From Lachnospiraceae bacterium (GTDB taxonomy: Bacteria; Bacillota; Clostridia; Lachnospirales; Lachnospiraceae), in assembly GCA_017436305.1 (NCBI GenBank), contig JAFSDJ010000087.1, positions 91,281 to 155,280 on the forward strand: a DNA stretch of 64,000 nt. Reading direction: 5' to 3'. Below, piece by piece: positions 1 to 64,000 of the stretch. The position numbers and the translations under genes were made by a program. The notes under the pieces were generated by a model that worked only from the letters and a program-made list of their open reading frames with translations, was not told the origin of the DNA and searched no databases. Every line of letters begins with the position of its first letter. The stretch's first letter is position 1.

Positions 1-147
1 AGTTATACTTCTATCGTGAGTTTTTTTAGCGGTGTTGTATATATATCTGATGGTGATGTGGAATTTTTGTTAAGTATTGATGCTGGTGGAACAAATCCAA
101 AAGTACCAAGTGACTATAGAGTAGATATTTATGGAGCAATGGATTAA
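1..147 (+). CDS. C-terminal stub of a probable phage structural protein (partial)
   Basis: The frame is open from the first base to the TAA at 145-147 and encodes the last 48 residues of a protein whose start lies outside the window. The visible part is rich in beta-prone and glycine residues and ends in VDIYGAMD. No domain can be named. It lies 24 bases before a coiled-coil membrane protein, a holin and a lysin, so by position it is probably the last tail or baseplate gene of a prophage; that is inference from order only. Confidence 0.5.
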   Translation, partial: SYTSIVSFFSGVVYISDGDVEFLLSIDAGGTNPKVPSDYRVDIYGAMD

Positions 148-171
148 CTTACAGGAAAGGAGGAAAGAACT

Positions 172-486
172 ATGGATAACTACATATCAAGAGGTGAACA
201 TGAAGAGTTTGTCAAACGGATGGAAGAAGAAGACTGCCGACAAAACAGACGGATTGCTTTGCTCGAAGAAAGTATTCGACAAACACAGGCTCTAACCTTG
301 TCTGTGGAGAAGATGGCTCTCAGCATGGAAAATATGTTGAAGGAGCAGAAGAAGCAGGGCGAACGGCTGGAAGCTTTAGAAGAGGTCCCAAAGAAAAACT
401 GGGACACTTTAAAATCCGGTATGTTGGGCTCGCTGGCAACTGCATTAGGCGGAGCTATAGTAGCAGCAATTATCAATTTTATCTAA
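172..486 (+). CDS. Small phage coiled-coil protein with C-terminal membrane anchor (pre-holin position)
   Basis: A 104-residue protein preceded by a strong AGGAAAGGAGG Shine-Dalgarno. Residues 1-75 are charged, with heptad-like spacing of L, I and M, suggesting a coiled coil. A Gly/Ala-rich hydrophobic segment from about residue 84 to the end (MLGSLATALGGAIVAAII) would form one membrane helix. This layout resembles XhlA/BhlA-type phage lysis accessory proteins, but I do not see enough to assign the family. It is followed 15 bases later by the holin, so it belongs to the lysis cassette. Confidence 0.7.
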   Translation: MDNYISRGEHEEFVKRMEEEDCRQNRRIALLEESIRQTQALTLSVEKMALSMENMLKEQKKQGERLEALEEVPKKNWDTLKSGMLGSLATALGGAIVAAIINFI

Positions 487-501
487 GGGAGGAAAAAGAA
501 C

Positions 502-762
502 ATGATTAACTGGAAAGTACGTATTAAAAACAAAACATTTTGGATTACCCTGATACCGGCACTTATCCTGCTTGTGCAGGCAGTGGCAGCAGTATTTGGA
601 GTCAAAATTGACTTATCAGCTTTAGGAAGCAGATTGGTTAATGTAGTAGAAGCAACCTTTGTAGTTCTTGCTATTGTAGGAGTAATAACGGATCCTACCA
701 CTACTGGAGTGTCAGACAGCAGGACTGCACTTACATACGAAGCGCCAAAAGAAGATAAGTAG
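502..762 (+). CDS. Phage holin (phi LC3 / LL-H type)
   Basis: An 86-residue protein starting MINWKVRIKNKTFW, the typical opening of the phi LC3/LL-H holin family found in Firmicute prophages. Two membrane segments are visible, about residues 13-33 (ITLIPALILLVQAVAAVFG) and 48-65 (VEATFVVLAIVGVITDPT). They are followed by the family motif DPTTxGxSDS and a short charged tail. Holins form pores that let the endolysin reach the wall. The gene has the SD AGGGAGG and is followed 11 bases later by the lysin gene. Confidence 0.88.
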   Translation: MINWKVRIKNKTFWITLIPALILLVQAVAAVFGVKIDLSALGSRLVNVVEATFVVLAIVGVITDPTTTGVSDSRTALTYEAPKEDK

Positions 763-773
763 GAGGAGAGCAA

Positions 774-1421
774 ATGAAAACATCGGATAATGGAATAAAC
801 TTAATCAAACAATTTGAAGGGTGCCGGTTAAAAGCATATCGGTGCCCTGCCGGAATCCCAACCATTGGATATGGCCATACTGCAGGAGTAAAAATGGGAC
901 AAGTTATCACGCAACAGCAGGCAGATGATTTTTTGAAAGAGGACCTACAAAAATACGAAGCAAAAGTCATGAAATATAATACAACTTATAAGTGGAATCA
1001 AAACGAATTTGACGCTATGGTTTCTTTTTCTTACAATTTAGGGAGCATTGACAAGCTGACCGCATCCGGCACAAGAAGCAAAGCGGTGATTGCGGAAAAG
1101 ATACTTCTTTATAACAAAGCAGGAGGAAAAGTTTTAGCCGGACTTACCAGACGTAGAAAAGCAGAGAGAGCTCTGTTTCTTAAAAAATGCACCAGTGCAA
1201 CTTCTGCCACAACACAGGAATACTATCCAAGATATACCGGGAAAGGGGTACTCCTAACAGCTCTGAAAGCTTGCGGATGCAAAGATACGTCCAAGGCTTT
1301 TAGGCGGAAAATCGCTGTAAAAAATGGCATCACAAAAAATGAGTCAAGTTATACCGGGACTTGGACTCAGAACACAAAAATGTTGAATTTATTAAAACAG
1401 GGAAGGTTGTTAAAACCATAG
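774..1421 (+). CDS. Phage endolysin, GH24 lysozyme with C-terminal wall-binding-like domain
   Basis: A 215-residue protein. Residues 1-140 form a T4-type (GH24) muramidase that hydrolyses the MurNAc-GlcNAc bond. It has the motif IKQFEG with catalytic Glu15, then IGYGHT. The E-8aa-(D/C)-5aa-T triad is present as E15, C24 and T30, so Cys replaces the more common Asp. Residues about 150-215 (from YYPRYTGKG to KMLNLLKQGRLLKP) form a separate C-terminal module of the kind found after catalytic domains in clostridial endolysins, probably a wall-binding domain; I infer this from position. SD GGAGGAG precedes the start. It is the last gene of the lysis cassette and is followed by a hairpin terminator. 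Confidence 0.9.
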   Translation: MKTSDNGINLIKQFEGCRLKAYRCPAGIPTIGYGHTAGVKMGQVITQQQADDFLKEDLQKYEAKVMKYNTTYKWNQNEFDAMVSFSYNLGSIDKLTASGTRSKAVIAEKILLYNKAGGKVLAGLTRRRKAERALFLKKCTSATSATTQEYYPRYTGKGVLLTALKACGCKDTSKAFRRKIAVKNGITKNESSYTGTWTQNTKMLNLLKQGRLLKP

Positions 1422-1424
1422 TAA

Positions 1425-1453
1425 GGAGCTGGCCGTGTGCCAGCTTCTTTTTT
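1425..1453 (+). terminator. Rho-independent terminator after the lysin gene
   Basis: The stem AGCTGGC (1427-1433) pairs with GCCAGCT (1439-1445), with a 5-base loop and a T-rich run. It starts 4 bases after the lysin stop codon. Confidence 0.85.
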
Positions 1454-1855
1454 ATTAACCGATAGATTTTACAACTTAGCATACTTTTTGGAAATACACC
1501 TGTAAGTAACAAATAAGTAACAAAAAGTTATGGAAGAAGCGCAATTTCAGCGATTTTTTCAAATAATTAATTTTATGTTTCATATTATTTTCCTTTTAAT
1601 TGAGGCGGCACCCTTTACGGGTGTCGTTCTTGCGTTTATGGAGAAAGTGGTTTGTATTGTTGCATTGCTGTTCTGGTGTTGGTAGCATTAGGATTTTTTG
1701 TGAATAATTTTCCAACTGCATTTGGCTCCTGTTTTTTTACAACTTCATAGTGGATTTTTACATCTTACCATAGAGGGCATTGAGGCTCTCTTTTTTTCTG
1801 TTTATACTGTGAAAAACAAGAAAAACAAGTCAGATATAGTCAGGAAAGTAGAAAG
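1454..1855. other. Intergenic region at the prophage edge, two further hairpins
   Basis: No gene is visible. It holds the hairpin GGCACCC/GGGTGTC (1607-1625), followed by only a weak T-rich run, and a good terminator-like hairpin at 1773-1797. A phage attachment site would be expected in or near here, but I cannot identify one because the other end of the prophage is outside the window. Confidence 0.5.
1773..1797 (+). terminator. Terminator-like hairpin upstream of the ABC exporter
   Basis: GAGGGC (1773-1778) pairs with GCTCTC (1785-1790) with one G-T pair and a 6-base loop, followed by seven T residues. It isolates the exporter genes from phage transcription. Confidence 0.75.
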
Positions 1856-2872
1856 ATGGGAGAAGATTTAATGGAACAGGAATTACAAAACAAAAGAAGG
1901 GAAATGACCGAAAAGAAGGAAAACAACAGGGAAGTAAAATTTAAAGAAAATGTAATTGAAATAGAACACCTAAAAAAATATTATGGACAGATAAAAGCTG
2001 TAGACGATATTAGCTTTTGTGTAAAAAAAGGGGAGCTTTTTGGTTTCTTAGGTATTAACGGTGCCGGAAAATCCACTACTATTAATATGCTATGTACCTT
2101 ATTTGCACCAACAGAAGGCGACGCAAGGGTATGTGGGTACTCAGTATTGAAACAGCCTGAGGAAATCAGAAAAAGAATCGGCATTGTATATCAGAACAAC
2201 TGCTTAGATGACAAGCTTACCGTTTTAGAAAATCTTATGGTAAGAGGAAGCCTGTACGAAGCAAGCGGAAAAAAGGTAAAGGAAAACGCAGAAAGAGTCA
2301 TTGAAGAATTAAGCCTTAAGGAAATTATTAAAAGACCTTTTGGGAAGCTGTCAGGAGGCCAGAAACGTAAATGTGAGATTGCAAGGGCACTGATGAACAC
2401 TCCGGAAATATTGTTTTTGGACGAGCCAACCACAGGCCTTGATCCTGCCACAAGAAAAAGTGTATGGGAAAACATGGAGGTACTTAGAAAAGAGCGGGAT
2501 ATGACCGTATTTTTAACTACTCATTATATGGAAGAAGCTGCTAAGGCAAACCATATTGCCATATTGGATAAAGGAAAATTAAAGGAATATGGCACACCTT
2601 TTTCCCTAAAAGAAAGTTATGCAAAAGACAGTCTTTTCATTCTGCCAAAGGCAGATAAGAGGGAAGATGTGATTTTGCAGCTAAAGAAGCAAAACAGGGA
2701 ATTGTTAAAAAGGGAAAACAGACTGCTTTTACCTTTACATGGAACCTTGGAGGCGGTTGCTATTTTACAGCAGTTGCAAGGGCAAATAGAGGGATTTGAA
2801 GTGATGCAGGGAACGCTTGACGATGTTTTTTTGAACGTGACCGGTAAAAATTTGCTGGACGTGGAAGCGTAA
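1856..2872 (+). CDS. ABC transporter ATP-binding protein, DrrA-type exporter
   Basis: A 338-residue ATPase. Walker A GINGAGKST is at 66-74, the signature LSGGQ at 165-169, Walker B ILFLDE at 185-190 and the switch His at 223. The domain has the DrrA-like C-terminal extension (about 245-338) ending in TLDDVFLNVTGK, typical of subunits that drive drug or antimicrobial-peptide exporters. The first 30 residues are highly charged and outside the family core. A start at 1871 (MEQELQ) also has a Shine-Dalgarno and is possible. It pairs with the permease 77 bases downstream. A LytTR regulator with a membrane partner follows, suggesting that the exporter responds to a signal at the membrane. The substrate is unknown. 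Confidence 0.92.
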   Translation: MGEDLMEQELQNKRREMTEKKENNREVKFKENVIEIEHLKKYYGQIKAVDDISFCVKKGELFGFLGINGAGKSTTINMLCTLFAPTEGDARVCGYSVLKQPEEIRKRIGIVYQNNCLDDKLTVLENLMVRGSLYEASGKKVKENAERVIEELSLKEIIKRPFGKLSGGQKRKCEIARALMNTPEILFLDEPTTGLDPATRKSVWENMEVLRKERDMTVFLTTHYMEEAAKANHIAILDKGKLKEYGTPFSLKESYAKDSLFILPKADKREDVILQLKKQNRELLKRENRLLLPLHGTLEAVAILQQLQGQIEGFEVMQGTLDDVFLNVTGKNLLDVEA

Positions 2873-2949
2873 GTGAAGTAGGAAAATGAATTATGTAAAC
2901 TGAAATATGTGAAAAATTATGTAAACCAAGAAAGGGAATAGGTATAAAA

Positions 2950-3858
2950 ATGAGAACAACTTTACAACTGGTAAAACGAAACAGTCTTATGTATTTAAGA
3001 GATAAATCATCGGTATTTTTTTCCATGCTTTCCATGTTGATTGTATTGGGACTTATGGTAGTTTTTTTAGGAAATATGAACAGGGACAATGTGGTAAATT
3101 TGCTTTCTGAATATGGTGAGGACAGAAATACAGACATAGATATGGAAAATGCAGAGCATCTAATTGAAATGTGGACAGTAGCAGGGATTTTAGTGGTAAA
3201 TGCGGTTATGGTTACTTTAACTGTAATTGGTACACGGATTCAGGATGAGGAAAAGAAAAGGCTGCAAAGCTTTTACGTGGCACCTGTAAAGCCTGTGAAA
3301 ATTGCATTAGGGTATATTTTCTCAGCGCTGTTCATTGGGACGATTATGTGTATTCTTACATTGGCAGTGGCAGAAGCATATATATTTTTTAAAGGTGGAA
3401 GTATTTTAAATTTAAAAGAAACACTTACAGTTATTGGTCTGATTTTGTTAAATGTGTTTTTATATAGCTGTATTTTATTTTTTGTAGGCATGTTTGTTAA
3501 AAGCGATAGCGCATGGAGCGGGTTTGGTACTGTAATCGGCACGTTAGTAGGCTTTGTAGGTGGAATTTATCTTCCGGTGGGATTTTTACCGGAAAAAGTT
3601 CAGAACGTATTAAAAGCTCTCCCGGTACTTCATGGAAATGCTATGATGAGGGATATTTTTACAAAAAGAGCTTTGGAGGAAACCTTTGCAGGCATACCAA
3701 AAGAGGTTGTGACAGAATATAAAAATTATATGGGAATTACAGTAGAAGTAGGAGGAGAAGTGGTTTCTTTGGAAATTCAGGTGGCATTTCTACTGGGATT
3801 TGCTATAATAATGATAATCGGCTCGATAATAGCATGGAAGAAATTTGACAGAAAATAA
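2950..3858 (+). CDS. ABC transporter permease, ABC-2 / DrrB type
   Basis: A 302-residue integral membrane protein. Hydrophobic segments lie near residues 23-41, 77-97, 119-139, 158-180, 193-213 and 277-297, giving the six-helix ABC-2 layout with a large extracellular loop after the first helix. The loop before the last helix carries 'GEVVSLEIQVAF'. Together with the preceding ATPase it would form the exporter. The SD AAGGGAATAGG precedes the start. It is followed by the 160-bp palindromic element and then the LytTR gene. Confidence 0.88.
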   Translation: MRTTLQLVKRNSLMYLRDKSSVFFSMLSMLIVLGLMVVFLGNMNRDNVVNLLSEYGEDRNTDIDMENAEHLIEMWTVAGILVVNAVMVTLTVIGTRIQDEEKKRLQSFYVAPVKPVKIALGYIFSALFIGTIMCILTLAVAEAYIFFKGGSILNLKETLTVIGLILLNVFLYSCILFFVGMFVKSDSAWSGFGTVIGTLVGFVGGIYLPVGFLPEKVQNVLKALPVLHGNAMMRDIFTKRALEETFAGIPKEVVTEYKNYMGITVEVGGEVVSLEIQVAFLLGFAIIMIIGSIIAWKKFDRK

Positions 3859-3862
3859 GGAT

Positions 3863-4095
3863 GATGCCGGGGGCAAATAGCCCTGTTCACAATTTCAAAT
3901 AGTCAATTTGTACAATCCATTCTTTTAAGCTCCGCAATGCTAAACATTTCAGTAAGCTTCTAAACATTGATTATGTCAGCGAAAGCTTCCATAATCAATA
4001 GAGTCTTACTTTCATAGCATAAAGTCACTTTCAAGAACAGATTGTACAAATTGACTATATAGTAACCTTCAAAAGGGCTATTTGTTCCTGGCATC
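3863..4095 (+). repeat. Palindromic structured element, copy 1 (with an extra outer stem)
   Basis: A large imperfect inverted repeat. The outermost arms 3863-3884 and 4074-4095 match at 19 of 22 positions. The next arms 3899-3917 and 4040-4058 are a perfect 19-bp pair. Inside is a core (3937-4020) with stems ATGCT/AGCAT, AGTAAG/CTTACT and ATTGATTAT/ATAATCAAT, and the apical loop TCAGCGAAAGCTTC. The core corresponds to copies at 17241-17325 and 24542-24626. The right arm ends one or two bases before the Shine-Dalgarno of the LytTR gene. The function is unknown; it could be a leader RNA or a mobile palindrome. Confidence 0.85.
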
Positions 4096-4109
4096 TAAGG
4101 ATAAAAAGT

Positions 4110-4547
4110 ATGAAAATAAGAATAGAAGATATAGGACCTAATGAAGAGGAAGAACTGATTCTTCGCTGTAGAAATCTGGACGACAACTTAATGCAGCTTA
4201 TTTATGGTGTAAAAATGAAAACACGGAAAATAAGCGGAAGTAAGGATGGCTCTATTACCATGATTCATCCGAAGGATATTTATTATTTTGAAGCAGTGGA
4301 TAATAAGGTTTTTATGTATTTAAGCAAAGATGTTTATGAAACAAAAAGAAAGCTCTATGAAATTGAAAAGGAATTTGAAGGAACGGATTTTTTCAGGGCA
4401 TCTAAGTCCGTTATTTTAAATATTTCCAAGATTAAAAGTCTGGCAGCCGTTTTTAACGGGCGGTTTGAAGCAACTTTATTAAATGGGGAAAAGGTAATTA
4501 TTTCCAGACAATACATGGGAACTTTGAAAAATAAGCTGGGAATTTAA
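4110..4547 (+). CDS. LytTR-domain DNA-binding regulator
   Basis: A 145-residue protein. Residues about 45-145 are a LytTR DNA-binding domain (HPKDIYYFEAVDNKVFMYL, then FFRASKSVILNISKI and ISRQYMGTLKNKL). It lacks a response-regulator receiver domain. The next gene encodes a DUF3021 membrane protein. This pairing is the arrangement of LytTR regulatory systems such as HdrRM and BrsRM of Streptococcus mutans, where the membrane protein restrains the regulator. The neighbouring exporter is the obvious candidate target. SD AAGGA (4098-4102) abuts the right arm of the palindromic element, so folding of that element could affect its translation (inference). Confidence 0.88.
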   Translation: MKIRIEDIGPNEEEELILRCRNLDDNLMQLIYGVKMKTRKISGSKDGSITMIHPKDIYYFEAVDNKVFMYLSKDVYETKRKLYEIEKEFEGTDFFRASKSVILNISKIKSLAAVFNGRFEATLLNGEKVIISRQYMGTLKNKLGI

Positions 4548-4557
4548 GGAGGAGCAT

Positions 4558-5007
4558 ATGAAAAGAGTAAAGGAGCTGCTTTTGACTTTTGCATTGGTTA
4601 CAACAGGAGTGTTGCTTGCAGCAGCTATATTTATGACCATTTTCTGGCAGGGGGAGAAGGTGACAGGAGCCATCTTGTGGCAGATTTTGAGTGTGGCAGC
4701 ACTTTGCAGTCTGGGTAATTTTATCTGGCCGGAGCGGGAAGTATCAAAAAAAGAATGGATTGTAAGGGAATTTATTCATTATTTTTATGTATGTGTCGTA
4801 GTTTTAGGTTGTGGCAGCAGATTTGAATGGTTTTATTGGAGTAATCCCAGAATGGTTCTTCTTATGTTGCTAGCTATCCTTATGATATTTGTAGTAGTCA
4901 TGTTTGTGATGATGCAAATGGATAAAAAGACTGAGAGGCAGTTAAATGAGCGACTTGAGAGTTTCAGGTTAGAGAGAGAAGAAGCGGAGAAAGAGGCGCA
5001 AGAATAA
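4558..5007 (+). CDS. DUF3021 membrane protein, likely partner of the LytTR regulator
   Basis: A 149-residue protein with four hydrophobic segments at about residues 7-27, 37-56, 73-88 and 99-119, followed by a charged C-terminal coiled-coil tail. This is the DUF3021 layout. It starts 10 bases after the LytTR gene with SD AAGGAGGAG. In characterised LytTR systems this partner sits in the membrane and inhibits the regulator until a signal relieves it; applying that here is inference. Confidence 0.82.
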   Translation: MKRVKELLLTFALVTTGVLLAAAIFMTIFWQGEKVTGAILWQILSVAALCSLGNFIWPEREVSKKEWIVREFIHYFYVCVVVLGCGSRFEWFYWSNPRMVLLMLLAILMIFVVVMFVMMQMDKKTERQLNERLESFRLEREEAEKEAQE

Positions 5008-5050
5008 GATACAGAACGTTATGTGCGTAATAAGGGAGGTGTATTATGAT

Positions 5051-6394
5051 ATGAACTACTGCAAGCTTCAGATAGGCTGCATGCTGATTATCCTGTATAT
5101 GGTATTTATCTACATAAAGGAATGCAGGAGACTGCGGCATAAGCATAAATGGTCTGTGTTTGACAGACTGTTGGGAGTGGGAATATTAGAGCTTTTATTT
5201 GATGGGCTGACAGCCTATACGGTAAATCATTTGGAAAGTGTAGACAGCACGGTGAATATGGTGCTGCATCTGTTTTTTTTGTTAAGTCTTGATCTTTTTA
5301 TTTTCCTGCTGTTCCTTTATATGATTTCCATCACAACCGGGTTACCGAAAAGAAGAAACAGGAGAATGCTTCTGTACAGCATGTTTCTGGTAAATGCCGC
5401 TCTGGTAGTGTGGAATATACCAAAACTGGAATATCGAAAAGGCCAGCTGAGCAACTACTCAATGGGAATTTCCGTATATATCTGTTTTGTGATGGTTGCA
5501 GTATATAGCATGCTTGGTATTTTTATCTTTTTCAGACGCTGGAGATATATAGAGGGGCATAAAAGAATTAGTATTTTTACCTACTTATCCGTGCTTGTCT
5601 GTGTTACCGGATACCAGATGTGTTATCCGCAATCCTTGATTAGTAGCATAGGCGTGACTATTATTATGGTGGGAACGTTTGTAAATCAGGAGAATCCTTC
5701 TGCGGTGGAACTTTCCTGGTATCACCATGAAATGATTATGGGCTTTGCTACACTGGTGGAGAACAAGGATGGTAGTACAGGTGGTCATATCCGGCGAACC
5801 ACCATGTATGTAAAGCTTCTTGCTGAGGAGTTGCGGCGCAGGGGCTATTACAAAGAAGTGCTGACAAAGGATTATATGAAAAATCTGTGTTTGGCTGCGC
5901 CCATGCATGACATTGGGAAGATAGCTGTGCCTGATGTAATTCTGCAAAAGCCCGGAAAGCTGACGGAAGAAGAATATGAAGCTATGAAGCTTCATGCAGC
6001 TAAAGGCGGAGAGATTGTCCTTGAAACCTTCGGACATTTAGGAAACGAACAATATGCGCAGATGGCATATGAGGTGGCACGTTTTCATCACGAAAAATGG
6101 GCCGGAGGAGGCTATCCGGATGGGTTAAAAGGGAAAGAGATTCCTCTGTGTGCAAGAATCATGGCAATTGCGGATGTATTTGATGCAGTATCGGAGAAAC
6201 GGTGCTACAGGGAAGCACTCCCTTTGGAGCAGTGTTTTGAGATTATTATGAAGGGAAGCGGCACAGATTTTGACCCGGTTCTGGTAGAGGTATTTTTGGA
6301 AAGTAAGGAAAAAGTGGTGCAGGTTCACGAGGAAGCCAGTAAAAATGGAAAAAGAGAAGGAAAGTCATCAGTTGTGAAATCCCCATGTAATTAA
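5051..6394 (+). CDS. Membrane HD-GYP domain protein, probable cyclic-di-GMP phosphodiesterase
   Basis: A 447-residue protein. The first 220 residues hold about seven membrane helices, like the sensor part of 7TM receptor proteins. The remainder is an HD-GYP domain with HD at residues 286-287 (MHDIGKIAVPD), the HHEKWxGGGYPDGLKG stretch with GYP at 354-356, and IADVFDAV. Such domains hydrolyse c-di-GMP or related nucleotides. The reading frame stays open upstream to 5021, but the SD AAGGGAGGTG (5033-5042) favours 5051. It lies 43 bases after the DUF3021 gene and may be in the same transcript. Confidence 0.87.
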   Translation: MNYCKLQIGCMLIILYMVFIYIKECRRLRHKHKWSVFDRLLGVGILELLFDGLTAYTVNHLESVDSTVNMVLHLFFLLSLDLFIFLLFLYMISITTGLPKRRNRRMLLYSMFLVNAALVVWNIPKLEYRKGQLSNYSMGISVYICFVMVAVYSMLGIFIFFRRWRYIEGHKRISIFTYLSVLVCVTGYQMCYPQSLISSIGVTIIMVGTFVNQENPSAVELSWYHHEMIMGFATLVENKDGSTGGHIRRTTMYVKLLAEELRRRGYYKEVLTKDYMKNLCLAAPMHDIGKIAVPDVILQKPGKLTEEEYEAMKLHAAKGGEIVLETFGHLGNEQYAQMAYEVARFHHEKWAGGGYPDGLKGKEIPLCARIMAIADVFDAVSEKRCYREALPLEQCFEIIMKGSGTDFDPVLVEVFLESKEKVVQVHEEASKNGKREGKSSVVKSPCN

Positions 6395-6536
6395 GGGATG
6401 TAGAGGCAGCAAAAGAGGAAGAAATAGAAAAGCTCCTATATGGGTTACGGAAAAAGAGCATATGTTCTTTTTTGAATAAAAATATTATGATAAAGAAGAA
6501 ATTATTTGGATAGTACAGAGTGTTACATTTGAAAAG

Positions 6537-6565
6537 GAAGCCTTAAAAAAAGGCTTCTTTTTTTA
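6537..6565 (+). terminator. Rho-independent terminator after the HD-GYP gene
   Basis: GAAGCCTT (6537-6544) pairs with AAGGCTTC (6550-6557) around an A5 loop, followed by T8. Confidence 0.92.
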
Positions 6566-6579
6566 TCTCTCCCTTTTAT

Positions 6580-6780
6580 TGAGTCTGTTTTTTGTCTGAA
6601 TCTCACAGTATTTCTTTAGAGCCTTTTTTAATCTATGTCCAGATTGCTTTTTAGGTTAATATCCAGTTTTTTTCAGCCTTTTTTTGCTGTTCGCCAGTCC
6701 GTTTTTTTAGCTGCTTTTTAGACTGTTTTTCAGGCTGTTTTTTAGGCTGTTTTTTTAGGCTGTTTTTTTAGGCCATTTTC
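6580..6780. repeat. Degenerate T-rich tandem array
   Basis: Runs of five to eight T alternate with a short 'aggctg' or 'cagtc'-like spacer. The clearest units are four consecutive 13-14-bp repeats of AGGCTGTTTTTT(T) at about 6731-6772; upstream units are diverged. It could be a slippage-prone remnant or repeated terminator-like tracts. No coding capacity is apparent. Confidence 0.6.
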
Positions 6781-7500
6781 CTTGTTTTTTTTGGCTATTT
6801 TTGGTTTTCTTGTATTCAATAACATTACAACTAATAATGAAAGTAACTAAAAAATAAAATGAAAATAATAAAAACAAATAGTTCACTACATACATAAAAG
6901 TAACTAATAAAATTTTCTTAAAATAGTTCACATAACAAAAGTTTACATAAAAATAAAAAGCGTACGTTATACAAAAATAAAATAACAAGTTAAACACAAG
7001 ATATTGTGCTATGAAGTCAATTTATAACAATATTATGTAAAAATAAGAACCACAAAAAAGATAAAATTATATTTAGAATTAACAAATATGTTTTGCGAAT
7101 AGTTATAAAAATTCCAGGAAAAATAATTGAAGAAAATCTTTTTTAAAATAAATAAAATAACAGCATTCTAATCGTATTTTTTGGGGTTCATTTGTTATTA
7201 TCCTAAAAGGATAGCAGTAGTTACCTAATTCAATGACTAAACTAGTCAATAGAAGTAAAGGCCAACATATAGATTGAATAACACATGAAAACACAAGATG
7301 TAGTGTACATAAAATGGCAAAATTTTGAAGATTATGTGTAAACCAAGAAAAAAGTCAGTAATTTAGTAAAAAAAAGAAATACTACAAGATATTGTGCTTA
7401 AATGTTATGACAACCACCATATAAAGAATAAAAACGCGTGATATGAAAAAATAAGTAACTGTTTAGCAAGTTACAAAACACTTGCTGTTTTGTTGCGTAT
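6781..7500. other. Gene-free AT-rich region
   Basis: About 700 bases of very AT-rich sequence with stops in all frames at short intervals. Short open frames here lack Shine-Dalgarno sequences and have low-complexity translations. The hairpin AGCAAGT/ACTTGCT sits at about 7461-7482. I see no gene. Confidence 0.6.
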
Positions 7501-7557
7501 GAACGTGATTTGGGTGTGTGCAGGCTTCTTTTGCGTAGCAAAACTTTAAATGAGCCT

Positions 7558-7610
7558 ACGAATTGTTATTGTTTATGAGGTACGAGTGAACAGTAATGAG
7601 CTGTTATCAA
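7558..7610 (+). repeat. Short palindromic repeat, copy 1 of 2
   Basis: The stem TTGTTATTGTT (7563-7573) pairs with AACAGTAATGA (7589-7599), using G-T pairs, around the loop TATGAGGTACGAGTG. The same unit with a perfect stem occurs at 28281-28317. The preceding 25 bases (ACTTTAAATGAGCCTACGAA) also resemble those before the second copy. Confidence 0.75.
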
Positions 7611-7636
7611 AATATAGAAAAATACTTCCATTTTGG

Positions 7637-7665
7637 TTGAAAAAGCAAGGAAAAATTTGTATACT
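7637..7665 (+). promoter_or_regulatory. Sigma-A promoter of purL
   Basis: The -35 box TTGAAA (7637-7642) is followed by a 17-base spacer and the -10 box TATACT (7660-7665). The expected start is near 7672, leaving a leader of about 67 bases before the purL ATG. Confidence 0.8.
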
Positions 7666-7738
7666 GTAAAATAGATGTGCTCTTATTAAAGAAGGGTACC
7701 TTTAGCAATGGAAAACAACAAACAACGGAGGATTCATC

Positions 7739-10700
7739 ATGGCTAACGTGAAACGTATCTATGTAGAAAAGAAAGAGGATTTTGCTGTTAAGGCAAAAGA
7801 ACTAAAAGAAGAAGTAACAAGTTATCTTGGAATAACTGGAATTTCTAAAGTAAGAGTGTTTATCCGTTATGATGTGGAAAACATTTCAGAGGAAGTTTTT
7901 GAAAAGGCTTGCAAGACAGTATTTAGTGAGCCACCGGTAGACATTTTATTCCATGAAAACTTTGACATGGCTGAAGGAGCAAAGGTGTTCAGCGTAGAAT
8001 ATTTACCGGGACAGTTTGACCAGAGAGCCGATTCCGCAGTACAGTGCGTTAAGTTCTTAAAGGAAGACGAAGATCCGATTATTAAGACTGCTGTTACCTA
8101 TGTATTTGAAGGAAACATTAGTGATGAAGAATTTGAAAAAATAAAAGCATACTGTATTAACCCTGTAGACAGCAGAGAAACAGATATGGTAAAACCGGAA
8201 ACTTTAGTAACAGAGTTTGAGGAGCCGGCGGATGTACTTATTTTTGATGGTTTTAAGGATATGAAAGAGACAGACCTTAAAAAGCTTTACGATTCCTTAG
8301 GACTTGCCATGACATTTAAGGATTTCTTACATATTCAGAATTACTTCAAAAATGAAGAAAAAAGAAATCCATCCATGACAGAAATTCGTGTGTTAGATAC
8401 TTACTGGTCTGACCACTGCCGTCATACGACTTTTTCAACAGAGCTTAAAAATGTAGAATTTGCAGAAGGCTACTACAAAGAACCTATTGTAAAAACCTAT
8501 AAAAATTACTTAGAGACAAGAGAAGAAATTTTTAAGGGCAGAGATGACAAGTTTGTTTGTCTCATGGATTTAGCTTTAATGGCAATGAGAAAGCTGAAAA
8601 AAGAAGGCAAGCTTCAGGATTTGGAAGAATCTGATGAAATCAATGCTTGTTCTATTGTAGTTCCGGTAGAAATTGATGGAAAAGAAGAAGAATGGCTCGT
8701 ATTTTTCAAAAATGAAACACACAACCATCCAACAGAAATTGAACCTTTCGGTGGCGCGGCTACCTGCTTAGGCGGTGCTATCCGAGATCCACTTTCAGGT
8801 AGAGGTTATGTATATCAGGCAATGCGTGTAACCGGTGCAGCAGATCCAACTGTACCTGTAGAAAATACATTGAAAGGAAAATTATCCCAAAAGAAGTTAG
8901 TACGTGGTGCAGCTGACGGATATTCTTCCTATGGTAATCAGATTGGACTGGCTACAGGCTTCGTAAAAGAGCTTTACCATCCGGATTATGTAGCAAAAAG
9001 AATGGAAATTGGTGCTGTTATGGGTGCAGCTCCAAGAAAAAATGTTATTAGAGAAACTTCTGATCCGGGAGATATTATCATTCTTTTAGGCGGAAGAACA
9101 GGCCGTGACGGTTGCGGTGGCGCAACAGGTTCTTCCAAAGTCCACACAGAAGCTTCCATTGAAACCTGTGGTGCAGAAGTTCAAAAAGGTAATGCTCCAA
9201 CAGAACGTAAGATTCAGAGATTGTTCAGAAGAGAAGAAGTTAGTAAGCTTATTAAAAAATGTAATGACTTTGGTGCAGGTGGTGTTTCCGTTGCTATCGG
9301 AGAGTTGGCAGACGGTCTTATCGTAGATTTGGACAAGGTACCAAAGAAATATGCAGGACTTGATGGTACAGAATTAGCCATTTCTGAATCTCAGGAAAGA
9401 ATGGCTGTAGTGGTAGATAAAAAGGATGTTTCACAGTTTTTAACTTATGCAGCAGAAGAAAACTTAGAAGCTGTTTCTGTTGCAGAAGTAACAGAGTCTC
9501 CAAGATTAATTTTAAAATGGAGAGGAAAAGAAATTGTAAATATTAAAAGAGCATTCTTAGATACAAACGGTGCACATCAGGAAACTGACGTAAAAGTAGA
9601 TATTCCTTCAAAAGAAGATAATTATTTTGCAAAACATGCTCTTTCCAAAGTAGAAGAGGCAGTAAAAGCAGGGGATGCCAAGAAAGCCTGGTTAGAAACT
9701 GTAAATGACTTAAACGTATGTAGCCAGAAGGGATTAGTTGAAATGTTTGACTCTTCCATTGGTGCAGCAAGCGTTTATATGCCATATGGTGGAAAATATC
9801 AACTTACTGAAACACAGACTATGGTTGCCAAGCTTCCGGTATTAAAAGGAAATACAGACGTTGTAACTATGATGAGCTTTGGATTTGACCCATATTTATC
9901 AAGCTGGAGCCCATATCATGGAGCAGTTTATGCGGTACTGGAATCAATGTCTAAAATTGTGGCAGCTGGTGGAGATTATAAAAAAATCCGCTTTACCTTC
10001 CAGGAATATTTCAGACGTATGACAGAGGATGCAAGCCGTTGGAGCCAGCCATTTGCAGCACTTCTTGGTGCGTATGATGCGCAGATGGGATTTGGTCTTC
10101 CAAGTATAGGTGGAAAGGACAGTATGTCAGGAACCTTTAATGACATCGATGTACCACCGACACTTGTGTCATTTGCAGTAGATACAGGAAAATATCAGGA
10201 AGTTATCACACCTGAATTTAAACAAAGCGGTAACGCAGTTGTAAAATTAGAAATTCCAAAGAATGCTTATGATTTGCCGGATTATGAAAAAGCAATGGAA
10301 GTATTTGAAGAAGTTCATAGATTGATTGTAGAAAAGACAGTAATGTCAGCTTATGCATTAGATTCAAAAGGTATTGCTGCTTCTGTAAGCAAGATGGCAT
10401 TTGGTAACAAATTAGGATTTGAAGCAGAAGAAAGTCTTTCCTTAGAAGAATTGTTTAAAAATGAGTTAGGTAACTTAATTATAGAAATTGCTCCTGATAA
10501 AGTAGCAGAAATCAAAGTGTCTTATATTGTTGTAGGTAAGGTAACAGAAAGTGGCTTTACCTATAAGGATACAACTGTTTCCACAGAGGATGTATTAAAG
10601 GCTTGGAGTGAGAAGCTTGAAAAAGTATTCCCAACAAAGGCTGTAAAAGATGCGACTAAGGTTGAAACAAAACTTTATGACACTAATAACATTTATGTAT

Positions 10701-11515
10701 GTAAGAATAAAGTGGCAAAACCAACTGTATTTATTCCAGTATTTCCAGGTACCAACTGTGAATATGACAGCACAAGAGCATTTGAAAGAGCCGGTGCAAA
10801 TGTTATTACTAAGGTATTTAAGAATTTAACTGCAGAAGACATCAGAAGCAGTGTGGATGAGTTTGAAAGGGCTATTTCCCAGGCACAGATTATTATGTTC
10901 CCAGGTGGTTTTTCCGCCGGTGACGAACCTGACGGTAGTGCCAAGTTTTTTGCAACTGCTTTCCAGAATGAGAAAATGAAGGAAGCGGTTATGAAGCTGT
11001 TAAATGAAAGAGATGGTCTGGCATTAGGTATTTGTAACGGATTCCAGGCACTTATCAAATTAGGATTAGTACCATATGGAGAAATCGTTGGACAGAAGGA
11101 AGATTCCCCAACCCTTACATTTAATACCATCAACCGTCATATTTCCAAGATGGTTTATACAAAGGTAGTAAGTAACAAATCTCCTTGGTTTGCAGGAGCA
11201 GAGCTTGGAAAAACTTATGTAACACCTGCTTCTCATGGTGAAGGACGCTTCGTAGCAAATAAAGAATGGATTGAAAAATTATTTGCAAACGGACAGGTTG
11301 CAACTCAGTATGCAGACTTTAACGGAGAAGTTTCCATGGATGAAGAATGGAATGTAAACGGTTCCTATGCTGCTATTGAAGGTATTACCTCTGCTGACGG
11401 CAGATGCCTTGGAAAGATGGCTCATGTGGAAAGACGCGATACTTCTGTTGCTATTAACATTTATGGCGAACAGGATATGAAGATCTTTGAGTCTGGTGTG
11501 GCGTACTTTAAATAG
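7739..11515 (+). CDS. purL: Phosphoribosylformylglycinamidine synthase, fused PurL/PurQ single chain
   Basis: A 1258-residue protein catalysing the ATP- and glutamine-dependent conversion of FGAR to FGAM, the fourth step of de novo purine synthesis. The synthase part carries TYWSDHCRHTTFSTEL (about 220-235) and the nucleotide-binding stretch NETHNHPTEIEPFGGAATCLGG. The C-terminal class I glutaminase starts near FPGTNCEYDS; the nucleophile Cys1099 is in LGICNGFQAL, and the HGEGR segment supplies the catalytic His. Length and order match the large single-chain form rather than the split PurS/L/Q form. SD CGGAGG lies 8 bases before the ATG. It is a lone gene with its own promoter and terminator; no other pur genes are nearby. 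Confidence 0.97.
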   Translation: MANVKRIYVEKKEDFAVKAKELKEEVTSYLGITGISKVRVFIRYDVENISEEVFEKACKTVFSEPPVDILFHENFDMAEGAKVFSVEYLPGQFDQRADSAVQCVKFLKEDEDPIIKTAVTYVFEGNISDEEFEKIKAYCINPVDSRETDMVKPETLVTEFEEPADVLIFDGFKDMKETDLKKLYDSLGLAMTFKDFLHIQNYFKNEEKRNPSMTEIRVLDTYWSDHCRHTTFSTELKNVEFAEGYYKEPIVKTYKNYLETREEIFKGRDDKFVCLMDLALMAMRKLKKEGKLQDLEESDEINACSIVVPVEIDGKEEEWLVFFKNETHNHPTEIEPFGGAATCLGGAIRDPLSGRGYVYQAMRVTGAADPTVPVENTLKGKLSQKKLVRGAADGYSSYGNQIGLATGFVKELYHPDYVAKRMEIGAVMGAAPRKNVIRETSDPGDIIILLGGRTGRDGCGGATGSSKVHTEASIETCGAEVQKGNAPTERKIQRLFRREEVSKLIKKCNDFGAGGVSVAIGELADGLIVDLDKVPKKYAGLDGTELAISESQERMAVVVDKKDVSQFLTYAAEENLEAVSVAEVTESPRLILKWRGKEIVNIKRAFLDTNGAHQETDVKVDIPSKEDNYFAKHALSKVEEAVKAGDAKKAWLETVNDLNVCSQKGLVEMFDSSIGAASVYMPYGGKYQLTETQTMVAKLPVLKGNTDVVTMMSFGFDPYLSSWSPYHGAVYAVLESMSKIVAAGGDYKKIRFTFQEYFRRMTEDASRWSQPFAALLGAYDAQMGFGLPSIGGKDSMSGTFNDIDVPPTLVSFAVDTGKYQEVITPEFKQSGNAVVKLEIPKNAYDLPDYEKAMEVFEEVHRLIVEKTVMSAYALDSKGIAASVSKMAFGNKLGFEAEESLSLEELFKNELGNLIIEIAPDKVAEIKVSYIVVGKVTESGFTYKDTTVSTEDVLKAWSEKLEKVFPTKAVKDATKVETKLYDTNNIYVCKNKVAKPTVFIPVFPGTNCEYDSTRAFERAGANVITKVFKNLTAEDIRSSVDEFERAISQAQIIMFPGGFSAGDEPDGSAKFFATAFQNEKMKEAVMKLLNERDGLALGICNGFQALIKLGLVPYGEIVGQKEDSPTLTFNTINRHISKMVYTKVVSNKSPWFAGAELGKTYVTPASHGEGRFVANKEWIEKLFANGQVATQYADFNGEVSMDEEWNVNGSYAAIEGITSADGRCLGKMAHVERRDTSVAINIYGEQDMKIFESGVAYFK

Positions 11516-11575
11516 GATGTGGTTACAAAAGGCAAAAAGGAGTAGCCTGAAGATAAGAAGTAAATAAGAAGAGAG

Positions 11576-11622
11576 AATGACCTTGAAATAGGAATGCCCC
11601 CTATTTTGAGGTCATTTTTTTG
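11576..11622 (+). terminator. Rho-independent terminator after purL
   Basis: AATGACCT (11576-11583) with the inner AAATAGG pairs with CCTATTT and AGGTCATT (11609-11616), followed by a run of T. Confidence 0.9.
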
Positions 11623-11681
11623 TATTTTGCCAAAGGATACTGATTTGAAAGAAGCAAGAGCAGGCTTCTATGTTTTTTTCG

Positions 11682-11710
11682 TTGACGATAAGCATAAATT
11701 GCAGTAGAAT
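11682..11710 (+). promoter_or_regulatory. Promoter of the LtaS-like gene
   Basis: TTGACG (11682-11687), a 17-base spacer, then TAGAAT (11705-11710). The predicted start is near 11717, about 80 bases before the likely start codon. Confidence 0.65.
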
Positions 11711-11799
11711 ATCTTGAAAACATTTTAGATAATTTTTACACAAGCATCATATTTTACAACATGAAAGAATATTTATATACCAACGAAGAAGGCGAATTT

Positions 11800-13356
11800 A
11801 TGAAAAAAAAGATACATATGAAACGGGTTATTGCCCTTTTTATATTATTATTAGGAAACTTATTGTTTTTCCTTACTGTATGGCTGTTAAATAAATATGA
11901 CCAGATATGCTTAGACCAGTTGATTTTTCAGTTGAAAACTTCATCTGAAGGAGTACATAGGGATCTTGCTAACAGCGCTGCTGTCAGGGTAGGGCTCTTT
12001 GGCGTTGTATTTACTGTTTTAGAGGCTGTTTTGTATGAGATATTAGCAGGAAGATGCAGTGAAAAGCTACATAATAGTAAGCTATATATTCATTATAGAA
12101 AAACAAAGATTTGTTATTTCTTTGAAAAAAAGGCACTAACACTGGCGGTTGGTGCATTAATTGTGTCAACTGTACTTTTTGTTACTCAGGTAGATGTACT
12201 TGCTTATGTGGAAACGGTTTCTACTGAATCAGATTTTATTGAGGAACATTATGTTGCACCGGATTCCGTTAACATTCAGTTTCCTAAAGAAAAGCGGAAT
12301 CTGATTTATATTTATCTTGAATCCATGGAAAATACCTTTTCTGATACATCGGCGGGAGTGCCTATTACCGATAATTATATTCCGGAGTTGACGGAGCTCG
12401 CCGGATCCAATGTGAATTTTTCTCATACAGAAGGTGTGGGAGGTGCCCGTTCCTTTTCCGGTACAACCTGGACTGCGGCAGCAATGGTGACGCAGACGTC
12501 AGGTGTGCCTGTGAAAATGGAGGTTTCTGCAGATGAAGATGCTTACGGTGCCGGAGCAGATTTCCTTCCGGGAGGTATTTCTTTAGGACAGATATTAGAA
12601 GAACAGGGCTATCAGCAAACTTTGCTTGTTGGTTCTGATGCAGCATTTCATGGAAGGGAAGCATATTTTACCAAACATGGAAATTATGAGATTGTAGATA
12701 TTAACTCTTTAAAAGAAGAGGGAAGATTACCGGAAGATTATGAAGTATGGTGGGGATTTGAGGACGAAAAGCTGTTTTCCTTTGCAAAAGAAGAACTAAC
12801 ATGCTTGGCAAGTGATGATGAACCCTTTAATTTTACTATGCTTACGGTAGATACCCATTTTCCGGATGGTTATCAGTGTCAGTTGTGCGAAGAAATTTAT
12901 GAAGAACAATATGCAAATGTTATGGCATGTTCTTCCAGACAGGTGTATGAATTTATCTCATGGATTAAAGAACAGCCTTTTTATGAAAATACCACAATCG
13001 TCATAAGCGGTGACCATTTAACAATGGATGCCTCTTTCTTAAAAGAGGTAGATGAAGATTATGTTCGTACTATTTATAACTGTATTATCAATGCACCGGT
13101 TACACCATCTAAGGAGAAAAATCGCCAGTTTGGCACCTTTGATATGTTCCCTACAACCCTTGCTGCTATAGGTGTAGAAATTGAAGGAGACAGACTTGGG
13201 CTTGGGACAAATCTGTTTTCTGATAAAGAAACATTAACAGAGCAGTATGGATTTGAAGCACTAAATGAGGAGTTGCAGAAAAACTCAGAGTTTTATAATG
13301 TACAACTTCTGGAGATGACAGATGAAGAGGATATTGAAGAAGAGACAGAAGAATAA
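11800..13356 (+). CDS. LtaS-family membrane phosphoglycerol transferase / sulfatase-fold enzyme
   Basis: A 518-residue protein. There are three N-terminal hydrophobic segments (about residues 8-30, 65-85 and 115-135) rather than the usual five of LtaS, then an extracellular alkaline-phosphatase/sulfatase-fold domain. The metal and active-site motifs are YLESMENTF (Glu), SFSGTTWTAAAMVTQTSGVP (candidate Thr nucleophile), FTMLTVDTHFPDGY and VISGDHLTMD (Asp/His). Related enzymes transfer glycerol phosphate from phosphatidylglycerol to lipoteichoic acid or other surface glycans. The acceptor here is unknown. The frame is open from 11761, but that ATG lacks a Shine-Dalgarno; the ATG at 11800 follows GAAGGCG. 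The C-terminus is a Glu-rich acidic tail. Confidence 0.85.
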   Translation: MKKKIHMKRVIALFILLLGNLLFFLTVWLLNKYDQICLDQLIFQLKTSSEGVHRDLANSAAVRVGLFGVVFTVLEAVLYEILAGRCSEKLHNSKLYIHYRKTKICYFFEKKALTLAVGALIVSTVLFVTQVDVLAYVETVSTESDFIEEHYVAPDSVNIQFPKEKRNLIYIYLESMENTFSDTSAGVPITDNYIPELTELAGSNVNFSHTEGVGGARSFSGTTWTAAAMVTQTSGVPVKMEVSADEDAYGAGADFLPGGISLGQILEEQGYQQTLLVGSDAAFHGREAYFTKHGNYEIVDINSLKEEGRLPEDYEVWWGFEDEKLFSFAKEELTCLASDDEPFNFTMLTVDTHFPDGYQCQLCEEIYEEQYANVMACSSRQVYEFISWIKEQPFYENTTIVISGDHLTMDASFLKEVDEDYVRTIYNCIINAPVTPSKEKNRQFGTFDMFPTTLAAIGVEIEGDRLGLGTNLFSDKETLTEQYGFEALNEELQKNSEFYNVQLLEMTDEEDIEEETEE

Positions 13357-13451
13357 ATATAAGTATTGCAAGTCATAAGTTGTACTTCCCTATAGCTGGG
13401 TGGTAGGAAATAGGAACATATAAGCAAATAGATATTCAAACAAACATAGAA

Positions 13452-13497
13452 AGAGAAGGTATTTTTCATGGGAAAAACACCTTCTCCTATTTTTTTA
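13452..13497 (+). terminator. Rho-independent terminator
   Basis: GAGAAGGT..TTTTT (from 13453) pairs with AAAAAC.ACCTTCTC (to about 13486), then CTATTTTTTT. It ends transcription of the LtaS-like gene before dpaA. Confidence 0.88.
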
Positions 13498-13553
13498 CAT
13501 ATATTGACATATGGGTTAGTGTTTGCACAAAAAAACTCATGGGAGGAAACTAT

Positions 13554-14492
13554 ATGGTTAAAAAGAAAATATTTGTAATTGGTGGAGACATGCGCCAATA
13601 CTATCTGGCTATGAAATTATTTGATAAAGGGTATGATATCGCATGTTATGGAATGAAAAGACTGGAAGAAGAAAAAAACGTAGAAGTACCGGAAACACTG
13701 GCTTTAGGCATGGTTGACAATGGTGTCATTCTACTTCCGGTGCCGGTTTTGCAAGATAACTTGCAAATTAAATCCACGGAAAAAAAGATACTTTTAAAAG
13801 AGCTTGAAGATAGCATCAGGAAGGGACAGATTGTGTTTGGAGGCAACCTTCCCAAAAGCCTGATACAAGTCTGCAAGGAAAAAGAAGCGATTTGCGTTGA
13901 TTATATGAATTTGGATGAGGTAACAGTAGAAAATGCCCAGGTAACGGCAGAAGGGGCTATTTTAGAAGCGGCTTTGCTTGGAAACATTAGAATGCAGAAT
14001 AGTAACTGTCTGGTAATCGGTTTTGGCAAATGTGGGGAGGCATTGGCCCAAAAACTGTCTGCATGGGGAGCGGTAGTTACTATTATGGCAAGAAGTAAGG
14101 AAGCAAGAAGCAAGGCAGAAGCTTATGGTTATTATACAAGGGATATGTTTGGAAAAGAAAGAGAACTGAAAACTGATAAGGAAAAGGAGCAGGAAAAAGA
14201 AATTGCCAAGAGAATAAAATATCAGTTTGTATTTAATACAGTTCCGGCTATGGTTCTTGATAAAAAAGCAGTTGATATTATATTGACAGATAGAGGAAAA
14301 GAGGAATACCCCATTATTGTAGATATAGCTTCTTTGCCTGGGGGAGTGGATTTTGAGTACTGTAGAGAAAAAGAAGTAAAAGCAGAGATTCATCAGGGGA
14401 TTCCGGGAAAATATGCGCCGAAAACAGCAGGTGTTATTTTAGCCAAGGCAGTGCTAAATAGAATAGAGAACAGTAGTTGTACAAATAAATAG
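13554..14492 (+). CDS. dpaA: Dipicolinate synthase subunit A
   Basis: A 312-residue protein of the SpoVFA family. With subunit B it oxidises dihydrodipicolinate to dipicolinic acid in the mother cell during sporulation. An N-terminal domain (KIFVIGGDMRQYYLA) is followed by a Rossmann domain with NCLVIGFGKCGEALAQKL near residue 150, and by VFNTVPAMVL and IVDIASLPGGVDF. SD GGGAGGAAAC places the start at 13554 rather than 13539. A Lys/Glu-rich insertion occurs near residue 205. dpaB follows after about 125 bases. Confidence 0.95.
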   Translation: MVKKKIFVIGGDMRQYYLAMKLFDKGYDIACYGMKRLEEEKNVEVPETLALGMVDNGVILLPVPVLQDNLQIKSTEKKILLKELEDSIRKGQIVFGGNLPKSLIQVCKEKEAICVDYMNLDEVTVENAQVTAEGAILEAALLGNIRMQNSNCLVIGFGKCGEALAQKLSAWGAVVTIMARSKEARSKAEAYGYYTRDMFGKERELKTDKEKEQEKEIAKRIKYQFVFNTVPAMVLDKKAVDIILTDRGKEEYPIIVDIASLPGGVDFEYCREKEVKAEIHQGIPGKYAPKTAGVILAKAVLNRIENSSCTNK

Positions 14493-14617
14493 TGGTAGGG
14501 AAAAAAACTGATGTAATTATAAACAAAACCAGGTGAAAAGTTAAATAAAAGTTAATTATTAGTCGTTGGTTACTTCATGATAGGAAACAAGTGTTATGTT
14601 ATGAATGGGAGGGTGTT

Positions 14618-15211
14618 ATGAAAGAGTTAAAAGATTTGACAGTAGGGCTGGCAATCACCGGTTCCTTTTGTACTTTTGATAAAATAAAGAAAGCTGCAAA
14701 GGAGTTAAAGGAAGCAGGGATGAGAATACGGCCAATTTTTTCCAATCAAACTGCAACATGTAACTGCAGGTTTGGATGTGCAGATGAATTTGTAAAGGAA
14801 ATTGAAGATATTGCAGGTCAAAAAGGAATTTATTCTATTTGTGAAGCAGAACCAATTGGTCCGAAAGGATATCTGGATGTGCTTGTAATTGCGCCTTGTA
14901 CCGGAAATACAATGGCAAAGCTTTGTAATGGGATTACCGATTCTCCGGTGTTAATGGCTGCCAAAGCCCATCTTAGAAATGATAAGCCTTTAGTAATATC
15001 TATTTCTACCAATGATGCTCTGGGAATTAATTTTAAAAATCTTGGGCAGCTTATGAATATGAAAAATATTTATTTTGTACCCTTTGGGCAGGATAATTAT
15101 GAGAAGAAGCCTACTTCCATGATTGCCCATACAGAGTTGATTTTAGAAACAATACAGGCTGCACTGGAAGGAAAGCAGATACAGCCTGTAATCAGAGGAT
15201 ATGCGGATTAA
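14618..15211 (+). CDS. dpaB: Dipicolinate synthase subunit B (flavoprotein)
   Basis: A 197-residue protein of the SpoVFB family, a flavoprotein with the HFCD/UbiX-like fold. The visible motifs are LAITGSFCTFDKIKKA at the N-terminus, PIFSNQTATCNCRFG, and the APCTGNTMAKL flavin-site segment, followed by SISTNDALG and NIYFVPFGQDN. It works with DpaA to make spore dipicolinate. The frame is open from 14591, but SD GGGAGGG supports 14618. Confidence 0.95.
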   Translation: MKELKDLTVGLAITGSFCTFDKIKKAAKELKEAGMRIRPIFSNQTATCNCRFGCADEFVKEIEDIAGQKGIYSICEAEPIGPKGYLDVLVIAPCTGNTMAKLCNGITDSPVLMAAKAHLRNDKPLVISISTNDALGINFKNLGQLMNMKNIYFVPFGQDNYEKKPTSMIAHTELILETIQAALEGKQIQPVIRGYAD

Positions 15212-15307
15212 ATAGCGAAAGTTATTATTTTATGTGATAAACTAAAAGTTTCTGTAGACAGATGAAAATAGATTTCTATTTTGAATAAAAACATTTGTTA
15301 TTCAATG

Positions 15308-17158
15308 CTACAGATGTACAGAAATTCTATATTTCTTTAACCAGAAATCTATCTGCAAAAGATAAGCAATCATCTGTGGTCCTGCCATAAGCTGACCGTA
15401 CCAGGGAGCACCATAGTCCTTTGGATTATGAAGAAAGGTCCGGACATTTTTCTCATCTAATATGGAAAGAAGTGGACTGTTTCCATCTAAAACAGCAACC
15501 AGTCTTTCTATAAGCAGTTTTTCATAGGAAGGGTTATACGTTTTGGGGTAGGGACTTTTTTTACGATACAAAATCTCCTGCGGCAGTAAGTGTTCACTGG
15601 ACTGGCGTAGGAGATTTTTTACTACACCGTCTTTTGCCTTCATTTCCCATGGAACGTTAAAAACATAAGAAACCAGTTCTTTATCAGCAAAAGGAACTCT
15701 GGCTTCTAAGCCTGAATTCATGCTGGTTCTATCCATGCGGTTTAAAAGTGTCTGCATAAAATAACGAATATTTAAATAGGCTATCTGACGTCTGTTGGAC
15801 TCTGTATGATTATCCGTTGGCAGAATATCAATTTCACTAATGGAATGATAATAAGCATTTTGGACGTAATCTTCCATTTGAAGTGTATCTAGAACTTCTT
15901 TTTTCAAAAGTGACTGTCTGGGAGTTAGAGAAGGTGTCCAGGGAAAGGTGTCACTTTCTAAAAACTCTGGTTTGTGAAACCAGGGATAACCGCCAAATAC
16001 CTCGTCTGCACATTCTCCGGTTAAGACAACCTTGTGGGTTTTTGCCACCTCTCCACAAAAATAAAGAAGCGAGGAATCAATATCAGCCATGCAGGGAAGA
16101 TCATGAGCAATCACAGAGGAAAGGAGCAAATCTGCCTGAGTTTTACTGTCACATTCCAAATAATGGTGCTTAGAATCTAAATATTCTACCATTTTATCTA
16201 CATAAGGACGGTCTTCAGAGGGCTGAAAAGCATTGGCTTTAAAATAGTCATGGTTATTTGTAAAATCAAAGGAAAAGGTATGAAGCTTTTCACCATGCTT
16301 TTTTAATTCCCGGGCTGCAACACTGGAAACAAGGCTGGAATCTACTCCACCGGATAAAAAGGTGCATACAGGTACATCGGATACCAGTTGCTTTTTAATG
16401 GCGTTTTCTATCAAATAGGAAGTTTTCTCTAAGGTTTTTTCATAATTGTCCTCATGTGGCTTACTTTCCAAACGAAAATACACAGTTTCTTTAACACCAT
16501 ATTTATTGATTGTAAGATAGCAACCTGGCTTTACCTCTTTCATACCTAGAAAAATGCCGTTTCCAACAGATCTGGCAGGTCCTAAACCGAAAATTTCATT
16601 GATTCCGTTTTTATCAAGAATGGCACGAATACCAGGAAAAGTAAAAATTGCTTTCAGTTCTGAGCCAAAAAGCAAAGTACCATTGTGAACTGTGTAAAAT
16701 AAAGGTTTAACACCAAAAAAATCACGGAATAAATAGCAGGTTTCATGAATCTCATCATAAATGGCAAAGGAAAAAATTCCGTTTAATTTATTTACAAAAG
16801 AAGCACCATATTCTAAAAATCCTGTTAAAATGACTTCGGTGTCAGATGTGGTAGAAAATTTATGTCCTCTGTCAGAAAGTTCTTTTTTAAGTTCTTTATA
16901 ATTATAAATTTCCCCGTTGTATACAATGTGACATTTGGCGCCCTGATATTCTTTTGTCATAGGCTGACTTCCTGTTTCCAAATCGATGATGGAAAGCCGG
17001 CTGTGAGTAAGTCCACAGGTATTGCTTAAAAAAATGCCGTTACCGTCAGGTCCTCTATGGGTAATGGTATGGTTCATCTTTTGTAAAATATACTTATAGT
17101 CAGCTTCTTTTGATAGGAAAGAAGCCCTAGGGTCAAAAAAACCGGATATTCCGCACAT
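15308..17158 (-). CDS. asnB: Asparagine synthase, glutamine-hydrolysing
   Basis: A 616-residue enzyme converting aspartate, glutamine and ATP to asparagine. The class II glutaminase domain starts at MCGISGFFDP with nucleophile Cys2, then HRGPDGNG, RLSIIDL and YNGEIYNYKEL. The synthetase domain has the PP-loop SGGVDSS at 269-275 and later LTGECADEVFGGY. The start is fixed by Cys2 and by AGGAGA just upstream. The frame continues 52 codons further upstream through the palindromic repeat at 17206-17362, which is not coding here. It is transcribed from the strand opposite to its dpaB neighbour, with which it converges. Confidence 0.96.
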   Translation of the reverse strand: MCGISGFFDPRASFLSKEADYKYILQKMNHTITHRGPDGNGIFLSNTCGLTHSRLSIIDLETGSQPMTKEYQGAKCHIVYNGEIYNYKELKKELSDRGHKFSTTSDTEVILTGFLEYGASFVNKLNGIFSFAIYDEIHETCYLFRDFFGVKPLFYTVHNGTLLFGSELKAIFTFPGIRAILDKNGINEIFGLGPARSVGNGIFLGMKEVKPGCYLTINKYGVKETVYFRLESKPHEDNYEKTLEKTSYLIENAIKKQLVSDVPVCTFLSGGVDSSLVSSVAARELKKHGEKLHTFSFDFTNNHDYFKANAFQPSEDRPYVDKMVEYLDSKHHYLECDSKTQADLLLSSVIAHDLPCMADIDSSLLYFCGEVAKTHKVVLTGECADEVFGGYPWFHKPEFLESDTFPWTPSLTPRQSLLKKEVLDTLQMEDYVQNAYYHSISEIDILPTDNHTESNRRQIAYLNIRYFMQTLLNRMDRTSMNSGLEARVPFADKELVSYVFNVPWEMKAKDGVVKNLLRQSSEHLLPQEILYRKKSPYPKTYNPSYEKLLIERLVAVLDGNSPLLSILDEKNVRTFLHNPKDYGAPWYGQLMAGPQMIAYLLQIDFWLKKYRISVHL

Positions 17159-17205
17159 AATGTTCTCCTTTTCATTATATTGAATGATCATCTGGTAGGT
17201 CGTGA

Positions 17206-17362
17206 GAATATTCGATAGTTTTTTCTGTGCCAGACCGGATATGCCGGACATTCCAATGAGCCTTAGAACAAAGAATTGTGTCAGCAACGGCTTCCACAAT
17301 TCTTTAAGTCTCATTTACATGGCATATAATGGTCTGGCACAGAAGGAACTATCGGAATATTC
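17206..17362 (+). repeat. Palindromic structured element, copy 2
   Basis: A 157-bp imperfect palindrome. The outer arms 17206-17236 and 17331-17362 pair over about 31 bp, with one bulge and two T-G positions on the + strand; their sequence (for example TTCTGTGCCAGACC) is unrelated to the arms of the other copies. The 85-nt core 17241-17325 has stems ATGCC/GGCAT, AATGAG/CTCATT and AGAATTGTG/CACAATTCT, and the loop TCAGCAACGGCTTC. The core is nearly identical to copy 3. It lies 48 bases before the asnB start but in the opposite orientation to that gene. Confidence 0.9.
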
Positions 17363-17383
17363 CCCACTACGTTTACGAGTTCA

Positions 17384-17415
17384 GTAATTAGCCTGAGACC
17401 GGTAATTAGCCTGAG
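17384..17415. repeat. Direct repeat upstream of asnB
   Basis: The 14-mer GTAATTAGCCTGAG occurs at 17384-17397 and again at 17402-17415, 18 bp apart. It may be a regulator site or a small duplication. Confidence 0.6.
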
Positions 17416-17515
17416 CCCAGATACCTTATAGTATATGAAGATAGGGCGGAGAAAATGCGTGAGCAGTGGGGCTGGGTATGAAAAGGATAAGTAAAAGTAG
17501 TTGTTTGAACAATTT

Positions 17516-18628
17516 TTAATTAAGGTAAATTTTAGTATCTCCAATTTGGAGTCCGGAAATTTCTCCGATTTCTTTAGGAGTACTTAATATTACACTGCTG
17601 TCTAAAAACATGTTATTGCTGCTTCCACTGACAGAAGGTTCAAAATCAGTTGATTCTTTACCGTCTTTTAGTAAAATCTTGTTTATTTGGAAAGAGTCAG
17701 GCATATGAAAAGTTTGGTCTTTTTCATTGTTAGAAAATGGATTTCTTATGCCCCAAATGCTAATGGAAATAGGGGAAACCTCCACCTTTGTAATAAACAC
17801 ATTGATTCCGATACAGTTAGCAGTTTTAAAGGGATAGTAGGTTTTAACGTTTTCTGCATACTGGTAGGTCCAACGAAGGTTCCAGGTACCTTCTTTAAAA
17901 AGAGTTCTTTCTCCGGCTTCGGTTTCGTAATACAAATCTTTTAAGATAAGGTTTATGCCCAGTCGGTTTATATTTTCACAGTTAATTGTCAAAAGAAAAT
18001 AAAGCTTACCATCTTCCACAAAAGATTCCAGACAAGAGCCATAGCCACAATTAGCAGGGGAGCCATTTTTAGTTTGAAGATTAATGTCATTGGAATCAAA
18101 TAAAAAATAGCCCTTTTCTGAAAGATTTAACAATTCGTCCGACTTTTCATCTGTTATGTCAACCTCTAAAATAATGGCAGTATTATTTTTATCCCCAATA
18201 GAAGAATAAGCGGTTATAGACATATGGTTATCCTGGTTGCTTTTGACATCAATTAAGACAGCACCGTCACTTAAATAAGTTGTATCAGTCAAATTCCAAT
18301 ATTCCATTAGACGGATATCCCAGCTACCATCGTTAGCCGCAAGAGCAACCATGCTAAATAAGAAAGTAGCAGCTAAAATCCCTGCAAGCCATTTCTTTTT
18401 CTTTAATATTCGGACAGGATTTTGAGACTGTATAAACTTGTTTGTGACGATATTGTCATCTATGGAAATGTCACTAATAGAAGCATCAGCAGTGGAATTG
18501 GTGCAGGTGTCAATTTTAGTTAGTATTAGAGAAGTAACCCTTTCCTTACGCTTAGGCTCCATAGAGTTTTCAAAATCTACGGTTTCTTTATCAGAGATTT
18601 GTGTAATCAAATTCAATATATCACTCAT
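17516..18628 (-). CDS. DUF4179-type membrane protein, probable anti-sigma factor
   Basis: A 370-residue protein with a cytoplasmic N-terminal part of about 78 residues, one membrane helix (WLAGILAATFLFSMVALAA, about 80-98) and an extracellular C-terminal domain of some 270 residues rich in beta strands. This layout, immediately after an ECF sigma gene, matches DUF4179 anti-sigma proteins. It overlaps the sigma gene by 8 bases, implying translational coupling. Sequestering that sigma factor is inference from arrangement. SD AAGGGGC precedes its ATG. Confidence 0.78.
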   Translation of the reverse strand: MSDILNLITQISDKETVDFENSMEPKRKERVTSLILTKIDTCTNSTADASISDISIDDNIVTNKFIQSQNPVRILKKKKWLAGILAATFLFSMVALAANDGSWDIRLMEYWNLTDTTYLSDGAVLIDVKSNQDNHMSITAYSSIGDKNNTAIILEVDITDEKSDELLNLSEKGYFLFDSNDINLQTKNGSPANCGYGSCLESFVEDGKLYFLLTINCENINRLGINLILKDLYYETEAGERTLFKEGTWNLRWTYQYAENVKTYYPFKTANCIGINVFITKVEVSPISISIWGIRNPFSNNEKDQTFHMPDSFQINKILLKDGKESTDFEPSVSGSSNNMFLDSSVILSTPKEIGEISGLQIGDTKIYLN

Positions 18629-19175
18629 TGCTAATGCCCCTTTCTTTTAATGCAGCTTCTAATTTGGATTTGCCACGATACAAAATGTTTTTTACCTTCC
18701 CGGATGTGCAGCCTGTGCGTGCAGCAATTTTTGCTATGGGCTCCAAATAGAAATAACGAAGAATAAAAATTGTCCGATCCGGTTCCTTCATGGCTTCCAA
18801 TGTATGATGAAGAATGGTTTCGGTGGACTTTTTTATAAAGTCATTTTCAATATCTATATGGGAAGTGAGGTTAATCTCTTCTATAGGAATGGGAAAAGAC
18901 CGTCCTTGCTTTCTAAGTATATCAATACAAGTGTTGCGGGCTATGGAATAAATATAGCTTTTTAGGCTGTGACCTTTATCCGGCTTAAAATGGTGGGAGT
19001 TTTGCCATAGTTTAATAAAGGTATCCGCAATGGCTTCTTCCAAATCCTGTTCAGGCAGATTTATCAGAAAATTTTTGCAGATTGTTTCCACCCCACCGCC
19101 GTAAAGGTCAAGGGCGGCTTTAATGCCTGCTTCTGCATCGCTTTGTAATAGTTGTAATAAGGTTTTGTCGTCCAA
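18621..19175 (-). CDS. ECF-type RNA polymerase sigma factor
   Basis: A 184-residue sigma-70 family protein. Region 2 is around residues 25-92 (IADTFIKLW, then SYIYSIARNTCIDILRK). Region 4 is around 120-178 (FILRYFYLEPIAKIAARTG, then KNILYRGKSKLEAAL). The start is TTG, with SD GGAGG eight bases before it. It heads a two-gene unit with its probable anti-sigma factor. An inverted repeat ACCTATACGTAGGT at 19204-19217 lies just upstream and could be part of its promoter or operator. Confidence 0.87.
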   Translation of the reverse strand: MDDKTLLQLLQSDAEAGIKAALDLYGGGVETICKNFLINLPEQDLEEAIADTFIKLWQNSHHFKPDKGHSLKSYIYSIARNTCIDILRKQGRSFPIPIEEINLTSHIDIENDFIKKSTETILHHTLEAMKEPDRTIFILRYFYLEPIAKIAARTGCTSGKVKNILYRGKSKLEAALKERGISNE

Positions 19176-19203
19176 TGTATGGGCCTCCTATGTGTTTCTA
19201 TAT

Positions 19204-19217
19204 ACCTATACGTAGGT
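19204..19217. promoter_or_regulatory. Inverted repeat upstream of the sigma factor gene
   Basis: ACCTA-TACG-TAGGT lies about 30 bases before the sigma gene start. It is a candidate operator or part of an autoregulated ECF promoter; there is only sequence symmetry to support this. Confidence 0.35.
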
Positions 19218-19301
19218 TTTCTTTAAATGGCTCAGGGAAATTTCAGTTATTTTTGGGTTAGGTTTATAATAGCATATAAGGGGAAGGGAAAGAAAATATA
19301 T

Positions 19302-19330
19302 TTGACATATAAGAACCGGACCTTTATAAT
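19302..19330 (+). promoter_or_regulatory. Consensus sigma-A promoter
   Basis: TTGACA (19302-19307), a 17-base spacer, then TATAAT (19325-19330), a perfect consensus pair. The predicted start is about 30 bases before the small exporter gene. Confidence 0.92.
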
Positions 19331-19366
19331 CGTCTGATAGTGAAAGAAAAAAGAGAGGTAAATTTG

Positions 19367-19843
19367 ATGTTAAAGAAATATTTGATAGTATTTTTTATTT
19401 CTATGGTGCCATTAATTGAGCTTCGTGGAGCCATTCCTTATGCAGTAGCGTTTGGACTTCCTACATTGCAGTCCTATATTATAGCTGTTTTAGGAAATAT
19501 GCTACCGGTTCCGATTATTTATTTATTTGCAAGAAAAGTTTTAGAATGGGGTGCTGATAAACCTGTGATTGGTAAGTTCTTCACATTCTGCCTGGAGAAA
19601 GGTAAAAAAGGCGGAGAAAAGTTGCAGGCAAAAGCAGGAAAGGGTCTTTTTCTGGCTCTTTTCCTTTTCGTAGGAATTCCGCTTCCGGGAACAGGCGCAT
19701 GGACAGGTACATTGGCAGCAAGTCTTTTGGATATGGACTTTAAGTCCAGTATTTTAGCTGTTATGTGCGGCGTTATTTTAGCAGGTATCATTATGGGTGT
19801 TGCCAGTGCAGGTCTGTTTGGTGCCTTAGGGGCATTTTTTTAG
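19367..19843 (+). CDS. Small multidrug export family membrane protein
   Basis: A 158-residue protein of the putative small multi-drug export family (PF06695 type). It has about four to five hydrophobic segments, with the family features PLIELRGAIPYAVAFGLP near the N-terminus, NMLPVPIIYLFARKVLEW, and FVGIPLPGTGAWTGTLAA. The start at 19367 follows AGAGAGG; the upstream GTG at 19340 is unlikely. It is a single gene with a strong promoter and terminator. The substrate is unknown and the family name is historical. Confidence 0.85.
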   Translation: MLKKYLIVFFISMVPLIELRGAIPYAVAFGLPTLQSYIIAVLGNMLPVPIIYLFARKVLEWGADKPVIGKFFTFCLEKGKKGGEKLQAKAGKGLFLALFLFVGIPLPGTGAWTGTLAASLLDMDFKSSILAVMCGVILAGIIMGVASAGLFGALGAFF

Positions 19844-19889
19844 AAATGCATATTCCAAAATGAACGTGTGAAAATAGACGTAAAATAGA

Positions 19890-19936
19890 AATACCCCATA
19901 GATCAGAGGCAGATCTGACTTATGGGGATTTTTTTA
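19890..19936. terminator. Bidirectional terminator
   Basis: ATACCCCATA (19891-19900) pairs with TATGGGGAT (19921-19929), with inner TCAG/CTGA pairing, then seven T. It serves the exporter and probably the convergent VOC gene. Confidence 0.88.
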
Positions 19937-20317
19937 TACAGTTATCTCAATCATGTTACCTTCAGCATCTAAAATACAGCTTTCATAGTAACCGTCTCCG
20001 GTTGTCCTTGGACCGCTTATTACAGTATATCCGTGAGCTTTTAGTCTGTCTGTAAGCGCGTCTACTTCTTCCTTGCTTCCTACATTAAATGCCAAATGAA
20101 TAAAGCCCCAGCTTACAGGAGACTTTTCGTGCTCGCTTAGTTCCGGTTTCGTCATGATTTCCAGTCTTGTATGATCGTCAAAGCTAAGAAAATAGCTTTC
20201 AAACCCGGTAGTTTTATTGTGATATTTTTCGTTGGAAACGGCATTAAAATAAGTTTCAAAAAACGTTTTTGCCCTTTCTAAATCTTTTACATATAATGCT
20301 GCGTGGTCAATTGTCAT
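19934..20317 (-). CDS. Glyoxalase / VOC-family protein
   Basis: A 127-residue single VOC domain starting MTIDHAALYVKDLERAKTFFETYF. The candidate metal residues are His5, the Glu in LEIMTKPEL, the His in GFIHLAFNV, and the Glu near the C-terminus in GNMIEI. These match the pattern of glyoxalase I and related metal-dependent lyases or dioxygenases. The substrate cannot be told. The frame is open further upstream, but SD GGAGG supports 20317. Confidence 0.87.
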   Translation of the reverse strand: MTIDHAALYVKDLERAKTFFETYFNAVSNEKYHNKTTGFESYFLSFDDHTRLEIMTKPELSEHEKSPVSWGFIHLAFNVGSKEEVDALTDRLKAHGYTVISGPRTTGDGYYESCILDAEGNMIEITV

Positions 20318-20474
20318 AAAAGCCTCCAATGCTAAATTTATATATCCAAACCTACCATAATGATAAAAAATTAGCAAGTATTATACTTTTTAAACAGATA
20401 TTATTTTACCATTTGAAAAAAGTGGATTTTTGTGAAAAATGCAAAAAAAATCTGAAATATGTATTAAAAATTTG

Positions 20475-20503
20475 TTTACAAATACATAAAGAAAAGCTAT
20501 AAT
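20475..20503 (+). promoter_or_regulatory. Promoter of the Ig-like exported protein
   Basis: TTTACA (20475-20480), a 17-base spacer, then TATAAT (20498-20503). The predicted start is about 28 bases before the ATG. Confidence 0.82.
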
Positions 20504-20537
20504 TAAAATATCATTTTTTTATAGGAGGTAAGGGGAC

Positions 20538-21617
20538 ATGAAGAAAACTATGAAAATCCGGTTGGCTGTATTTCTTTCTATTTTATTGGTACTTCCAACC
20601 ATCGTAGCTGCATTACCAATGGCTTCCACAGAAGCGCTGGCAGCAGGAAATGATGTTAGCATGTATTGGAATTGGGATGTGGCAAGCCATCCTACTATTG
20701 AGGTAGAAGCGGGTCAGCAGTTCTATTTAGGAGACTATGCAATTTTAAATGTCTATGGAAAAAAACCTTGGTATGGAAGGGTTTCCTTAGTAAAAGCAAC
20801 TTACACATCCAGTAAGAAGGCTGTGGCAACTGTAAACAAAAGTGGATATTTTACAGCAAAGAAAACAGGAACTACTACAGTTACTGTAAAATATAAAAGT
20901 AAAAAGATAACTACTAAAATTAAGGTAGTGCCAAAAGGAACATTTGCTACTTCCGAGAATATTTCCGGTTTACAAAAAAAAGCAGAAGCACTTAGCAAGC
21001 AGATTCCTAAAAAGATTACCACAAAGAATGGATTTGCACTTTATAAAGTGGTAAGTGACTATCAGAAATATACAGACGAGGTCAATGACATTGGTGTAGA
21101 GGGCTTTTTGAAGGAAGCGGTTACAGCTTACGGCGGTTCAACTTATTACAAGAACACAGCCCAGCTTGCAGTTCCACAGGCAGGACGTTATGCAGCTTTA
21201 AATGCAATGCTTTCTAATTATGGATGGGAGAACAATCCAACAGGTACAAAAGGTGCAAAGCTTTTCAAGATTAAATCCGTATCTGCAACGAAAAGTTCTA
21301 TCGTGATTAAATTGAAAAAGAAAATTGATACAGTACAAGTTTTAGCAACACGAATTAATGGTTACAATCTTGGAAATGAAGAATTATCAGGAAATACAAA
21401 GGCATATGCCGGTGTATATGTATATGATAAGAAAACCCATGAAAGTTTCCGTTGCAAGGCAGAAGTAAAGAAAGGTAGCAATACTTTAAAGCTTATTCCG
21501 ATGAAGTATTCTCCACAAAAGGGAGAATGGGTAAAGACCACACTGAAAAAGGGTCATACATACGTTTTAGAAACTAAGGATTACTGGACAAAAGGAAAAA
21601 CCGTAAAAGTAAAATAA
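20538..21617 (+). CDS. Exported protein with a bacterial Ig-like (Big_2) domain
   Basis: A 359-residue protein with a signal peptide (about 1-36: basic start, hydrophobic core, cleavage after an Ala-rich stretch). A Big_2-like domain lies around residues 48-133 (KAVATVNKSGYFTAKKTGTTTVTVKY). The C-terminal 220 residues have no domain I can name but are rich in Lys and aromatic residues. There is no LPXTG or transmembrane anchor, so it is probably secreted or held non-covalently. SD AGGAGG precedes the start. A larger Big_2 protein lies at 40446-42005. Confidence 0.82.
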   Translation: MKKTMKIRLAVFLSILLVLPTIVAALPMASTEALAAGNDVSMYWNWDVASHPTIEVEAGQQFYLGDYAILNVYGKKPWYGRVSLVKATYTSSKKAVATVNKSGYFTAKKTGTTTVTVKYKSKKITTKIKVVPKGTFATSENISGLQKKAEALSKQIPKKITTKNGFALYKVVSDYQKYTDEVNDIGVEGFLKEAVTAYGGSTYYKNTAQLAVPQAGRYAALNAMLSNYGWENNPTGTKGAKLFKIKSVSATKSSIVIKLKKKIDTVQVLATRINGYNLGNEELSGNTKAYAGVYVYDKKTHESFRCKAEVKKGSNTLKLIPMKYSPQKGEWVKTTLKKGHTYVLETKDYWTKGKTVKVK

Positions 21618-21623
21618 AATAGC

Positions 21624-21658
21624 AAAAATGCTCTGTCAGAACTGGCAGAGCATTTTTT
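21624..21658 (+). terminator. Terminator directly abutting the next Shine-Dalgarno
   Basis: AAATGCTCTG pairs with CAGAGCATTT (21646-21655), then T6. The T run is followed at once by GGAGG of the next gene. Confidence 0.88.
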
Positions 21659-21668
21659 GGAGGTTATT

Positions 21669-23486
21669 ATGAAGAAGAAACAGAAGGTAAGGCAAAATAC
21701 AAAGCAAACCGCAAATCAGACTGAAAATCAGGGAATGTGGGATTTGTTGTTGCCGGTCTTGATGATTATTATCGTGTTGCCTTGGATAATACATCTGGCA
21801 GTATATAGTTGTGGCTACGCAGATTATGACTGGTATGCAATGGATGATTCATTAGCTGATTTTTATTGCTATTATAAAAGTTATTTTTTGGACATTATTG
21901 GATTTTTTGCTGCTATAGTACTGGCATTTCGCATGAATTTTTATAAAGAGAAAAATAAAGCCATGAAGGTTTACATTCCTTTGGTTATATATGGTTTTTC
22001 TGTGATTTTGTCTACTATATTTTCCATAAATTCTCAGGCATCCATCCAGGGTAATTTTGAGTCCTTTGAAAGTTGCTTTGTTTTACTTTCTTATATTATA
22101 TTGTCTGTGTATGCTTATCAGATTATGGAATATGAAAGAGATTACAAAATTATCTGGTTTGCTCTTTTGGGAATTAGTATTGCATTTTCCGTAATAGGAT
22201 TGTTACAGGTTTTTGGTTACGATTTTATGGATTTTCAATGGGTGCAAAAGCTGATTATGTCCAAGGAGGCTTTTGAAATGTATGGAGGAGAGTTAGAGGA
22301 TACTTTTTCAAAGGGAAGAGTATATCTGACTTTGTATAATCCTAACTATGCAGCAATTGTACTGGCAATGCTTTTTACAGTGGTGTTTATTATGTGCCTT
22401 ACTGAGAGGACAAAACGGAAAAAAACAGGCTATGGGCTGCTGGCAGCAGTGCTTCTTGTATTAATCTGGTATACCTACTCCAGAGCTTCCCTGTTGGCCG
22501 TTGTGGCAGTTCTTTGCTATGTGGTTTTTTTACAGTGTAAATCCGATAGAATGAAAATTACCGGAAAGTGGATGGCAGCAGCCGGTCTTTCAATTGTATT
22601 AATAATTGGTATTTTTGTGGCTTTAGATTATCAGGCTGATTTTAAATATTTATCCCGTATTGTAGAAGAAAATAACAGAGAACCATTAGAAAATCTTACA
22701 ACAGAAAAAGATGGCATACATATTACTTATGATGGCAATGAGTATTTGCTTTGGATGGACGGGGAAACGTTATTTTATAAAAATGAAAGCACAGAAGAAA
22801 TAGTTAATGCTCTTAAAGGAGAAGAAATGGCTCTGACTATGGAAGAAGGGGCAAAAGCAATCTACATGAATGGAGAAGAGCCTGTCATTATGATGTATCT
22901 TGCAGACACTACCTTACATTTTGTGAAGCAGGACAATGACTATTTCTATCAGACAGTAGCCGGAAAAATAACAAAAATGACAGAAGTGCCGGCAGCAGAT
23001 TTTCATGGTTTGGAATATTTAGGCTCTGCCAGAGGATATATTTGGTCCAGAGTGCTCCCTCTTTTAAAAGATTATATTTTTATAGGTAGCGGACCGGATA
23101 CATTTGCGGAAGTATTTCCACAACATGACTATGCAGGAAAAATTGTTTATTCAGACCAGCCGGATATGGTTATGGAAAAAGCCCATAATGATTATCTGAC
23201 AAAATGGGTTCAGACAGGAATGATTTCCGTAATTTGCATTGTAGTATTTTATTTTGCTTTGTTCTGGCAGGGAAAAGCAGTTTTTATGAAAAAAGAGAAA
23301 ATAGAAAGCATGCAAAGCAGAATCGGATATGGATGCTACTTTGCATGCCTGGTTTACATAATTGCGAGTCTGGCTAATGATTCAACACTTCAGACAGCGC
23401 CGTTATTCTGGGTATTTGCAGGAATTGCATTTTCCTGTATTAAAAAATCTAAAAATGCTTCTAAGCCCTCTACAATGTCATCATAA
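21669..23486 (+). CDS. O-antigen ligase (WaaL/Wzy-C)-like polytopic membrane protein
   Basis: A 605-residue protein with about 12 hydrophobic segments. A long extracytoplasmic insert lies at about residues 335-460, rich in acidic residues, before IWSRVLPLLKDYIFIGSGPDTFAEVFPQHD. That motif, the following 'KAHNDYLTKWVQTG' stretch and the terminal helices are characteristic of the O-antigen ligase domain (Wzy_C), whose members transfer glycans to lipid or protein acceptors. The start at 21669 follows GGAGG. Its 3' end overlaps the convergent phosphatase gene by about 97 bases. It is not adjacent to the capsule locus and its acceptor is unknown. Confidence 0.85.
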   Translation: MKKKQKVRQNTKQTANQTENQGMWDLLLPVLMIIIVLPWIIHLAVYSCGYADYDWYAMDDSLADFYCYYKSYFLDIIGFFAAIVLAFRMNFYKEKNKAMKVYIPLVIYGFSVILSTIFSINSQASIQGNFESFESCFVLLSYIILSVYAYQIMEYERDYKIIWFALLGISIAFSVIGLLQVFGYDFMDFQWVQKLIMSKEAFEMYGGELEDTFSKGRVYLTLYNPNYAAIVLAMLFTVVFIMCLTERTKRKKTGYGLLAAVLLVLIWYTYSRASLLAVVAVLCYVVFLQCKSDRMKITGKWMAAAGLSIVLIIGIFVALDYQADFKYLSRIVEENNREPLENLTTEKDGIHITYDGNEYLLWMDGETLFYKNESTEEIVNALKGEEMALTMEEGAKAIYMNGEEPVIMMYLADTTLHFVKQDNDYFYQTVAGKITKMTEVPAADFHGLEYLGSARGYIWSRVLPLLKDYIFIGSGPDTFAEVFPQHDYAGKIVYSDQPDMVMEKAHNDYLTKWVQTGMISVICIVVFYFALFWQGKAVFMKKEKIESMQSRIGYGCYFACLVYIIASLANDSTLQTAPLFWVFAGIAFSCIKKSKNASKPSTMSS

Positions 23487-23884
23487 GTAACATCAAAATT
23501 TCCAGTAAACCAGGGGTCAGCAATGTCCCTTGGGTTATCGGAAAAATCCAAAAGCCGGTGCATTTTTTCTTTAGGATCTCCCCCTGTGATACGTAACATA
23601 TTGGAAAGGTTTCTTTCTTCCATTCCCAGCAAATAGTCATAATCTGTATAGTCTTTCTTAGTAAGCTTTCTGGCATATTTGCCGGCAGTAGAAATGCCGT
23701 ACTGCATCAATTTATTTCTTGTTCCATGATGAACCGGATTGCCGGTTTCTTCTGAGCTTGTGGCAGCAGAGGCAATGTAAAATTCATGTTCCAAGCCTCT
23801 TTTTTTGACCATGTCTTTCATAACAAATTCCGCCATTGGGGAACGACAGATGTTGCCAAGGCAGACGAATAATACTCTAATCAT
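23390..23884 (-). CDS. Low-molecular-weight protein tyrosine phosphatase
   Basis: A 164-residue protein with the P-loop CLGNICRS (Cys8, Arg14) at the N-terminus and the catalytic Asp123 in ADPWF. These are the complete signature of LMW-PTP enzymes, which dephosphorylate phosphotyrosine. In other bacteria they often reverse capsule BY-kinase phosphorylation. Here the only visible BY-kinase is CpsD at 43716, some 20 kb away, so the link is inference. The gene overlaps the convergent ligase-like gene at its 3' end. Confidence 0.93.
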   Translation of the reverse strand: MIRVLFVCLGNICRSPMAEFVMKDMVKKRGLEHEFYIASAATSSEETGNPVHHGTRNKLMQYGISTAGKYARKLTKKDYTDYDYLLGMEERNLSNMLRITGGDPKEKMHRLLDFSDNPRDIADPWFTGNFDVTYDDIVEGLEAFLDFLIQENAIPANTQNNGAV

Positions 23885-24018
23885 ATTTCTAAATCCCTTT
23901 CAAACTTAATAGTATTTTCATTACAGCAAAGTAAACCGGTTACTTCACATAGATATTCTATTATAATAACCTGAAAATCTCAAGTTAATCTTGTAATTCA
24001 CCTTTTATATAAAACCTG

Positions 24019-24046
24019 TTGACAAATAATAAATATAGGATATAAT
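24019..24046 (+). promoter_or_regulatory. Promoter of the ArsR/CadC-like gene
   Basis: TTGACA (24019-24024), a 16-base spacer, then TATAAT (24041-24046). Confidence 0.88.
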
Positions 24047-24047
24047 G

Positions 24048-24072
24048 AACATATGAACAAATACTCATGTGA
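24048..24072 (+). promoter_or_regulatory. Candidate ArsR/SmtB-family operator
   Basis: An imperfect inverted repeat of the type ATATGAACAAATACTCATGT lies just after the -10 box. This matches the location and form of CadC/CzrA/SmtB operators (a TGAA/TTCA-like dyad with an AT centre). Binding here would block transcription start. Confidence 0.6.
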
Positions 24073-24126
24073 AAAAATGTAACCGGACACTTATGAAAAG
24101 TTACAAGAGAATAGGAGGTATCCCGG

Positions 24127-24477
24127 ATGTCAGAGGAAAAATGCGATTGTACTTTTGTTCACGAAGACATTGTAGCTAAGGTAAATGAAAAAATGCCTGA
24201 CGAAGAAACATTATATGACTTAGCAGACTTTTTTAAAGTATTTGGAGATTCTACAAGAATTAAAATTCTTTATGTGCTGCTTTGTTCGGAGATGTGCGTG
24301 TGTGACATTGCCCAGATTTTAGGTATGACTCAGTCAGCAATTTCCCATCAGCTTAGAATGTTAAGGCAGATGGATTTAGTACGTACCAGAAGAGATGGAA
24401 AAACGGTTTATTATTCTTTATCAGATGGACATATTTTCAATATATTAAGCCAGGGCATGGAGCATATAGAGGAATAA
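24127..24477 (+). CDS. ArsR/SmtB-family metal-sensing repressor, CadC-like
   Basis: A 116-residue winged-helix repressor. An N-terminal Cys pair (Cys6, Cys8) and the alpha-3 motif SEMCVCDIAQIL (Cys57, Cys59, Asp60) match the Cd/Pb site of CadC proteins. A C-terminal DGHIFNILSQGMEHIEE segment could supply the alpha-5 Zn-type site. The recognition helix is in MTQSAISHQLRMLR. Metal binding releases such repressors from the operator. It precedes the small HMA protein and the P1B ATPase, separated from them by palindromic element copy 3. Confidence 0.92.
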   Translation: MSEEKCDCTFVHEDIVAKVNEKMPDEETLYDLADFFKVFGDSTRIKILYVLLCSEMCVCDIAQILGMTQSAISHQLRMLRQMDLVRTRRDGKTVYYSLSDGHIFNILSQGMEHIEE

Positions 24478-24505
24478 AGGTAATTGGTGATGAGGGAGAT
24501 TGTGA

Positions 24506-24663
24506 GAAGTTTCCCATAGGGTATTTAGTGCAAGACTAGATATGCTGAACATTCCAATGAGCCTTTGGGCAAAGAATTGTGTCAGTAAGGGCTTCCACAA
24601 TTCTTAAAGTCTCATTTCCATAGCATATAATAGTCGTGCACTAAATACCCTATGGGAATCTTC
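24506..24663 (+). repeat. Palindromic structured element, copy 3
   Basis: A 158-bp imperfect palindrome. Arms 24506-24538 and 24631-24663 pair over about 33 bp with two mismatches; part of the left arm reads CCCATAGGGTATTTAGTGCA. The 85-nt core 24542-24626 has stems ATGCT/AGCAT, AATGAG/CTCATT and AGAATTGTG/CACAATTCT, and the loop TCAGTAAGGGCTTC. It sits between the repressor gene and the HMA gene. It could act as an attenuator between them or be a mobile insertion. Confidence 0.9.
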
Positions 24664-24777
24664 CGCCAATACTACTGCATATGCAATTGCCTATAAGGTG
24701 GCGTAGATTAGTTGGCTATAGGTAATAGATTTTATAACCATATACTAAAAATAAAAAAGAAAAGGAGAAAATTATCA

Positions 24778-24998
24778 TGAAAAAAACTTACATTTTAGAG
24801 GATCTTGATTGTGCACATTGCGCAGGAAAAATTGAGGAGGCTGTAGCAGCACTTTCCACTGTGGAAAAATGCAGCTTAAACTTTTTAACGAAGAAGCTGG
24901 TTGTTGATGCCGAAGAAAGTAATTTCGAAGCAATTACAAAGGATGTTAAGAAAATTGTAAAGAAAACAGAACCGGATGTAACGGTAGTGGAAAAATAA
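24778..24998 (+). CDS. Small stand-alone heavy-metal-associated (HMA) protein
   Basis: A 73-residue single HMA domain with the metal motif DCAHCAGK (GxxCxxC-like), then LNFLTKKLVVD. It resembles the N-terminal metal-binding domain that is normally fused to cadmium/zinc P1B ATPases, and the ATPase 73 bases downstream lacks that domain. It may deliver metal to the ATPase in trans or act as a CopZ-like chaperone. SD AAAAGGAGAAA lies upstream. Confidence 0.9.
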
Positions 24999-25071
24999 TG
25001 TTATCGTTTTTAGGGTAACAGTATGATAGCAACTGTTTATAAGGGACAGATAAGAAACTGTAGGTGAAGAA

Positions 25072-26964
25072 ATGACAAAGAAATTAAAGAGAAAGCTACG
25101 TAACATTATTTTAGGCGCAATTATTTTCGCCTGTGCCTGTGTCGTGGAACATTCCGCATCAGGTATAAATGCAAATCTTATATTAGGATTTTTTCTGGTT
25201 GCCTATTTTATTATAGGCGGTGATGTGGTGAAAAAAGCAGGTAATAACATTGTACACGGCAGAGTTATGGATGAGAATTTTCTTATGCTCATTGCCACAG
25301 TAGGAGCCTTTTGCGTAGGAGACAATGCGGAAGCGGTAGCCGTTATGCTTTTTTACCAGGTTGGTGAGTGGTTCCAGTCCTATGCAGTAAATAAGTCCAG
25401 AAAATCCATTTCAGACCTTATGGATATCAGACCGGATTATGCTAATGTAATTCGGGATGGCAAAGAAGAAGAGGTTGATCCGGAAGAAGTAAAAATCGGA
25501 GAAACCATTGTAGTAAAAGCCGGGGAGAAAATCCCACTTGACGGTGTTGTCACAAAAGGGAATACTACTGTTGACACTATGGCCTTAACCGGAGAAAGCG
25601 TACCAAGAGATGTGATTTTGGGGGATGATGTCATAAGTGGATGCATTAACCTTACCAGTGTTATAGAAATTCAGGTAACAAAAGAATTTGAACAGTCTAC
25701 CGTAGCAAAGATTTTAGACTTAGTAGAAAATGCCAGCAGTAAAAAGGCAGAGGCAGAAAACTTTATTTCTAAATTTGCAAAATACTATACCCCAACTATC
25801 GTGGTGTTAGCTGTTATGCTTGCATTTTTACCACCGCTTTTTATAGATGGACAATATTTTAAATGGATTTACAGAGCATTATCCTTCTTAGTTATTTCCT
25901 GCCCTTGTGCCCTGGTTATCTCTATTCCTTTAAGCTTTTTTGGAGGAATTGGCGGTGCCAGCAGAGAGGGCATTTTAGTAAAAGGCAGCAATTACTTAGA
26001 GATTTTATCAAAAGCAAGTATTGTTGTTATGGATAAAACCGGAACCCTTACAAAAGGAATCTTTAAGGTAAAAGAAATTCATCCTTCCAAGGAAAGCAAT
26101 TTATCAGAAGAAAAGCTGTTAGAGCTTACAGCATATAGCGAAAGCTACTCCAATCACCCAATTTCAAAATCCTTAAAAGAAGCTTATTTTGAAAAAGCAA
26201 AAGAAAAGGAGTTTGCAAAAGAAAGAATTGGTGAAATTAAGGAAATATCAGGATATGGCGTGGAGGCTAAAATTGACGGATGCGTCATATGTGTAGGAAA
26301 TGACAAACTGATGGAAAAATATCAAATTTCCTATGAAATGACACAAGCACCGGGAACCGTTATTTATGTGGCAAAAGAGAATCAATATCTTGGTTATCTT
26401 GTAATCGGTGATGAAATTAAGTCTGACAGTAAGCAGGCTGTTGCCCAGCTTAAAAAAGCAGGTGTGAAAGAAATTGTTATGCTTACCGGAGACAGAGTGG
26501 CAGCAGCAGAGGCTGTTGCAGGAGAACTTGGAATTAAAAAGGTCTTTTCAGAACTGCTTCCTGGTGATAAAGTAGATAAGGTAGAAGAATTATTAGCCCA
26601 AAAAGGCGAAAAAGAAGCACTTATTTTTGTTGGTGATGGAATTAACGATGCACCGGTATTAGCCAGAGCAGATGTGGGAATTGCCATGGGTGGTCTTGGT
26701 CAGGATGCAGCCATTGAAGCAGCTGACATTGTCATCATGACAGATGAACCAAGTAAAATTGCAAGAGCTATGGAAATTTCAAAAAAGACACTGACTATTG
26801 TAAAACAAAACATTGTGTTTGCCATCGGCATAAAAGTACTGGTACTTATATTGGCAGCAGTGGGAATTGCCAGCATGTGGCTTGCCATTTTTGCAGATGT
26901 AGGTGTGGCATTTTTAGCAATTTTAAATGCAATGCGTACTTTAAAATCAAAGTCAGCAAAGTAA
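25072..26964 (+). CDS. P1B-type heavy-metal-translocating ATPase (Cd/Zn/Pb type)
   Basis: A 630-residue efflux ATPase. It has the CPC membrane motif (Cys277-Pro-Cys279 in SCPCALVIS), the phosphorylation site DKTGTLTKG with Asp321, the SNHPISK motif, MLTGDR, and VGDGINDAPVLARADVGIAMG. The C-terminal helix pair contains the DVGVAFLAILNAMR stretch of the Cd/Zn group. The N-terminal HMA domain is absent; a separate HMA protein is encoded just upstream. With the CadC-like repressor this forms a metal-resistance locus. Confidence 0.94.
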   Translation: MTKKLKRKLRNIILGAIIFACACVVEHSASGINANLILGFFLVAYFIIGGDVVKKAGNNIVHGRVMDENFLMLIATVGAFCVGDNAEAVAVMLFYQVGEWFQSYAVNKSRKSISDLMDIRPDYANVIRDGKEEEVDPEEVKIGETIVVKAGEKIPLDGVVTKGNTTVDTMALTGESVPRDVILGDDVISGCINLTSVIEIQVTKEFEQSTVAKILDLVENASSKKAEAENFISKFAKYYTPTIVVLAVMLAFLPPLFIDGQYFKWIYRALSFLVISCPCALVISIPLSFFGGIGGASREGILVKGSNYLEILSKASIVVMDKTGTLTKGIFKVKEIHPSKESNLSEEKLLELTAYSESYSNHPISKSLKEAYFEKAKEKEFAKERIGEIKEISGYGVEAKIDGCVICVGNDKLMEKYQISYEMTQAPGTVIYVAKENQYLGYLVIGDEIKSDSKQAVAQLKKAGVKEIVMLTGDRVAAAEAVAGELGIKKVFSELLPGDKVDKVEELLAQKGEKEALIFVGDGINDAPVLARADVGIAMGGLGQDAAIEAADIVIMTDEPSKIARAMEISKKTLTIVKQNIVFAIGIKVLVLILAAVGIASMWLAIFADVGVAFLAILNAMRTLKSKSAK

Positions 26965-27023
26965 ACAGATTACCGGAAGAACACAAATAGTAATAGAAAC
27001 AGTAAAATAAAAGGAATAAGAGC

Positions 27024-27674
27024 ATGAAGCAAGTAAAGTTTACCTTGAATTTATCAGAAGAACAGATAATGGAAACAATAAAACGTTACCATTTTTCAGA
27101 GGAAGATTTACCTGCTTTATGCTCTTTTTTTCAGGCATTAAAGCCTTTAATACAAGGGAAAGCCTATTATGAAGTAATAAAAGAACCAAAAGAGAAACCG
27201 GATAACCTACAGTTTGTGGAGGAAGAAAGCTTTTTGGTGGCGATTGTTACTTTGGGAAAAGGGGCGGATAAGTTACATGAGCTGTATTTGGAGGCGGAAG
27301 ACATTCTGGCTGCTTATATGATTGACTGTTTAAGTTTTGATTTGCTAAGTCAGGCATATGACAAGCTGGCGGGACAGATAGAAAAGGAAGAAAAGCTTTA
27401 TATAGAGAAATATGAGTTTTTAGGAGGAAAATATCCTTTGGAAAGAATGGATGAAATTTTTCAGTATTTTTCCCAGGATGAAGTAACCTATAATGATGCT
27501 TATATGCTACTGCCGCAAAAAAGCGTAGTTTACTTAGGAAAGCTTACAGAGATAAAAGAAGAGAGCTGTCGGCATATTTGTGCATGTTGTGATAATACAA
27601 CGTGCCCTAACAGACAGCCTCTTCCCTATGGATATCAAAGAATTTTTGGAAAGGAAAAGGTCGAACCGGCTTAA
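27024..27674 (+). CDS. Vitamin B12-dependent methionine synthase activation-domain-like protein
   Basis: A 216-residue protein with an alpha-helical N-terminal half and a C-terminal part reading NDAYMLLPQKSVVYLGKL, then CRHICACCDNTTCPNRQP. That combination resembles clostridial stand-alone MetH reactivation-domain proteins, which end in a CxxC..CP cluster and have a PxKSV motif. The next gene is a corrinoid adenosyltransferase and a RACo-like protein lies at 37620, so a role in keeping a corrinoid enzyme active is plausible. The match is by eye and incomplete. Confidence 0.55.
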   Translation: MKQVKFTLNLSEEQIMETIKRYHFSEEDLPALCSFFQALKPLIQGKAYYEVIKEPKEKPDNLQFVEEESFLVAIVTLGKGADKLHELYLEAEDILAAYMIDCLSFDLLSQAYDKLAGQIEKEEKLYIEKYEFLGGKYPLERMDEIFQYFSQDEVTYNDAYMLLPQKSVVYLGKLTEIKEESCRHICACCDNTTCPNRQPLPYGYQRIFGKEKVEPA

Positions 27675-27682
27675 AATAAAAT

Positions 27683-28210
27683 ATGGAAAAAGGACTGATA
27701 CACGTATATCATGGAGATGGAAAAGGTAAAACTACTGCTGCAGTGGGCCTTGCAATCAGGGCAGCAGGGGCGCAAAAGCAGGTAATTTTTGCTCAGTTTT
27801 TAAAAGGAAGCCCTACCGGAGAATTGCAAAGCTTTGAAAAACTTTCCAATATCAGAGTGCTTCGTAGTAAAGAAGATTTGGGATTTTTTAAAAATATGAC
27901 ACCGGAAGAAAAAGAAAAATCGGAAAAAATTCATACGGAAATTATGCAACAGATTTTTTCCATTTTGGAAAAGGAATCAATTGATTTGGTGATTCTGGAT
28001 GAAATCACCTATCCATATGAATATGACAATGTTGACAGAAAATTAGTGGAAAAGCTGATACTTCAAAAACCGGATAATATAGAGCTTGTGATTACTGGTA
28101 GAAATCCGGCATCACTTTTTTTGGAAAGAGCGGATTATATAACTGAAATGAAAAAAATAAGGCATCCATTTGACAAGAACATACCAGCAAGATGTGGTGT
28201 TGAATATTAA
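27683..28210 (+). CDS. cobO: Cob(I)yrinic acid a,c-diamide adenosyltransferase (CobO/BtuR type)
   Basis: A 175-residue P-loop enzyme with HGDGKGKTTAAVGLAIRA at residues 10-27, FAQFLKGSPTGEL, LVILDEITYPYEYD (Walker B) and ITGRNP near the end. It transfers the adenosyl group of ATP to cobalt of cobinamides or cobalamin. It starts 8 bases after the preceding gene, implying one transcript. No cobalamin biosynthesis genes are nearby, so it probably serves salvage. Confidence 0.93.
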   Translation: MEKGLIHVYHGDGKGKTTAAVGLAIRAAGAQKQVIFAQFLKGSPTGELQSFEKLSNIRVLRSKEDLGFFKNMTPEEKEKSEKIHTEIMQQIFSILEKESIDLVILDEITYPYEYDNVDRKLVEKLILQKPDNIELVITGRNPASLFLERADYITEMKKIRHPFDKNIPARCGVEY

Positions 28211-28280
28211 AGGGTACGGTCTATAAGAATACTTTCAGTCAATTTGTATATTCCGGCACTTTATGAATGACATGGATGAA

Positions 28281-28317
28281 TTGTTACTGTTTACGAGGTA
28301 CGAGTGAACAGTAACAA
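28281..28317 (+). repeat. Short palindromic repeat, copy 2 of 2
   Basis: A perfect 11-bp stem, TTGTTACTGTT (28281-28291) with AACAGTAACAA (28307-28317), around the loop TACGAGGTACGAGTG. The same loop and a wobble-compensated stem occur at 7563-7599. Confidence 0.8.
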
Positions 28318-28352
28318 CTGTTACAATAATTTAAAAATTTAGAAAAAATAAG

Positions 28353-28381
28353 TTTCAAAACAGACAACTCTTTGCTATAAT
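28353..28381 (+). promoter_or_regulatory. Promoter of galE
   Basis: TTTCAA (28353-28358), a 17-base spacer, then TATAAT (28376-28381). Confidence 0.75.
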
Positions 28382-28421
28382 ATACCAATAAAAAGAAACA
28401 CTAAAAGAAAAGAGGCGCAAT

Positions 28422-29438
28422 ATGGCAATTTTAGTAACAGGTGGTGCCGGATTTATCGGAAGCCACACCGTAGTAGAATTACAAAATGCAGGATTTGACG
28501 TAGTAGTTGTTGATAATTTAGTAAATTCCAGCGAAAAGTCTTTAAAACGTGTAGAAGAGATTACAGGAAAGCCGGTAAAATTTTATAAGGCTGATATCTT
28601 GGACAAGGAAGCATTAGAAGAAGTATTCACAAAGGAATCCATTGATTCCTGTATTCATTTTGCCGGATTAAAGGCAGTTGGTGAATCGGTACAAAAGCCT
28701 TGGGAATATTACCACAATAACATTACAGGTACTTTAATTTTATTAGATGTTATGAGAAAACATCAGGTAAAAAATATCGTATTTTCTTCTTCTGCAACTG
28801 TATATGGTACTCCGAAGTTTGTACCGGTTACAGAAGAATGTCCAAAGGGAGAAATAACCAATCCTTATGGCCAGACAAAAGGCATGTTAGAGCAGGTGCT
28901 TTCTGATATTTACAAAGCAGACAATGAGTGGAATGTTATTCTTCTTCGTTATTTCAATCCAATTGGTGCTCACAAGAGCGGTAAAATTGGAGAAAATCCA
29001 AATGGCATTCCAAACAATCTGATGCCTTATATTACACAGGTTGCAGTAGGAAAACTGGAAAAACTGGGAGTATTTGGAAACGATTATGACACTCCTGACG
29101 GAACCGGTGTGAGAGATTATATTCATGTAGTGGATTTGGCAAAAGGGCATGTAAAAGCCATTGAGAAAATAGCGGAAAATCCGGGATTGAAAATTTACAA
29201 TCTTGGTACCGGAGTCGGCTACAGTGTATTAGATATTGTAAAGAATTTTGAAGAAGCCAACGGAATTAAGATTCCATACGAAATTAAAGAAAGACGTGCA
29301 GGCGACATCGCTACCAATTATGCAGATGCTTCTTTAGCCAAGAAAGAGCTTGGATGGGTAGCGGAGAATGGCATCAAGGAAATGTGCCAGGATGCGTGGA
29401 GATGGCAGAGTATGAATCCAAATGGATTTGAGGAGTAA
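28422..29438 (+). CDS. galE: UDP-glucose 4-epimerase
   Basis: A 338-residue short-chain dehydrogenase-type epimerase. NAD-binding GGAGFIGSHT is at residues 6-15, then HFAGLKAVGES, SSSATVYG and the catalytic pair in NPYGQTKGM (Tyr and Lys). RYFNPIGAHKSG and DGTGVRDYIHV are typical of GalE. It interconverts UDP-glucose and UDP-galactose and can feed the capsule locus. SD AGAGG lies before the ATG. Confidence 0.96.
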   Translation: MAILVTGGAGFIGSHTVVELQNAGFDVVVVDNLVNSSEKSLKRVEEITGKPVKFYKADILDKEALEEVFTKESIDSCIHFAGLKAVGESVQKPWEYYHNNITGTLILLDVMRKHQVKNIVFSSSATVYGTPKFVPVTEECPKGEITNPYGQTKGMLEQVLSDIYKADNEWNVILLRYFNPIGAHKSGKIGENPNGIPNNLMPYITQVAVGKLEKLGVFGNDYDTPDGTGVRDYIHVVDLAKGHVKAIEKIAENPGLKIYNLGTGVGYSVLDIVKNFEEANGIKIPYEIKERRAGDIATNYADASLAKKELGWVAENGIKEMCQDAWRWQSMNPNGFEE

Positions 29439-29499
29439 GACTTAAACCATAGATGAAGCCTGAGGCAAATGCTGTTAGGAAACGAAGGGTGCATAAAAC

Positions 29500-30294
29500 G
29501 TGAATCAAGAAATAATGAAAGAAGTTTTAGAACATTGTAAGAAATTAGCCATGAAAGCCGGGCAGGCAATTATGGAAATTTATAATGATGCAGATGATTT
29601 GCAGGTAGAATATAAAGACGGTGAGATGCCTTTAACGGTGGCAGACAGAGTTTCTAACCGGATTATAGTGGAAAACTTACGGAAAAAATATCCGGAATAT
29701 GCCATTTTATCAGAAGAAGAAAAGGACAATAAAGAAAGATTAGGCAATGATTACTGCTTTGTAATTGATCCTTTAGACGGAACCAAGGAATTTATTAAGA
29801 GAAACGGCCAGTTTACTGTAAATATTGCACTTTGCTATAAACAAAAAAGTATTCTTGGAGTTATTTATGTTCCTGTCACAGGTGAGTTATACTATGCTTT
29901 AAAAGGAGAAGGCAGTTATCTAAAGGAAGCAAATGGTAATATTCGCAAATTAATCGTATCGGACATTACAGAAACAGAAAAATTACGATTTGTTATGAGC
30001 AGCTCTCATGGCTGTAGTGAAATGGACGAACTGATAAAGAAGCATAATATTGTGAATTTTGTGAAAATGGGCAGTTCTCTGAAAGGATGCTTAATTGCAA
30101 AAGGAGAGGCAGAAGTTTATTATCGTTACAATCCTACTATGGAATGGGATACTGCTGCTATGCAGTGTATTGCCGAAGAAGCCGGAGCAATTTTTAAGCA
30201 GATGGATGACACAGAAATGTTGTATAACAGAGAAAATTCATTAAATAAAAAAGGATTTTATATTATCAATCATATAAAGAACAGGATTCGTTGA
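29500..30294 (+). CDS. CysQ-like 3'(2'),5'-bisphosphate nucleotidase / inositol monophosphatase family
   Basis: A 264-residue Mg-dependent phosphatase with LSEEEK near residue 65, DPLDGTKEFI near residue 88 and WDTAA near residue 220, the metal-site motifs of the family. The order and the KEFI variant fit CysQ, which hydrolyses PAP to AMP. An inositol- or sugar-phosphate substrate is not excluded. The start is GTG at 29500 with AAGGGTG upstream. It is followed by a terminator. Confidence 0.85.
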   Translation: MNQEIMKEVLEHCKKLAMKAGQAIMEIYNDADDLQVEYKDGEMPLTVADRVSNRIIVENLRKKYPEYAILSEEEKDNKERLGNDYCFVIDPLDGTKEFIKRNGQFTVNIALCYKQKSILGVIYVPVTGELYYALKGEGSYLKEANGNIRKLIVSDITETEKLRFVMSSSHGCSEMDELIKKHNIVNFVKMGSSLKGCLIAKGEAEVYYRYNPTMEWDTAAMQCIAEEAGAIFKQMDDTEMLYNRENSLNKKGFYIINHIKNRIR

Positions 30295-30311
30295 AATCTA
30301 AAAGAACAAGA

Positions 30312-30354
30312 GGCAGTTGCTATCGTTTATATAGGATAGTAGCTGTCTTTTTTT
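30312..30354 (+). terminator. Rho-independent terminator
   Basis: GGCAGTTGCTATC (30312-30324) pairs with GATAGTAGCTGTC (30335-30347), followed by a T run. Confidence 0.92.
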
Positions 30355-30454
30355 ATGTAGAGGGCACACTATTGTTTTAAAAATTGGTAGAAAGTAGTTG
30401 AAAACAAACTGTCACATACAATATAATAATGTCATTAAAAGGGGGGAAAATGAT

Positions 30455-31186
30455 ATGAATTTTAGAATTGCTGTCTGTGATGATGAGAAGGATATGCTTT
30501 CCATTCTTTCCGATTATCTGAATGCAGTTTTTTTAAAAAAAGGAGTTGAAATGGAATTGAGGGAGTTTACAGAGGGAAAGACTCTCTTAGAGCAACACCG
30601 CATAAAACCCTTCCAAGCTATATTTTTGGATATTTCCATGCCGGGAATAGATGGATTTCAGATTGCGGAAGTGCTTAGAAAGAAAAACAAAAGAGCAAAG
30701 ATTGTTTTTGTTACATCAAAGGATGAGCTTGTTTATCAAAGCTTTGATTATCAGCCATTTCATTTTATCAGAAAGGCTGAGGCCATAGAAATGGAAAAGC
30801 AGTTTGACCATGTAGTGGATAAACTGATTGATGATAGTAAAAATTGTGCAAAAATCAAGTTACTATTACCATATGGAACAACAGAAGAAGTTAACGTTAA
30901 TGATATTATTATGATTCAAAGTGATAAGAACTATTTGGAATATGAGTTTAATAATGGAAAAATTCTTCGTGTCAGAGAGAGTATGGCCATTGCTGAGGAA
31001 AATTTGCAGAAGTATGATTTTATCCGCATTAGCAGTAGGATTATGATTAATATAAGCTATGTGGTAAGAGTCAGGGAACGGGAAGGAGAAGTTGTTTTAA
31101 AATCTGGATATGTGTATTCTGTAAGTCGTAATTATAAAAAAAGTGTAATATCAGCTTATATGAAATACTTAAGGAGTAGAGTATGA
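30455..31186 (+). CDS. AgrA-type response regulator (receiver plus LytTR)
   Basis: A 243-residue regulator. The receiver domain (1-120) has the acidic pocket CDDEKD, phospho-acceptor Asp in AIFLDISMPGIDGF, and VTSKDE. The LytTR DNA-binding domain (about 140-240) includes DIIMIQSDKNYLEYEF and FIRISSRIMINISYV. The frame is open from 30398, but a G-rich SD favours 30455. It overlaps the histidine kinase gene by 4 bases (ATGA). The tandem repeat upstream of agrBD is its likely binding site. Confidence 0.9.
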   Translation: MNFRIAVCDDEKDMLSILSDYLNAVFLKKGVEMELREFTEGKTLLEQHRIKPFQAIFLDISMPGIDGFQIAEVLRKKNKRAKIVFVTSKDELVYQSFDYQPFHFIRKAEAIEMEKQFDHVVDKLIDDSKNCAKIKLLLPYGTTEEVNVNDIIMIQSDKNYLEYEFNNGKILRVRESMAIAEENLQKYDFIRISSRIMINISYVVRVREREGEVVLKSGYVYSVSRNYKKSVISAYMKYLRSRV

Positions 31187-32508
31187 GGGAAGTATTTTGG
31201 GGTTGTTATGAGAATTTGATAAACATTTTACAGGCTTTTATTCTTGTTGCTACAATAACCAGTATTTATGGGGTAAAATATTGGAAAAAGAAGCCCTTTC
31301 TCACAGTATTACTTGGAACGACAGTTTATTCCATATTACTTATCCTGTCAAATCACATTGTGGGATTTGAAGGATTTGGTATTATTGTCTTTGGTGTTTT
31401 AGTGGGGATTTATGCAATTTTTATGTTACAGGGAAAATGGATCGGCAAAATTCCGGTGGCTATGGTGGAAACATTAATTTTGATAATTGTGTCAACCGTT
31501 GTGTCACTTTTTACCTGCTGTATTACAGGAATAGATGGAGAGATGTTGGCATATTCCATATGTATAGAACGATTTATGGCACTTATTATGGCACAAGTAA
31601 TATTAGCCTTATGTATGAGAATTTTTGTGGCAGTATTGAAACGGCAAAAAAATCCATTTCCCTTTAATAAAAACGAGGGAAGTATTTTTACACTTATATT
31701 TTTAACTTCTCTTGTGATTTTCTTTTGTATTACCCAGACTGTTTTTACACAGGAATTGTCAGAACGCAATACTACAAGACTGTTGTGTTCCTGTGGTGGG
31801 CTGGTTTTGCTTAACATTATTTGCTTTTATATGCTAAATGACCTGACAAAAAAGCGGAAAATTGCAACCGAAAATCTTATCTTGAAAGAGCAGGCATTGT
31901 ATCAGGAAAAATACGCAAAAGAAGTAAAACAACAATATGATGAAATAAAGCGACTGCGCCATGATATGAAACAGCAGTACAGTGTTTTGGAAAATCTGCT
32001 TGTACAAAGAAAGTATCAGTTAATGGATGAATATTTGTTAAAATCTATTCAGGGAATTAATAGTAAGGAAAGTTTTATTTACATAAAAAATGAATATATA
32101 AATGCCATATTAAACAGGAAAATAAATCATGCCAGAGAGGAAGGCATTGAAGTAAGCTTAAATTCCATAGAAGAATTTTTAGGTGTAGACGAAATGGATA
32201 TGTGCAATTTATTAGGAAATCTGTTTGATAATGCAAGAGAAGCATGTGTGAAAGTAACCGGAAAACGTAAAATTGAGCTAAATCTTTTTCAGGATGCAGA
32301 TAAAATTCATGTGGAAATAAAAAATACTATTAAGGAATCAGTGTTAAAAAATAATGAGGAGCTTAAGTCTGATAAAAAAGACAGAGATGAACATGGATAT
32401 GGCATGAAAACCATAAAAGAGATTGTGGAAAAATACGAAGGACTTATGGATATATGGGAAGAAGGTGGAAAATTTTGTATTGGGATTGTTCTTTATATCG
32501 ATAAATAG
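31183..32508 (+). CDS. AgrC-type membrane sensor histidine kinase
   Basis: A 441-residue kinase. Six to seven hydrophobic segments fill residues 1-215. They are followed by a dimerisation helix with the H-box KRLRHDMKQQ and a GHKL ATPase domain with NLLGNLFDNAREAC (N box) and EHGYGMKTIKEIVEKY (G box). This is the HPK10 layout of AgrC, which senses the cyclic peptide made by AgrB and AgrD. It is co-transcribed with the regulator and precedes agrBD, so the order here is A-C then B-D. Confidence 0.9.
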   Translation: MREVFWGCYENLINILQAFILVATITSIYGVKYWKKKPFLTVLLGTTVYSILLILSNHIVGFEGFGIIVFGVLVGIYAIFMLQGKWIGKIPVAMVETLILIIVSTVVSLFTCCITGIDGEMLAYSICIERFMALIMAQVILALCMRIFVAVLKRQKNPFPFNKNEGSIFTLIFLTSLVIFFCITQTVFTQELSERNTTRLLCSCGGLVLLNIICFYMLNDLTKKRKIATENLILKEQALYQEKYAKEVKQQYDEIKRLRHDMKQQYSVLENLLVQRKYQLMDEYLLKSIQGINSKESFIYIKNEYINAILNRKINHAREEGIEVSLNSIEEFLGVDEMDMCNLLGNLFDNAREACVKVTGKRKIELNLFQDADKIHVEIKNTIKESVLKNNEELKSDKKDRDEHGYGMKTIKEIVEKYEGLMDIWEEGGKFCIGIVLYIDK

Positions 32509-32532
32509 CAGCTGAAATGTACTAATTTTCGT

Positions 32533-32572
32533 TAAAAATTACCAAACTTCCCTAAAAATTACCAAACTTCCC
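32533..32572 (+). promoter_or_regulatory. Tandem 20-bp direct repeat, candidate AgrA/LytTR operator
   Basis: TAAAAATTACCAAACTTCCC occurs twice in exact tandem (32533-32552, 32553-32572) and ends 7 bases before a -35 box. LytTR-family regulators bind direct repeats about two helical turns apart at such positions. Confidence 0.75.
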
Positions 32573-32579
32573 TAAAATC

Positions 32580-32608
32580 TTGTTAAAATTTCAAGAATGT
32601 TTTAACAT
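32580..32608 (+). promoter_or_regulatory. Promoter of agrBD
   Basis: TTGTTA (32580-32585), a 17-base spacer, then TAACAT (32603-32608). The weak boxes and the operator directly upstream suit an activated promoter. The leader that follows (about 135 bases) contains CTAATTG/CAATTAG and GGGACTGA/TCAGTCCC pairings. Confidence 0.65.
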
Positions 32609-32748
32609 AGAAGTTGCTAATTGGCTTTAGGGCAATTAGTGATTTTATTGGGACTGAATTTTAGGATATTGAAAGATTCGTGTATCTTTCTCCGCCATTA
32701 ATGTTAACTTCCTTATCAGTCCCAAGCTTTAAGTGAAGGAAATAGGGC

Positions 32749-33336
32749 ATGATAAGTAAAGTAGCCGGAAGTTTTTTTAGATTTTTCCAGGTAGATTCCA
32801 AAGTAGATGAAGAACGGTTGGAGATTTGCCGGTATGGTATGGAAATCCTTATATCTACCCTGATCAATATGATTTCTATTATGATCATAGGAGTAATTGG
32901 GGGAGCATGGCAGGAAAGTATGCTATTTCTAATATGCTTTTCTTTTCTAAGGAAGCAGACAGGAGGTTATCATGCAGGAAGTTATTTTACCTGCAATCTT
33001 TCCTTGATATTCTGTTACAGCATTCTTGTATGGAGTTATCAGAGTACGGTGGATGAGTTTGGATGGACAGGGATGATTATCATATACTGTATACATTTTC
33101 TAATATGGTACTTGTTTATGCCTGTTGAAAATGCCAATAAGCCTCTAAGTGACTTGCAGAAAAAAAGAGCAAAGAAATATAGCTTTGTTATTTCCATTAC
33201 ATATGCAATGGTATCCGCCTTTTGTCTTATATGGAATTTTAGAGAAGGACTTATGTTAACCTATTCGGTGATACTGACAGATATCTTAGCTCTAATTTCT
33301 ATAAAAAAGGGAAAAAAGGAGGATTTTCAAAAATGA
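32749..33336 (+). CDS. agrB: AgrB-type accessory gene regulator protease
   Basis: A 195-residue membrane cysteine protease. The catalytic pair His75 and Cys82 lies in RKQTGGYHAGSYFTCN, with the same seven-residue spacing as S. aureus AgrB. There are about five to six hydrophobic segments. It cleaves the C-terminal tail of AgrD and closes the peptide ring. The stop codon overlaps the AgrD start (ATGA at 33333), so the two are translationally coupled. Confidence 0.93.
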   Translation: MISKVAGSFFRFFQVDSKVDEERLEICRYGMEILISTLINMISIMIIGVIGGAWQESMLFLICFSFLRKQTGGYHAGSYFTCNLSLIFCYSILVWSYQSTVDEFGWTGMIIIYCIHFLIWYLFMPVENANKPLSDLQKKRAKKYSFVISITYAMVSAFCLIWNFREGLMLTYSVILTDILALISIKKGKKEDFQK

Positions 33337-33482
33337 AAAAAGAAAATCAAATCAGCAAATTCATCGTTGAGGTAACAACAAAGGTTGCAGCAGCAAGCGC
33401 AGGAGAGGCTTCTCTTTGGTACTTACATCAGCCAAAGGAGCCGGAAGCTTTAAGAAAATTTGTTGAAGAAAAACAGAAATAA
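33333..33482 (+). CDS. agrD: AgrD-type cyclic lactone autoinducer precursor
   Basis: A 49-residue prepeptide. It has an amphipathic leader (ISKFIVEVTTKVAAASAG), a candidate core EASLWYLH, and the conserved acidic tail QPKEPEALRKFVEE. The ring-forming residue of AgrD is usually Cys; here Ser stands in its place, predicting a lactone rather than a thiolactone ring, with SLWYL as the most likely five-residue ring. SD AAGGAGG lies inside the end of agrB. The quorum signal would be read by the AgrC-like kinase upstream. Confidence 0.88.
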   Translation: MKKENQISKFIVEVTTKVAAASAGEASLWYLHQPKEPEALRKFVEEKQK

Positions 33483-33493
33483 GAAAATTGTAT

Positions 33494-33541
33494 GAAAAAA
33501 AGCTTTTGCCTTACCGCTTTGGAGGGCAGAGGCTTTTTTTG
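33494..33541 (+). terminator. Rho-independent terminator after agrD
   Basis: AAAAAAAGC..TTTGCC pairs with GGCA..GGCTTTTTTT. Confidence 0.8.
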
Positions 33542-33598
33542 TATAGGATTAGTCTTTGTTTAGAATAATAAAAAAAATATAAAACTTCAAAATAGATA

Positions 33599-33626
33599 TT
33601 GCAATTTTGGAAATAAGTGATATATT
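33599..33626 (+). promoter_or_regulatory. Promoter of clpB
   Basis: TTGCAA (33599-33604), a 16-base spacer, then TATATT (33621-33626). Transcription would start just before the CIRCE element. Confidence 0.7.
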
Positions 33627-33637
33627 GAAGATATGAA

Positions 33638-33664
33638 TTAGCACTCAACAAAAGAGAGTGCTAA
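33638..33664 (+). promoter_or_regulatory. CIRCE element, HrcA operator
   Basis: TTAGCACTC, nine bases, then GAGTGCTAA. This is a perfect match to the CIRCE consensus, placed between the -10 box and the clpB start. HrcA repression relieved by heat is the established mechanism. Confidence 0.97.
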
Positions 33665-33722
33665 CAAAAGAGTTATGCAAACAAGTGATGGTTATGTAAA
33701 CTAATAACAAGGAGGAAGCAGT

Positions 33723-36311
33723 ATGAACATTTCAAAATTCACACAAAAGTCAATGGAAGCTGTACAAAACTGTGAAAAGCTGGCATATGAGTATGGCAAC
33801 CAGGAAATAGAGCAGGAACATCTGCTTTTAAGCCTTTTGGATTTAGAGGAAAGCCTGATAAAAAAGCTTGTTGAGAAAATGGAGATTAATACAGAGCATT
33901 TTCATGACAGAGCTGTCAGTGCTGTTGAAAAGCGGGTGAAAGTACAGGGAGGTCAGGTTTATGTTGGGCAGGCGTTAAATAAGGCACTTGTGTCAGCTGA
34001 GGACGAGGCAAAGGCAATGGGAGATGAATATGTTTCCGTAGAGCATTTGTTTTTAAGTCTTTTAAAATATCCGAATCAGGAAATTAAGAAACTATTTTCC
34101 GAGTATGGACTTACAAGAGAACGGTTTTTACAGGCACTTTCTACTGTAAGAGGCAATCAGAGAGTAACCAGCGACAATCCGGAGGCTACCTACGATACGC
34201 TTGAAAAATACGGAAAAGATTTGGTAGAAGAAGCCAAAAACCAAAAATTAGATCCGGTGATTGGAAGAGACCAGGAAATTCGCAATGTAATCCGTATTTT
34301 ATCCAGAAAGACAAAGAATAATCCGGTACTGATTGGTGAGCCGGGTGTTGGTAAAACAGCAGTGGTAGAAGGGCTTGCACAGCGTATTGTAAGAGGGGAT
34401 GTACCACAGTCCTTAAAGGATAAAAAAGTATTTGCATTAGATATGGGTGCTTTAGTGGCAGGTGCCAAGTACAGAGGAGAATTTGAGGAACGACTGAAAG
34501 CAGTGCTTGATGACGTAAAAAACAGCAATGGACAGATTCTTTTGTTTATTGATGAGCTCCATACTATTGTTGGTGCCGGAAAAACTGATGGCGCTTTGGA
34601 TGCAGGCAATATGCTAAAGCCTATGCTTGCCAGAGGGGAGCTTCACTGTATAGGTGCCACAACCTTGGACGAATACAGAAAATACATTGAAAAAGACCCG
34701 GCACTTGAGAGAAGATTTCAGCCGGTTATGGTAGAAGAACCTACTGTAGAAGATACCATTTCCATTCTACGTGGATTGAAAGAGCGGTATGAAGTATTCC
34801 ACGGCGTAAAAATACTGGATAATGCCTTAGTCAGTGCAGCTATTTTGTCAAACAGATACATTTCCGACAGATTTTTACCGGACAAAGCCATTGACTTAGT
34901 AGATGAGGCATGCGCTTTAATAAAAACCGAGTTGGATTCTATGCCAACGGAGTTAGATGAATTAAATCGTAAAGTAATCCAGATGGAAATAGAAGTAGCA
35001 GCTCTGAAAAAGGAAGACGATCAGATTTCTGCAGAACGTCTTTCGGACCTGCAGAAAGAATTAGCTCAGTGTAAAGAAGAGTTAAGTACAAAGCTGGCTA
35101 CATGGGAAAATGAAAAGAACTCTGTAGAAAGATTGCAAAAACTAAGAGAAGAAATTGAGACTATGAATAACGAAATTCAGATTGCCAGCAGAGAGGGAAA
35201 TCTGGAAAAAGCAGCAGAGTTAAGCTACGGAAAGCTTCCGGCTTTAAAGAAGAAGTTAGAAATTGAAGAAGAAAAAGTGAAAAATACAGACAGACAATTA
35301 CTTCATGAGTATGTGGATGATGAAGAAATTGCCAAGATTATATCACGCTGGAGTGGAATTCCGGTTTCCAAACTGACAGAAAGCGAAAGAAATAAAACCC
35401 TGCATCTGGATGATGAACTGCATAAACGGGTTGTAGGTCAGGATGAGGGTGTGACAAAGGTGTCAGAAGCCATAATCCGATCAAAGGCAGGCATTAAAGA
35501 CCCAACCAAGCCAATTGGTTCCTTCCTATTCTTAGGACCCACCGGTGTTGGTAAAACAGAGCTGGCAAAGTCCCTTGCCCAGTCTTTGTTTGATGATGAG
35601 TCTAATATGGTAAGAATTGACATGAGTGAATATATGGAGAAATTTTCCGTATCCAGACTGATTGGAGCGCCTCCCGGATACGTTGGTTATGATGAGGGAG
35701 GACAACTGACTGAAGCAGTCAGAAGAAAACCATACTCCGTTGTATTATTTGATGAGATTGAAAAAGCCCACCCGGACGTATTTAATGTACTGTTGCAGGT
35801 ATTGGATGACGGACGAATTACCGATTCGCAGGGCAGAACAGTAGATTTTAAAAACACTATTTTAATTATGACCTCAAACATTGGTGCCCAGTATTTGCTT
35901 GATGGCATTAATGAACAGGGGGAAATCAGTAAAGAAGCAGAAAACTTTGTTATGAATGATTTAAGAAATCATTTCAGACCGGAATTTTTAAACAGACTGG
36001 ATGAAACAATTCTATTTAAGCCTCTTACAAAAGATAACATTGGTGGTATTATTAAGCTTATTTTAGCTGATGTGGATAAACGACTGGCAGATAAGGAACT
36101 GACACTGGTGTTGACAGAGGAGGCGGAAACCTTTATTGTAGAAAATGGCTATGATCCTGTTTACGGTGCAAGACCTTTGAAACGGTACATGCAAAAGCAT
36201 GTGGAAACACTGGCAGCTAAGTTGATTTTAGCAGACAAAGCAGTACCGAAGGATGTAATAGAAATCGCTGTAGAAAACCAGCAGTTAATTGCCAGAGTTC
36301 AGAAAAATTAG
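33723..36311 (+). CDS. clpB: ATP-dependent disaggregase ClpB
   Basis: An 862-residue Hsp100 chaperone. The N-terminal Clp repeats (1-145) are followed by nucleotide-binding domain 1 with Walker [10 protein letters not shown], a coiled-coil middle domain (about 405-525), and domain 2 with [25 protein letters not shown] and NRLDETILF. The middle domain and length distinguish ClpB from ClpC or ClpA. It works with DnaK to dissolve aggregates. A CIRCE site directly upstream places it under HrcA. Confidence 0.97.
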
Positions 36312-36460
36312 CATTACCGGACACGTGGGCTCAGGAACGATACAGCAAAAAAGTAATAAAACAGTAACGATGCAGCAGTGATACAGCAACAAAATAACAA
36401 CAAAAACAGCAACAAAACAAGAACGATACGGCAACAATAAAGAAAAAGTGAGGAAATATT

Positions 36461-36634
36461 ATGATACCAAAGGACCCGGTTATGCTTTTAAGCTTTGTTA
36501 ATTTAAAGCTAAGAGACTATTATCAAAATCTGGATGCTCTTTGCGAGGATTTAGACGTTGACAAAGCAGAAATTATGGAAAAACTTGCTGCAATAGACTA
36601 TTTCTATGATGCAGGGAAGAATCAGTTTGTATAA
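36461..36634 (+). CDS. DUF4250 family small protein
   Basis: A 57-residue protein, MIPKDPVMLLSFVNLKLRD at the start and DLDVDKAEIMEKLAAIDY in the middle, matching DUF4250 proteins common in Clostridia. Its function is unknown. SD GTGAGGAAA precedes the ATG. The 150 bases before it contain a low-complexity run with repeated 'acagcaa' and 'aacaaaa' words. Confidence 0.85.
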   Translation: MIPKDPVMLLSFVNLKLRDYYQNLDALCEDLDVDKAEIMEKLAAIDYFYDAGKNQFV

Positions 36635-36665
36635 AAGGCAAAAAAAGAAAAAGTATAATAGAAAA

Positions 36666-36727
36666 GCATAAGGAAAGCCGGAAAGTTTGTGACAAATTTG
36701 TCATAAGCTTCCCGGCTTTCCTTATGC
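36666..36727. repeat. 62-bp near-perfect palindrome between convergent genes
   Basis: Two 31-base arms. The outer 16 bases, GCATAAGGAAAGCCGG and its complement at 36712-36727, are perfect, and the inner part differs at three positions. It lies between DUF4250 and sod and may act as a bidirectional terminator, although no T run follows. Confidence 0.85.
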
Positions 36728-36754
36728 GTAAGATTAGTGTGTTTACCAGGTAAT

Positions 36755-37381
36755 CTATCCCCGGCAGCTTTCCAAATACAATTGGTTTACATAATTCCAA
36801 TTGACTAAATGGAACCAGTTTTCCACATATTCATTTCGTCTGTTTTGATATTGAAGATAGTAGGCATGCTCCCAAACATCCAGATTGAGAATTGGTTTAA
36901 TGCTTTTGCTAATAGGTGTATTCTGGTTTGGCATATTTAAAATCTGTAGCTTACCATTCTTGCTTACAAGCCATGCATAGCCGGAGCCGAACTGTCCTAA
37001 CGCGGTGTCTGTAAATTTTTTTACAAACTCTTCATAACTTCCAATATCTCTGTTAATGGCGTTTAAAAGCTCGCCCTGTGGAGACTGATTTTTTTCAGGG
37101 GACATGCAGGCAAAATACAGGTTGTGATTGTATACACCACCACCATTATTTTGTATGCCAATTTGGATTTCCCTTGGAAGAGTGTCGAGTCCCATTAAAA
37201 GTTCCTCTAAAGTAAGAGACTGTAGCTTTGGATAGCCGGCCAGAATTTTATTTAAATTATCTACATAGGTTTTTAGATGTTTATCGTGATGTAAAAATAG
37301 TATTTCCTTGGAAAGCTCCGGTATAAGACCATCATAAGCATATGGTAATGGAAGCAAAGGAAATGGATAGTGCTGTTTCAT
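36755..37381 (-). CDS. Superoxide dismutase, Fe/Mn family
   Basis: A 208-residue protein. The metal ligands are visible as the first His of FLHHDKHLKTYVDNLN, the His in VYNHNLYF, and the Asp and His in LDVWEHAYYLQY. The NQNTPI segment retains the Gln position associated with Mn-type enzymes. The usual GGH of the NNAGGHxNH motif is GGV here, and the following Trp is Phe, so the second shell is unusual. It dismutates superoxide and may act in the cytoplasm or in the spore coat. Confidence 0.9.
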   Translation of the reverse strand: MKQHYPFPLLPLPYAYDGLIPELSKEILFLHHDKHLKTYVDNLNKILAGYPKLQSLTLEELLMGLDTLPREIQIGIQNNGGGVYNHNLYFACMSPEKNQSPQGELLNAINRDIGSYEEFVKKFTDTALGQFGSGYAWLVSKNGKLQILNMPNQNTPISKSIKPILNLDVWEHAYYLQYQNRRNEYVENWFHLVNWNYVNQLYLESCRG

Positions 37382-37619
37382 GGGTATTTATACTCCTCTC
37401 GTTTATGGATATAATATGAATCATGCTGTTACCCAGTCTGACCGCAAGTGTCGGACTGCTATGGAAACAGTAACCCTCATTTATAGTATATTCAAAATAG
37501 AAGGAAAAAACATAGAAAAATTAAAAAAATCTGATATACTTTTAGAAAGAAAAGGTTGTTGGCAAATGGTAACTCAGAATTAGATTTTTACGTAGTTTTT
37601 TGAAAAAATGGGTGTCAGA

Positions 37620-39203
37620 ATGGAAAATATAGAAAAAATAGAAATTACCCTAATAGAAAATGGACTTTCAACAAAATATAAACTTAATAAAGGCGAAAAT
37701 CTTTTGACACTTTTGGAAAAAGAGGGAAGGTTCGATTTTTCTCATTGTGGAAAGAAAGGAATCTGTGGAAAATGTCAGATTCGTTTTTTAAAAGGAGCAT
37801 CCCTGCCACTTCCCAGTGAAAGAAAGGCGTTTACCCCACAAGAATTGAGGGAAGGCTTCCGTCTTGCATGTCTGACAAAGCCTGTAAGAGATTGCGAAAT
37901 TGAACTGCATTTTCCAAAAGAGAAGAAAATGACAGTTGTGACCAGCATGACTGATATGTCAGATGAGGTAGAAATTTCTGAAAATACAAAAAAAAATACA
38001 GAAAATTTTATTGAAAACAATGAAAGAAGTAATACAGAAAATAATAGGGATTGTGACACTGTAATTGCCATAGATATAGGAACAACTACCGTAGCCATGG
38101 AGCTGAGAGGGGTGGCTACAGGAAAAGTTTACGACACATTTTGTACTATAAATCCTCAGCGGGCATATGGAGCAGATGTACTTTCACGAATAGATGCTTC
38201 TAATAAAGGAGAAGGAAAAAAGCTACAGGAAGTGATACAGTCTGTAATAGAAAAAGGGATTATAACATTGTGTCAGAAGGGGAAAGAAAGAGGATTATGT
38301 AAACCGAAAAAAGCTTTTCTGGCAGGAAATACTGCAATGGGACAGTTACTTATGGGCTACTCGGTGGAAAATCTTGGAAAATATCCCTTTATTCCGGTTG
38401 ACATAACACAAAATGAATTATTTCTTGCAGATACAGACATTGTAATACTTCCGGGGATTTCGGCATTTGTGGGAGCGGATGTAGCAGCCGGAATTTATTA
38501 TATAAAAGAGTGTTTTCAGGGGTTTTCTAAGGACAGACCGTCTTTACTCATTGATTTAGGCACCAATGGGGAAATGGCACTTGGAACAGAAAACCATATT
38601 CTGACTACAGCCACAGCAGCCGGACCGGCCTTTGAAGGCGGAAGTGGTGAAACAATTATGGGTGCTGACATGGTTGCATCTCTGGATACTTTGCTTAAGG
38701 AAAAGAAACTGGATGAAACCGGACTGCTTAGGGAGCCATATTTTACAGAAGGAGCCCATGTAAATCAGGTTTTCTTAAAAAAAGAAGATGTGCGCACGCT
38801 GCAAATGGCAAAAGCGGCGGTGTTTTCCGGCATTTGCATATTAATGAAAAAATACGGGATTTACATTGATGAAATAGAAAAAGTATATTTAGCAGGAGGA
38901 TTTGGCTATTATCTAAATGTGGAAAGTGCTACTAACATAGGACTTATTCCAAAAGAATTAAAGGATAAAGTTGTAGCAGTAGGTAATTCTTCCCTGCAAG
39001 GAGCCTTCCAATATGGAAAAAATTATATAGAGGGTGAAAGGGACCATTCATCAGTGAAAGTTCAGAAAAAGTCAGAAGAATTAGAAAGAATCATAAAATC
39101 CTGTGAAAACATAAATCTGGCAAAAGAGCCGGAATTTCAGGATTTATATATAAAATCCATGGATTTAAAACCACTTTCCTGCGAAGAATTGTATTATAAT
39201 TAA
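37620..39203 (+). CDS. RACo-like 2Fe-2S ferredoxin / ASKHA-domain protein (DUF4445)
   Basis: A 527-residue protein. An N-terminal [2Fe-2S] ferredoxin domain has Cys43, Cys49, Cys52 and Cys84 (SHCGKKGICGKCQ, then RLACLTKP). A linker rich in Asn and Glu follows. The C-terminal part is an ASKHA-type domain with AIDIGTTTVAMEL, FLAGNTAMGQ, LIDLGTNGEMALG and AGPAFEGGSGE. This is the layout of RACo, the ATP-dependent reductive activator of corrinoid proteins. The partner corrinoid protein is not in the window. The start at 37620 is chosen from family starts; 37608 is possible. Confidence 0.9.
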   Translation: MENIEKIEITLIENGLSTKYKLNKGENLLTLLEKEGRFDFSHCGKKGICGKCQIRFLKGASLPLPSERKAFTPQELREGFRLACLTKPVRDCEIELHFPKEKKMTVVTSMTDMSDEVEISENTKKNTENFIENNERSNTENNRDCDTVIAIDIGTTTVAMELRGVATGKVYDTFCTINPQRAYGADVLSRIDASNKGEGKKLQEVIQSVIEKGIITLCQKGKERGLCKPKKAFLAGNTAMGQLLMGYSVENLGKYPFIPVDITQNELFLADTDIVILPGISAFVGADVAAGIYYIKECFQGFSKDRPSLLIDLGTNGEMALGTENHILTTATAAGPAFEGGSGETIMGADMVASLDTLLKEKKLDETGLLREPYFTEGAHVNQVFLKKEDVRTLQMAKAAVFSGICILMKKYGIYIDEIEKVYLAGGFGYYLNVESATNIGLIPKELKDKVVAVGNSSLQGAFQYGKNYIEGERDHSSVKVQKKSEELERIIKSCENINLAKEPEFQDLYIKSMDLKPLSCEELYYN

Positions 39204-39338
39204 TGAGAAAAAGCTATGAATGAGAAGAAATTATGAATTAGGAAACTTCCTGCAAATTTTTGAAATAAATAAATTCTCCACATAATTTAGAAAAAATCTC
39301 CGCATACTAAATATGAAATAAATGTAGGAGGTGCCAAA

Positions 39339-39524
39339 ATGGCTAATATTTCTGAATTAGAACTTCAAAACCTGCGTCATCTTATGGGTGGTTATGACAC
39401 TACCAGCGCTAAGATGGAAGAATACGCAAAATGCTGTCAGGACGGACAAATTAAACAATTTTTTGAAAAAAGTGCTCAGACTGCAAAACAGAATAAACAG
39501 GCACTTATGAAGTTTTTACAGTAG
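39339..39524 (+). CDS. Small CotF-like spore coat protein
   Basis: A 61-residue helical protein, with LQNLRHLMGGYDTTSAKM and a C-terminal KQNKQALMKFLQ. It resembles half of a spore coat CotF-type four-helix domain. A second helical protein starts 15 bases after its stop. SD GTAGGAGG precedes the start. Together the two may make up one CotF-like unit. Confidence 0.75.
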   Translation: MANISELELQNLRHLMGGYDTTSAKMEEYAKCCQDGQIKQFFEKSAQTAKQNKQALMKFLQ

Positions 39525-39539
39525 GAGGGAGAAGGTAAG

Positions 39540-39794
39540 ATGCAGGAAAAAACAATGGTTGTAGATGCTTTAACCGGAATTAATGGGGAATTAGTACGTT
39601 TTGCGGAAATGATTCCACAGACAGAAAACAAGGAATTAAAGGACACATTAAAGCAGTTTCGTAATGCATGTGAAATGTCACAGGAACAGCTTTACCAGAT
39701 GGCAAGAGAAAAATCTTACTATGTGCCGGCCGCAAAGGCAACACAGCAGGAAGTAGATCATGTAAAATCATTATTCTCAAGCAGCACACTTTAA
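39540..39794 (+). CDS. Spore coat protein, CotF family
   Basis: An 84-residue protein with VVDALTGINGELVRFAEMI and CEMSQEQLYQMAREKSYYVPA, the characteristic end of CotF-type spore coat proteins. It is co-transcribed with the 61-residue partner. It fits with dpaAB in showing a spore former. A strong terminator follows. Confidence 0.85.
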   Translation: MQEKTMVVDALTGINGELVRFAEMIPQTENKELKDTLKQFRNACEMSQEQLYQMAREKSYYVPAAKATQQEVDHVKSLFSSSTL

Positions 39795-39810
39795 ATAGGA
39801 AGAAAGTAAT

Positions 39811-39849
39811 AAAAAAGCTGTCACACGAAAAAGTGTGACAGCTTTTTTT
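39811..39849. terminator. Bidirectional terminator
   Basis: The 16-bp stem AAAAAAGCTGTCACAC pairs perfectly with GTGTGACAGCTTTTTT around GAAAAA. It serves the coat genes and the convergent HTH gene. Confidence 0.95.
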
Positions 39850-39872
39850 GTGCGCCAAGTAGCCCACAATTT

Positions 39873-40202
39873 TCATTTTTTGGATTCGTACTCTAAGAAC
39901 AACTGGACATATTTTAATATATGTCTTTGTTGCTCAAAGGTGCAGGAGTTATATAAACTGACAATTGGAGAATCCGTCGTGTCGTGTATTTCTCCGGTCA
40001 AAATGTAATCTGTAGAAACCTGTAAAATTTCACAGATTTCCAATAGAATTTCAAAGGACATTCCTACATGCCCATTTTCAATTCTACTATAATGATTCTG
40101 AGACACATTTAATTTTTCATAAACTTCCTGCTGTGTTAAGTTTAATTTTTTTCTCCGCTCTTGAATACGTCTCCAAATTTCTTTCATATCGATGATTCGC
40201 AT
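39873..40202 (-). CDS. HTH (Cro/CI-type) transcriptional regulator
   Basis: A 109-residue protein. The helix-turn-helix at about residues 20-70 reads LNLTQQEVYEKLNVSQNHYSRI, then GMSFEILLEICEILQVSTDYIL. A short C-terminal helix pair (FEQQRHILKYVQLFL) probably serves dimerisation. SD GGAAG supports 40202; Met at 40187 is an alternative. Its target is unknown; it is divergent from the Big_2 gene and could control it. Confidence 0.87.
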   Translation of the reverse strand: MRIIDMKEIWRRIQERRKKLNLTQQEVYEKLNVSQNHYSRIENGHVGMSFEILLEICEILQVSTDYILTGEIHDTTDSPIVSLYNSCTFEQQRHILKYVQLFLEYESKK

Positions 40203-40361
40203 TCCAAATGCTTCCCTTCCGCCAGGTTAATGTTACTTCCTATAACATAGTAGATATTTAAGATAAAGTACAGTACAAAGACCATTTAGCCTGTCAATTT
40301 CTGTATACCTATATTGTCAGATTTTATATAAAATAAAATAATTATTTATCACATAATATTA

Positions 40362-40390
40362 TTGACAAATATTATGTAATAGATTAATAT
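40362..40390 (+). promoter_or_regulatory. Promoter of the Big_2 surface protein
   Basis: TTGACA (40362-40367), a 17-base spacer, then TAATAT (40385-40390), about 55 bases before the start codon. Confidence 0.8.
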
Positions 40391-40445
40391 ATATAACGAA
40401 AAAAGAAAAAAAGTTATGTAGTTGAACTACAGAGAGGAGAAAAAC

Positions 40446-42005
40446 ATGAAACGTATAGCAAAACGTATCAGCCAATGTTTCCTGGCATCTTTAGTATTAG
40501 TAATGATGTTTGGTATGACTTCACAGGCAGCTGTAAAGAAAGTTACTATTACAGCACCAACAAAGAATAAGACCTATACAGTTTACCGTACTACAAAGAA
40601 TGTTAAGAAACAAATCAAAGCAAGTGTTAAAGTTACCAAGAAAAAAGATAGCAAAGCACTTACTTACAAATCAAGCAACCCAAGTGTTGTTAGTGTAACA
40701 AGCAAGGGTAAAATCACTTGCAAAAAAGCAGGAACTGCAACTATTACAGTAGCATCCAAGCAGAATCCTAAAGTAAAAGACACAATTAAAATTAAAGTTG
40801 TTCAGAGAGCAACAAAATTAACAGCTTCTACAAATGGTTACACTATTAAGAAATCTCTTACAGTAACTAAAGGAAAAAGCGTTAAAGTAGCTATTACAGC
40901 TGCACCAGCAGACGCAAGTAACAAAGTAACATGGAAATCAAGCAAGTCAAGTGTTGCAAAAGTAGATAAGAACGGTAAGATTACTGCAAAGAAAGCCGGT
41001 ACAGCTACTATTACAGCAACAGCAAAAGACGGAAGCAAAAAGAAAGTTTCCTTCAAGGTTAAAGTTGTTACAGGTAAAGTTTCAAAAATTACTGTAGACA
41101 AGACAGAAGTTGCATTAGTTGTAGGTGGCACAAGTGCAGAAGCTACAGCAACTGTAAAAGCAACTGTTAAAACTTCCGGTAAGAAGGCAAGTAAAGTAGT
41201 TGGTTGGACAACTTCAAACAAAAAGGTTGCAACTGTAAAGAATGGTAAGATTACAGCAGTAGCAGAAGGTACAGCTACTATTACAGTAAAGGCTACAGAC
41301 GGTTCAAACAAAAAAGCAACTGTTAAGGTTACTGTAACAAAGAAGGAAGAACCAAAGAAGGAAGAACCAAAGAAGGATCCAGCGCCAAATCCAACACCGG
41401 GAGCTACTACATACACAAAGAAACTTGAAGCAAATGTAGGTGCACTTACAAACGGATTTATTGTAAAATCTTCAAAATCAATTAAATGGACTGATGGAAA
41501 TAAAGCACTTTCTGCATTAAACAATGCTACAAAGGATATTGAAAAACATCTTCCAAGCAAGATTAAGACAGGTTCTACTGTAGTTGTAAATGGTCAGAGC
41601 TACACATTAAAATACACAGCAGAAGGCTGGGTATTATTAAACAAAAACAATCAGAAAGTTGATATTGCAAACAAACTTCTTTCTTCAAATGTAGGAGATG
41701 TAACAATTTCCAATAAAGCAACAGCTGATCAGGTTAAGGCAGCGTTAGAAAAAGTATACGCAGGTAAAGTACTTTTAACAGGTCCATATGACTTTGGTAC
41801 AGGTACTATTACAGTTGACAAGCAGACATTTGTAGTAAGTAAATTTGTTGTTAAAAATGGTGCAGTTGAAGCAGTAATCGATGGTGCAAACGTAACTATC
41901 GTTATGGACAGCACAACAACTATTACTGTTACAAGCGACAAACCATTAGATTCCATTATGACAGCAGTGGAAGCTATGTTTAACGATGCATACACTGTTA
42001 AATAA
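40446..42005 (+). CDS. Exported protein with three Big_2 Ig-like domains
   Basis: A 519-residue protein. A signal peptide (about 1-29, ending SQAAVKK) is followed by three Big_2-type repeats at about 30-120, 123-208 and 211-300, each ending in a GKITxxxxGTATITV-like strand. A Pro/Lys/Glu hinge (KKEEPKKEEPKKDPAPNPTP) leads to a C-terminal region of about 190 residues with no recognised domain. There is no sortase motif. SD GAGAGGAG supports 40446. Codon use is restricted and the repeats are similar in DNA, as in a highly expressed surface protein. Confidence 0.87.
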   Translation: MKRIAKRISQCFLASLVLVMMFGMTSQAAVKKVTITAPTKNKTYTVYRTTKNVKKQIKASVKVTKKKDSKALTYKSSNPSVVSVTSKGKITCKKAGTATITVASKQNPKVKDTIKIKVVQRATKLTASTNGYTIKKSLTVTKGKSVKVAITAAPADASNKVTWKSSKSSVAKVDKNGKITAKKAGTATITATAKDGSKKKVSFKVKVVTGKVSKITVDKTEVALVVGGTSAEATATVKATVKTSGKKASKVVGWTTSNKKVATVKNGKITAVAEGTATITVKATDGSNKKATVKVTVTKKEEPKKEEPKKDPAPNPTPGATTYTKKLEANVGALTNGFIVKSSKSIKWTDGNKALSALNNATKDIEKHLPSKIKTGSTVVVNGQSYTLKYTAEGWVLLNKNNQKVDIANKLLSSNVGDVTISNKATADQVKAALEKVYAGKVLLTGPYDFGTGTITVDKQTFVVSKFVVKNGAVEAVIDGANVTIVMDSTTTITVTSDKPLDSIMTAVEAMFNDAYTVK

Positions 42006-42034
42006 TCATTTGAACATATCATTTTCTTCCAAAA

Positions 42035-42073
42035 GCAAAGGGGCGCAGTATTTTACTCGCCCCAAAGCTTTGC
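42035..42073 (+). terminator. Strong hairpin between the Big_2 gene and the capsule locus
   Basis: GCAAAGGGGCG pairs with CGCCCC and CTTTGC across a 4-base bulge (AAAG). There is no T run, so it may be an RNA stabiliser or a partial terminator. Confidence 0.55.
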
Positions 42074-42097
42074 AAGAAAAAGTAAAGAGAGAGCGTT

Positions 42098-42835
42098 ATG
42101 AACATAGGATATTTTGACATACACAACCATATTTTGCCGGGAATTGATGATGGTGCACAGAATATGGAAGAAACAATTAAAATGCTTGCCATGGAGTATG
42201 AGGACGGAGTAAGACATATTATTTTTACTCCACATTATGTGCCAAGCAGTCAGGAAGAAAAAAATATAGAACGTTCAGAACGGATTCATAAGGCTTTTCT
42301 TAATGTAGTAAAGGTATGTAAAGAACAATTTTCAGACATAGAGTTTTTTCTGGGAAATGAGCTTTACTACAGAAATGACATAATAAAAGAGTTAGAGGAA
42401 AAAAGAGCCAATACTATGGCAGGAAGCAGATATATACTGACAGAATTTTCAGTAAATATTTCTTATGAAGAGTTAAAGAAAGCAATGCAGAACTATCTGT
42501 TTCATGGATACTTACCCATTTTAGCACATATGGAAAGGTATCAGTGTTTATATGGCAGATTTGAACGAATGGGAGAACTTAAAAATATGGGCTGCTTTTT
42601 GCAGATGAATACAGAAAACTTTTTAGAAGGATTTTTCTCGGCAAATAAACGTTTTTGTACCAAAGCAGTAAAAGAGGGATATATTGATTTTCTTGGTACA
42701 GACAGCCACGATAGTGTAAAGAGAAAACCTACCATGGGGCAGGCTGTGAAGTATTTGAACAAGAAAGTGGATGAACGTCTTATACGAAAGATTTTATATG
42801 AGAATCCATTGGAAATATTGAGAGAGAAATATTAA
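42098..42835 (+). CDS. cpsB: Capsule tyrosine phosphatase, PHP type (CpsB/YwqE)
   Basis: A 245-residue PHP-fold metal-dependent phosphatase. The metal motifs are DIHNHILPGIDDGA, FTPHY, GNELYY, LAHMERY and LGTDSHD. In streptococcal and Bacillus capsule loci it removes phosphate from the BY-kinase CpsD. It opens the capsule gene cluster. SD AAGAGAGAG lies before the ATG. Confidence 0.93.
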   Translation: MNIGYFDIHNHILPGIDDGAQNMEETIKMLAMEYEDGVRHIIFTPHYVPSSQEEKNIERSERIHKAFLNVVKVCKEQFSDIEFFLGNELYYRNDIIKELEEKRANTMAGSRYILTEFSVNISYEELKKAMQNYLFHGYLPILAHMERYQCLYGRFERMGELKNMGCFLQMNTENFLEGFFSANKRFCTKAVKEGYIDFLGTDSHDSVKRKPTMGQAVKYLNKKVDERLIRKILYENPLEILREKY

Positions 42836-42930
42836 CAAAATATTGAAAAGGAAATTACTAAGATATTGAAAGAAAAGAACAAAATATTGAAAAAATTATT
42901 TCCAAGATATTGAGAAAATATTAATAGAAA
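42836..42930 (+). repeat. Degenerate ATATTGA(A) repeat between cpsB and cpsC
   Basis: The word (A/G)ATATTGA(A/G) recurs five times at about 17-23-base spacing. It is AT-rich with no gene. Confidence 0.5.
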
Positions 42931-42967
42931 AACTAAGAGATAATACGAAAAGACAAGGAAAGAGATA

Positions 42968-43729
42968 ATGAATCAAAACATAGAAAATAATGAAATTGAA
43001 ATAGATTTAATAGAGCTTCTTTATTTGTTAAGAAGTAAGCTTGCTGCATTAATCATTGCAGCAATTGTGTGTGCGGCAGCAGGTTTTTCATATACAGCGT
43101 TTGTGGTGCAACCATTATATAGCTCCACATCTCAGCTGTATATTTTGACACAGTCCACGTCCTTAACATCTTTAGCGGATATTCAGGTGGGAACCCAGTT
43201 AACTCAGGACTACATGGAGCTAATCAAAAGCAGACCGGTAGTAGAAGAGGTTATCGAAAATTTAAAGTTAGACAGCACTTACGAAGAAATGCTGGAGCAG
43301 TTAACAGTTGACAATCCAAGCAATACCCGTATTTTAAAAATATCAGCAAAGTCTGATGAACCTAAAACGGCTAAGGCAATTGCAGACGAGTTCGCAGACG
43401 TATCAAAACAAAGAATTTCACAAATTATGTGTACCGATGAGCCAAGTGTGGTTGCATATGGATATGCTTCTGACAAACCGGTAAATGTACCAACAGCTAA
43501 AAATACAGTTATTGGTGGCTTACTTGGAGCGTTACTTGCTGCAGCAGTGGTAATCGTGCTTTATCTGTTAAATGATACCATTCAGTCTTCTGAAGATATT
43601 GAGAAGTATTTAGGACTTAATACCCTTGCAGCAATTCCATTGCAGGGTGGCGAGAAAAAGAAAAAAGGTACGCGCGTAAAAAAGAAAGTGGGACAGTACA
43701 AGAGAGGAAAAGGCCATGGCAAAAAATAA
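42968..43729 (+). CDS. cpsC: Capsule chain-length regulator / kinase activator, Wzz family (CpsC)
   Basis: A 253-residue protein with two membrane helices (about 25-45 and 178-199) flanking an extracellular domain, and the Pro-containing motif KPVNVPTAKN before the second helix. The basic C-terminal tail would contact and activate the kinase. Its 3' end overlaps cpsD by 14 bases, implying coupled translation. Confidence 0.93.
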   Translation: MNQNIENNEIEIDLIELLYLLRSKLAALIIAAIVCAAAGFSYTAFVVQPLYSSTSQLYILTQSTSLTSLADIQVGTQLTQDYMELIKSRPVVEEVIENLKLDSTYEEMLEQLTVDNPSNTRILKISAKSDEPKTAKAIADEFADVSKQRISQIMCTDEPSVVAYGYASDKPVNVPTAKNTVIGGLLGALLAAAVVIVLYLLNDTIQSSEDIEKYLGLNTLAAIPLQGGEKKKKGTRVKKKVGQYKRGKGHGKK

Positions 43730-44447
43730 AATTGAAATTCAACGAATGGACGAGCAGGACTACGGCAGAAAAGAAGCCTTTAATTCCCTGCGTACTAATT
43801 TACAGTTTTGTGGGGATGACATTCAGATTGTTCTTCTTACAAGCTGTACCCCTAATGAAGGAAAAAGTACTGTGGGAGTCCAATTAGCCTATTCTTTAGG
43901 CGAGGCCGGAAAAAAGGTATTGTTAGTGGATGCGGACCTTAGAAAATCCGTATTAGTTGGACGTCATGGAATGAGAAGTAAAACGGAAATTAAAGGATTG
44001 TCTCATTACTTATCAGGTCAGGAAAAAATTGAGGATGCGATTTATGAAAGCAATCTGGAAAACGTGGATTTAATTGTAGCAGGTCCGGTTGTACCAAATC
44101 CAACAGAGCTTTTAGGTAATCACTATTTTGACAAGCTGTTAGAGTATGGCAGAGAGCATTATGACATGATTATCATTGACTCGCCTCCACTTGGAAGTGT
44201 TATTGATACAGCGGTTATTGCACCAAAATGTGATGGGGCGATTATAGTAATTGAAAGTGGTGCCATAAGCTATCGGTTTGTGCAGGATGTGAAAAAGCAG
44301 CTTGAACTTACCGGATGTCGTATATTGGGAGCTGTTTTGAATAAGGTTGAGCTTGACAGAGGCGCTTATAAAGGCTATTACAAAGGATACTACAAAGGCT
44401 ATTATCAGCACTATGGGGGATATGGAGAGTATAAAGAGAGCAAATAA
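43716..44447 (+). CDS. cpsD: BY-family tyrosine kinase CpsD
   Basis: A 243-residue P-loop kinase with the Walker motif NEGKSTVG, the Walker A' VDADLRKS, and Walker B IIIDSPPLG. The C-terminus carries a tyrosine cluster (YKGYYKGYYKGYYQHYGG and further Tyr), the autophosphorylation site. Cycles of phosphorylation by CpsCD and dephosphorylation by CpsB tune capsule polymer length and export. Confidence 0.95.
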   Translation: MAKNKIEIQRMDEQDYGRKEAFNSLRTNLQFCGDDIQIVLLTSCTPNEGKSTVGVQLAYSLGEAGKKVLLVDADLRKSVLVGRHGMRSKTEIKGLSHYLSGQEKIEDAIYESNLENVDLIVAGPVVPNPTELLGNHYFDKLLEYGREHYDMIIIDSPPLGSVIDTAVIAPKCDGAIIVIESGAISYRFVQDVKKQLELTGCRILGAVLNKVELDRGAYKGYYKGYYKGYYQHYGGYGEYKESK

Positions 44448-44585
44448 AGTTAGCCGTGGATAACTTAATAAAAGCTCAGTTAGCGGCGAGTAACTTAGAG
44501 GGAGTATTAATGAGTTTACAGTCAGCAGGAAGTATCAATGGGATTTATGTAAACTCAGGCGTAGTTACAAGAGGGAATAAAGAAG

Positions 44586-46565
44586 ATGAAAGAAGCAAAA
44601 GAGGAAAAAACGGAGAAAACAGAAAGAGTACAACCTGTTTGGTGGCGGATTGCCATATTGCTGACAGTGTTTGACGCAGTTGCAGTAAATGTGTCTTACT
44701 TTCTGGCATTGTTATTAAGGTTTGATTTTCGATTTCAGGCAATTCCGGCCCAGTATTATCAGGTATGGGAAAACTCTATTTTGATACATACCGTATGCAG
44801 TCTTTTAGTTTATATGTTTCTTAAGCTGTATCAGAGTATTTGGAGATATGTCAGTGTAAATGAAATGGAAAGAACCTTACTGGCATCAGCTGTCTCACTA
44901 CTAATATATTACATGTGGAATGAAACCTTTTTAGGTAATATGCCGGTTTCCTTTTATATGATGGGATGGATTTTTGAATTTATTTCCATTACAGCAATTC
45001 GTTATTCCTACAGGGCGTTACGGGTTGCCAAAAGACATCTGGAACAGAAAAATAAGTTTCTTAAAAATACAATGGTTATTGGTGCCGGAGAAGCCGGCCG
45101 GGTTATTATCAAGGAACTTATTAACAGCGAACATCTCACTACAAAAGTATGCTGTATTATTGATGACAGCAAGGAAAAGCAGGGCAGAATGTTAAATGGT
45201 GTCCGGATTGTAGGCGGTAGAGATGATATTATGGCAGCTGTTGAAAAATATGAAATCGAGCAGATTATATTTGCGATTCCTACAGCCAGCGCTACTGAAC
45301 GAAGAGATATTTTAAATATTTGTAAAGAAACCGATTGCGAGCTTTTGGTACTTCCGGGGATTTATCAGCTTGTAAACGGCGAAGTAAGTGTTAAGAAATT
45401 AAGAAGTGTTTCTGTAGAGGAATTACTTGGCAGAGACACCATTCATGTAAACTTAGATGAAATTATGGGTTATGTGCAAAATCAGATTGTAATGGTAACC
45501 GGCGGTGGTGGTTCTATCGGAAGTGAGCTTTGCAGACAGATTGCTGCCCATAATCCAAAAGAACTGATTATTTTTGAATTGTATGAAAACAATGCCTATG
45601 ACATTCAGCAGGAGCTTATCCGCAATTATCCGGATTTAAAGCTTACAGTACTGATTGGCTCTGTAAGAGATACAAAACGCATGAACAGTGTGTTTGAAAA
45701 ATATCGGCCGGATATTGTGTATCATGCGGCGGCTCATAAGCATGTACCTCTTATGGAGGACAGTCCAAATGAAGCTATTAAAAATAATGTATTTGGTACA
45801 TACAAAACTGCCATGGCAGCAAGTGCTTATGGAACAAAGAAGTTTGTGCTGATTTCTACAGATAAAGCAGTAAACCCAACAAATATAATGGGAGCTACAA
45901 AACGAATCTGTGAAATGATTGTTCAGAATTTAAATACTCATTCTAATACAGAATTTGTGGCAGTCCGGTTTGGAAATGTACTTGGAAGTAACGGAAGTGT
46001 TATTCCCCTGTTTAAGAAACAGATTAAAGAGGGAGGCCCCGTTACGGTTACTCACCCGGATATTATCCGCTATTTTATGACCATACCGGAGGCAGTGTCT
46101 TTGGTATTGCAGGCAGGAGCCTATGCAAAGGGTGGCGAAATTTTCGTACTGGATATGGGTGAGCCGGTAAAAATTGATACGTTAGCAAGAAACTTAATTA
46201 AGCTTTCCGGCTACACACCGGATGTGGATATTAAGATTGAATATACAGGACTTCGTCCCGGAGAAAAGCTTTATGAGGAGCTTTTAATGTCCGAGGAAGG
46301 CTTAGGAAAAACTGCCAATGACATGATATACATTGGCAAACCTATCGAGATGGAACACGACACTTTCTTAGAGGAACTAATGAAGTTGAAAAATATGCCG
46401 GACGAACAGTTGCCCTTAGTAAGACATGCCATTGAAAAAATGGTGCCTACTTATGTGTACAAAAGTAATGAAGAAAGCAGAGAGCGGGCAAAAGAGTATG
46501 GCAATGGGAAAGTGGCAGAGGAGACAGGGCTTTTAGAGAATGAGCTTTCTGAGGAAGCTTCATAA
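44586..46565 (+). CDS. CapD/FlaA1-like membrane nucleotide-sugar dehydratase/epimerase
   Basis: A 659-residue protein. Four membrane helices (about residues 18-135) precede a CoA-binding-like Rossmann domain with VIGAGEAGRVIIKEL near 160 and a second Rossmann domain with VTGGGGSIGSELCRQI near 305. The latter belongs to the polysaccharide biosynthesis CapD family, with the active-site region STDKAVNPTNIMGATK. Relatives make UDP-4-keto-6-deoxy-HexNAc from UDP-GlcNAc, a precursor of QuiNAc, bacillosamine or FucNAc. The product here is not determinable. Confidence 0.92.
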   Translation: MKEAKEEKTEKTERVQPVWWRIAILLTVFDAVAVNVSYFLALLLRFDFRFQAIPAQYYQVWENSILIHTVCSLLVYMFLKLYQSIWRYVSVNEMERTLLASAVSLLIYYMWNETFLGNMPVSFYMMGWIFEFISITAIRYSYRALRVAKRHLEQKNKFLKNTMVIGAGEAGRVIIKELINSEHLTTKVCCIIDDSKEKQGRMLNGVRIVGGRDDIMAAVEKYEIEQIIFAIPTASATERRDILNICKETDCELLVLPGIYQLVNGEVSVKKLRSVSVEELLGRDTIHVNLDEIMGYVQNQIVMVTGGGGSIGSELCRQIAAHNPKELIIFELYENNAYDIQQELIRNYPDLKLTVLIGSVRDTKRMNSVFEKYRPDIVYHAAAHKHVPLMEDSPNEAIKNNVFGTYKTAMAASAYGTKKFVLISTDKAVNPTNIMGATKRICEMIVQNLNTHSNTEFVAVRFGNVLGSNGSVIPLFKKQIKEGGPVTVTHPDIIRYFMTIPEAVSLVLQAGAYAKGGEIFVLDMGEPVKIDTLARNLIKLSGYTPDVDIKIEYTGLRPGEKLYEELLMSEEGLGKTANDMIYIGKPIEMEHDTFLEELMKLKNMPDEQLPLVRHAIEKMVPTYVYKSNEESRERAKEYGNGKVAEETGLLENELSEEAS

Positions 46566-46606
46566 CAAAGCCTCATAACAAAGCGTTTATCTAATTTTTC
46601 TCTCTC

Positions 46607-46644
46607 GGATGCCCCGGGAGTAAGTGATTATGACTGGGGCATCC
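46607..46644 (+). terminator. Hairpin in the capsule operon, possible attenuator
   Basis: The perfect 9-bp stem GGATGCCCC (46607-46615) pairs with GGGGCATCC (46636-46644), followed by ATTTTAC. It separates the conserved regulatory part from the variable sugar part. It could reduce transcription into the variable cassette. Confidence 0.6.
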
Positions 46645-46712
46645 ATTTTACTTGGTGTGAGAAATGGGTGATTTTTGAGAGAAAAGATTGTTTTTTTAAT
46701 AAGGAAAAGAAA

Positions 46713-47387
46713 ATGGAAACAAAAAGGAATAAAAAAATAATGTATGAAGGGATTTATAATAGATACACAAAACGTTTGTTTGATGTATTAATTTCGGGAG
46801 TTGCTTTATGTGTATTGTGGCCGTTGTATGTGATTATTGCATTAGTAATTATAGTGGAAGACGGTTTTCCGGTTTTTTATTGTGCAGAGCGTGGTGGATA
46901 TAAAGAAAAACCATTTAAAATATGTAAATTTCGCAGCATGGTTAAAAATGCAGACAAAATAGGCGGAGGTACAACTGCTTTAAATGATAACAGAATTACT
47001 AAGGTTGGAAATGTACTTCGTAAGACAAAATTAGATGAAATACCACAGTTGGGGCAAGTGTTTTTAGGAAAAATGAGTTTAGTCGGTCCGCGACCAGAAC
47101 TTTTAAAATATGTAAATAAATATGAAGGAAATGAAAAAAAGATTTTACAAGTAAGGCCTGGAATAACAGATTATAGTTCAATAGAATTTATAAATCTTGA
47201 TGAAATAGTTGGAACGGAAAATGCTGATGAAATGTATGAAAAGCATGTTCTGAAAAAGAAAAATGAACTTCGAGTTAAGTATGCGGAAAGTGTTTCTTTA
47301 CAAACTGATTTATATATTTTGTATAGAACAATTGTTGCGGTATTTAAAAAAGCATTTAACTTTTTAATAAAAAAAGAACATAGATAA
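46713..47387 (+). CDS. Initiating sugar-phosphate transferase (polyprenyl-P glycosyl-1-P transferase)
   Basis: A 224-residue enzyme of the bacterial sugar transferase family (WcaJ/WbaP C-terminal type). It has one N-terminal membrane hairpin (RLFDVLISGVALCVLWPLYV), then FKICKFRSMV, TKLDEIPQLGQVFLGKMS and the signature LVGPRPELLKYV. It moves a sugar-1-phosphate onto undecaprenyl phosphate to start each repeat unit. SD AAGGAAAAG suggests 46713; Met at 46740 is a family-like alternative. Confidence 0.9.
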   Translation: METKRNKKIMYEGIYNRYTKRLFDVLISGVALCVLWPLYVIIALVIIVEDGFPVFYCAERGGYKEKPFKICKFRSMVKNADKIGGGTTALNDNRITKVGNVLRKTKLDEIPQLGQVFLGKMSLVGPRPELLKYVNKYEGNEKKILQVRPGITDYSSIEFINLDEIVGTENADEMYEKHVLKKKNELRVKYAESVSLQTDLYILYRTIVAVFKKAFNFLIKKEHR

Positions 47388-47403
47388 AGCATGGAGAAGA
47401 CAG

Positions 47404-48342
47404 ATGGAATATATAACACTTAAACATTCAGATTTGAAAGTATCTCGTCTTTGTATGGGAGGATGCCCTCTTGGCGGTTATGGTTGGGGGAATACCCAGG
47501 AAGAAGAACTGATTGGTGCAGTTCAGACAGCGGTAGATTTGGGCATAAATTTTTTTGATACAGCAGATACTTATGGATTAGGACAATCTGAAATCACATT
47601 AGGAAAAGCATTATCCGGCAGACGAAAGGATGTAATTATTGCATCTAAGTTTGGTGTTCGTGTAGAAAATGGAAAAACAACTTATGACAATAGTCCAGAA
47701 TGGATTAGAGAGGCATTGGATGCTAGTTTAATGAGATTAGGAACAGATTATATTGATTTATATCAAGTACATTATAGAGATGGGGTTACGCCGATTGTAA
47801 CAGTAATGAAAACTTTAGAGGAAATGAAAAGAGCAGGAAAAATAAGGTACTATGGTCTTTCAAATGTACATGAAGAAGATATAGAAGAATTGCTTCCTTT
47901 TACCGGAAAATTTATTTCGTTTCAAAACGAGTATAGTTTAGCTTGTCGAAAAAATGAAGCAGAGATAATAGAAATAGAAAAAAAATTAAGGATGAATCCG
48001 TTAACATGGGGAAGTCTAGGGCAGGGAATACTTACAGGAAAATATGATAAAAATACAGTATTTGACAAAAATGATAGAAGAAGTCGGGAAATATATGTAA
48101 ATTTTCATGGAGATAAATTGCATAAAAATCTTGAAATTGTTGAAGTTTTAAAGAAACTTTCGAAAAAATATGAAAAACCTGTTTCAGCAGTTGCAATTCG
48201 ATACATATTGGATTATTTTCCAGAATCAGTTGTTTTATGCGGTGCCAAAAGAGCAAGTCAGGTTATTGGAAATATAGAAGGATCAAATTGGAAACTGGAT
48301 ATAGAAGATTTAAGATATTTGGAAAAAATATCAAGAGATTAA
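47404..48342 (+). CDS. Aldo/keto reductase
   Basis: A 312-residue NAD(P)H oxidoreductase with the AKR tetrad: Asp and Tyr in FFDTADTYGLGQSE, Lys in IIASKFG, and His in YQVHYRDG. The C-terminal part holds RYILDYFPESVVLCGA, the cofactor-binding end. Inside this locus, with a split transketolase directly downstream, it may reduce or rearrange an unusual sugar precursor. That is inference; general AKR activity is well supported. Confidence 0.92.
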   Translation: MEYITLKHSDLKVSRLCMGGCPLGGYGWGNTQEEELIGAVQTAVDLGINFFDTADTYGLGQSEITLGKALSGRRKDVIIASKFGVRVENGKTTYDNSPEWIREALDASLMRLGTDYIDLYQVHYRDGVTPIVTVMKTLEEMKRAGKIRYYGLSNVHEEDIEELLPFTGKFISFQNEYSLACRKNEAEIIEIEKKLRMNPLTWGSLGQGILTGKYDKNTVFDKNDRRSREIYVNFHGDKLHKNLEIVEVLKKLSKKYEKPVSAVAIRYILDYFPESVVLCGAKRASQVIGNIEGSNWKLDIEDLRYLEKISRD

Positions 48343-48391
48343 CTCGACATGGAAGGAGTATTATTGCATATTTGCAGTAAAAGAGAATAAG

Positions 48392-49402
48392 ATGGGTAAT
48401 AAATGGTCAAGTGAGCAGTTAGCATGGAAAATAAGACGACATGGAATTGAAATGACACATTTGTCAGGAGGAAGCCACATTGGTGCAATAATGTCTGTTG
48501 CAGACATTATTGCTGTATTATATTCAGATGTAATTAAATATAAAGAAGACGAACCGAGATGGGATGAACGAGATCGTTTTATATTGAGTAAAGGGCATGC
48601 TGGTGCTTCAATATACGCGGCACTTGCAGAGGTCGGTTTTTTTGATGTAGACGAATTGAAGACACATTACCAAAATGGCAGTCGTTTGTCAGGACATGTG
48701 TCACATCATTTGCCGGGAGTCGATTTTTCTACAGGATCGTTAGGACATGGATTATCAGCAGGTGTAGGAATGGCCTATGCTTTAAAGAAAGACGAGAAGG
48801 AAAATAAGGTTTATGTAGTTTTAGGTGATGGTGAATGTGATGAGGGATCAGTATGGGAGGCAGCACTGTTTGCAAATCATTTCCGACTTAATAATTTAGT
48901 GGCAATTATTGATTATAACCATATGCAGAGTTTAGACTTTAATGAAAATACTTTGGAACTGAACGATTTAGGAGAAAAGTGGAAAGCTTTTGGATGGAAT
49001 GTTGTTGAAATTAACGGAAATAGTCATGATGAACTTAAGGTGGCCTTTAAACAAGCTGAAGACAACAGTAAAAAGAGCAATCATAAGCCAACAGTAATTA
49101 TAGCAAATACTATCAAGGGCTATGGTATATCTTTCATGCAAAATGATGTTTTATGGCATTATCGATTTCCACACAGTGGTTGGGAATATGATAGTGCAGT
49201 GAATGAACTACATGCTAATATGCCGGAAGGAGTTGAGGATATATATACTCCGGAAGGTATTCAGAATCCAATATTACCAACAGAAAATGATGATGTATGC
49301 AATGATCATACATTCACACACACATGGAATACAAGTTATCCCGAAAAAATGAGAAGGGTAGAAGCAGTTCCAGGTAGTAGTGCAAGAGAATATAAAATTT
49401 AG
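48392..49402 (+). CDS. Transketolase, N-terminal (ThDP-binding) subunit
   Basis: A 336-residue protein with SKGHAGASIYAALAE, GSLGHGLSAGVGMA and the ThDP/Mg motif GDGECDEGSVWEAA ending in Asn (IDYN). It corresponds to the first third of a full transketolase. The C-terminal partner starts 12 bases after the stop. Location inside a capsule cluster suggests a dedicated two-carbon transfer for sugar building, not central metabolism. Confidence 0.93.
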   Translation: MGNKWSSEQLAWKIRRHGIEMTHLSGGSHIGAIMSVADIIAVLYSDVIKYKEDEPRWDERDRFILSKGHAGASIYAALAEVGFFDVDELKTHYQNGSRLSGHVSHHLPGVDFSTGSLGHGLSAGVGMAYALKKDEKENKVYVVLGDGECDEGSVWEAALFANHFRLNNLVAIIDYNHMQSLDFNENTLELNDLGEKWKAFGWNVVEINGNSHDELKVAFKQAEDNSKKSNHKPTVIIANTIKGYGISFMQNDVLWHYRFPHSGWEYDSAVNELHANMPEGVEDIYTPEGIQNPILPTENDDVCNDHTFTHTWNTSYPEKMRRVEAVPGSSAREYKI

Positions 49403-49414
49403 AGGACATAGAAA

Positions 49415-50335
49415 ATGAGAGATACTTTTGTTAAAACTTTAGTCGATATGGCTAAAGAAGATAAAAATATAGAATTAATTACAGGCGATCTTGGATTCGG
49501 TGTATTAAAACCATTTTGGGAACAAGTTCCTAATCAGTTTACAAATGCAGGAATTGCAGAGCAAAATATGACGACAGTTGCTGCTGGTATGGCATTAGAA
49601 GGAAAGACAGTTTTTACATATTCAATTGGAAATTTTCCGACTCTTCGTTGTCTGGAACAAATTCGAAATGATTGCGCCTATCATAAGGCAAATGTAAAAA
49701 TTGTTTGTGTTGGTGGAGGTTTTGTATATGGTTCTCTTGGCATGAGTCATCAGGCAACAGAAGATTTAGCAATTTTACGTGCTTTGCCAGACGTTGTTGT
49801 TATGGCACCGGGAGATTTAGTAGAGGCGGAAGAAGCTACAAAAGCTATTGCAAAGTATCAAGGTACTTGCTACTTACGGTTAGGTCGTGGTGGTGAAAAA
49901 AGGATACATAACTGTATTGAGGATTTTCAGATTGGAAAAGCTATAAAAGTACATGAAGGAGCTGAGGTTGCAATTTTTTCTACGGGAGGTATTTTTGAGG
50001 AAGTTCAAGAAGCCTATGAAGTTTTAGTTAAACAAGGGTATCAGCCGGCTGTGTATACATTCCCAACAGTCAAACCAATTGATAAAGAGCTTATAGAAAA
50101 TGTTGCACGTGAATTTCAGCTTATTGTTACTTGCGAAGAACACAATATTGTGGGAGGATTTGGAAGTGCGGTAGCTGAGGTTATGGCAGAAATGATAGAT
50201 AAAAAAGCGGTTTTGCTTAGAATAGGTATTAATGATGAATACTCTATAAGAGTAGGCAATCAAAAGTATCTGAGGGAACGATATAACGTTGATGGTAGTA
50301 GTATTGTAAAAAAGATTAAGGAACGTGTTTTTTGA
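49415..50335 (+). CDS. Transketolase, C-terminal (pyrimidine-binding) subunit
   Basis: A 306-residue protein. It carries the catalytic Glu in NAGIAEQNMTTVAAGMAL, then VCVGGGFVYGSLGMSHQATEDLA, and the C-terminal transketolase domain (AIFSTGGIFEEV, VTCEEHNIVGGFGSAVAE). It assembles with the preceding subunit into a transketolase-like enzyme. It overlaps the start region of the next glycosyltransferase. Confidence 0.93.
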   Translation: MRDTFVKTLVDMAKEDKNIELITGDLGFGVLKPFWEQVPNQFTNAGIAEQNMTTVAAGMALEGKTVFTYSIGNFPTLRCLEQIRNDCAYHKANVKIVCVGGGFVYGSLGMSHQATEDLAILRALPDVVVMAPGDLVEAEEATKAIAKYQGTCYLRLGRGGEKRIHNCIEDFQIGKAIKVHEGAEVAIFSTGGIFEEVQEAYEVLVKQGYQPAVYTFPTVKPIDKELIENVAREFQLIVTCEEHNIVGGFGSAVAEVMAEMIDKKAVLLRIGINDEYSIRVGNQKYLRERYNVDGSSIVKKIKERVF

Positions 50336-50337
50336 AG

Positions 50338-51366
50338 ATGAAAGAAGAAATGATAAGTGTTATTGTGCCTGTCTATAATGTTGAAGAATTTCTTGAAAGA
50401 TGTGTTCGTTCGATTTTGAATCAAACATATAAGATGTTTGAAATTTTACTTATAGATGATGGTTCAACGGATTCTTCAGGAGTGTTATGCGAAAAATTTG
50501 CACAGGATTATGAAAGAATTAAAGTTTTTCATAAGTCAAATGGGGGATTGGGATCAGCCAGAAATTTTGGAATAAAACAAGCAAAAGGCAAATTTGTATG
50601 TTTTGTTGATAGTGATGATAAAGTTAAGGAAAACTATCTAGAAAAGCTTTATTATGCTCTTGTAGAAAATAATGCGGATATCAGTATATGCGGTTATGAT
50701 TATTCATCAGGGAATTATATTTCTTCATATGAAAATTTAAACGAATTAATAGAATGTAAAGAGTTATTAAGAAGATTTGCATCAGGAGAAGCAACTTTTA
50801 ATTTTGCATGGAACAAGTTATATAAAATAGATATTATAAAAGATATGGAAATGCTGTATAGTGATAGACATTGTGCAGAGGATATGTATTTCAATACATA
50901 TTATTATAAGCATGTTTATAAAGCTACAATTATTCAAGAGGCGCTTTATGTTTATTATGTAAATATGGGGTCTTTATCTAATGGAAGGCGTCAAAATTTT
51001 TGGGAAGATATGTTGCTGATCTATTCCGCTTTCATAGAAACTTGTAAGGAAAAAAATGTAGAATTAGAATACGCTAATAATTTATTAGTTATTCTGTTTA
51101 GAAATAGCGTATCTAATTATTTTAATTATAAACATGTTAGCATGAAAGAATGTAATAGTTATATTACTAACTGCTTGGAAATTAATAACTTCATAGAATA
51201 TAATTTTATGGAACATAATTTAAGGAAGATTGATAAAGTGATTCTAAATTCGATAAGAAAACGGCGTTTTTTCAATATATATTTTTATATGAAATGTATA
51301 AAGATAATAAAAAAATATTTTTTTAAATTGTTTTGTAAGATAAGAGGAACAATTGCCCAAAAATGA
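50338..51366 (+). CDS. Glycosyltransferase, GT2 family
   Basis: A 342-residue protein. The GT-A domain opens with ISVIVPVYNVEEFLERC, LLIDDGSTDSSG, GGLGSARNFGI and the DxD-like CFVDSDDKV. Later CAEDMYFN supplies the catalytic ED region. The C-terminal 120 residues are AT-rich in DNA and basic. Donor and acceptor are unknown. The start is taken at ATG 50338; the upstream TTG is unlikely. Confidence 0.9.
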   Translation: MKEEMISVIVPVYNVEEFLERCVRSILNQTYKMFEILLIDDGSTDSSGVLCEKFAQDYERIKVFHKSNGGLGSARNFGIKQAKGKFVCFVDSDDKVKENYLEKLYYALVENNADISICGYDYSSGNYISSYENLNELIECKELLRRFASGEATFNFAWNKLYKIDIIKDMEMLYSDRHCAEDMYFNTYYYKHVYKATIIQEALYVYYVNMGSLSNGRRQNFWEDMLLIYSAFIETCKEKNVELEYANNLLVILFRNSVSNYFNYKHVSMKECNSYITNCLEINNFIEYNFMEHNLRKIDKVILNSIRKRRFFNIYFYMKCIKIIKKYFFKLFCKIRGTIAQK

Positions 51367-51434
51367 CAAAGCCGTATAAATAATACTTGGAATTGTAGTG
51401 TTTTAAAAGAAATTGATTTTATAAGGAGCTTTCT

Positions 51435-52520
51435 ATGGTTTACACTTTTATCTTATATACGGGTCTATCATGGTTAACTGTAAGTCTGGGAAATAAAATA
51501 ATAAAGAGAGAAAAAAACAGATATAAAACTATAAAAGTTATTTTACTTTGCGTCTTATTAGGAGTGTTTGCTGCTTTAAGGGGGGAAACGGGGACAGATT
51601 CGGTTTCGTATCGGGCAATTTACGAGAACCCAGCAATGTATTTTGAGAGATATGATGTAGAAATAGGGTATAAAATTCTAATGTATATTTGTAATTCATT
51701 AGGATTTACATATAAAGGGCTATTTTTTTTAATGAATTTTTTTACTTCAATATGTTGCTTATATGCTATTAATGACGAGCGAGATTTTTTAAACGTAAAA
51801 ATAGCATTGTGGGTATTCATGTTTGATTTTTATTTTTTTTCATTTAATATTATGAGACAGTCGTTGTCAATTTCTCTCTGCTTATTAGGTTTTACAAAAT
51901 GGTTAAATAATGATAAGAAAAAAGCTATTTTTCTGTTTCTACTTGCAATAGCATTTCATAGAGCGTCAGTAATATGTTTAATTGTTATTTTTTCAAAAGT
52001 TTTGATTGACAGTAAAAAATACAAGGAATTGCTAGCTGTTGCAACAATTTTTGCACTCTCAATAGTAATTAATAGAGAATGGATGTTGAAGTTAGTTGAA
52101 ATATTTACTAATGGAAATAATCATTATATGGTTTTTTTATCAGCTAAATTAGCGACTTCAGGAGATATATTTGGCTATATTATAAAGATTGCACCATTGT
52201 TACTTGTATGTTTTATGTCTCTATATAGGACTGAGAATGCTAAAAATATGAGAATATATTTTGCTTTAATGATTGCGGGTTATGTTTTATCTTTAATGGG
52301 AGAATTTACTGCCAGTGAAGTGGAACGAATTGGTTTTTATTTTTCTTATTGCAGAATATTTATGGCTGGATTTGCTACAAATGGGGATTTGAAACTAGGA
52401 TTATGGAGTTTTAAAAAAACACAGATGGAACTGGTTGTTTGGATTTATCTTTTGATTGTATATATATACAATATATATTTTATGGGTGGTGGAGAATTAG
52501 TTCCATATCTTTACTCCTAA
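51435..52520 (+). CDS. EpsG/Wzy-like polysaccharide polymerase
   Basis: A 361-residue membrane protein with about ten hydrophobic segments. The first extracellular loop has RGETGTDSVSYRAIYE, a hallmark of the EpsG family, followed by FNIMRQSLSISLCLLGF and AIAFHRASVICLIV. Such proteins polymerise lipid-linked repeat units outside the membrane. SD AAGGAG lies before the ATG. The gene is strongly AT-rich. Confidence 0.9.
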   Translation: MVYTFILYTGLSWLTVSLGNKIIKREKNRYKTIKVILLCVLLGVFAALRGETGTDSVSYRAIYENPAMYFERYDVEIGYKILMYICNSLGFTYKGLFFLMNFFTSICCLYAINDERDFLNVKIALWVFMFDFYFFSFNIMRQSLSISLCLLGFTKWLNNDKKKAIFLFLLAIAFHRASVICLIVIFSKVLIDSKKYKELLAVATIFALSIVINREWMLKLVEIFTNGNNHYMVFLSAKLATSGDIFGYIIKIAPLLLVCFMSLYRTENAKNMRIYFALMIAGYVLSLMGEFTASEVERIGFYFSYCRIFMAGFATNGDLKLGLWSFKKTQMELVVWIYLLIVYIYNIYFMGGGELVPYLYS

Positions 52521-52546
52521 TAAAGAAGAAAGGAAAGCAAATATTT

Positions 52547-53497
52547 ATGCCGTATGAAGAAAAAATTAGTGTAATAATGAGTGTTTATCGTGAAAAAGTT
52601 CTTTGGTTGAATAAAGCAATTGAGTCAGTATTAGAACAGACACACGCAAATTTTGAATTCATAATTGTAGTAGATGATCCTACCAGGAGCGATTTAGTTA
52701 ACAGAGTAAGTGAATATGCTAAGAATGACGAAAGGATAATTGTACTTATTAACGAAAAAAATGAGGGTTTAGTTTATAGTTTAAACAGAGCTTTGAAACA
52801 TGTTACATCGGATTATGTTATAAGAATGGATGCAGACGATATATCAGTTAAAGATAGATTTGAAAAACAGTTAATTTATTTAATTGATAATAAAGTTGAT
52901 TTAGTAGGAAGCCAAGTTATTTTTATTGATGAAAATGGAAAGAAAATGTTTGATACGGCTGGCGAACTTCATTTATCTTCAAAATATATATATAAAGTTT
53001 TAAATTTTCAAAATTGTATATATCATCCGTCATGGATGGTAAAAACAAGTTTGTATGAAAAATTAAATGGATATCGAAATATTAATTATTGTGAAGATTT
53101 TGATTTTTTATTGCGAGCTAAAAATATGGGGGCTCAAATGGCTAATATTGCAGAACCATTAGTTTTGTATAGATATAACAATAGTGGTATTTCTAGGATG
53201 AATAAGGCAACGCAACGCTGTATCACGAAATATATGTGTAGCAAAAGAAAAGAAATTGAGAAAATATCTGTTGAAGAGATAAATGGTATTATTAAGGAGA
53301 GGAAAAAAGAAGTCATAGATTGCGAAAAGTATTATAGATATTCTCAAGAGGCAATAGATGCTAAGAGTGAGGGGAAAATAATTGCAATGTTTATTGCTAG
53401 CTTTCAATGCATACTTAGAACAAAAAATGGGCGGATTAAGTTTATTGAGGTATGTAGAGATAAATGGTTATTTTTATTGGAACATATTAAAGTATGA
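52547..53497 (+). CDS. Glycosyltransferase, GT2 family
   Basis: A 316-residue protein with ISVIMSVYREKVLWLNKAIESVLEQT, IVVDDPTRSD, LNRALKHVTSDYVIRMDADDISV (DxD) and YCEDFDFLLRAKNMG. The arrangement fits bacterial capsule GT2 enzymes of the AmsE/WaaE type. The frame is open into the end of the polymerase gene, but SD GGAAAG and the family start support 52547. Confidence 0.9.
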   Translation: MPYEEKISVIMSVYREKVLWLNKAIESVLEQTHANFEFIIVVDDPTRSDLVNRVSEYAKNDERIIVLINEKNEGLVYSLNRALKHVTSDYVIRMDADDISVKDRFEKQLIYLIDNKVDLVGSQVIFIDENGKKMFDTAGELHLSSKYIYKVLNFQNCIYHPSWMVKTSLYEKLNGYRNINYCEDFDFLLRAKNMGAQMANIAEPLVLYRYNNSGISRMNKATQRCITKYMCSKRKEIEKISVEEINGIIKERKKEVIDCEKYYRYSQEAIDAKSEGKIIAMFIASFQCILRTKNGRIKFIEVCRDKWLFLLEHIKV

Positions 53498-53508
53498 AGA
53501 GGTAAATT

Positions 53509-54447
53509 ATGAGTGATTCGTTGATTACTATAATAATGACAGCTTATAATTCGGAACAAACGATAGAAAAAAGTATAAAGAGTGTCCTTAAGCAGTTGTA
53601 TCCAATATATGAGTTAATTATAGTTGACGATGGTTCAACAGATAGAACAAAAGAAATTTGTTGTAAATATGTAGGAGAAAAAGTTAAATTACTGGAAAAA
53701 GAAAATGGTGGTCCATCATCAGCCAGGAATATGGCGCTTAAGTTTGCAAAAGGAAAATATATTTGTTTTTTGGATTCTGATGATACATATGAATCGTGTT
53801 TTTTAGAAACAATGGTAGAAAACATTAAACAAGATTATGATATGTGTATTTGTCCTTATTATATTTGCAAGAATAAAATTAAAAAAGAACCTCAAATTTT
53901 ATTCGCTAAATTAACTTCTAACCAAGCAATGTTAGAAGTTTTAAGAAATGAAAGTTTGGGTGGCTTTTTATGGAATAAGATTTTTATAAGGGAAATAATC
54001 GTTTTAAATAAAATTATATTTAATGAAAATGTTTATGTGTGCGAAGATCTCTTATTTGTAGAAGAATATTTACATTACTGTAAAAACATAAAAGTTTTAG
54101 ATATACCAATGTATAATTACTTTATGACAGAAAATTCAATATCACGTACTTTGAGTCCAAAGAAAATAAGTATGTTAAATTCTTTTTTGGATATGTGGAA
54201 TTTTTCAGTGGACAGAGAATATAAAGAAATTGTTGCAAAAAGATTTATTGAACAGTTTCTTTCATTTTATGGGAGATTGGACTATGATAGAAAATATATT
54301 TTAGAATTATATAGTAAAATTAGAAGCTTAGTCAAAGAAGAGAATATTAGTATATATAGGTGTTTGAATTTGCGCACAAGATTGAAATATTTTATATTTA
54401 TTATTAGTCCCCAATTTTTTTTAAAAATATATAGGCTTTTGGGATAA
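53509..54447 (+). CDS. Glycosyltransferase, GT2 family
   Basis: A 312-residue protein with ITIIMTAYNSEQTIEKSIKSV, IVDDGSTDRT, NGGPSSARNMALKFA, ICFLDSDDTYES and VCEDLLFVEEYL. It is a third GT2 enzyme of the locus and is distinct from the other two. SD AGAGG lies 8 bases before the ATG. Confidence 0.9.
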   Translation: MSDSLITIIMTAYNSEQTIEKSIKSVLKQLYPIYELIIVDDGSTDRTKEICCKYVGEKVKLLEKENGGPSSARNMALKFAKGKYICFLDSDDTYESCFLETMVENIKQDYDMCICPYYICKNKIKKEPQILFAKLTSNQAMLEVLRNESLGGFLWNKIFIREIIVLNKIIFNENVYVCEDLLFVEEYLHYCKNIKVLDIPMYNYFMTENSISRTLSPKKISMLNSFLDMWNFSVDREYKEIVAKRFIEQFLSFYGRLDYDRKYILELYSKIRSLVKEENISIYRCLNLRTRLKYFIFIISPQFFLKIYRLLG

Positions 54448-54668
54448 TAATTAAAAATGATTGTGGTTGGAGAAAATCTTGTCTTTCATTATAAGAGGTA
54501 AAAAGAATACTTTTGGAATAAAATGATGGGAGGCATTTGTAGCAAAGAATAAAGTGAATTAAGGGTTTCTTGGAAGAAGAGAAAAATATGTCAAGTTAGC
54601 ATTATTGGTATAGACACAAATTCAGTGTGTTTGCTAGAAGAATATTATTGAAAATGGAGGAAACATAG

Positions 54669-55772
54669 GTGAAGAAAATAGGAATTTTAACATTTCATAA
54701 GGCTGATAATTTTGGAGCAGTTTTACAGAATTATGCGCTTCAGCAAGCACTTTTTTCTCTAGGAACAGAACCCGAAACAATAGATTATTGTTGTGAAAAA
54801 GTGGAATCATCATATACAATTTGGACGCAAGTAAAAGGTGATGTATCTATTTTAAGAGTTTTAAAATCGAGGGCAGGGGATATTTTAAATTATCGTAACG
54901 CCGTGATTAGTAAAAAAAGGTTTGAAGATTTTAGAAAGAAATATTTGAGAATTAGTTCATCAAGGTTTTGTGCTAGTACTATTCGCGATGCAAAATATGA
55001 TGTTTATATTGCTGGAAGTGATCAAATTTGGAATAAGGAAATAGTTGGAACAGAAGACTTATATGCCTATACTTTAGCTTTTGCTCCACATAATACTGCT
55101 ACTTTTGGTGCAAGTTGTGGCGGGATGGATTGTCTTATAGATGATACGCAGAATTTATCTAGAATTGAAATAGTAACTGTTAGAGAATCAGAACTTTGCG
55201 ATGAACTAAAAAAACGTGGAATTAAATGCCAAGTGGTTTGTGATCCGGTATTTCTTTTAAAACGTGAACAATGGATTGCGTTAATTGAGAATATGCCAAA
55301 GAGAAAAAAGCGTCATATCTTTTTATATTATATTGATAGTGGAAGGGATAATGCAGCTATGATAGCAAATGAGATTTCAAAGAAGCTCGGAGTAAAGGTA
55401 CATTATCCTAAAAGATACGATATGAAAACAATAAAAAATCATTATGGTATAAATGTTTTTTCAGATGGACCTTTAGAATTTATAGCTGAAATTTCGGGGG
55501 CTGATTTTATAGTAAGTTCTTCTTTTCATGGGATTGCGTTTTCTATTTTGATGGAAAAAGAATTTGTGGCGGTTTTACATGAAAAAACAGGTGATCGTGT
55601 AAGAAATTTACTTGAATACCTTGGTCTAAATGAAAGAATAGTGGTTGATCTGAATGATTTTAAAAATAGAAGTACATATTGGAAACCTATAGATTATAAA
55701 AGTGTAAAAGTTAAATTGGAAAAATGGAAAGAAGAATCCATAGGATATTTGAGAGAAATGTCGGAGTTATGA
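54669..55772 (+). CDS. Polysaccharide pyruvyl transferase family protein
   Basis: A 367-residue protein starting at GTG with SD GGAGGAAAC. The N-terminus KIGILTFHKADNFGAVLQNYALQQAL and the motifs YIAGSDQIWN, VVCDPVFLL and FIVSSSFHGIAFSILM identify the WcaK/CsaB-type pyruvyl transferase family, which adds ketal pyruvate from PEP to sugars. In gut Firmicutes such genes commonly sit next to F420-hydrogenase-beta-like proteins, as here. Confidence 0.9.
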   Translation: MKKIGILTFHKADNFGAVLQNYALQQALFSLGTEPETIDYCCEKVESSYTIWTQVKGDVSILRVLKSRAGDILNYRNAVISKKRFEDFRKKYLRISSSRFCASTIRDAKYDVYIAGSDQIWNKEIVGTEDLYAYTLAFAPHNTATFGASCGGMDCLIDDTQNLSRIEIVTVRESELCDELKKRGIKCQVVCDPVFLLKREQWIALIENMPKRKKRHIFLYYIDSGRDNAAMIANEISKKLGVKVHYPKRYDMKTIKNHYGINVFSDGPLEFIAEISGADFIVSSSFHGIAFSILMEKEFVAVLHEKTGDRVRNLLEYLGLNERIVVDLNDFKNRSTYWKPIDYKSVKVKLEKWKEESIGYLREMSEL

Positions 55773-55774
55773 TT

Positions 55775-55864
55775 ATGTCTATAAATAAAAGAATACAACC
55801 TCTTGCATTTAAAGAGATTTTGACGAAATTCATCCAAATAGAAAGGTATAGGTACTTTGTATGA
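55775..55864 (+). CDS. Possible 29-residue small ORF
   Basis: ATG at 55775 through TGA at 55862-55864, overlapping the next gene start as ATGA. The peptide is basic and resembles nothing I know. It could couple translation to the following pyruvyl transferase, which has a weak Shine-Dalgarno, or be a remnant. Confidence 0.25.
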   Translation: MSINKRIQPLAFKEILTKFIQIERYRYFV

Positions 55865-57039
55865 AAAAGATATTAATTGTCTTAAATGCAGTTAAATATA
55901 ATAGAGGTTCAGAAGCATTGATTCGAGGGTTGATTCGCATTTGTAAGCGAGCTGATAGTCACAATCAGTTATACCTTGTTTCAAGTGAATTTGATTTTGA
56001 AGATACTGTCAGATTTGATGGGATTGATGGATATATTAACCGATATATGTTTAAGTCACATCATTCATTTAGAAGAATCTGTGCTGGTGTTGTTAGAAAA
56101 GTTTTTCGTCAGCCAAATCTTGCAACAAGCATTAAATCTAAAAAGTTGATTAGGTGTGCAGAAAAGATGGATATTGTAATTATTATTGGAGCAGATAATT
56201 ATGATAAGTCATATGGGATGTATTCGATGATGCATGAACTCAATCAGGTATTAAAAAGTACGGTAAAAGGGAAATTATACTTGTACGATTGTTCGCTGGA
56301 AAAGAAAGATATTGATTCGACAATAATTGAAGATTTTAATTTGTTTGATTTAGTAACAGTAAGAGAAAATATTACATTGAATAATTTGACAGAGGTAATG
56401 GATAAAGCTAAAATTCGATATTATTCTGATCCGGCTTTTTTGATGGAAGCGGAAATGATATCTCTGCCCCAAAAGTGGCAAGAGAATAATATGATAGGTA
56501 TCAATTTAAGTAGTTTAGTTTTGAAAAATGTATATGGAAGCAACCGAGAGGTAATTTTAGAATCATATTATCAGCTTGTTGAATTCATATTACAAAAAAC
56601 AAGATATAATATTGTATTTATACCTCATGTTATGCAAGGTCAGGATTTATCTGTTTTGAAAATGCTACATATGAAATATCAAAATTCAGGTAGAGTGATT
56701 TTGATTGAAGACGAAAATTTGAGTGCGCCAGAATTGAAATATCTTATTTCTCAATGTAGATTTTTTATAGGAGCCAGAACACATGCCACGATTGCAGCAT
56801 ATTCCAGTTATATTCCAACGTTAGTTTTAGGGTATTCAGTAAAATCAGTAGGAATTGCACAGGATTTGTTCGGAACGGATAAAAATTATGTTATTTCGAC
56901 TCGTGATCTAAAAACTGGAAAAGAATTAAAAGAAGGATTTGAATGGATTTTGGAGAATGAAGAATTCATAAAAAAACATTTGTTACAGAGAATACCTGAG
57001 TATAAGGAATTGGCGTGGAAGGCAGCTGAAATAATATAA
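55861..57039 (+). CDS. Second polysaccharide pyruvyl transferase family protein
   Basis: A 392-residue WcaK/AmsJ-like protein, with KKILIVLNAVKYNRGSEALIRGL at the start, VIIIGADNYDKSYGM, and the C-terminal FFIGARTHATIAAYSSYIPTLVLGYSVKS and GIAQDLFG. It belongs to a different subgroup from the preceding pyruvyl transferase. Either could modify the repeat unit. It precedes the first iron-sulfur protein by 29 bases. Confidence 0.9.
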   Translation: MKKILIVLNAVKYNRGSEALIRGLIRICKRADSHNQLYLVSSEFDFEDTVRFDGIDGYINRYMFKSHHSFRRICAGVVRKVFRQPNLATSIKSKKLIRCAEKMDIVIIIGADNYDKSYGMYSMMHELNQVLKSTVKGKLYLYDCSLEKKDIDSTIIEDFNLFDLVTVRENITLNNLTEVMDKAKIRYYSDPAFLMEAEMISLPQKWQENNMIGINLSSLVLKNVYGSNREVILESYYQLVEFILQKTRYNIVFIPHVMQGQDLSVLKMLHMKYQNSGRVILIEDENLSAPELKYLISQCRFFIGARTHATIAAYSSYIPTLVLGYSVKSVGIAQDLFGTDKNYVISTRDLKTGKELKEGFEWILENEEFIKKHLLQRIPEYKELAWKAAEII

Positions 57040-57068
57040 AGATTATACTGTCAAATTGAGGTGGGTTT

Positions 57069-58274
57069 ATGAATCTTAATAAATATTGGAATGAAGTAGG
57101 AGAAAATAAAACAGTAGGATTAAAACAGTTGTGCTGTGGATGTGATACTTGTAGTCAAGTTTGTCCTAAAGCTGCGATCTCTGTAGAAAAGGACAGTATG
57201 GGTTTTTATTATCCAATAATTGATGAAGATAAATGTGTGCATTGTGGAATTTGCGTAAGAAGATGTCAATGCCTTTCAAATAAGTTTTTTATTAAGACTA
57301 AAAGGCAACCTGAAGCTTATGCTGTTGTTAACAGAGATTTGAAGAGTCTAAAAGATAGTTCATCAGGAGGAGCGGCTTTTGTATTGGCTATGTATATATT
57401 GGAACAGCAAGGAGTGGTTTTTGGTGCTGTATATAATGAGACAATGGATATTGTGCATCAAAAGATAGAATCAAGGGAAGAATTATGGCGGATACAAGGT
57501 TCAAAATATGCTCAAAGTAGGATACATAATTCGTATCAACAGGTCGAAGAATATTTGAAAAATGGGAAGAAGGTCTTGTTTACAGGCACTCCTTGTCAGA
57601 TAGGAGGGTTGTATTTTTTTCTTGGAAAGGATTATCCGGAGCTTTATACAATGGATATTATTTGTTACGGAGCTGCTTCACCAGGAATATTTAAAGATTA
57701 TATTGAATGGAAAGAAAATAAGACAAAGGGAAAGATTAAACATATTAATTTTCGAAATAAACTCGATGGTTGGGGAAACTCTATTACAGAAATAACTTAC
57801 TATAATAAAAAAATTCTGTTGCGTTATTCAGAGCAGGATGAATGGTATCAAACTTTTATTTCACATGTAGCAACAAGAGAAGCTTGCCATTATTGTAAGT
57901 ATACGAATTTACAAAGGCTGTCGGATATTACCGTGGGGGATTTTTGGGGAATTGAAAAGTTTAGACCGGAAATGGAATGTGGTCGAGGCATATCAAAGGT
58001 ATTGGTGAATACGGATAAAGGAAAGAGGTTATTTGAGAGTATAAGCAATGGTATAAAAAAAGAAAAAATGGAATTTGAATCAATTGTACGCCCTAATTTA
58101 GTACAACCTCCACCGCGAAGTGAGTGCAGAGAAAAATTTCTTGAAGATTATTGTAGATTGGGTTTCTATCCTGCATTTAAGAACAATGTTGAAAAGAAAA
58201 TTCCTTTTATTAGGCAAATGAAAAGATATTTAAAAATTATAATTAGAAGCAAGGTGGCAAGTGAAAAATGGTAG
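57069..58274 (+). CDS. F420 hydrogenase/dehydrogenase beta-subunit-like iron-sulfur protein 1
   Basis: A 401-residue protein. The N-terminal 2[4Fe-4S] ferredoxin domain has CCGCDTCSQVCPKAAI and CVHCGICVRRC. The FrhB-like part has DSSSGGAAFVLAMYILE, FTGTPCQIGGLYFFLG, IICYGAASPGIF, ACHYCKYTN and ITVGDFWGIEKF. FrhB proteins use FAD and iron-sulfur clusters to move hydride between reduced carriers and flavin; no F420 genes are visible, so the donor is unknown. Its 3' end overlaps wzx by 7 bases. Confidence 0.9.
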   Translation: MNLNKYWNEVGENKTVGLKQLCCGCDTCSQVCPKAAISVEKDSMGFYYPIIDEDKCVHCGICVRRCQCLSNKFFIKTKRQPEAYAVVNRDLKSLKDSSSGGAAFVLAMYILEQQGVVFGAVYNETMDIVHQKIESREELWRIQGSKYAQSRIHNSYQQVEEYLKNGKKVLFTGTPCQIGGLYFFLGKDYPELYTMDIICYGAASPGIFKDYIEWKENKTKGKIKHINFRNKLDGWGNSITEITYYNKKILLRYSEQDEWYQTFISHVATREACHYCKYTNLQRLSDITVGDFWGIEKFRPEMECGRGISKVLVNTDKGKRLFESISNGIKKEKMEFESIVRPNLVQPPPRSECREKFLEDYCRLGFYPAFKNNVEKKIPFIRQMKRYLKIIIRSKVASEKW

Positions 58275-59644
58275 AAAAGAAAAAACGACAAATCTTCTCA
58301 AAAAAAATGATGAATGTAGCAAAAATTTCATCAGGAACGATGGTTGGTCAGTTTATATCTTTTATTTCACTTCCAATTATTGCTAGAATTTATGGTGCGG
58401 AAATAGTTGGTAACTGGACTTTACTCAATTCGATAGCAACTATAGTAAATTCTTTTTCTGATTTTGGATTGACAAATGCATTAATGATTGAAAGTGATGA
58501 TGAAGCATCGCTATCTTTATATAATGTGGTCACAACAATAGTGTTGGGAATCAGTGTTGTCTCGGGATTTATTGCATTTATATATTATTCTATAGTACCA
58601 AGTAATAATGATCTCAATGAAATATTCATTGGCAGTTTGTTAGCAATTCTAATTTTTACCCTTCAGCAGACTCAAGTATGCTATACATGGTTGAATCATC
58701 AAGGAAAATATGGAGTTTTAATGAAAAATCCTATAATAAATAATGCGGTCATTGGCATAGTTGCTATTGTATTAGGTCTTCTTGGTGCAAAAACTTATGG
58801 CTACTATTTTGCTACAATCTTGGGACAGGTGATTACATTACTTCATATGAAGAGTTTTCTACCCAAAAAAATGTTTACATTAAATCCAGAGAAGTATCAA
58901 TATGTTTTCAAAACAAGATTAAACTTTTTGAAGTATCAAATGCCAACTAATGTGATTAGTCAGGTGAAAAATCAGTTACCAGTGCTTTTGATAAAACGTT
59001 ATTTTGGTGCTGAAATTTTAGGCTATTATTCTGTATCGGTGAAAGTATTGAATATACCGATTAATCTTTTGGCAAATGCATTGGGACGTGTTTTCTTTCA
59101 AACAATATCGGATATGAAAAGGATGGGAAAAGAGGTTGGAACTTTTGTATACCGAAATATAATAAAAGCTATGAAAGTGGCTGTGATTCCGATGATTTTT
59201 TTAGTAGCATATGGTGATGGCATTATTATATTTTTGTTTGGACAGGGGTATGAAATAGCAGGAACCATATTACGAATTGTGTCATTTCAGAATTTTTTTA
59301 CTTTTCTTATGATGTCGTCTCAAGGAATTACAATTACGTTGGATAAACAGAAATATGCAATGATTTCGTGTATTGCACAGTCCTTGGGCTATGTTATTGG
59401 ATTGGGAGCAGGTGCTTATATTTTTCATGATTTTTTTGTAGGACTAATTTTAATGTCAGTATTATATATTTTGATACAAGTGGTTTATTTCAGCAGTTTG
59501 TTTGACGTAATGAAGATATCTTGGAAGAAATATTTAGCGCATATAGTTAGCAGTATATTGATTATTTTTGTTGGTGCCTTTATTGCGAGAAAGTTAGGAT
59601 TAGTCGTTTTAGAAATTTTGGGAGTTTCTATATTTAGGAGATAA
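58268..59644 (+). CDS. Wzx-type O-unit / polysaccharide flippase
   Basis: A 458-residue membrane protein with about 12 hydrophobic segments. It begins with a basic stretch, then KISSGTMVGQFISFISLPIIARIYG and GNWTLLNSIATIVNSFSDFGLTNAL, typical of the polysaccharide transport (PST) family. It moves undecaprenyl-linked repeat units across the membrane for the EpsG-like polymerase. It is sandwiched between two iron-sulfur proteins. Confidence 0.93.
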   Translation: MVEKKKRQIFSKKMMNVAKISSGTMVGQFISFISLPIIARIYGAEIVGNWTLLNSIATIVNSFSDFGLTNALMIESDDEASLSLYNVVTTIVLGISVVSGFIAFIYYSIVPSNNDLNEIFIGSLLAILIFTLQQTQVCYTWLNHQGKYGVLMKNPIINNAVIGIVAIVLGLLGAKTYGYYFATILGQVITLLHMKSFLPKKMFTLNPEKYQYVFKTRLNFLKYQMPTNVISQVKNQLPVLLIKRYFGAEILGYYSVSVKVLNIPINLLANALGRVFFQTISDMKRMGKEVGTFVYRNIIKAMKVAVIPMIFLVAYGDGIIIFLFGQGYEIAGTILRIVSFQNFFTFLMMSSQGITITLDKQKYAMISCIAQSLGYVIGLGAGAYIFHDFFVGLILMSVLYILIQVVYFSSLFDVMKISWKKYLAHIVSSILIIFVGAFIARKLGLVVLEILGVSIFRR

Positions 59645-59645
59645 A

Positions 59646-60806
59646 ATGAAAACAGTTTATAGTGAAAAAAAATATTGTTCAGGTTGTGGTGCGTGTAGCT
59701 ATAGTTGTAAATTGAATGCAATACAGATGAAACCAGATGAAGAAGGTTTTTTGTATCCCATTATTAATCCGGAGTTATGTGTACAATGTGGAAAGTGTAG
59801 AAAAGTTTGTCCGTTTATTAAAGAGAATACAAAGAATGGGATTCCAAAGGTATATGCGGCTAAAAATGCTTCAGATGCAGAGCGTAAGAGTAGTTCGTCA
59901 GGAGGAATTTTTACATTATTAAGTGATGCTGTACTCGAAAGTGGTGGTGTAGTATATGGAGCACTTTTTGATTCAAAAATGCAGGTGATTCACAAGTGTG
60001 CATCATCAAAAGAGGAGAGAAATTCTCTCCGAGGTTCAAAATATATACAAAGTAATCTAAAACATATTTTCCTTCAAGTGCAACAGGATGCACTTGAAGG
60101 AAAAAAGATATTGTTTACCGGTACACCGTGTCAAATTGCTGGTTTGAAGTCTTTTTTAGGTAAAGAATATTCTAATTTGTACTTGTGTGATATTGTATGT
60201 CATGGAGTTTCAAGTCCCCAAATTTTCAAAGATTATATTTTTTATATTGAAAAAAAATATCAATCAAAGATAGAGGAAATATCTTTTCGAGATAAAGAGC
60301 AAGGATGGACGCATCAAAAATGGAAGATAAAATTACAGTCAGGTCAGATCTTATTAGATAATACAGATTTGCGAATTTATAAAAATTTATATTATGGACA
60401 TGTGATACAACGTCCATCATGTCATGTTTGCCCATATGCTGATATACATCGCCAAGGCGATATTACGTTGGGAGATTTTTGGGGAATTGAAAATAGTTTA
60501 CCTGATTTTAAAGATGAGTTAGGAATTAATGTTGTTTTGGTTAATACTCACAAAGGCACTGAACTCTTTGAAAATGAAAGCATAAAAGAAAGACTTATTT
60601 ATGTAAAAAGTGATGTAAAAAGTTGTTTGCAACCACAGTTACAATATCCTACTGAAAAATCGAAAAAGAGAGAGCGATTTTGGCAGGATTATCAAAAAAG
60701 TGGCTTTTATTTTGTAGCTAAAAAGTATGGTACATTAAATATGATAGGAATTTTTAAACAAAAAATCAAAAGAGTATTAAGTAAGATGAAACATAGCTGG
60801 AAATAG
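59646..60806 (+). CDS. F420 hydrogenase/dehydrogenase beta-subunit-like iron-sulfur protein 2
   Basis: A 386-residue paralogue of the protein at 57069. Ferredoxin motifs are CSGCGACSYSCKLNAI and CVQCGKCRKVCP. FrhB motifs are KSSSSGGIFTLLSDAVL, FTGTPCQIAGLKSFLG, DIVCHGVSSPQIF, SCHVCPYADI and ITLGDFWGIEN. It begins one base after the flippase stop. Two different copies in one locus suggest two redox steps or two acceptors. Confidence 0.9.
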   Translation: MKTVYSEKKYCSGCGACSYSCKLNAIQMKPDEEGFLYPIINPELCVQCGKCRKVCPFIKENTKNGIPKVYAAKNASDAERKSSSSGGIFTLLSDAVLESGGVVYGALFDSKMQVIHKCASSKEERNSLRGSKYIQSNLKHIFLQVQQDALEGKKILFTGTPCQIAGLKSFLGKEYSNLYLCDIVCHGVSSPQIFKDYIFYIEKKYQSKIEEISFRDKEQGWTHQKWKIKLQSGQILLDNTDLRIYKNLYYGHVIQRPSCHVCPYADIHRQGDITLGDFWGIENSLPDFKDELGINVVLVNTHKGTELFENESIKERLIYVKSDVKSCLQPQLQYPTEKSKKRERFWQDYQKSGFYFVAKKYGTLNMIGIFKQKIKRVLSKMKHSWK

Positions 60807-60860
60807 AGGTGAGATAGTGCCTGGATTAAGTTAAGAACAGGTAATGAGGAGGGAAGTTAA

Positions 60861-61880
60861 ATGAAAACACGAAATTATTCAATAGATATATTTCGTTATG
60901 TATGTGCTGTAATGGTTGTTGCAATTCATACACGTCCATTTTCAGATCTTAATGAAGAAATAGGATTTATATTTACTCAAATTGTACCGCGTATAGCTGT
61001 TCCTTTTTTCTTTTGTGTGGCAGGATATTATTATATTCCAAAATTAGAGAAAGGTTATAAGTCTTTCTCTGTTTATATTAAAAGATTAATTATTACATAT
61101 TCTACTTGGAGTTGCTTTTATTATATTATTGATTTTTTGCAATATGGGTACTTGGATGTAAAAGGTTTCATTAGTAGAAGTTTATATAAGTTTGCAATTT
61201 CTGGTAGTTACTATCATTTTTGGTTTTTCCCAGCTTTGATATTTGCAGTTTGTTTTACCACTTTTCTATTCAAAATAGGTTATAAGAAAGTGATTATTCC
61301 TCTGAGTATTGTATTGTATTGTATTGGATGCCTTGGTTGTTCTTATTATAAACTAGGCATTTGTATTCCTGGCTTGAGAACAGTGTTTACATTTTCTGGA
61401 TTTAATGTAATAAGAAGAGTTCTTTGTATGGGATTTCCTTTTTTTTTATGTGGATATCTTGTGTATAAAATTAAAGAAAAAGTTTTTGCCTATACAACCA
61501 ATATAAAGTTATTTGTCATATGGATTATAAGTGTTGGAGTTTGGTTGACTGAAATTTGTTTAGTGTTGGTGTTAAAGCTTGAAAGTAATATTGTAATCAC
61601 GATAGGTTTATATTTACTGTGTGTAATGACTATGCTGATTCTACTAAGAAATCAATTGAGTAAATATAAAGCATTTTCCAATATCAGTAGAATATTAGCT
61701 AACTTTACATATTATTCGCACCCTTTTTGGATAATATTCATTACTTTTTTATGTAACAATATCTTTCATGTTAATATTACTGAAACCCCAATATTTTTTC
61801 TGGCTATAGGATTAAGCTGTATCGTGGGGATTTTGCTTTACAGATGGGACAATAGAGTTATGAATCATATAATAAAATAG
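60861..61880 (+). CDS. Membrane acyltransferase, acyltransferase-3 family
   Basis: A 339-residue protein with about ten hydrophobic segments. It begins YSIDIFRYVCAVMVVAIHTRPF (conserved His) and has IAVPFFFCVAGYYYI. Acyltransferase-3 (OatA/WecH-like) enzymes add acetyl or other acyl groups to cell-surface sugars. SD GAGGAGGGAAG is strong. Confidence 0.9.
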   Translation: MKTRNYSIDIFRYVCAVMVVAIHTRPFSDLNEEIGFIFTQIVPRIAVPFFFCVAGYYYIPKLEKGYKSFSVYIKRLIITYSTWSCFYYIIDFLQYGYLDVKGFISRSLYKFAISGSYYHFWFFPALIFAVCFTTFLFKIGYKKVIIPLSIVLYCIGCLGCSYYKLGICIPGLRTVFTFSGFNVIRRVLCMGFPFFLCGYLVYKIKEKVFAYTTNIKLFVIWIISVGVWLTEICLVLVLKLESNIVITIGLYLLCVMTMLILLRNQLSKYKAFSNISRILANFTYYSHPFWIIFITFLCNNIFHVNITETPIFFLAIGLSCIVGILLYRWDNRVMNHIIK

Positions 61881-62027
61881 ATTTGAGTGACTAATATGGT
61901 GCAAAAAATGAACAGGTATTATAATAATTCTAATAATTTAGTGTATTTATTTACAAATTTATGAAGGAAGAGAAGCTACTCGATTTAACAATGCCTGCAA
62001 AAACAGTTGGGAGAGCGATGGTTAGTT

Positions 62028-63041
62028 ATGAAAGAAAAAAATTGCGATATTGAATTATTAAGGATTCTTTTTACAACTATTGTCATGTTACATCATTTAG
62101 GAATAGTACCTTTTTTGCATCATGGGTATATAAGTGTGGAATTTTTCTTTATTTTATCTGGTTATTTATTACATCATTCATATCAGATACACGCAGAGAC
62201 TGCTGTTAAGTATACATTGCGTAAATTAAAAAGATTTTATCCATACTATATTGCCAGTGCGATTGGCATATTATTAGTAAAGATTGTGGTTAATATCATA
62301 CAAGGTGGAGTGAAAGCAATACCAGTTTTACTTATGAGAGCAGTTTCAGAATCATTAATGCTTCAAAGCACAGGTATTTATATTTCAAATAATTCTCCAA
62401 TGTGGTATTTGACTACAATGATTTTAGGAGGATATTTCGTATATTATTTATTACGATTAAAAGAAGATTTTTACTGTAAGTTCATAGCTCCAATTACCAT
62501 TTTAATAAGTTATTCATATATATTTTCGGAATCAGATACAATTGAAATATGGGGAACTTTAAGTGGAATTTATATTCCGTTGCTAAGAGCTATTGCTGGA
62601 TTAAATGTTGGAGTAGTAATTTATTGTATAGTAGTTAAAGTTCGAAATGTTTGTAGAGAGCACAATAGTTTAGGAAAAGTTATCCAGATAATATCTGTTT
62701 TGAGTATTTTGGGAGGAATTGTTATGCCTCAATCTGTAGATAAGTACTTAATGATTCCTATTGTTATCTTAGTAATGGGATGTTTTATATGGGAACGTAA
62801 ATCTCTTCACAAATGGTATTTTTTAGTGGCGGATAACACGTTTTATATGTATTTAACACATTTTACAGTTGCATACATTTTTAACTTTTATCTTACAGTT
62901 ACTAACACAAATCTTTCTGGAGTTAAGGCGATTATATTTGCGGTAATTTATATGTTTCTCGTATATATTTACTCGATTTTTTTGAAAAACATAGTAGATA
63001 TAGGAATTAAAAAATTTAATGAAGCACATCGCGTTGATTAA
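62028..63041 (+). CDS. Membrane acyltransferase, acyltransferase-3 family (second)
   Basis: A 337-residue membrane protein beginning CDIELLRILFTTIVMLHHLGIVPFLHHGYISVEFF, then FILSGYLLHHSY, with later segments LRKLKRFYPYYIAS, NNSPMWYLTTMILGGYF and YMYLTHFTVAYIF. It is a second acetyl/acyl transferase with a different sequence. SD GGGAGAG supports 62028. It is the last intact gene of the capsule cassette; the next sequence is a broken ugd. Confidence 0.9.
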   Translation: MKEKNCDIELLRILFTTIVMLHHLGIVPFLHHGYISVEFFFILSGYLLHHSYQIHAETAVKYTLRKLKRFYPYYIASAIGILLVKIVVNIIQGGVKAIPVLLMRAVSESLMLQSTGIYISNNSPMWYLTTMILGGYFVYYLLRLKEDFYCKFIAPITILISYSYIFSESDTIEIWGTLSGIYIPLLRAIAGLNVGVVIYCIVVKVRNVCREHNSLGKVIQIISVLSILGGIVMPQSVDKYLMIPIVILVMGCFIWERKSLHKWYFLVADNTFYMYLTHFTVAYIFNFYLTVTNTNLSGVKAIIFAVIYMFLVYIYSIFLKNIVDIGIKKFNEAHRVD

Positions 63042-63082
63042 TGCCTATAGGAAGGTTAGGTGGAAGTATAGAGTAGATTTTT

Positions 63083-63547
63083 TACTATAACAATCCTTCC
63101 TTTGGTTACGGTGGCTATTGCCTTCCAAAGGATACCAAGCAGTTGCTTGCCAATTATAAAGATATTCCAAACAGCATGATTGGTGCAATTGTTGAATCCA
63201 ACGGTGTCAGAAAAGATTTTATTGCCAGTCAGATTATGGAAAAAGCCAATTTCCCGGAAAATAAGGAAGCTGTAGTAGGCATTTACAGACTGACTATGAA
63301 AGCTAAATCCGATAATTTCCGCCAATCAGCAATTCAGGGCATTATGAAACGGTTAAATGAGCAGGGAATGAAAGTTGTTATTTACGAACCAACCTTAACC
63401 ACAGGAGAATTTGAGAATTATTCTGTTATTAATGATTGGAAGAAGTTTAAAGAGCTTTCTACAGTGATTGTGGCAAACAGAATGGACGGAAAATTGATAG
63501 GCATTAAGGATAAAGTATATACAAGAGATTTGTATCAGAGAGATTAG
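63083..63547 (+). pseudogene. ugd: 5'-truncated UDP-glucose 6-dehydrogenase remnant
   Basis: The frame begins after TAG at 63074-63076 and reads YYNNPSFGYGGYCLPKDTKQL, which contains the catalytic Cys of UDP-glucose dehydrogenases (GGYCLPKDT). It continues with SNGVRKDFIASQI and GIYRLTMKAKSDNFRQSAIQ to the natural C-terminus. About 155 residues remain; the NAD-binding N-terminal half and the start are gone. It marks the 3' recombination edge of the capsule cassette. A GC shift back to the window average begins here. Confidence 0.88.
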
Positions 63548-63571
63548 TAATGAAGGATTTGCAGTAAGAAA

Positions 63572-63872
63572 ATGATTTTGGATATGAAGTCTTATCTTTA
63601 CCAAACCTATATGTATACCATATCCCATCCCCAGGTGATTTTAGTTGCTCTGGGGATTTGGTTTATATTATGTGGTTTCATGGAATGGAAGGGAAAGGCA
63701 AAAAAAGGGAAAAATATTGTATTTATTATTTGGAAAGCTCTGGTTTGGCTGGGGTTATCAGGGTGTGTCATTATGTTTTTGTACGTTACGCTGTGTAACC
63801 GGTATCAGGCGCCCGATTTAAGATACAAACTTCAAATATTCTGGTCGTACCGAGAGGTGATTGAATATTCTT
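63572..63872 (+). pseudogene. VanZ-like membrane protein, interrupted
   Basis: The first 100 residues encode two hydrophobic segments (PQVILVALGIWFILCGFM and IIWKALVWLGLSGCVIMFLYVTL), then QIFWSYREVIEYS. The FWSYREV stretch matches the conserved opening of VanZ-family domains, whose remaining helices would follow. Instead the frame runs at 63873 into a highly structured GC-rich sequence and ends 28 codons later. The gene appears interrupted; its 3' part may lie beyond the window. Confidence 0.7.
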
Positions 63873-64000
63873 GTGCGGTGAAACCGCATGTCCGGAGTGA
63901 CGGAAACCGTCAGTCCGGCACACGGAAACCGCTAAGTGCGAGTTTACTCGCGTAAGGTTTTATCTAGTCCATATACTTCTCGCATTGAGATATCATGTGC
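63873..64000 (+). mobile_element. Structured sequence, candidate 5' end of a group II intron (partial)
   Basis: It begins GTGCGG, the typical 5' GUGCG of bacterial group II introns, exactly where the VanZ homology stops. It folds into successive hairpins: GTGCGGT/ACCGCAT, CCGG(..ACGG/CCGT..)CCGG and GTGCGAG/CTCGCGT. No reverse transcriptase is in view because the window ends. Another structured element is possible. Confidence 0.5.

Follow-up and report, generated by a model that had tools for sequence, protein, structure and literature searches.

Mobile palindromes of Lachnospiraceae carry a core hairpin whose strong covariation is probably of DNA origin

Three long hairpins in the genome of a Lachnospiraceae bacterium are members of a MITE-like family, whose short, non-autonomous mobile DNA elements are palindromic over most of their length. 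Our preferred explanation, to which we assign a probability of about 0.68, is that these palindromes contain a core hairpin covarying by Watson-Crick pairs, are moved in trans, and have their arms homogenised via fold-back copying. The analysed stretch (the window) comprises 64,000 nt of Lachnospiraceae bacterium GCA_017436305.1 (contig JAFSDJ010000087.1, positions 91,281-155,280, forward strand) and contains the following features.

3856..3862, no strand: left target-site duplication TAAGGAT of copy 1; the empty orthologous site of G306 has a single AAGGAT
3863..4095, + strand: the entire 233-bp insertion of copy 1 (W1), with the ends GATGCCGGGGG... and ...GGCATC; its outer inverted repeat folds
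3899..4058, + strand: long hairpin of copy 1, located and folded, as in the original prediction
3935..4022, + strand: conserved core hairpin of copy 1 (alignment A2)
3976..3989, + strand: 14-nt apical loop of copy 1, TCAGCGAAAGCTTC; equivalents at 17281-17294 (copy 2) and 24582-24595 (copy 3)
4096..4102, no strand: right target-site duplication TAAGGAT of copy 1
17206..17362, + strand: hairpin of copy 2, which has arms of its own and lies upstream of an asparagine synthase gene (MCGI start at 17158)
17239..17327, + strand: conserved core hairpin of copy 2 (alignment A2)
24506..24663, + strand: hairpin of copy 3 with its own arms, located and folded; neighbours are an arsR-type regulator ORF (24127-24477) on one side and a P-type ATPase ORF (25072-26964) on the other
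24540..24628, + strand: conserved core hairpin of copy 3 (alignment A2)

With some 16-32 nt of flanking sequence included per side, the folds of copies 1, 2 and 3 had minimum free energies of −64.9, −87.3 and −83.6 kcal/mol, with z-scores of −9.8, −10.7 and −9.9, and none of 200 shuffles folded as well. The palindromes of the original prediction are thus real and lie at the positions it gave. The apical loop (TCAG..CTTC) that it called conserved is exact in all three copies, starting at 3976, 17281 and 24582. A shared core with a hairpin was also found, but alignment A2 gives it a length of about 88-89 nt instead of 84-85 nt. Comparing copy 1 with copies 2 and 3, two of the six pairs in the middle stem changed on both sides, as claimed, whereas in the apical stem this was the case for four of ten pairs and not for seven of nine. 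Copy 1 is indeed a hairpin, but the element is longer than described and fills 3863-4095 between the two TAAGGAT repeats.

The assignment to MITE-like elements is based on target duplications, one empty site and multiple intergenic copies. W1 is short (233 bp), lacks a transposase gene of its own and has terminal inverted repeats flanked on both sides by TAAGGAT, while the orthologous site in the same-genus genome G306 does not contain the element; this empty site is a single locus, for which one of four fetched relatives was aligned. In G176, which belongs to another genus, the core lies inside a 286-bp element, again with terminal inverted repeats and no transposase gene. Abutting repeats of 11-16 bp flank seven of nine copies there and are exact in five of these seven; an eighth copy (L109) has a 9-bp, non-abutting repeat. 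The end motif occurs 72+68 times in G176 (at most one mismatch), compared with 0+1 for the reversed control, and element derivatives range from 55 to 335 bp. No clear target duplication was seen by eye in ten composite units of G299, and a script found none in the majority of copies from other genomes.

For one lineage, to which the 286-bp element of G176 belongs, the ends are shared with insertion sequences: elsewhere they also flank IS1182-like transposase genes. Exact TAGGYAATTGCGAAAC ends were found in 49 of 299 Lachnospiraceae genomes (control 0), and in the window's genome there were none. A core was found close to such an end (here its last 14 bases, at most one mismatch) in 15 of 19 end-bearing loci outside G176, counted by hand. 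Of 29 TAGGYAATTGCGAAAC-end loci that were fetched, eight were tested, and five have transposase ORFs just inside the end (L447, L466, L463, L460 and, weakly, L465); in L444, L450 and L453 the tested ORFs are host-type genes. The transposases score below the IS1182 family cut-off (NF033551, best 76.3 bits against 270), with PF05598 above its cut-off in three of nine proteins and PF01609 in one of nine. These IS1182-like insertion sequences share TAGGYAATTGCGAAAC ends with several core-bearing elements, but a transposase ORF is present at their loci, and a loose core pattern detected no core in any of the 29. Ends in common with an autonomous element were seen for the TAGGYAATTGCGAAAC lineage only: no autonomous element with the ends used in the window's genome was found, and no core-containing element with a gene was seen among the inspected G176 copies. 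The same core sits in backbones with different ends.

Several candidates for an autonomous copy were rejected. None was present between unpaired G176 ends in 20 regions, judged by end distances, and a 3-kb candidate in that genome (L185) had the look of a pair of small, separate elements. The ten G299 units measured only 565-749 bp (lengths only; two with one end guessed), and units with cores about 740 bp apart in the same genome are longer than these. At TIR-like ends without a nearby core (L293, L213 and L219), the adjoining ORFs contained no transposase by eye.

The family is larger than the three copies originally described. These copies are real, but the genome holds 14 matches spanning the core model, one of which (C69) gave no fold with an intact left arm; seven partial copies were examined in addition. 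The distribution across Lachnospiraceae is patchy: the family is present in 15 of 299 sampled genomes and also in many named Lachnospiraceae, while in a phylum sample of 398 genomes the only match was in the window's own genome, and viral contigs, plasmids and phages gave no match. Of 62 core centres, 57 are intergenic, compared with 548 of 3,900 random positions, and their orientation relative to neighbouring genes (++ 23, -- 13, -+ 13, +- 7) shows no clear preference.

In the larger alignment, the covariation whose absence had been named as a refuting result was far beyond chance, which indicates that pairing is maintained. Double-changed cells numbered 880 (a count that retains antisense rows) compared with 227.8±23 in shuffles, and 0 of 500 shuffles reached this value. 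Pairs in 113 distinct cores are 97.4% Watson-Crick, and each of the nine counted apical pairs occurs in all four Watson-Crick states. A C·T mismatch is fixed in 112 of 113 cores on each side, and loop letters of the core are mostly 95-99% fixed, with two at 80-84%. These fixed unpaired positions suggest a DNA hairpin that is recognised.

The original prediction had left a folded RNA or a hairpin DNA open; pairing is maintained as it proposed, but the evidence favours DNA over RNA. In the model alignment, G·U was found in 12 and A·C in 17 of 2,536 core cells, counted without the 14 antisense rows of A3 and without five border pairs; including one of these (27/173, with G-T 40 and A-C 4) would give a higher G·U count. 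In contrast, a SAM riboswitch control from related genomes gave 21 G·U and one A·C at variable pairs (20 of 30 loci used; five dropped as truncated, five not taken), and seven tRNA calls gave 12 G·U and no A·C. Isolated core mismatches in 72 copies were A·C in 11 cases and G·U in one, a pattern that would also be expected from a minus-strand RNA, the wider set standing at 17 to 12; an RNA required in both directions would suppress G·U too. In the outer arms of the 72 copies, isolated mismatches were G·U 38, A·C 37 and transversion 49. Treating the element with MAFFT/RNAalifold yielded 75 G·U and 49 A·C at variable pairs in 110 sequences, and, for three subsets with 20 sequences each, G·U/A·C counts of 31/17, 11/10 and 1/4. 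Tolerance of G·U on one strand, which served as the test for a structured RNA, was not seen in the model alignment or the arms; the looser MAFFT treatment was mixed. The lack of a G·U preference, together with copy-specific and nearly perfect arms in several genomes, indicates that the covariation is probably of DNA origin, and the paired mutations look as if they arose at the DNA level and not from a folded RNA. Covariation is usually read as proof of a functional RNA, and here it is very strong yet probably derived from DNA. A simple test for other repeat-derived 'RNA' candidates is to count G·U against A·C in a strand-symmetric alignment.

The arms were originally said to be unrelated between copies. 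This holds in several genomes, where they are near the shuffled level, but not throughout the family: four other copies in the genome have the arms of copy 1, at 83-89% identity over 154-160 bp, and in the subfamily of copies 2 and 3 the arms have diverged yet are partly alignable. In six genomes, left arms of different copies had a mean similarity of 0.47-0.54 (shuffled 0.44-0.48), while the two arms within each copy matched at a mean of 0.80-0.99, a value somewhat inflated as arms were delimited by self-alignment. L146 was left out of the arm mismatch, similarity and difference counts, and L134, whose self-alignment spans two neighbouring convergent hairpins and not one, was kept. The values for G107 are 0.99 within copies, 0.54 between copies and 0.48 shuffled, and five copies there have arms of about 80-125 nt that are nearly perfectly paired and different in each; its three alignable pairs contain 35 double and two single differences. 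Alignable pairs, which are not independent, gave 306 single and 94 double differences in G176, and 62 and 15 in G000. We rejected the idea that the arms are inverted host flank, since at one G107 locus (L354) the match to relatives begins just outside the element, at query base 1672 with the palindrome at 1330-1650, so that at this one locus the right arm does not consist of native flank. Rebuilding of the arms at every transposition is not supported either: in G176 arm complementarity is only 0.75 although the copies are 0.93 identical to one another, so homogenisation does not occur at each transposition.

Arm complementarity is probably kept by inverted-repeat homogenisation through template switching. 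Copies would be moved in trans by the DDE transposase of a full insertion sequence, with an IS1182-like transposase proposed as the mover for the TAGGYAATTGCGAAAC-ended lineage only. A palindrome made single-stranded during replication or transposition could fold back on itself, and DNA synthesis on the hairpin, or hairpin repair, may then copy one arm onto the other, so that both sides would change together as the sequence drifts. Template switching has been described as a source of simultaneous compensatory changes, one stem arm being copied from the other, in PMC8794818. Some protein might recognise the folded core DNA, which would let the core mismatch and loops resist homogenisation. The family offers many natural replicates with which to gauge the speed of inverted-repeat homogenisation.

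We consider it quite unlikely that the elements are a structured non-coding RNA or mRNA element dispersed by transposition, with covariation reflecting selection on the RNA fold. Very stable folds (z about −10), the strong covariation (880 vs 227.8±23) and conserved loop letters would fit this, and stable stem-loops in MITE transcripts are reported in PMC10969869; on the other hand, the G·U excess of the RNA controls is absent from the model alignment and the arms, copies are intergenic without clear gene orientation, and the five G107 copies have long, nearly perfect arms that differ from each other. Moreover, no Rfam family matched within the window at the gathering score, in line with the original prediction; at a relaxed threshold one copy matched TD-2 and a microRNA precursor, all below the gathering score, and these were rejected because long hairpins of many kinds score.

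Pairing might also persist by selection instead of copying, if a structure-recognising enzyme used only well-folded single-stranded DNA, so that elements with unpaired arms ceased to spread. This unlikely alternative overlaps with our preferred explanation, the sole difference being the way in which pairing persists; the present data fit template switching and DNA-hairpin selection alike. Strict Watson-Crick pairing and a free stem sequence with fixed mismatch and loop bases agree with it, and attC sites follow the same logic (PMC2727003). It demands, however, that most pairs in long arms mutated twice independently, while G107 shows 35 double and two single differences and the G176 copies spread well with a complementarity of 0.75; integron integrase (TIGR02249) was above its cut-off in 0 of 12 genomes. 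Matches below this cut-off, in 12 of 12 genomes and 14 of 14 controls, are presumably other tyrosine recombinases. An ordinary MITE with a functionless core, its palindrome a by-product of formation and its conservation due to recent common origin, seems doubtful to us. The copies are short and numerous, with derivatives of 55-335 bp and ends common to an insertion sequence in one lineage, but between genera the unpaired core positions are mostly 95-99% fixed while the nine apical pairs vary fully, and one core occurs in backbones with different ends. As these rivals overlap with the fold-back explanation, their odds need not sum to one. More speculatively, the family may be coded by DNA shape: an undescribed Lachnospiraceae enzyme might read the folded core by its C·T mismatch, the CATTCC/TCCAT internal loop and the TCAG..CTTC apex, and the hairpin might prime its own copying. 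One arm could then be overwritten with a copy of its partner, in the manner of rolling-hairpin replication, and larger units would hold paired convergent hairpins.

Literature searches found nothing specific on the family or its letters, and no described family with such a layout, as originally stated. ERIC is an imperfect palindrome that folds over its length. Our elements resemble ERIC and other bacterial MITEs (PMC10969869) in being short, gene-free, intergenic and multi-copy, with terminal inverted repeats, target duplications and a predicted stable hairpin. They differ in where conservation lies, namely in an internal core whose mismatch and loops are fixed, in having arms that in several genomes are specific to each copy but still complementary to themselves, and in pairs that change between all four Watson-Crick states. 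With attC sites (PMC2727003) they share a palindrome of poor sequence conservation, fixed extrahelical or unpaired bases and, putatively, recognition as a folded hairpin, but here there are target duplications and IS-type ends, and the conserved letters lie inside the hairpin. Paired compensatory changes through arm copying, which we infer here, are also a feature of the template-switch hairpins in PMC8794818; those are in RNA genes, whereas ours are mobile palindromes with arms almost wholly replaced in some genomes. REP/REPIN sequences with RAYT are 20-40-bp palindromes with a GTAG or CGTC tag. Our elements are likewise dispersed intergenic palindromes, but in contrast to units of 20-40 bp (PMC3733652 and PMC3116915), the core measures about 88 nt, which sets the family apart by size, and whole core-bearing elements span 233 bp and more.

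The palindromes predicted from sequence at 3899-4058, 17206-17362 and 24506-24663 (copies 1 to 3) were borne out, and all three folded much better than shuffled sequences. They have in common a central hairpin of about 88 nt, here called the core, which is flanked in each copy by self-complementary outer arms. The features are as follows.

3863-4095: whole element of copy 1, bounded on both sides by TAAGGAT
Core, from the outside inward: outer stem; internal loop; middle stem with one C.T mismatch; variable apical stem; TCAG-6nt-CTTC closing

The family is one of palindromic MITE-like (non-autonomous mobile) elements and shows, in the genomes sampled, a patchy distribution among Lachnospiraceae. 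A DNA search of the genome that holds the window (2.6 Mb in 107 contigs) gave 24 matches to copy 1, antisense and partial ones included, and a covariance model of the core built from 13 copies gave 14 sense matches spanning the whole model. Half copies were also seen there (L031-L036, L039), and C91d (L032) seems to have an internal deletion that kept both ends, with an ATAAAAT repeat. The covariance model detected the core in 15 of the 299 genomes sampled from the family, own genome counted; since no more than 11 candidates per genome were scored, the copy numbers are minimum values. Of 398 genomes sampled across the phylum, the window's own was the single one to match. In named genomes, the core DNA pattern matched at 119 or more places. 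Among the 80 matches listed, most were Lachnospiraceae or its genera (Eisenbergiella tayi, Coprococcus comes, Roseburia, Hungatella), the other names being bacterium, Eubacteriales, Eubacterium and Clostridiaceae. One core copy was found on a metagenome-assembled contig labelled Alistipes (L278), possibly a mis-binned Lachnospiraceae contig. No match was obtained in the viral contigs searched with the core pattern or in the plasmids and phages searched with copy 2.

Counting ORFs of 120 aa or longer, core centres were intergenic in 57 of 62 cases, against 548 of 3,900 random positions. The genes neighbouring 56 cores were oriented, relative to the element, ++ in 23 cases, -- in 13, -+ in 13 and +- in 7. 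The asparagine synthase gene has its conserved MCGI start at 17158, and its longest ORF (15308-17314) begins within copy 2, at 17314.

Between copy 1 and copies 2 and 3, two of the six middle-stem pairs change on both sides, as originally predicted, whereas the seven of nine claimed for the apical stem proved too high, the count being four of ten. Covariation held in a larger set, 129 matches aligned to the model (127 of the rows distinct, with antisense ones kept): 880 cells with both-sided changes were counted compared to 227.8 in shuffles, none of 500 shuffles being as high, and the signal was lost when the pairing partner was slid along the alignment. All nine apical pairs counted show all four Watson-Crick states.

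Selection on a one-strand RNA should favour G.U pairs. Of the 2,536 core pair cells that 113 distinct sense rows give at 23 inner pairs, 2,469 were Watson-Crick, 12 G.U, 17 A.C and 38 other. Isolated mismatches in the outer arms of 72 copies, counted strand-symmetrically with the left arm aligned to the reversed right arm, were G.U in 38 cases, A.C in 37 and transversions in 49. The controls gave 21 G.U and one A.C in variable pairs of SAM riboswitches (20 loci of related genomes), and 12 and none in seven tRNA calls from the fetched loci. Fisher tests of the element against the SAM control gave P values of 0.00007 (core) and 0.0003 (arms), which are rough since the rows are related. The core mismatch pattern leaves room for a minus-strand RNA as its source, with 11 A.C against one G.U among isolated core mismatches of 72 copies. 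A contrary result came from MAFFT realignment and RNAalifold folding of 110 sequences, in which variable pairs held 75 G.U and 49 A.C; three subsets of 20 gave 31/17, 11/10 and 1/4 under this treatment. We tentatively put this surplus down to a border pair (G-T 40) and misalignment. The covariation of these palindromic elements looks DNA-level.

The C.T mismatch is near-invariant (112 of 113 rows on each side), and T at core column 34 is found in 112 of 112. The unpaired loop letters CATTCC and TCCAT are mostly 95-99% fixed, with two positions at 80-84%; unpaired positions are the most fixed in the core, yet some paired middle-stem columns are equally fixed. Since homogenisation would erase a mismatch, its retention suggests selection for a recognised DNA hairpin. 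The analogy is with integron attC sites, which are recognised as DNA hairpins (PMC2727003). No integron integrase reached the cut-off in the 12 genomes searched. In many, but not all, copies (for instance C15 in L022), the unpaired stretches of the internal loop and apex contain a threefold direct repeat of TTCC.

In six genomes, left arms of different copies were on average 0.47-0.54 similar, near the 0.44-0.48 of shuffled sequences, whereas the two arms within each copy matched, again on average, at 0.80-0.99. Exceptions were G082 (0.71 between copies, 0.94 within) and G176 (0.93 between, 0.75 within). Palindromes with arms of about 80-125 nt are usually thought unstable in bacterial chromosomes. 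In G107, nearly perfect arms of this size (pair counts minus core) differ in each of five copies, and the loci (L150-L154, L352-L356) lie on a bacterial chromosome. Alignable G107 arms, from three pairs of copies, showed 35 double against two single differences; in G176 and G000, single differences outnumbered double. We infer that the arms, as inverted repeats, are homogenised over time and not at each jump, probably via template switching, a process described in PMC8794818.

Regarding mobility, the element of copy 1 is absent between the corresponding gene pair of the same-genus genome G306, which represents an empty site. In G176, the core lies inside a 286-bp unit whose ends read TAGGYAATTGCGAAAC. 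Seven of nine copies had abutting repeats of 11-16 bp, five of them exact, and an eighth had an ambiguous 9-bp repeat. The end motifs occurred 72 times forward and 68 times in reverse in this genome, where the reversed control occurred 0 times and once, and were shared by units of 55, 62, 131, 200 and 331-335 bp, the small ones without the inner hairpin part. Of the 299 family genomes, 49 contain the exact 16-bp end and none the control sequence; this end is absent from the window's genome, where elements end differently (GATTAGGG- or GATGCC-like).

Just inside the 16-bp end, an IS1182/IS5-like transposase ORF was present at five of eight loci tested, from 29 fetched. Of the Pfam models, PF05598 reached its cut-off in three and PF01609 in one. 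As the NCBIfam IS1182 model scored far short of its own cut-off, the transposases near TAGGTAATTGCGAAAC ends may form an undescribed subgroup. These ORFs lie about 150-190 bp inward of the TAGGTAATTGCGAAAC end (L447, L466, L465, L460, L463); those of L447 and L466, both cut by the locus end, are at least 450 aa long and 72% identical. Several genomes have the TAGGTAATTGCGAAAC end within 40-140 bp of the end of a contig, which is what assembly breakage at a longer repeated element would produce.

Outside G299, convergent core pairs about 200-540 bp apart occur in other genomes; a hand count there gave ten convergent, one tandem and no divergent pairs, not all independent. In G299, convergent core pairs lie within composite units bearing outer and inner inverted repeats, ten of which measured 565-749 bp, others being longer; the inner repeat gave 70 matches, with 40 of 87 candidates scored. 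At L211, L231, L244, L260, L275 and L224, these high-copy units carry a pair of convergent hairpins together with inner inverted repeats; their outer ends are unlike each other, and there is no clear target duplication. Mini-hairpins of about 30-45 bp, with little beyond the two end motifs, were seen at L213 (4018) and L219 (5956).
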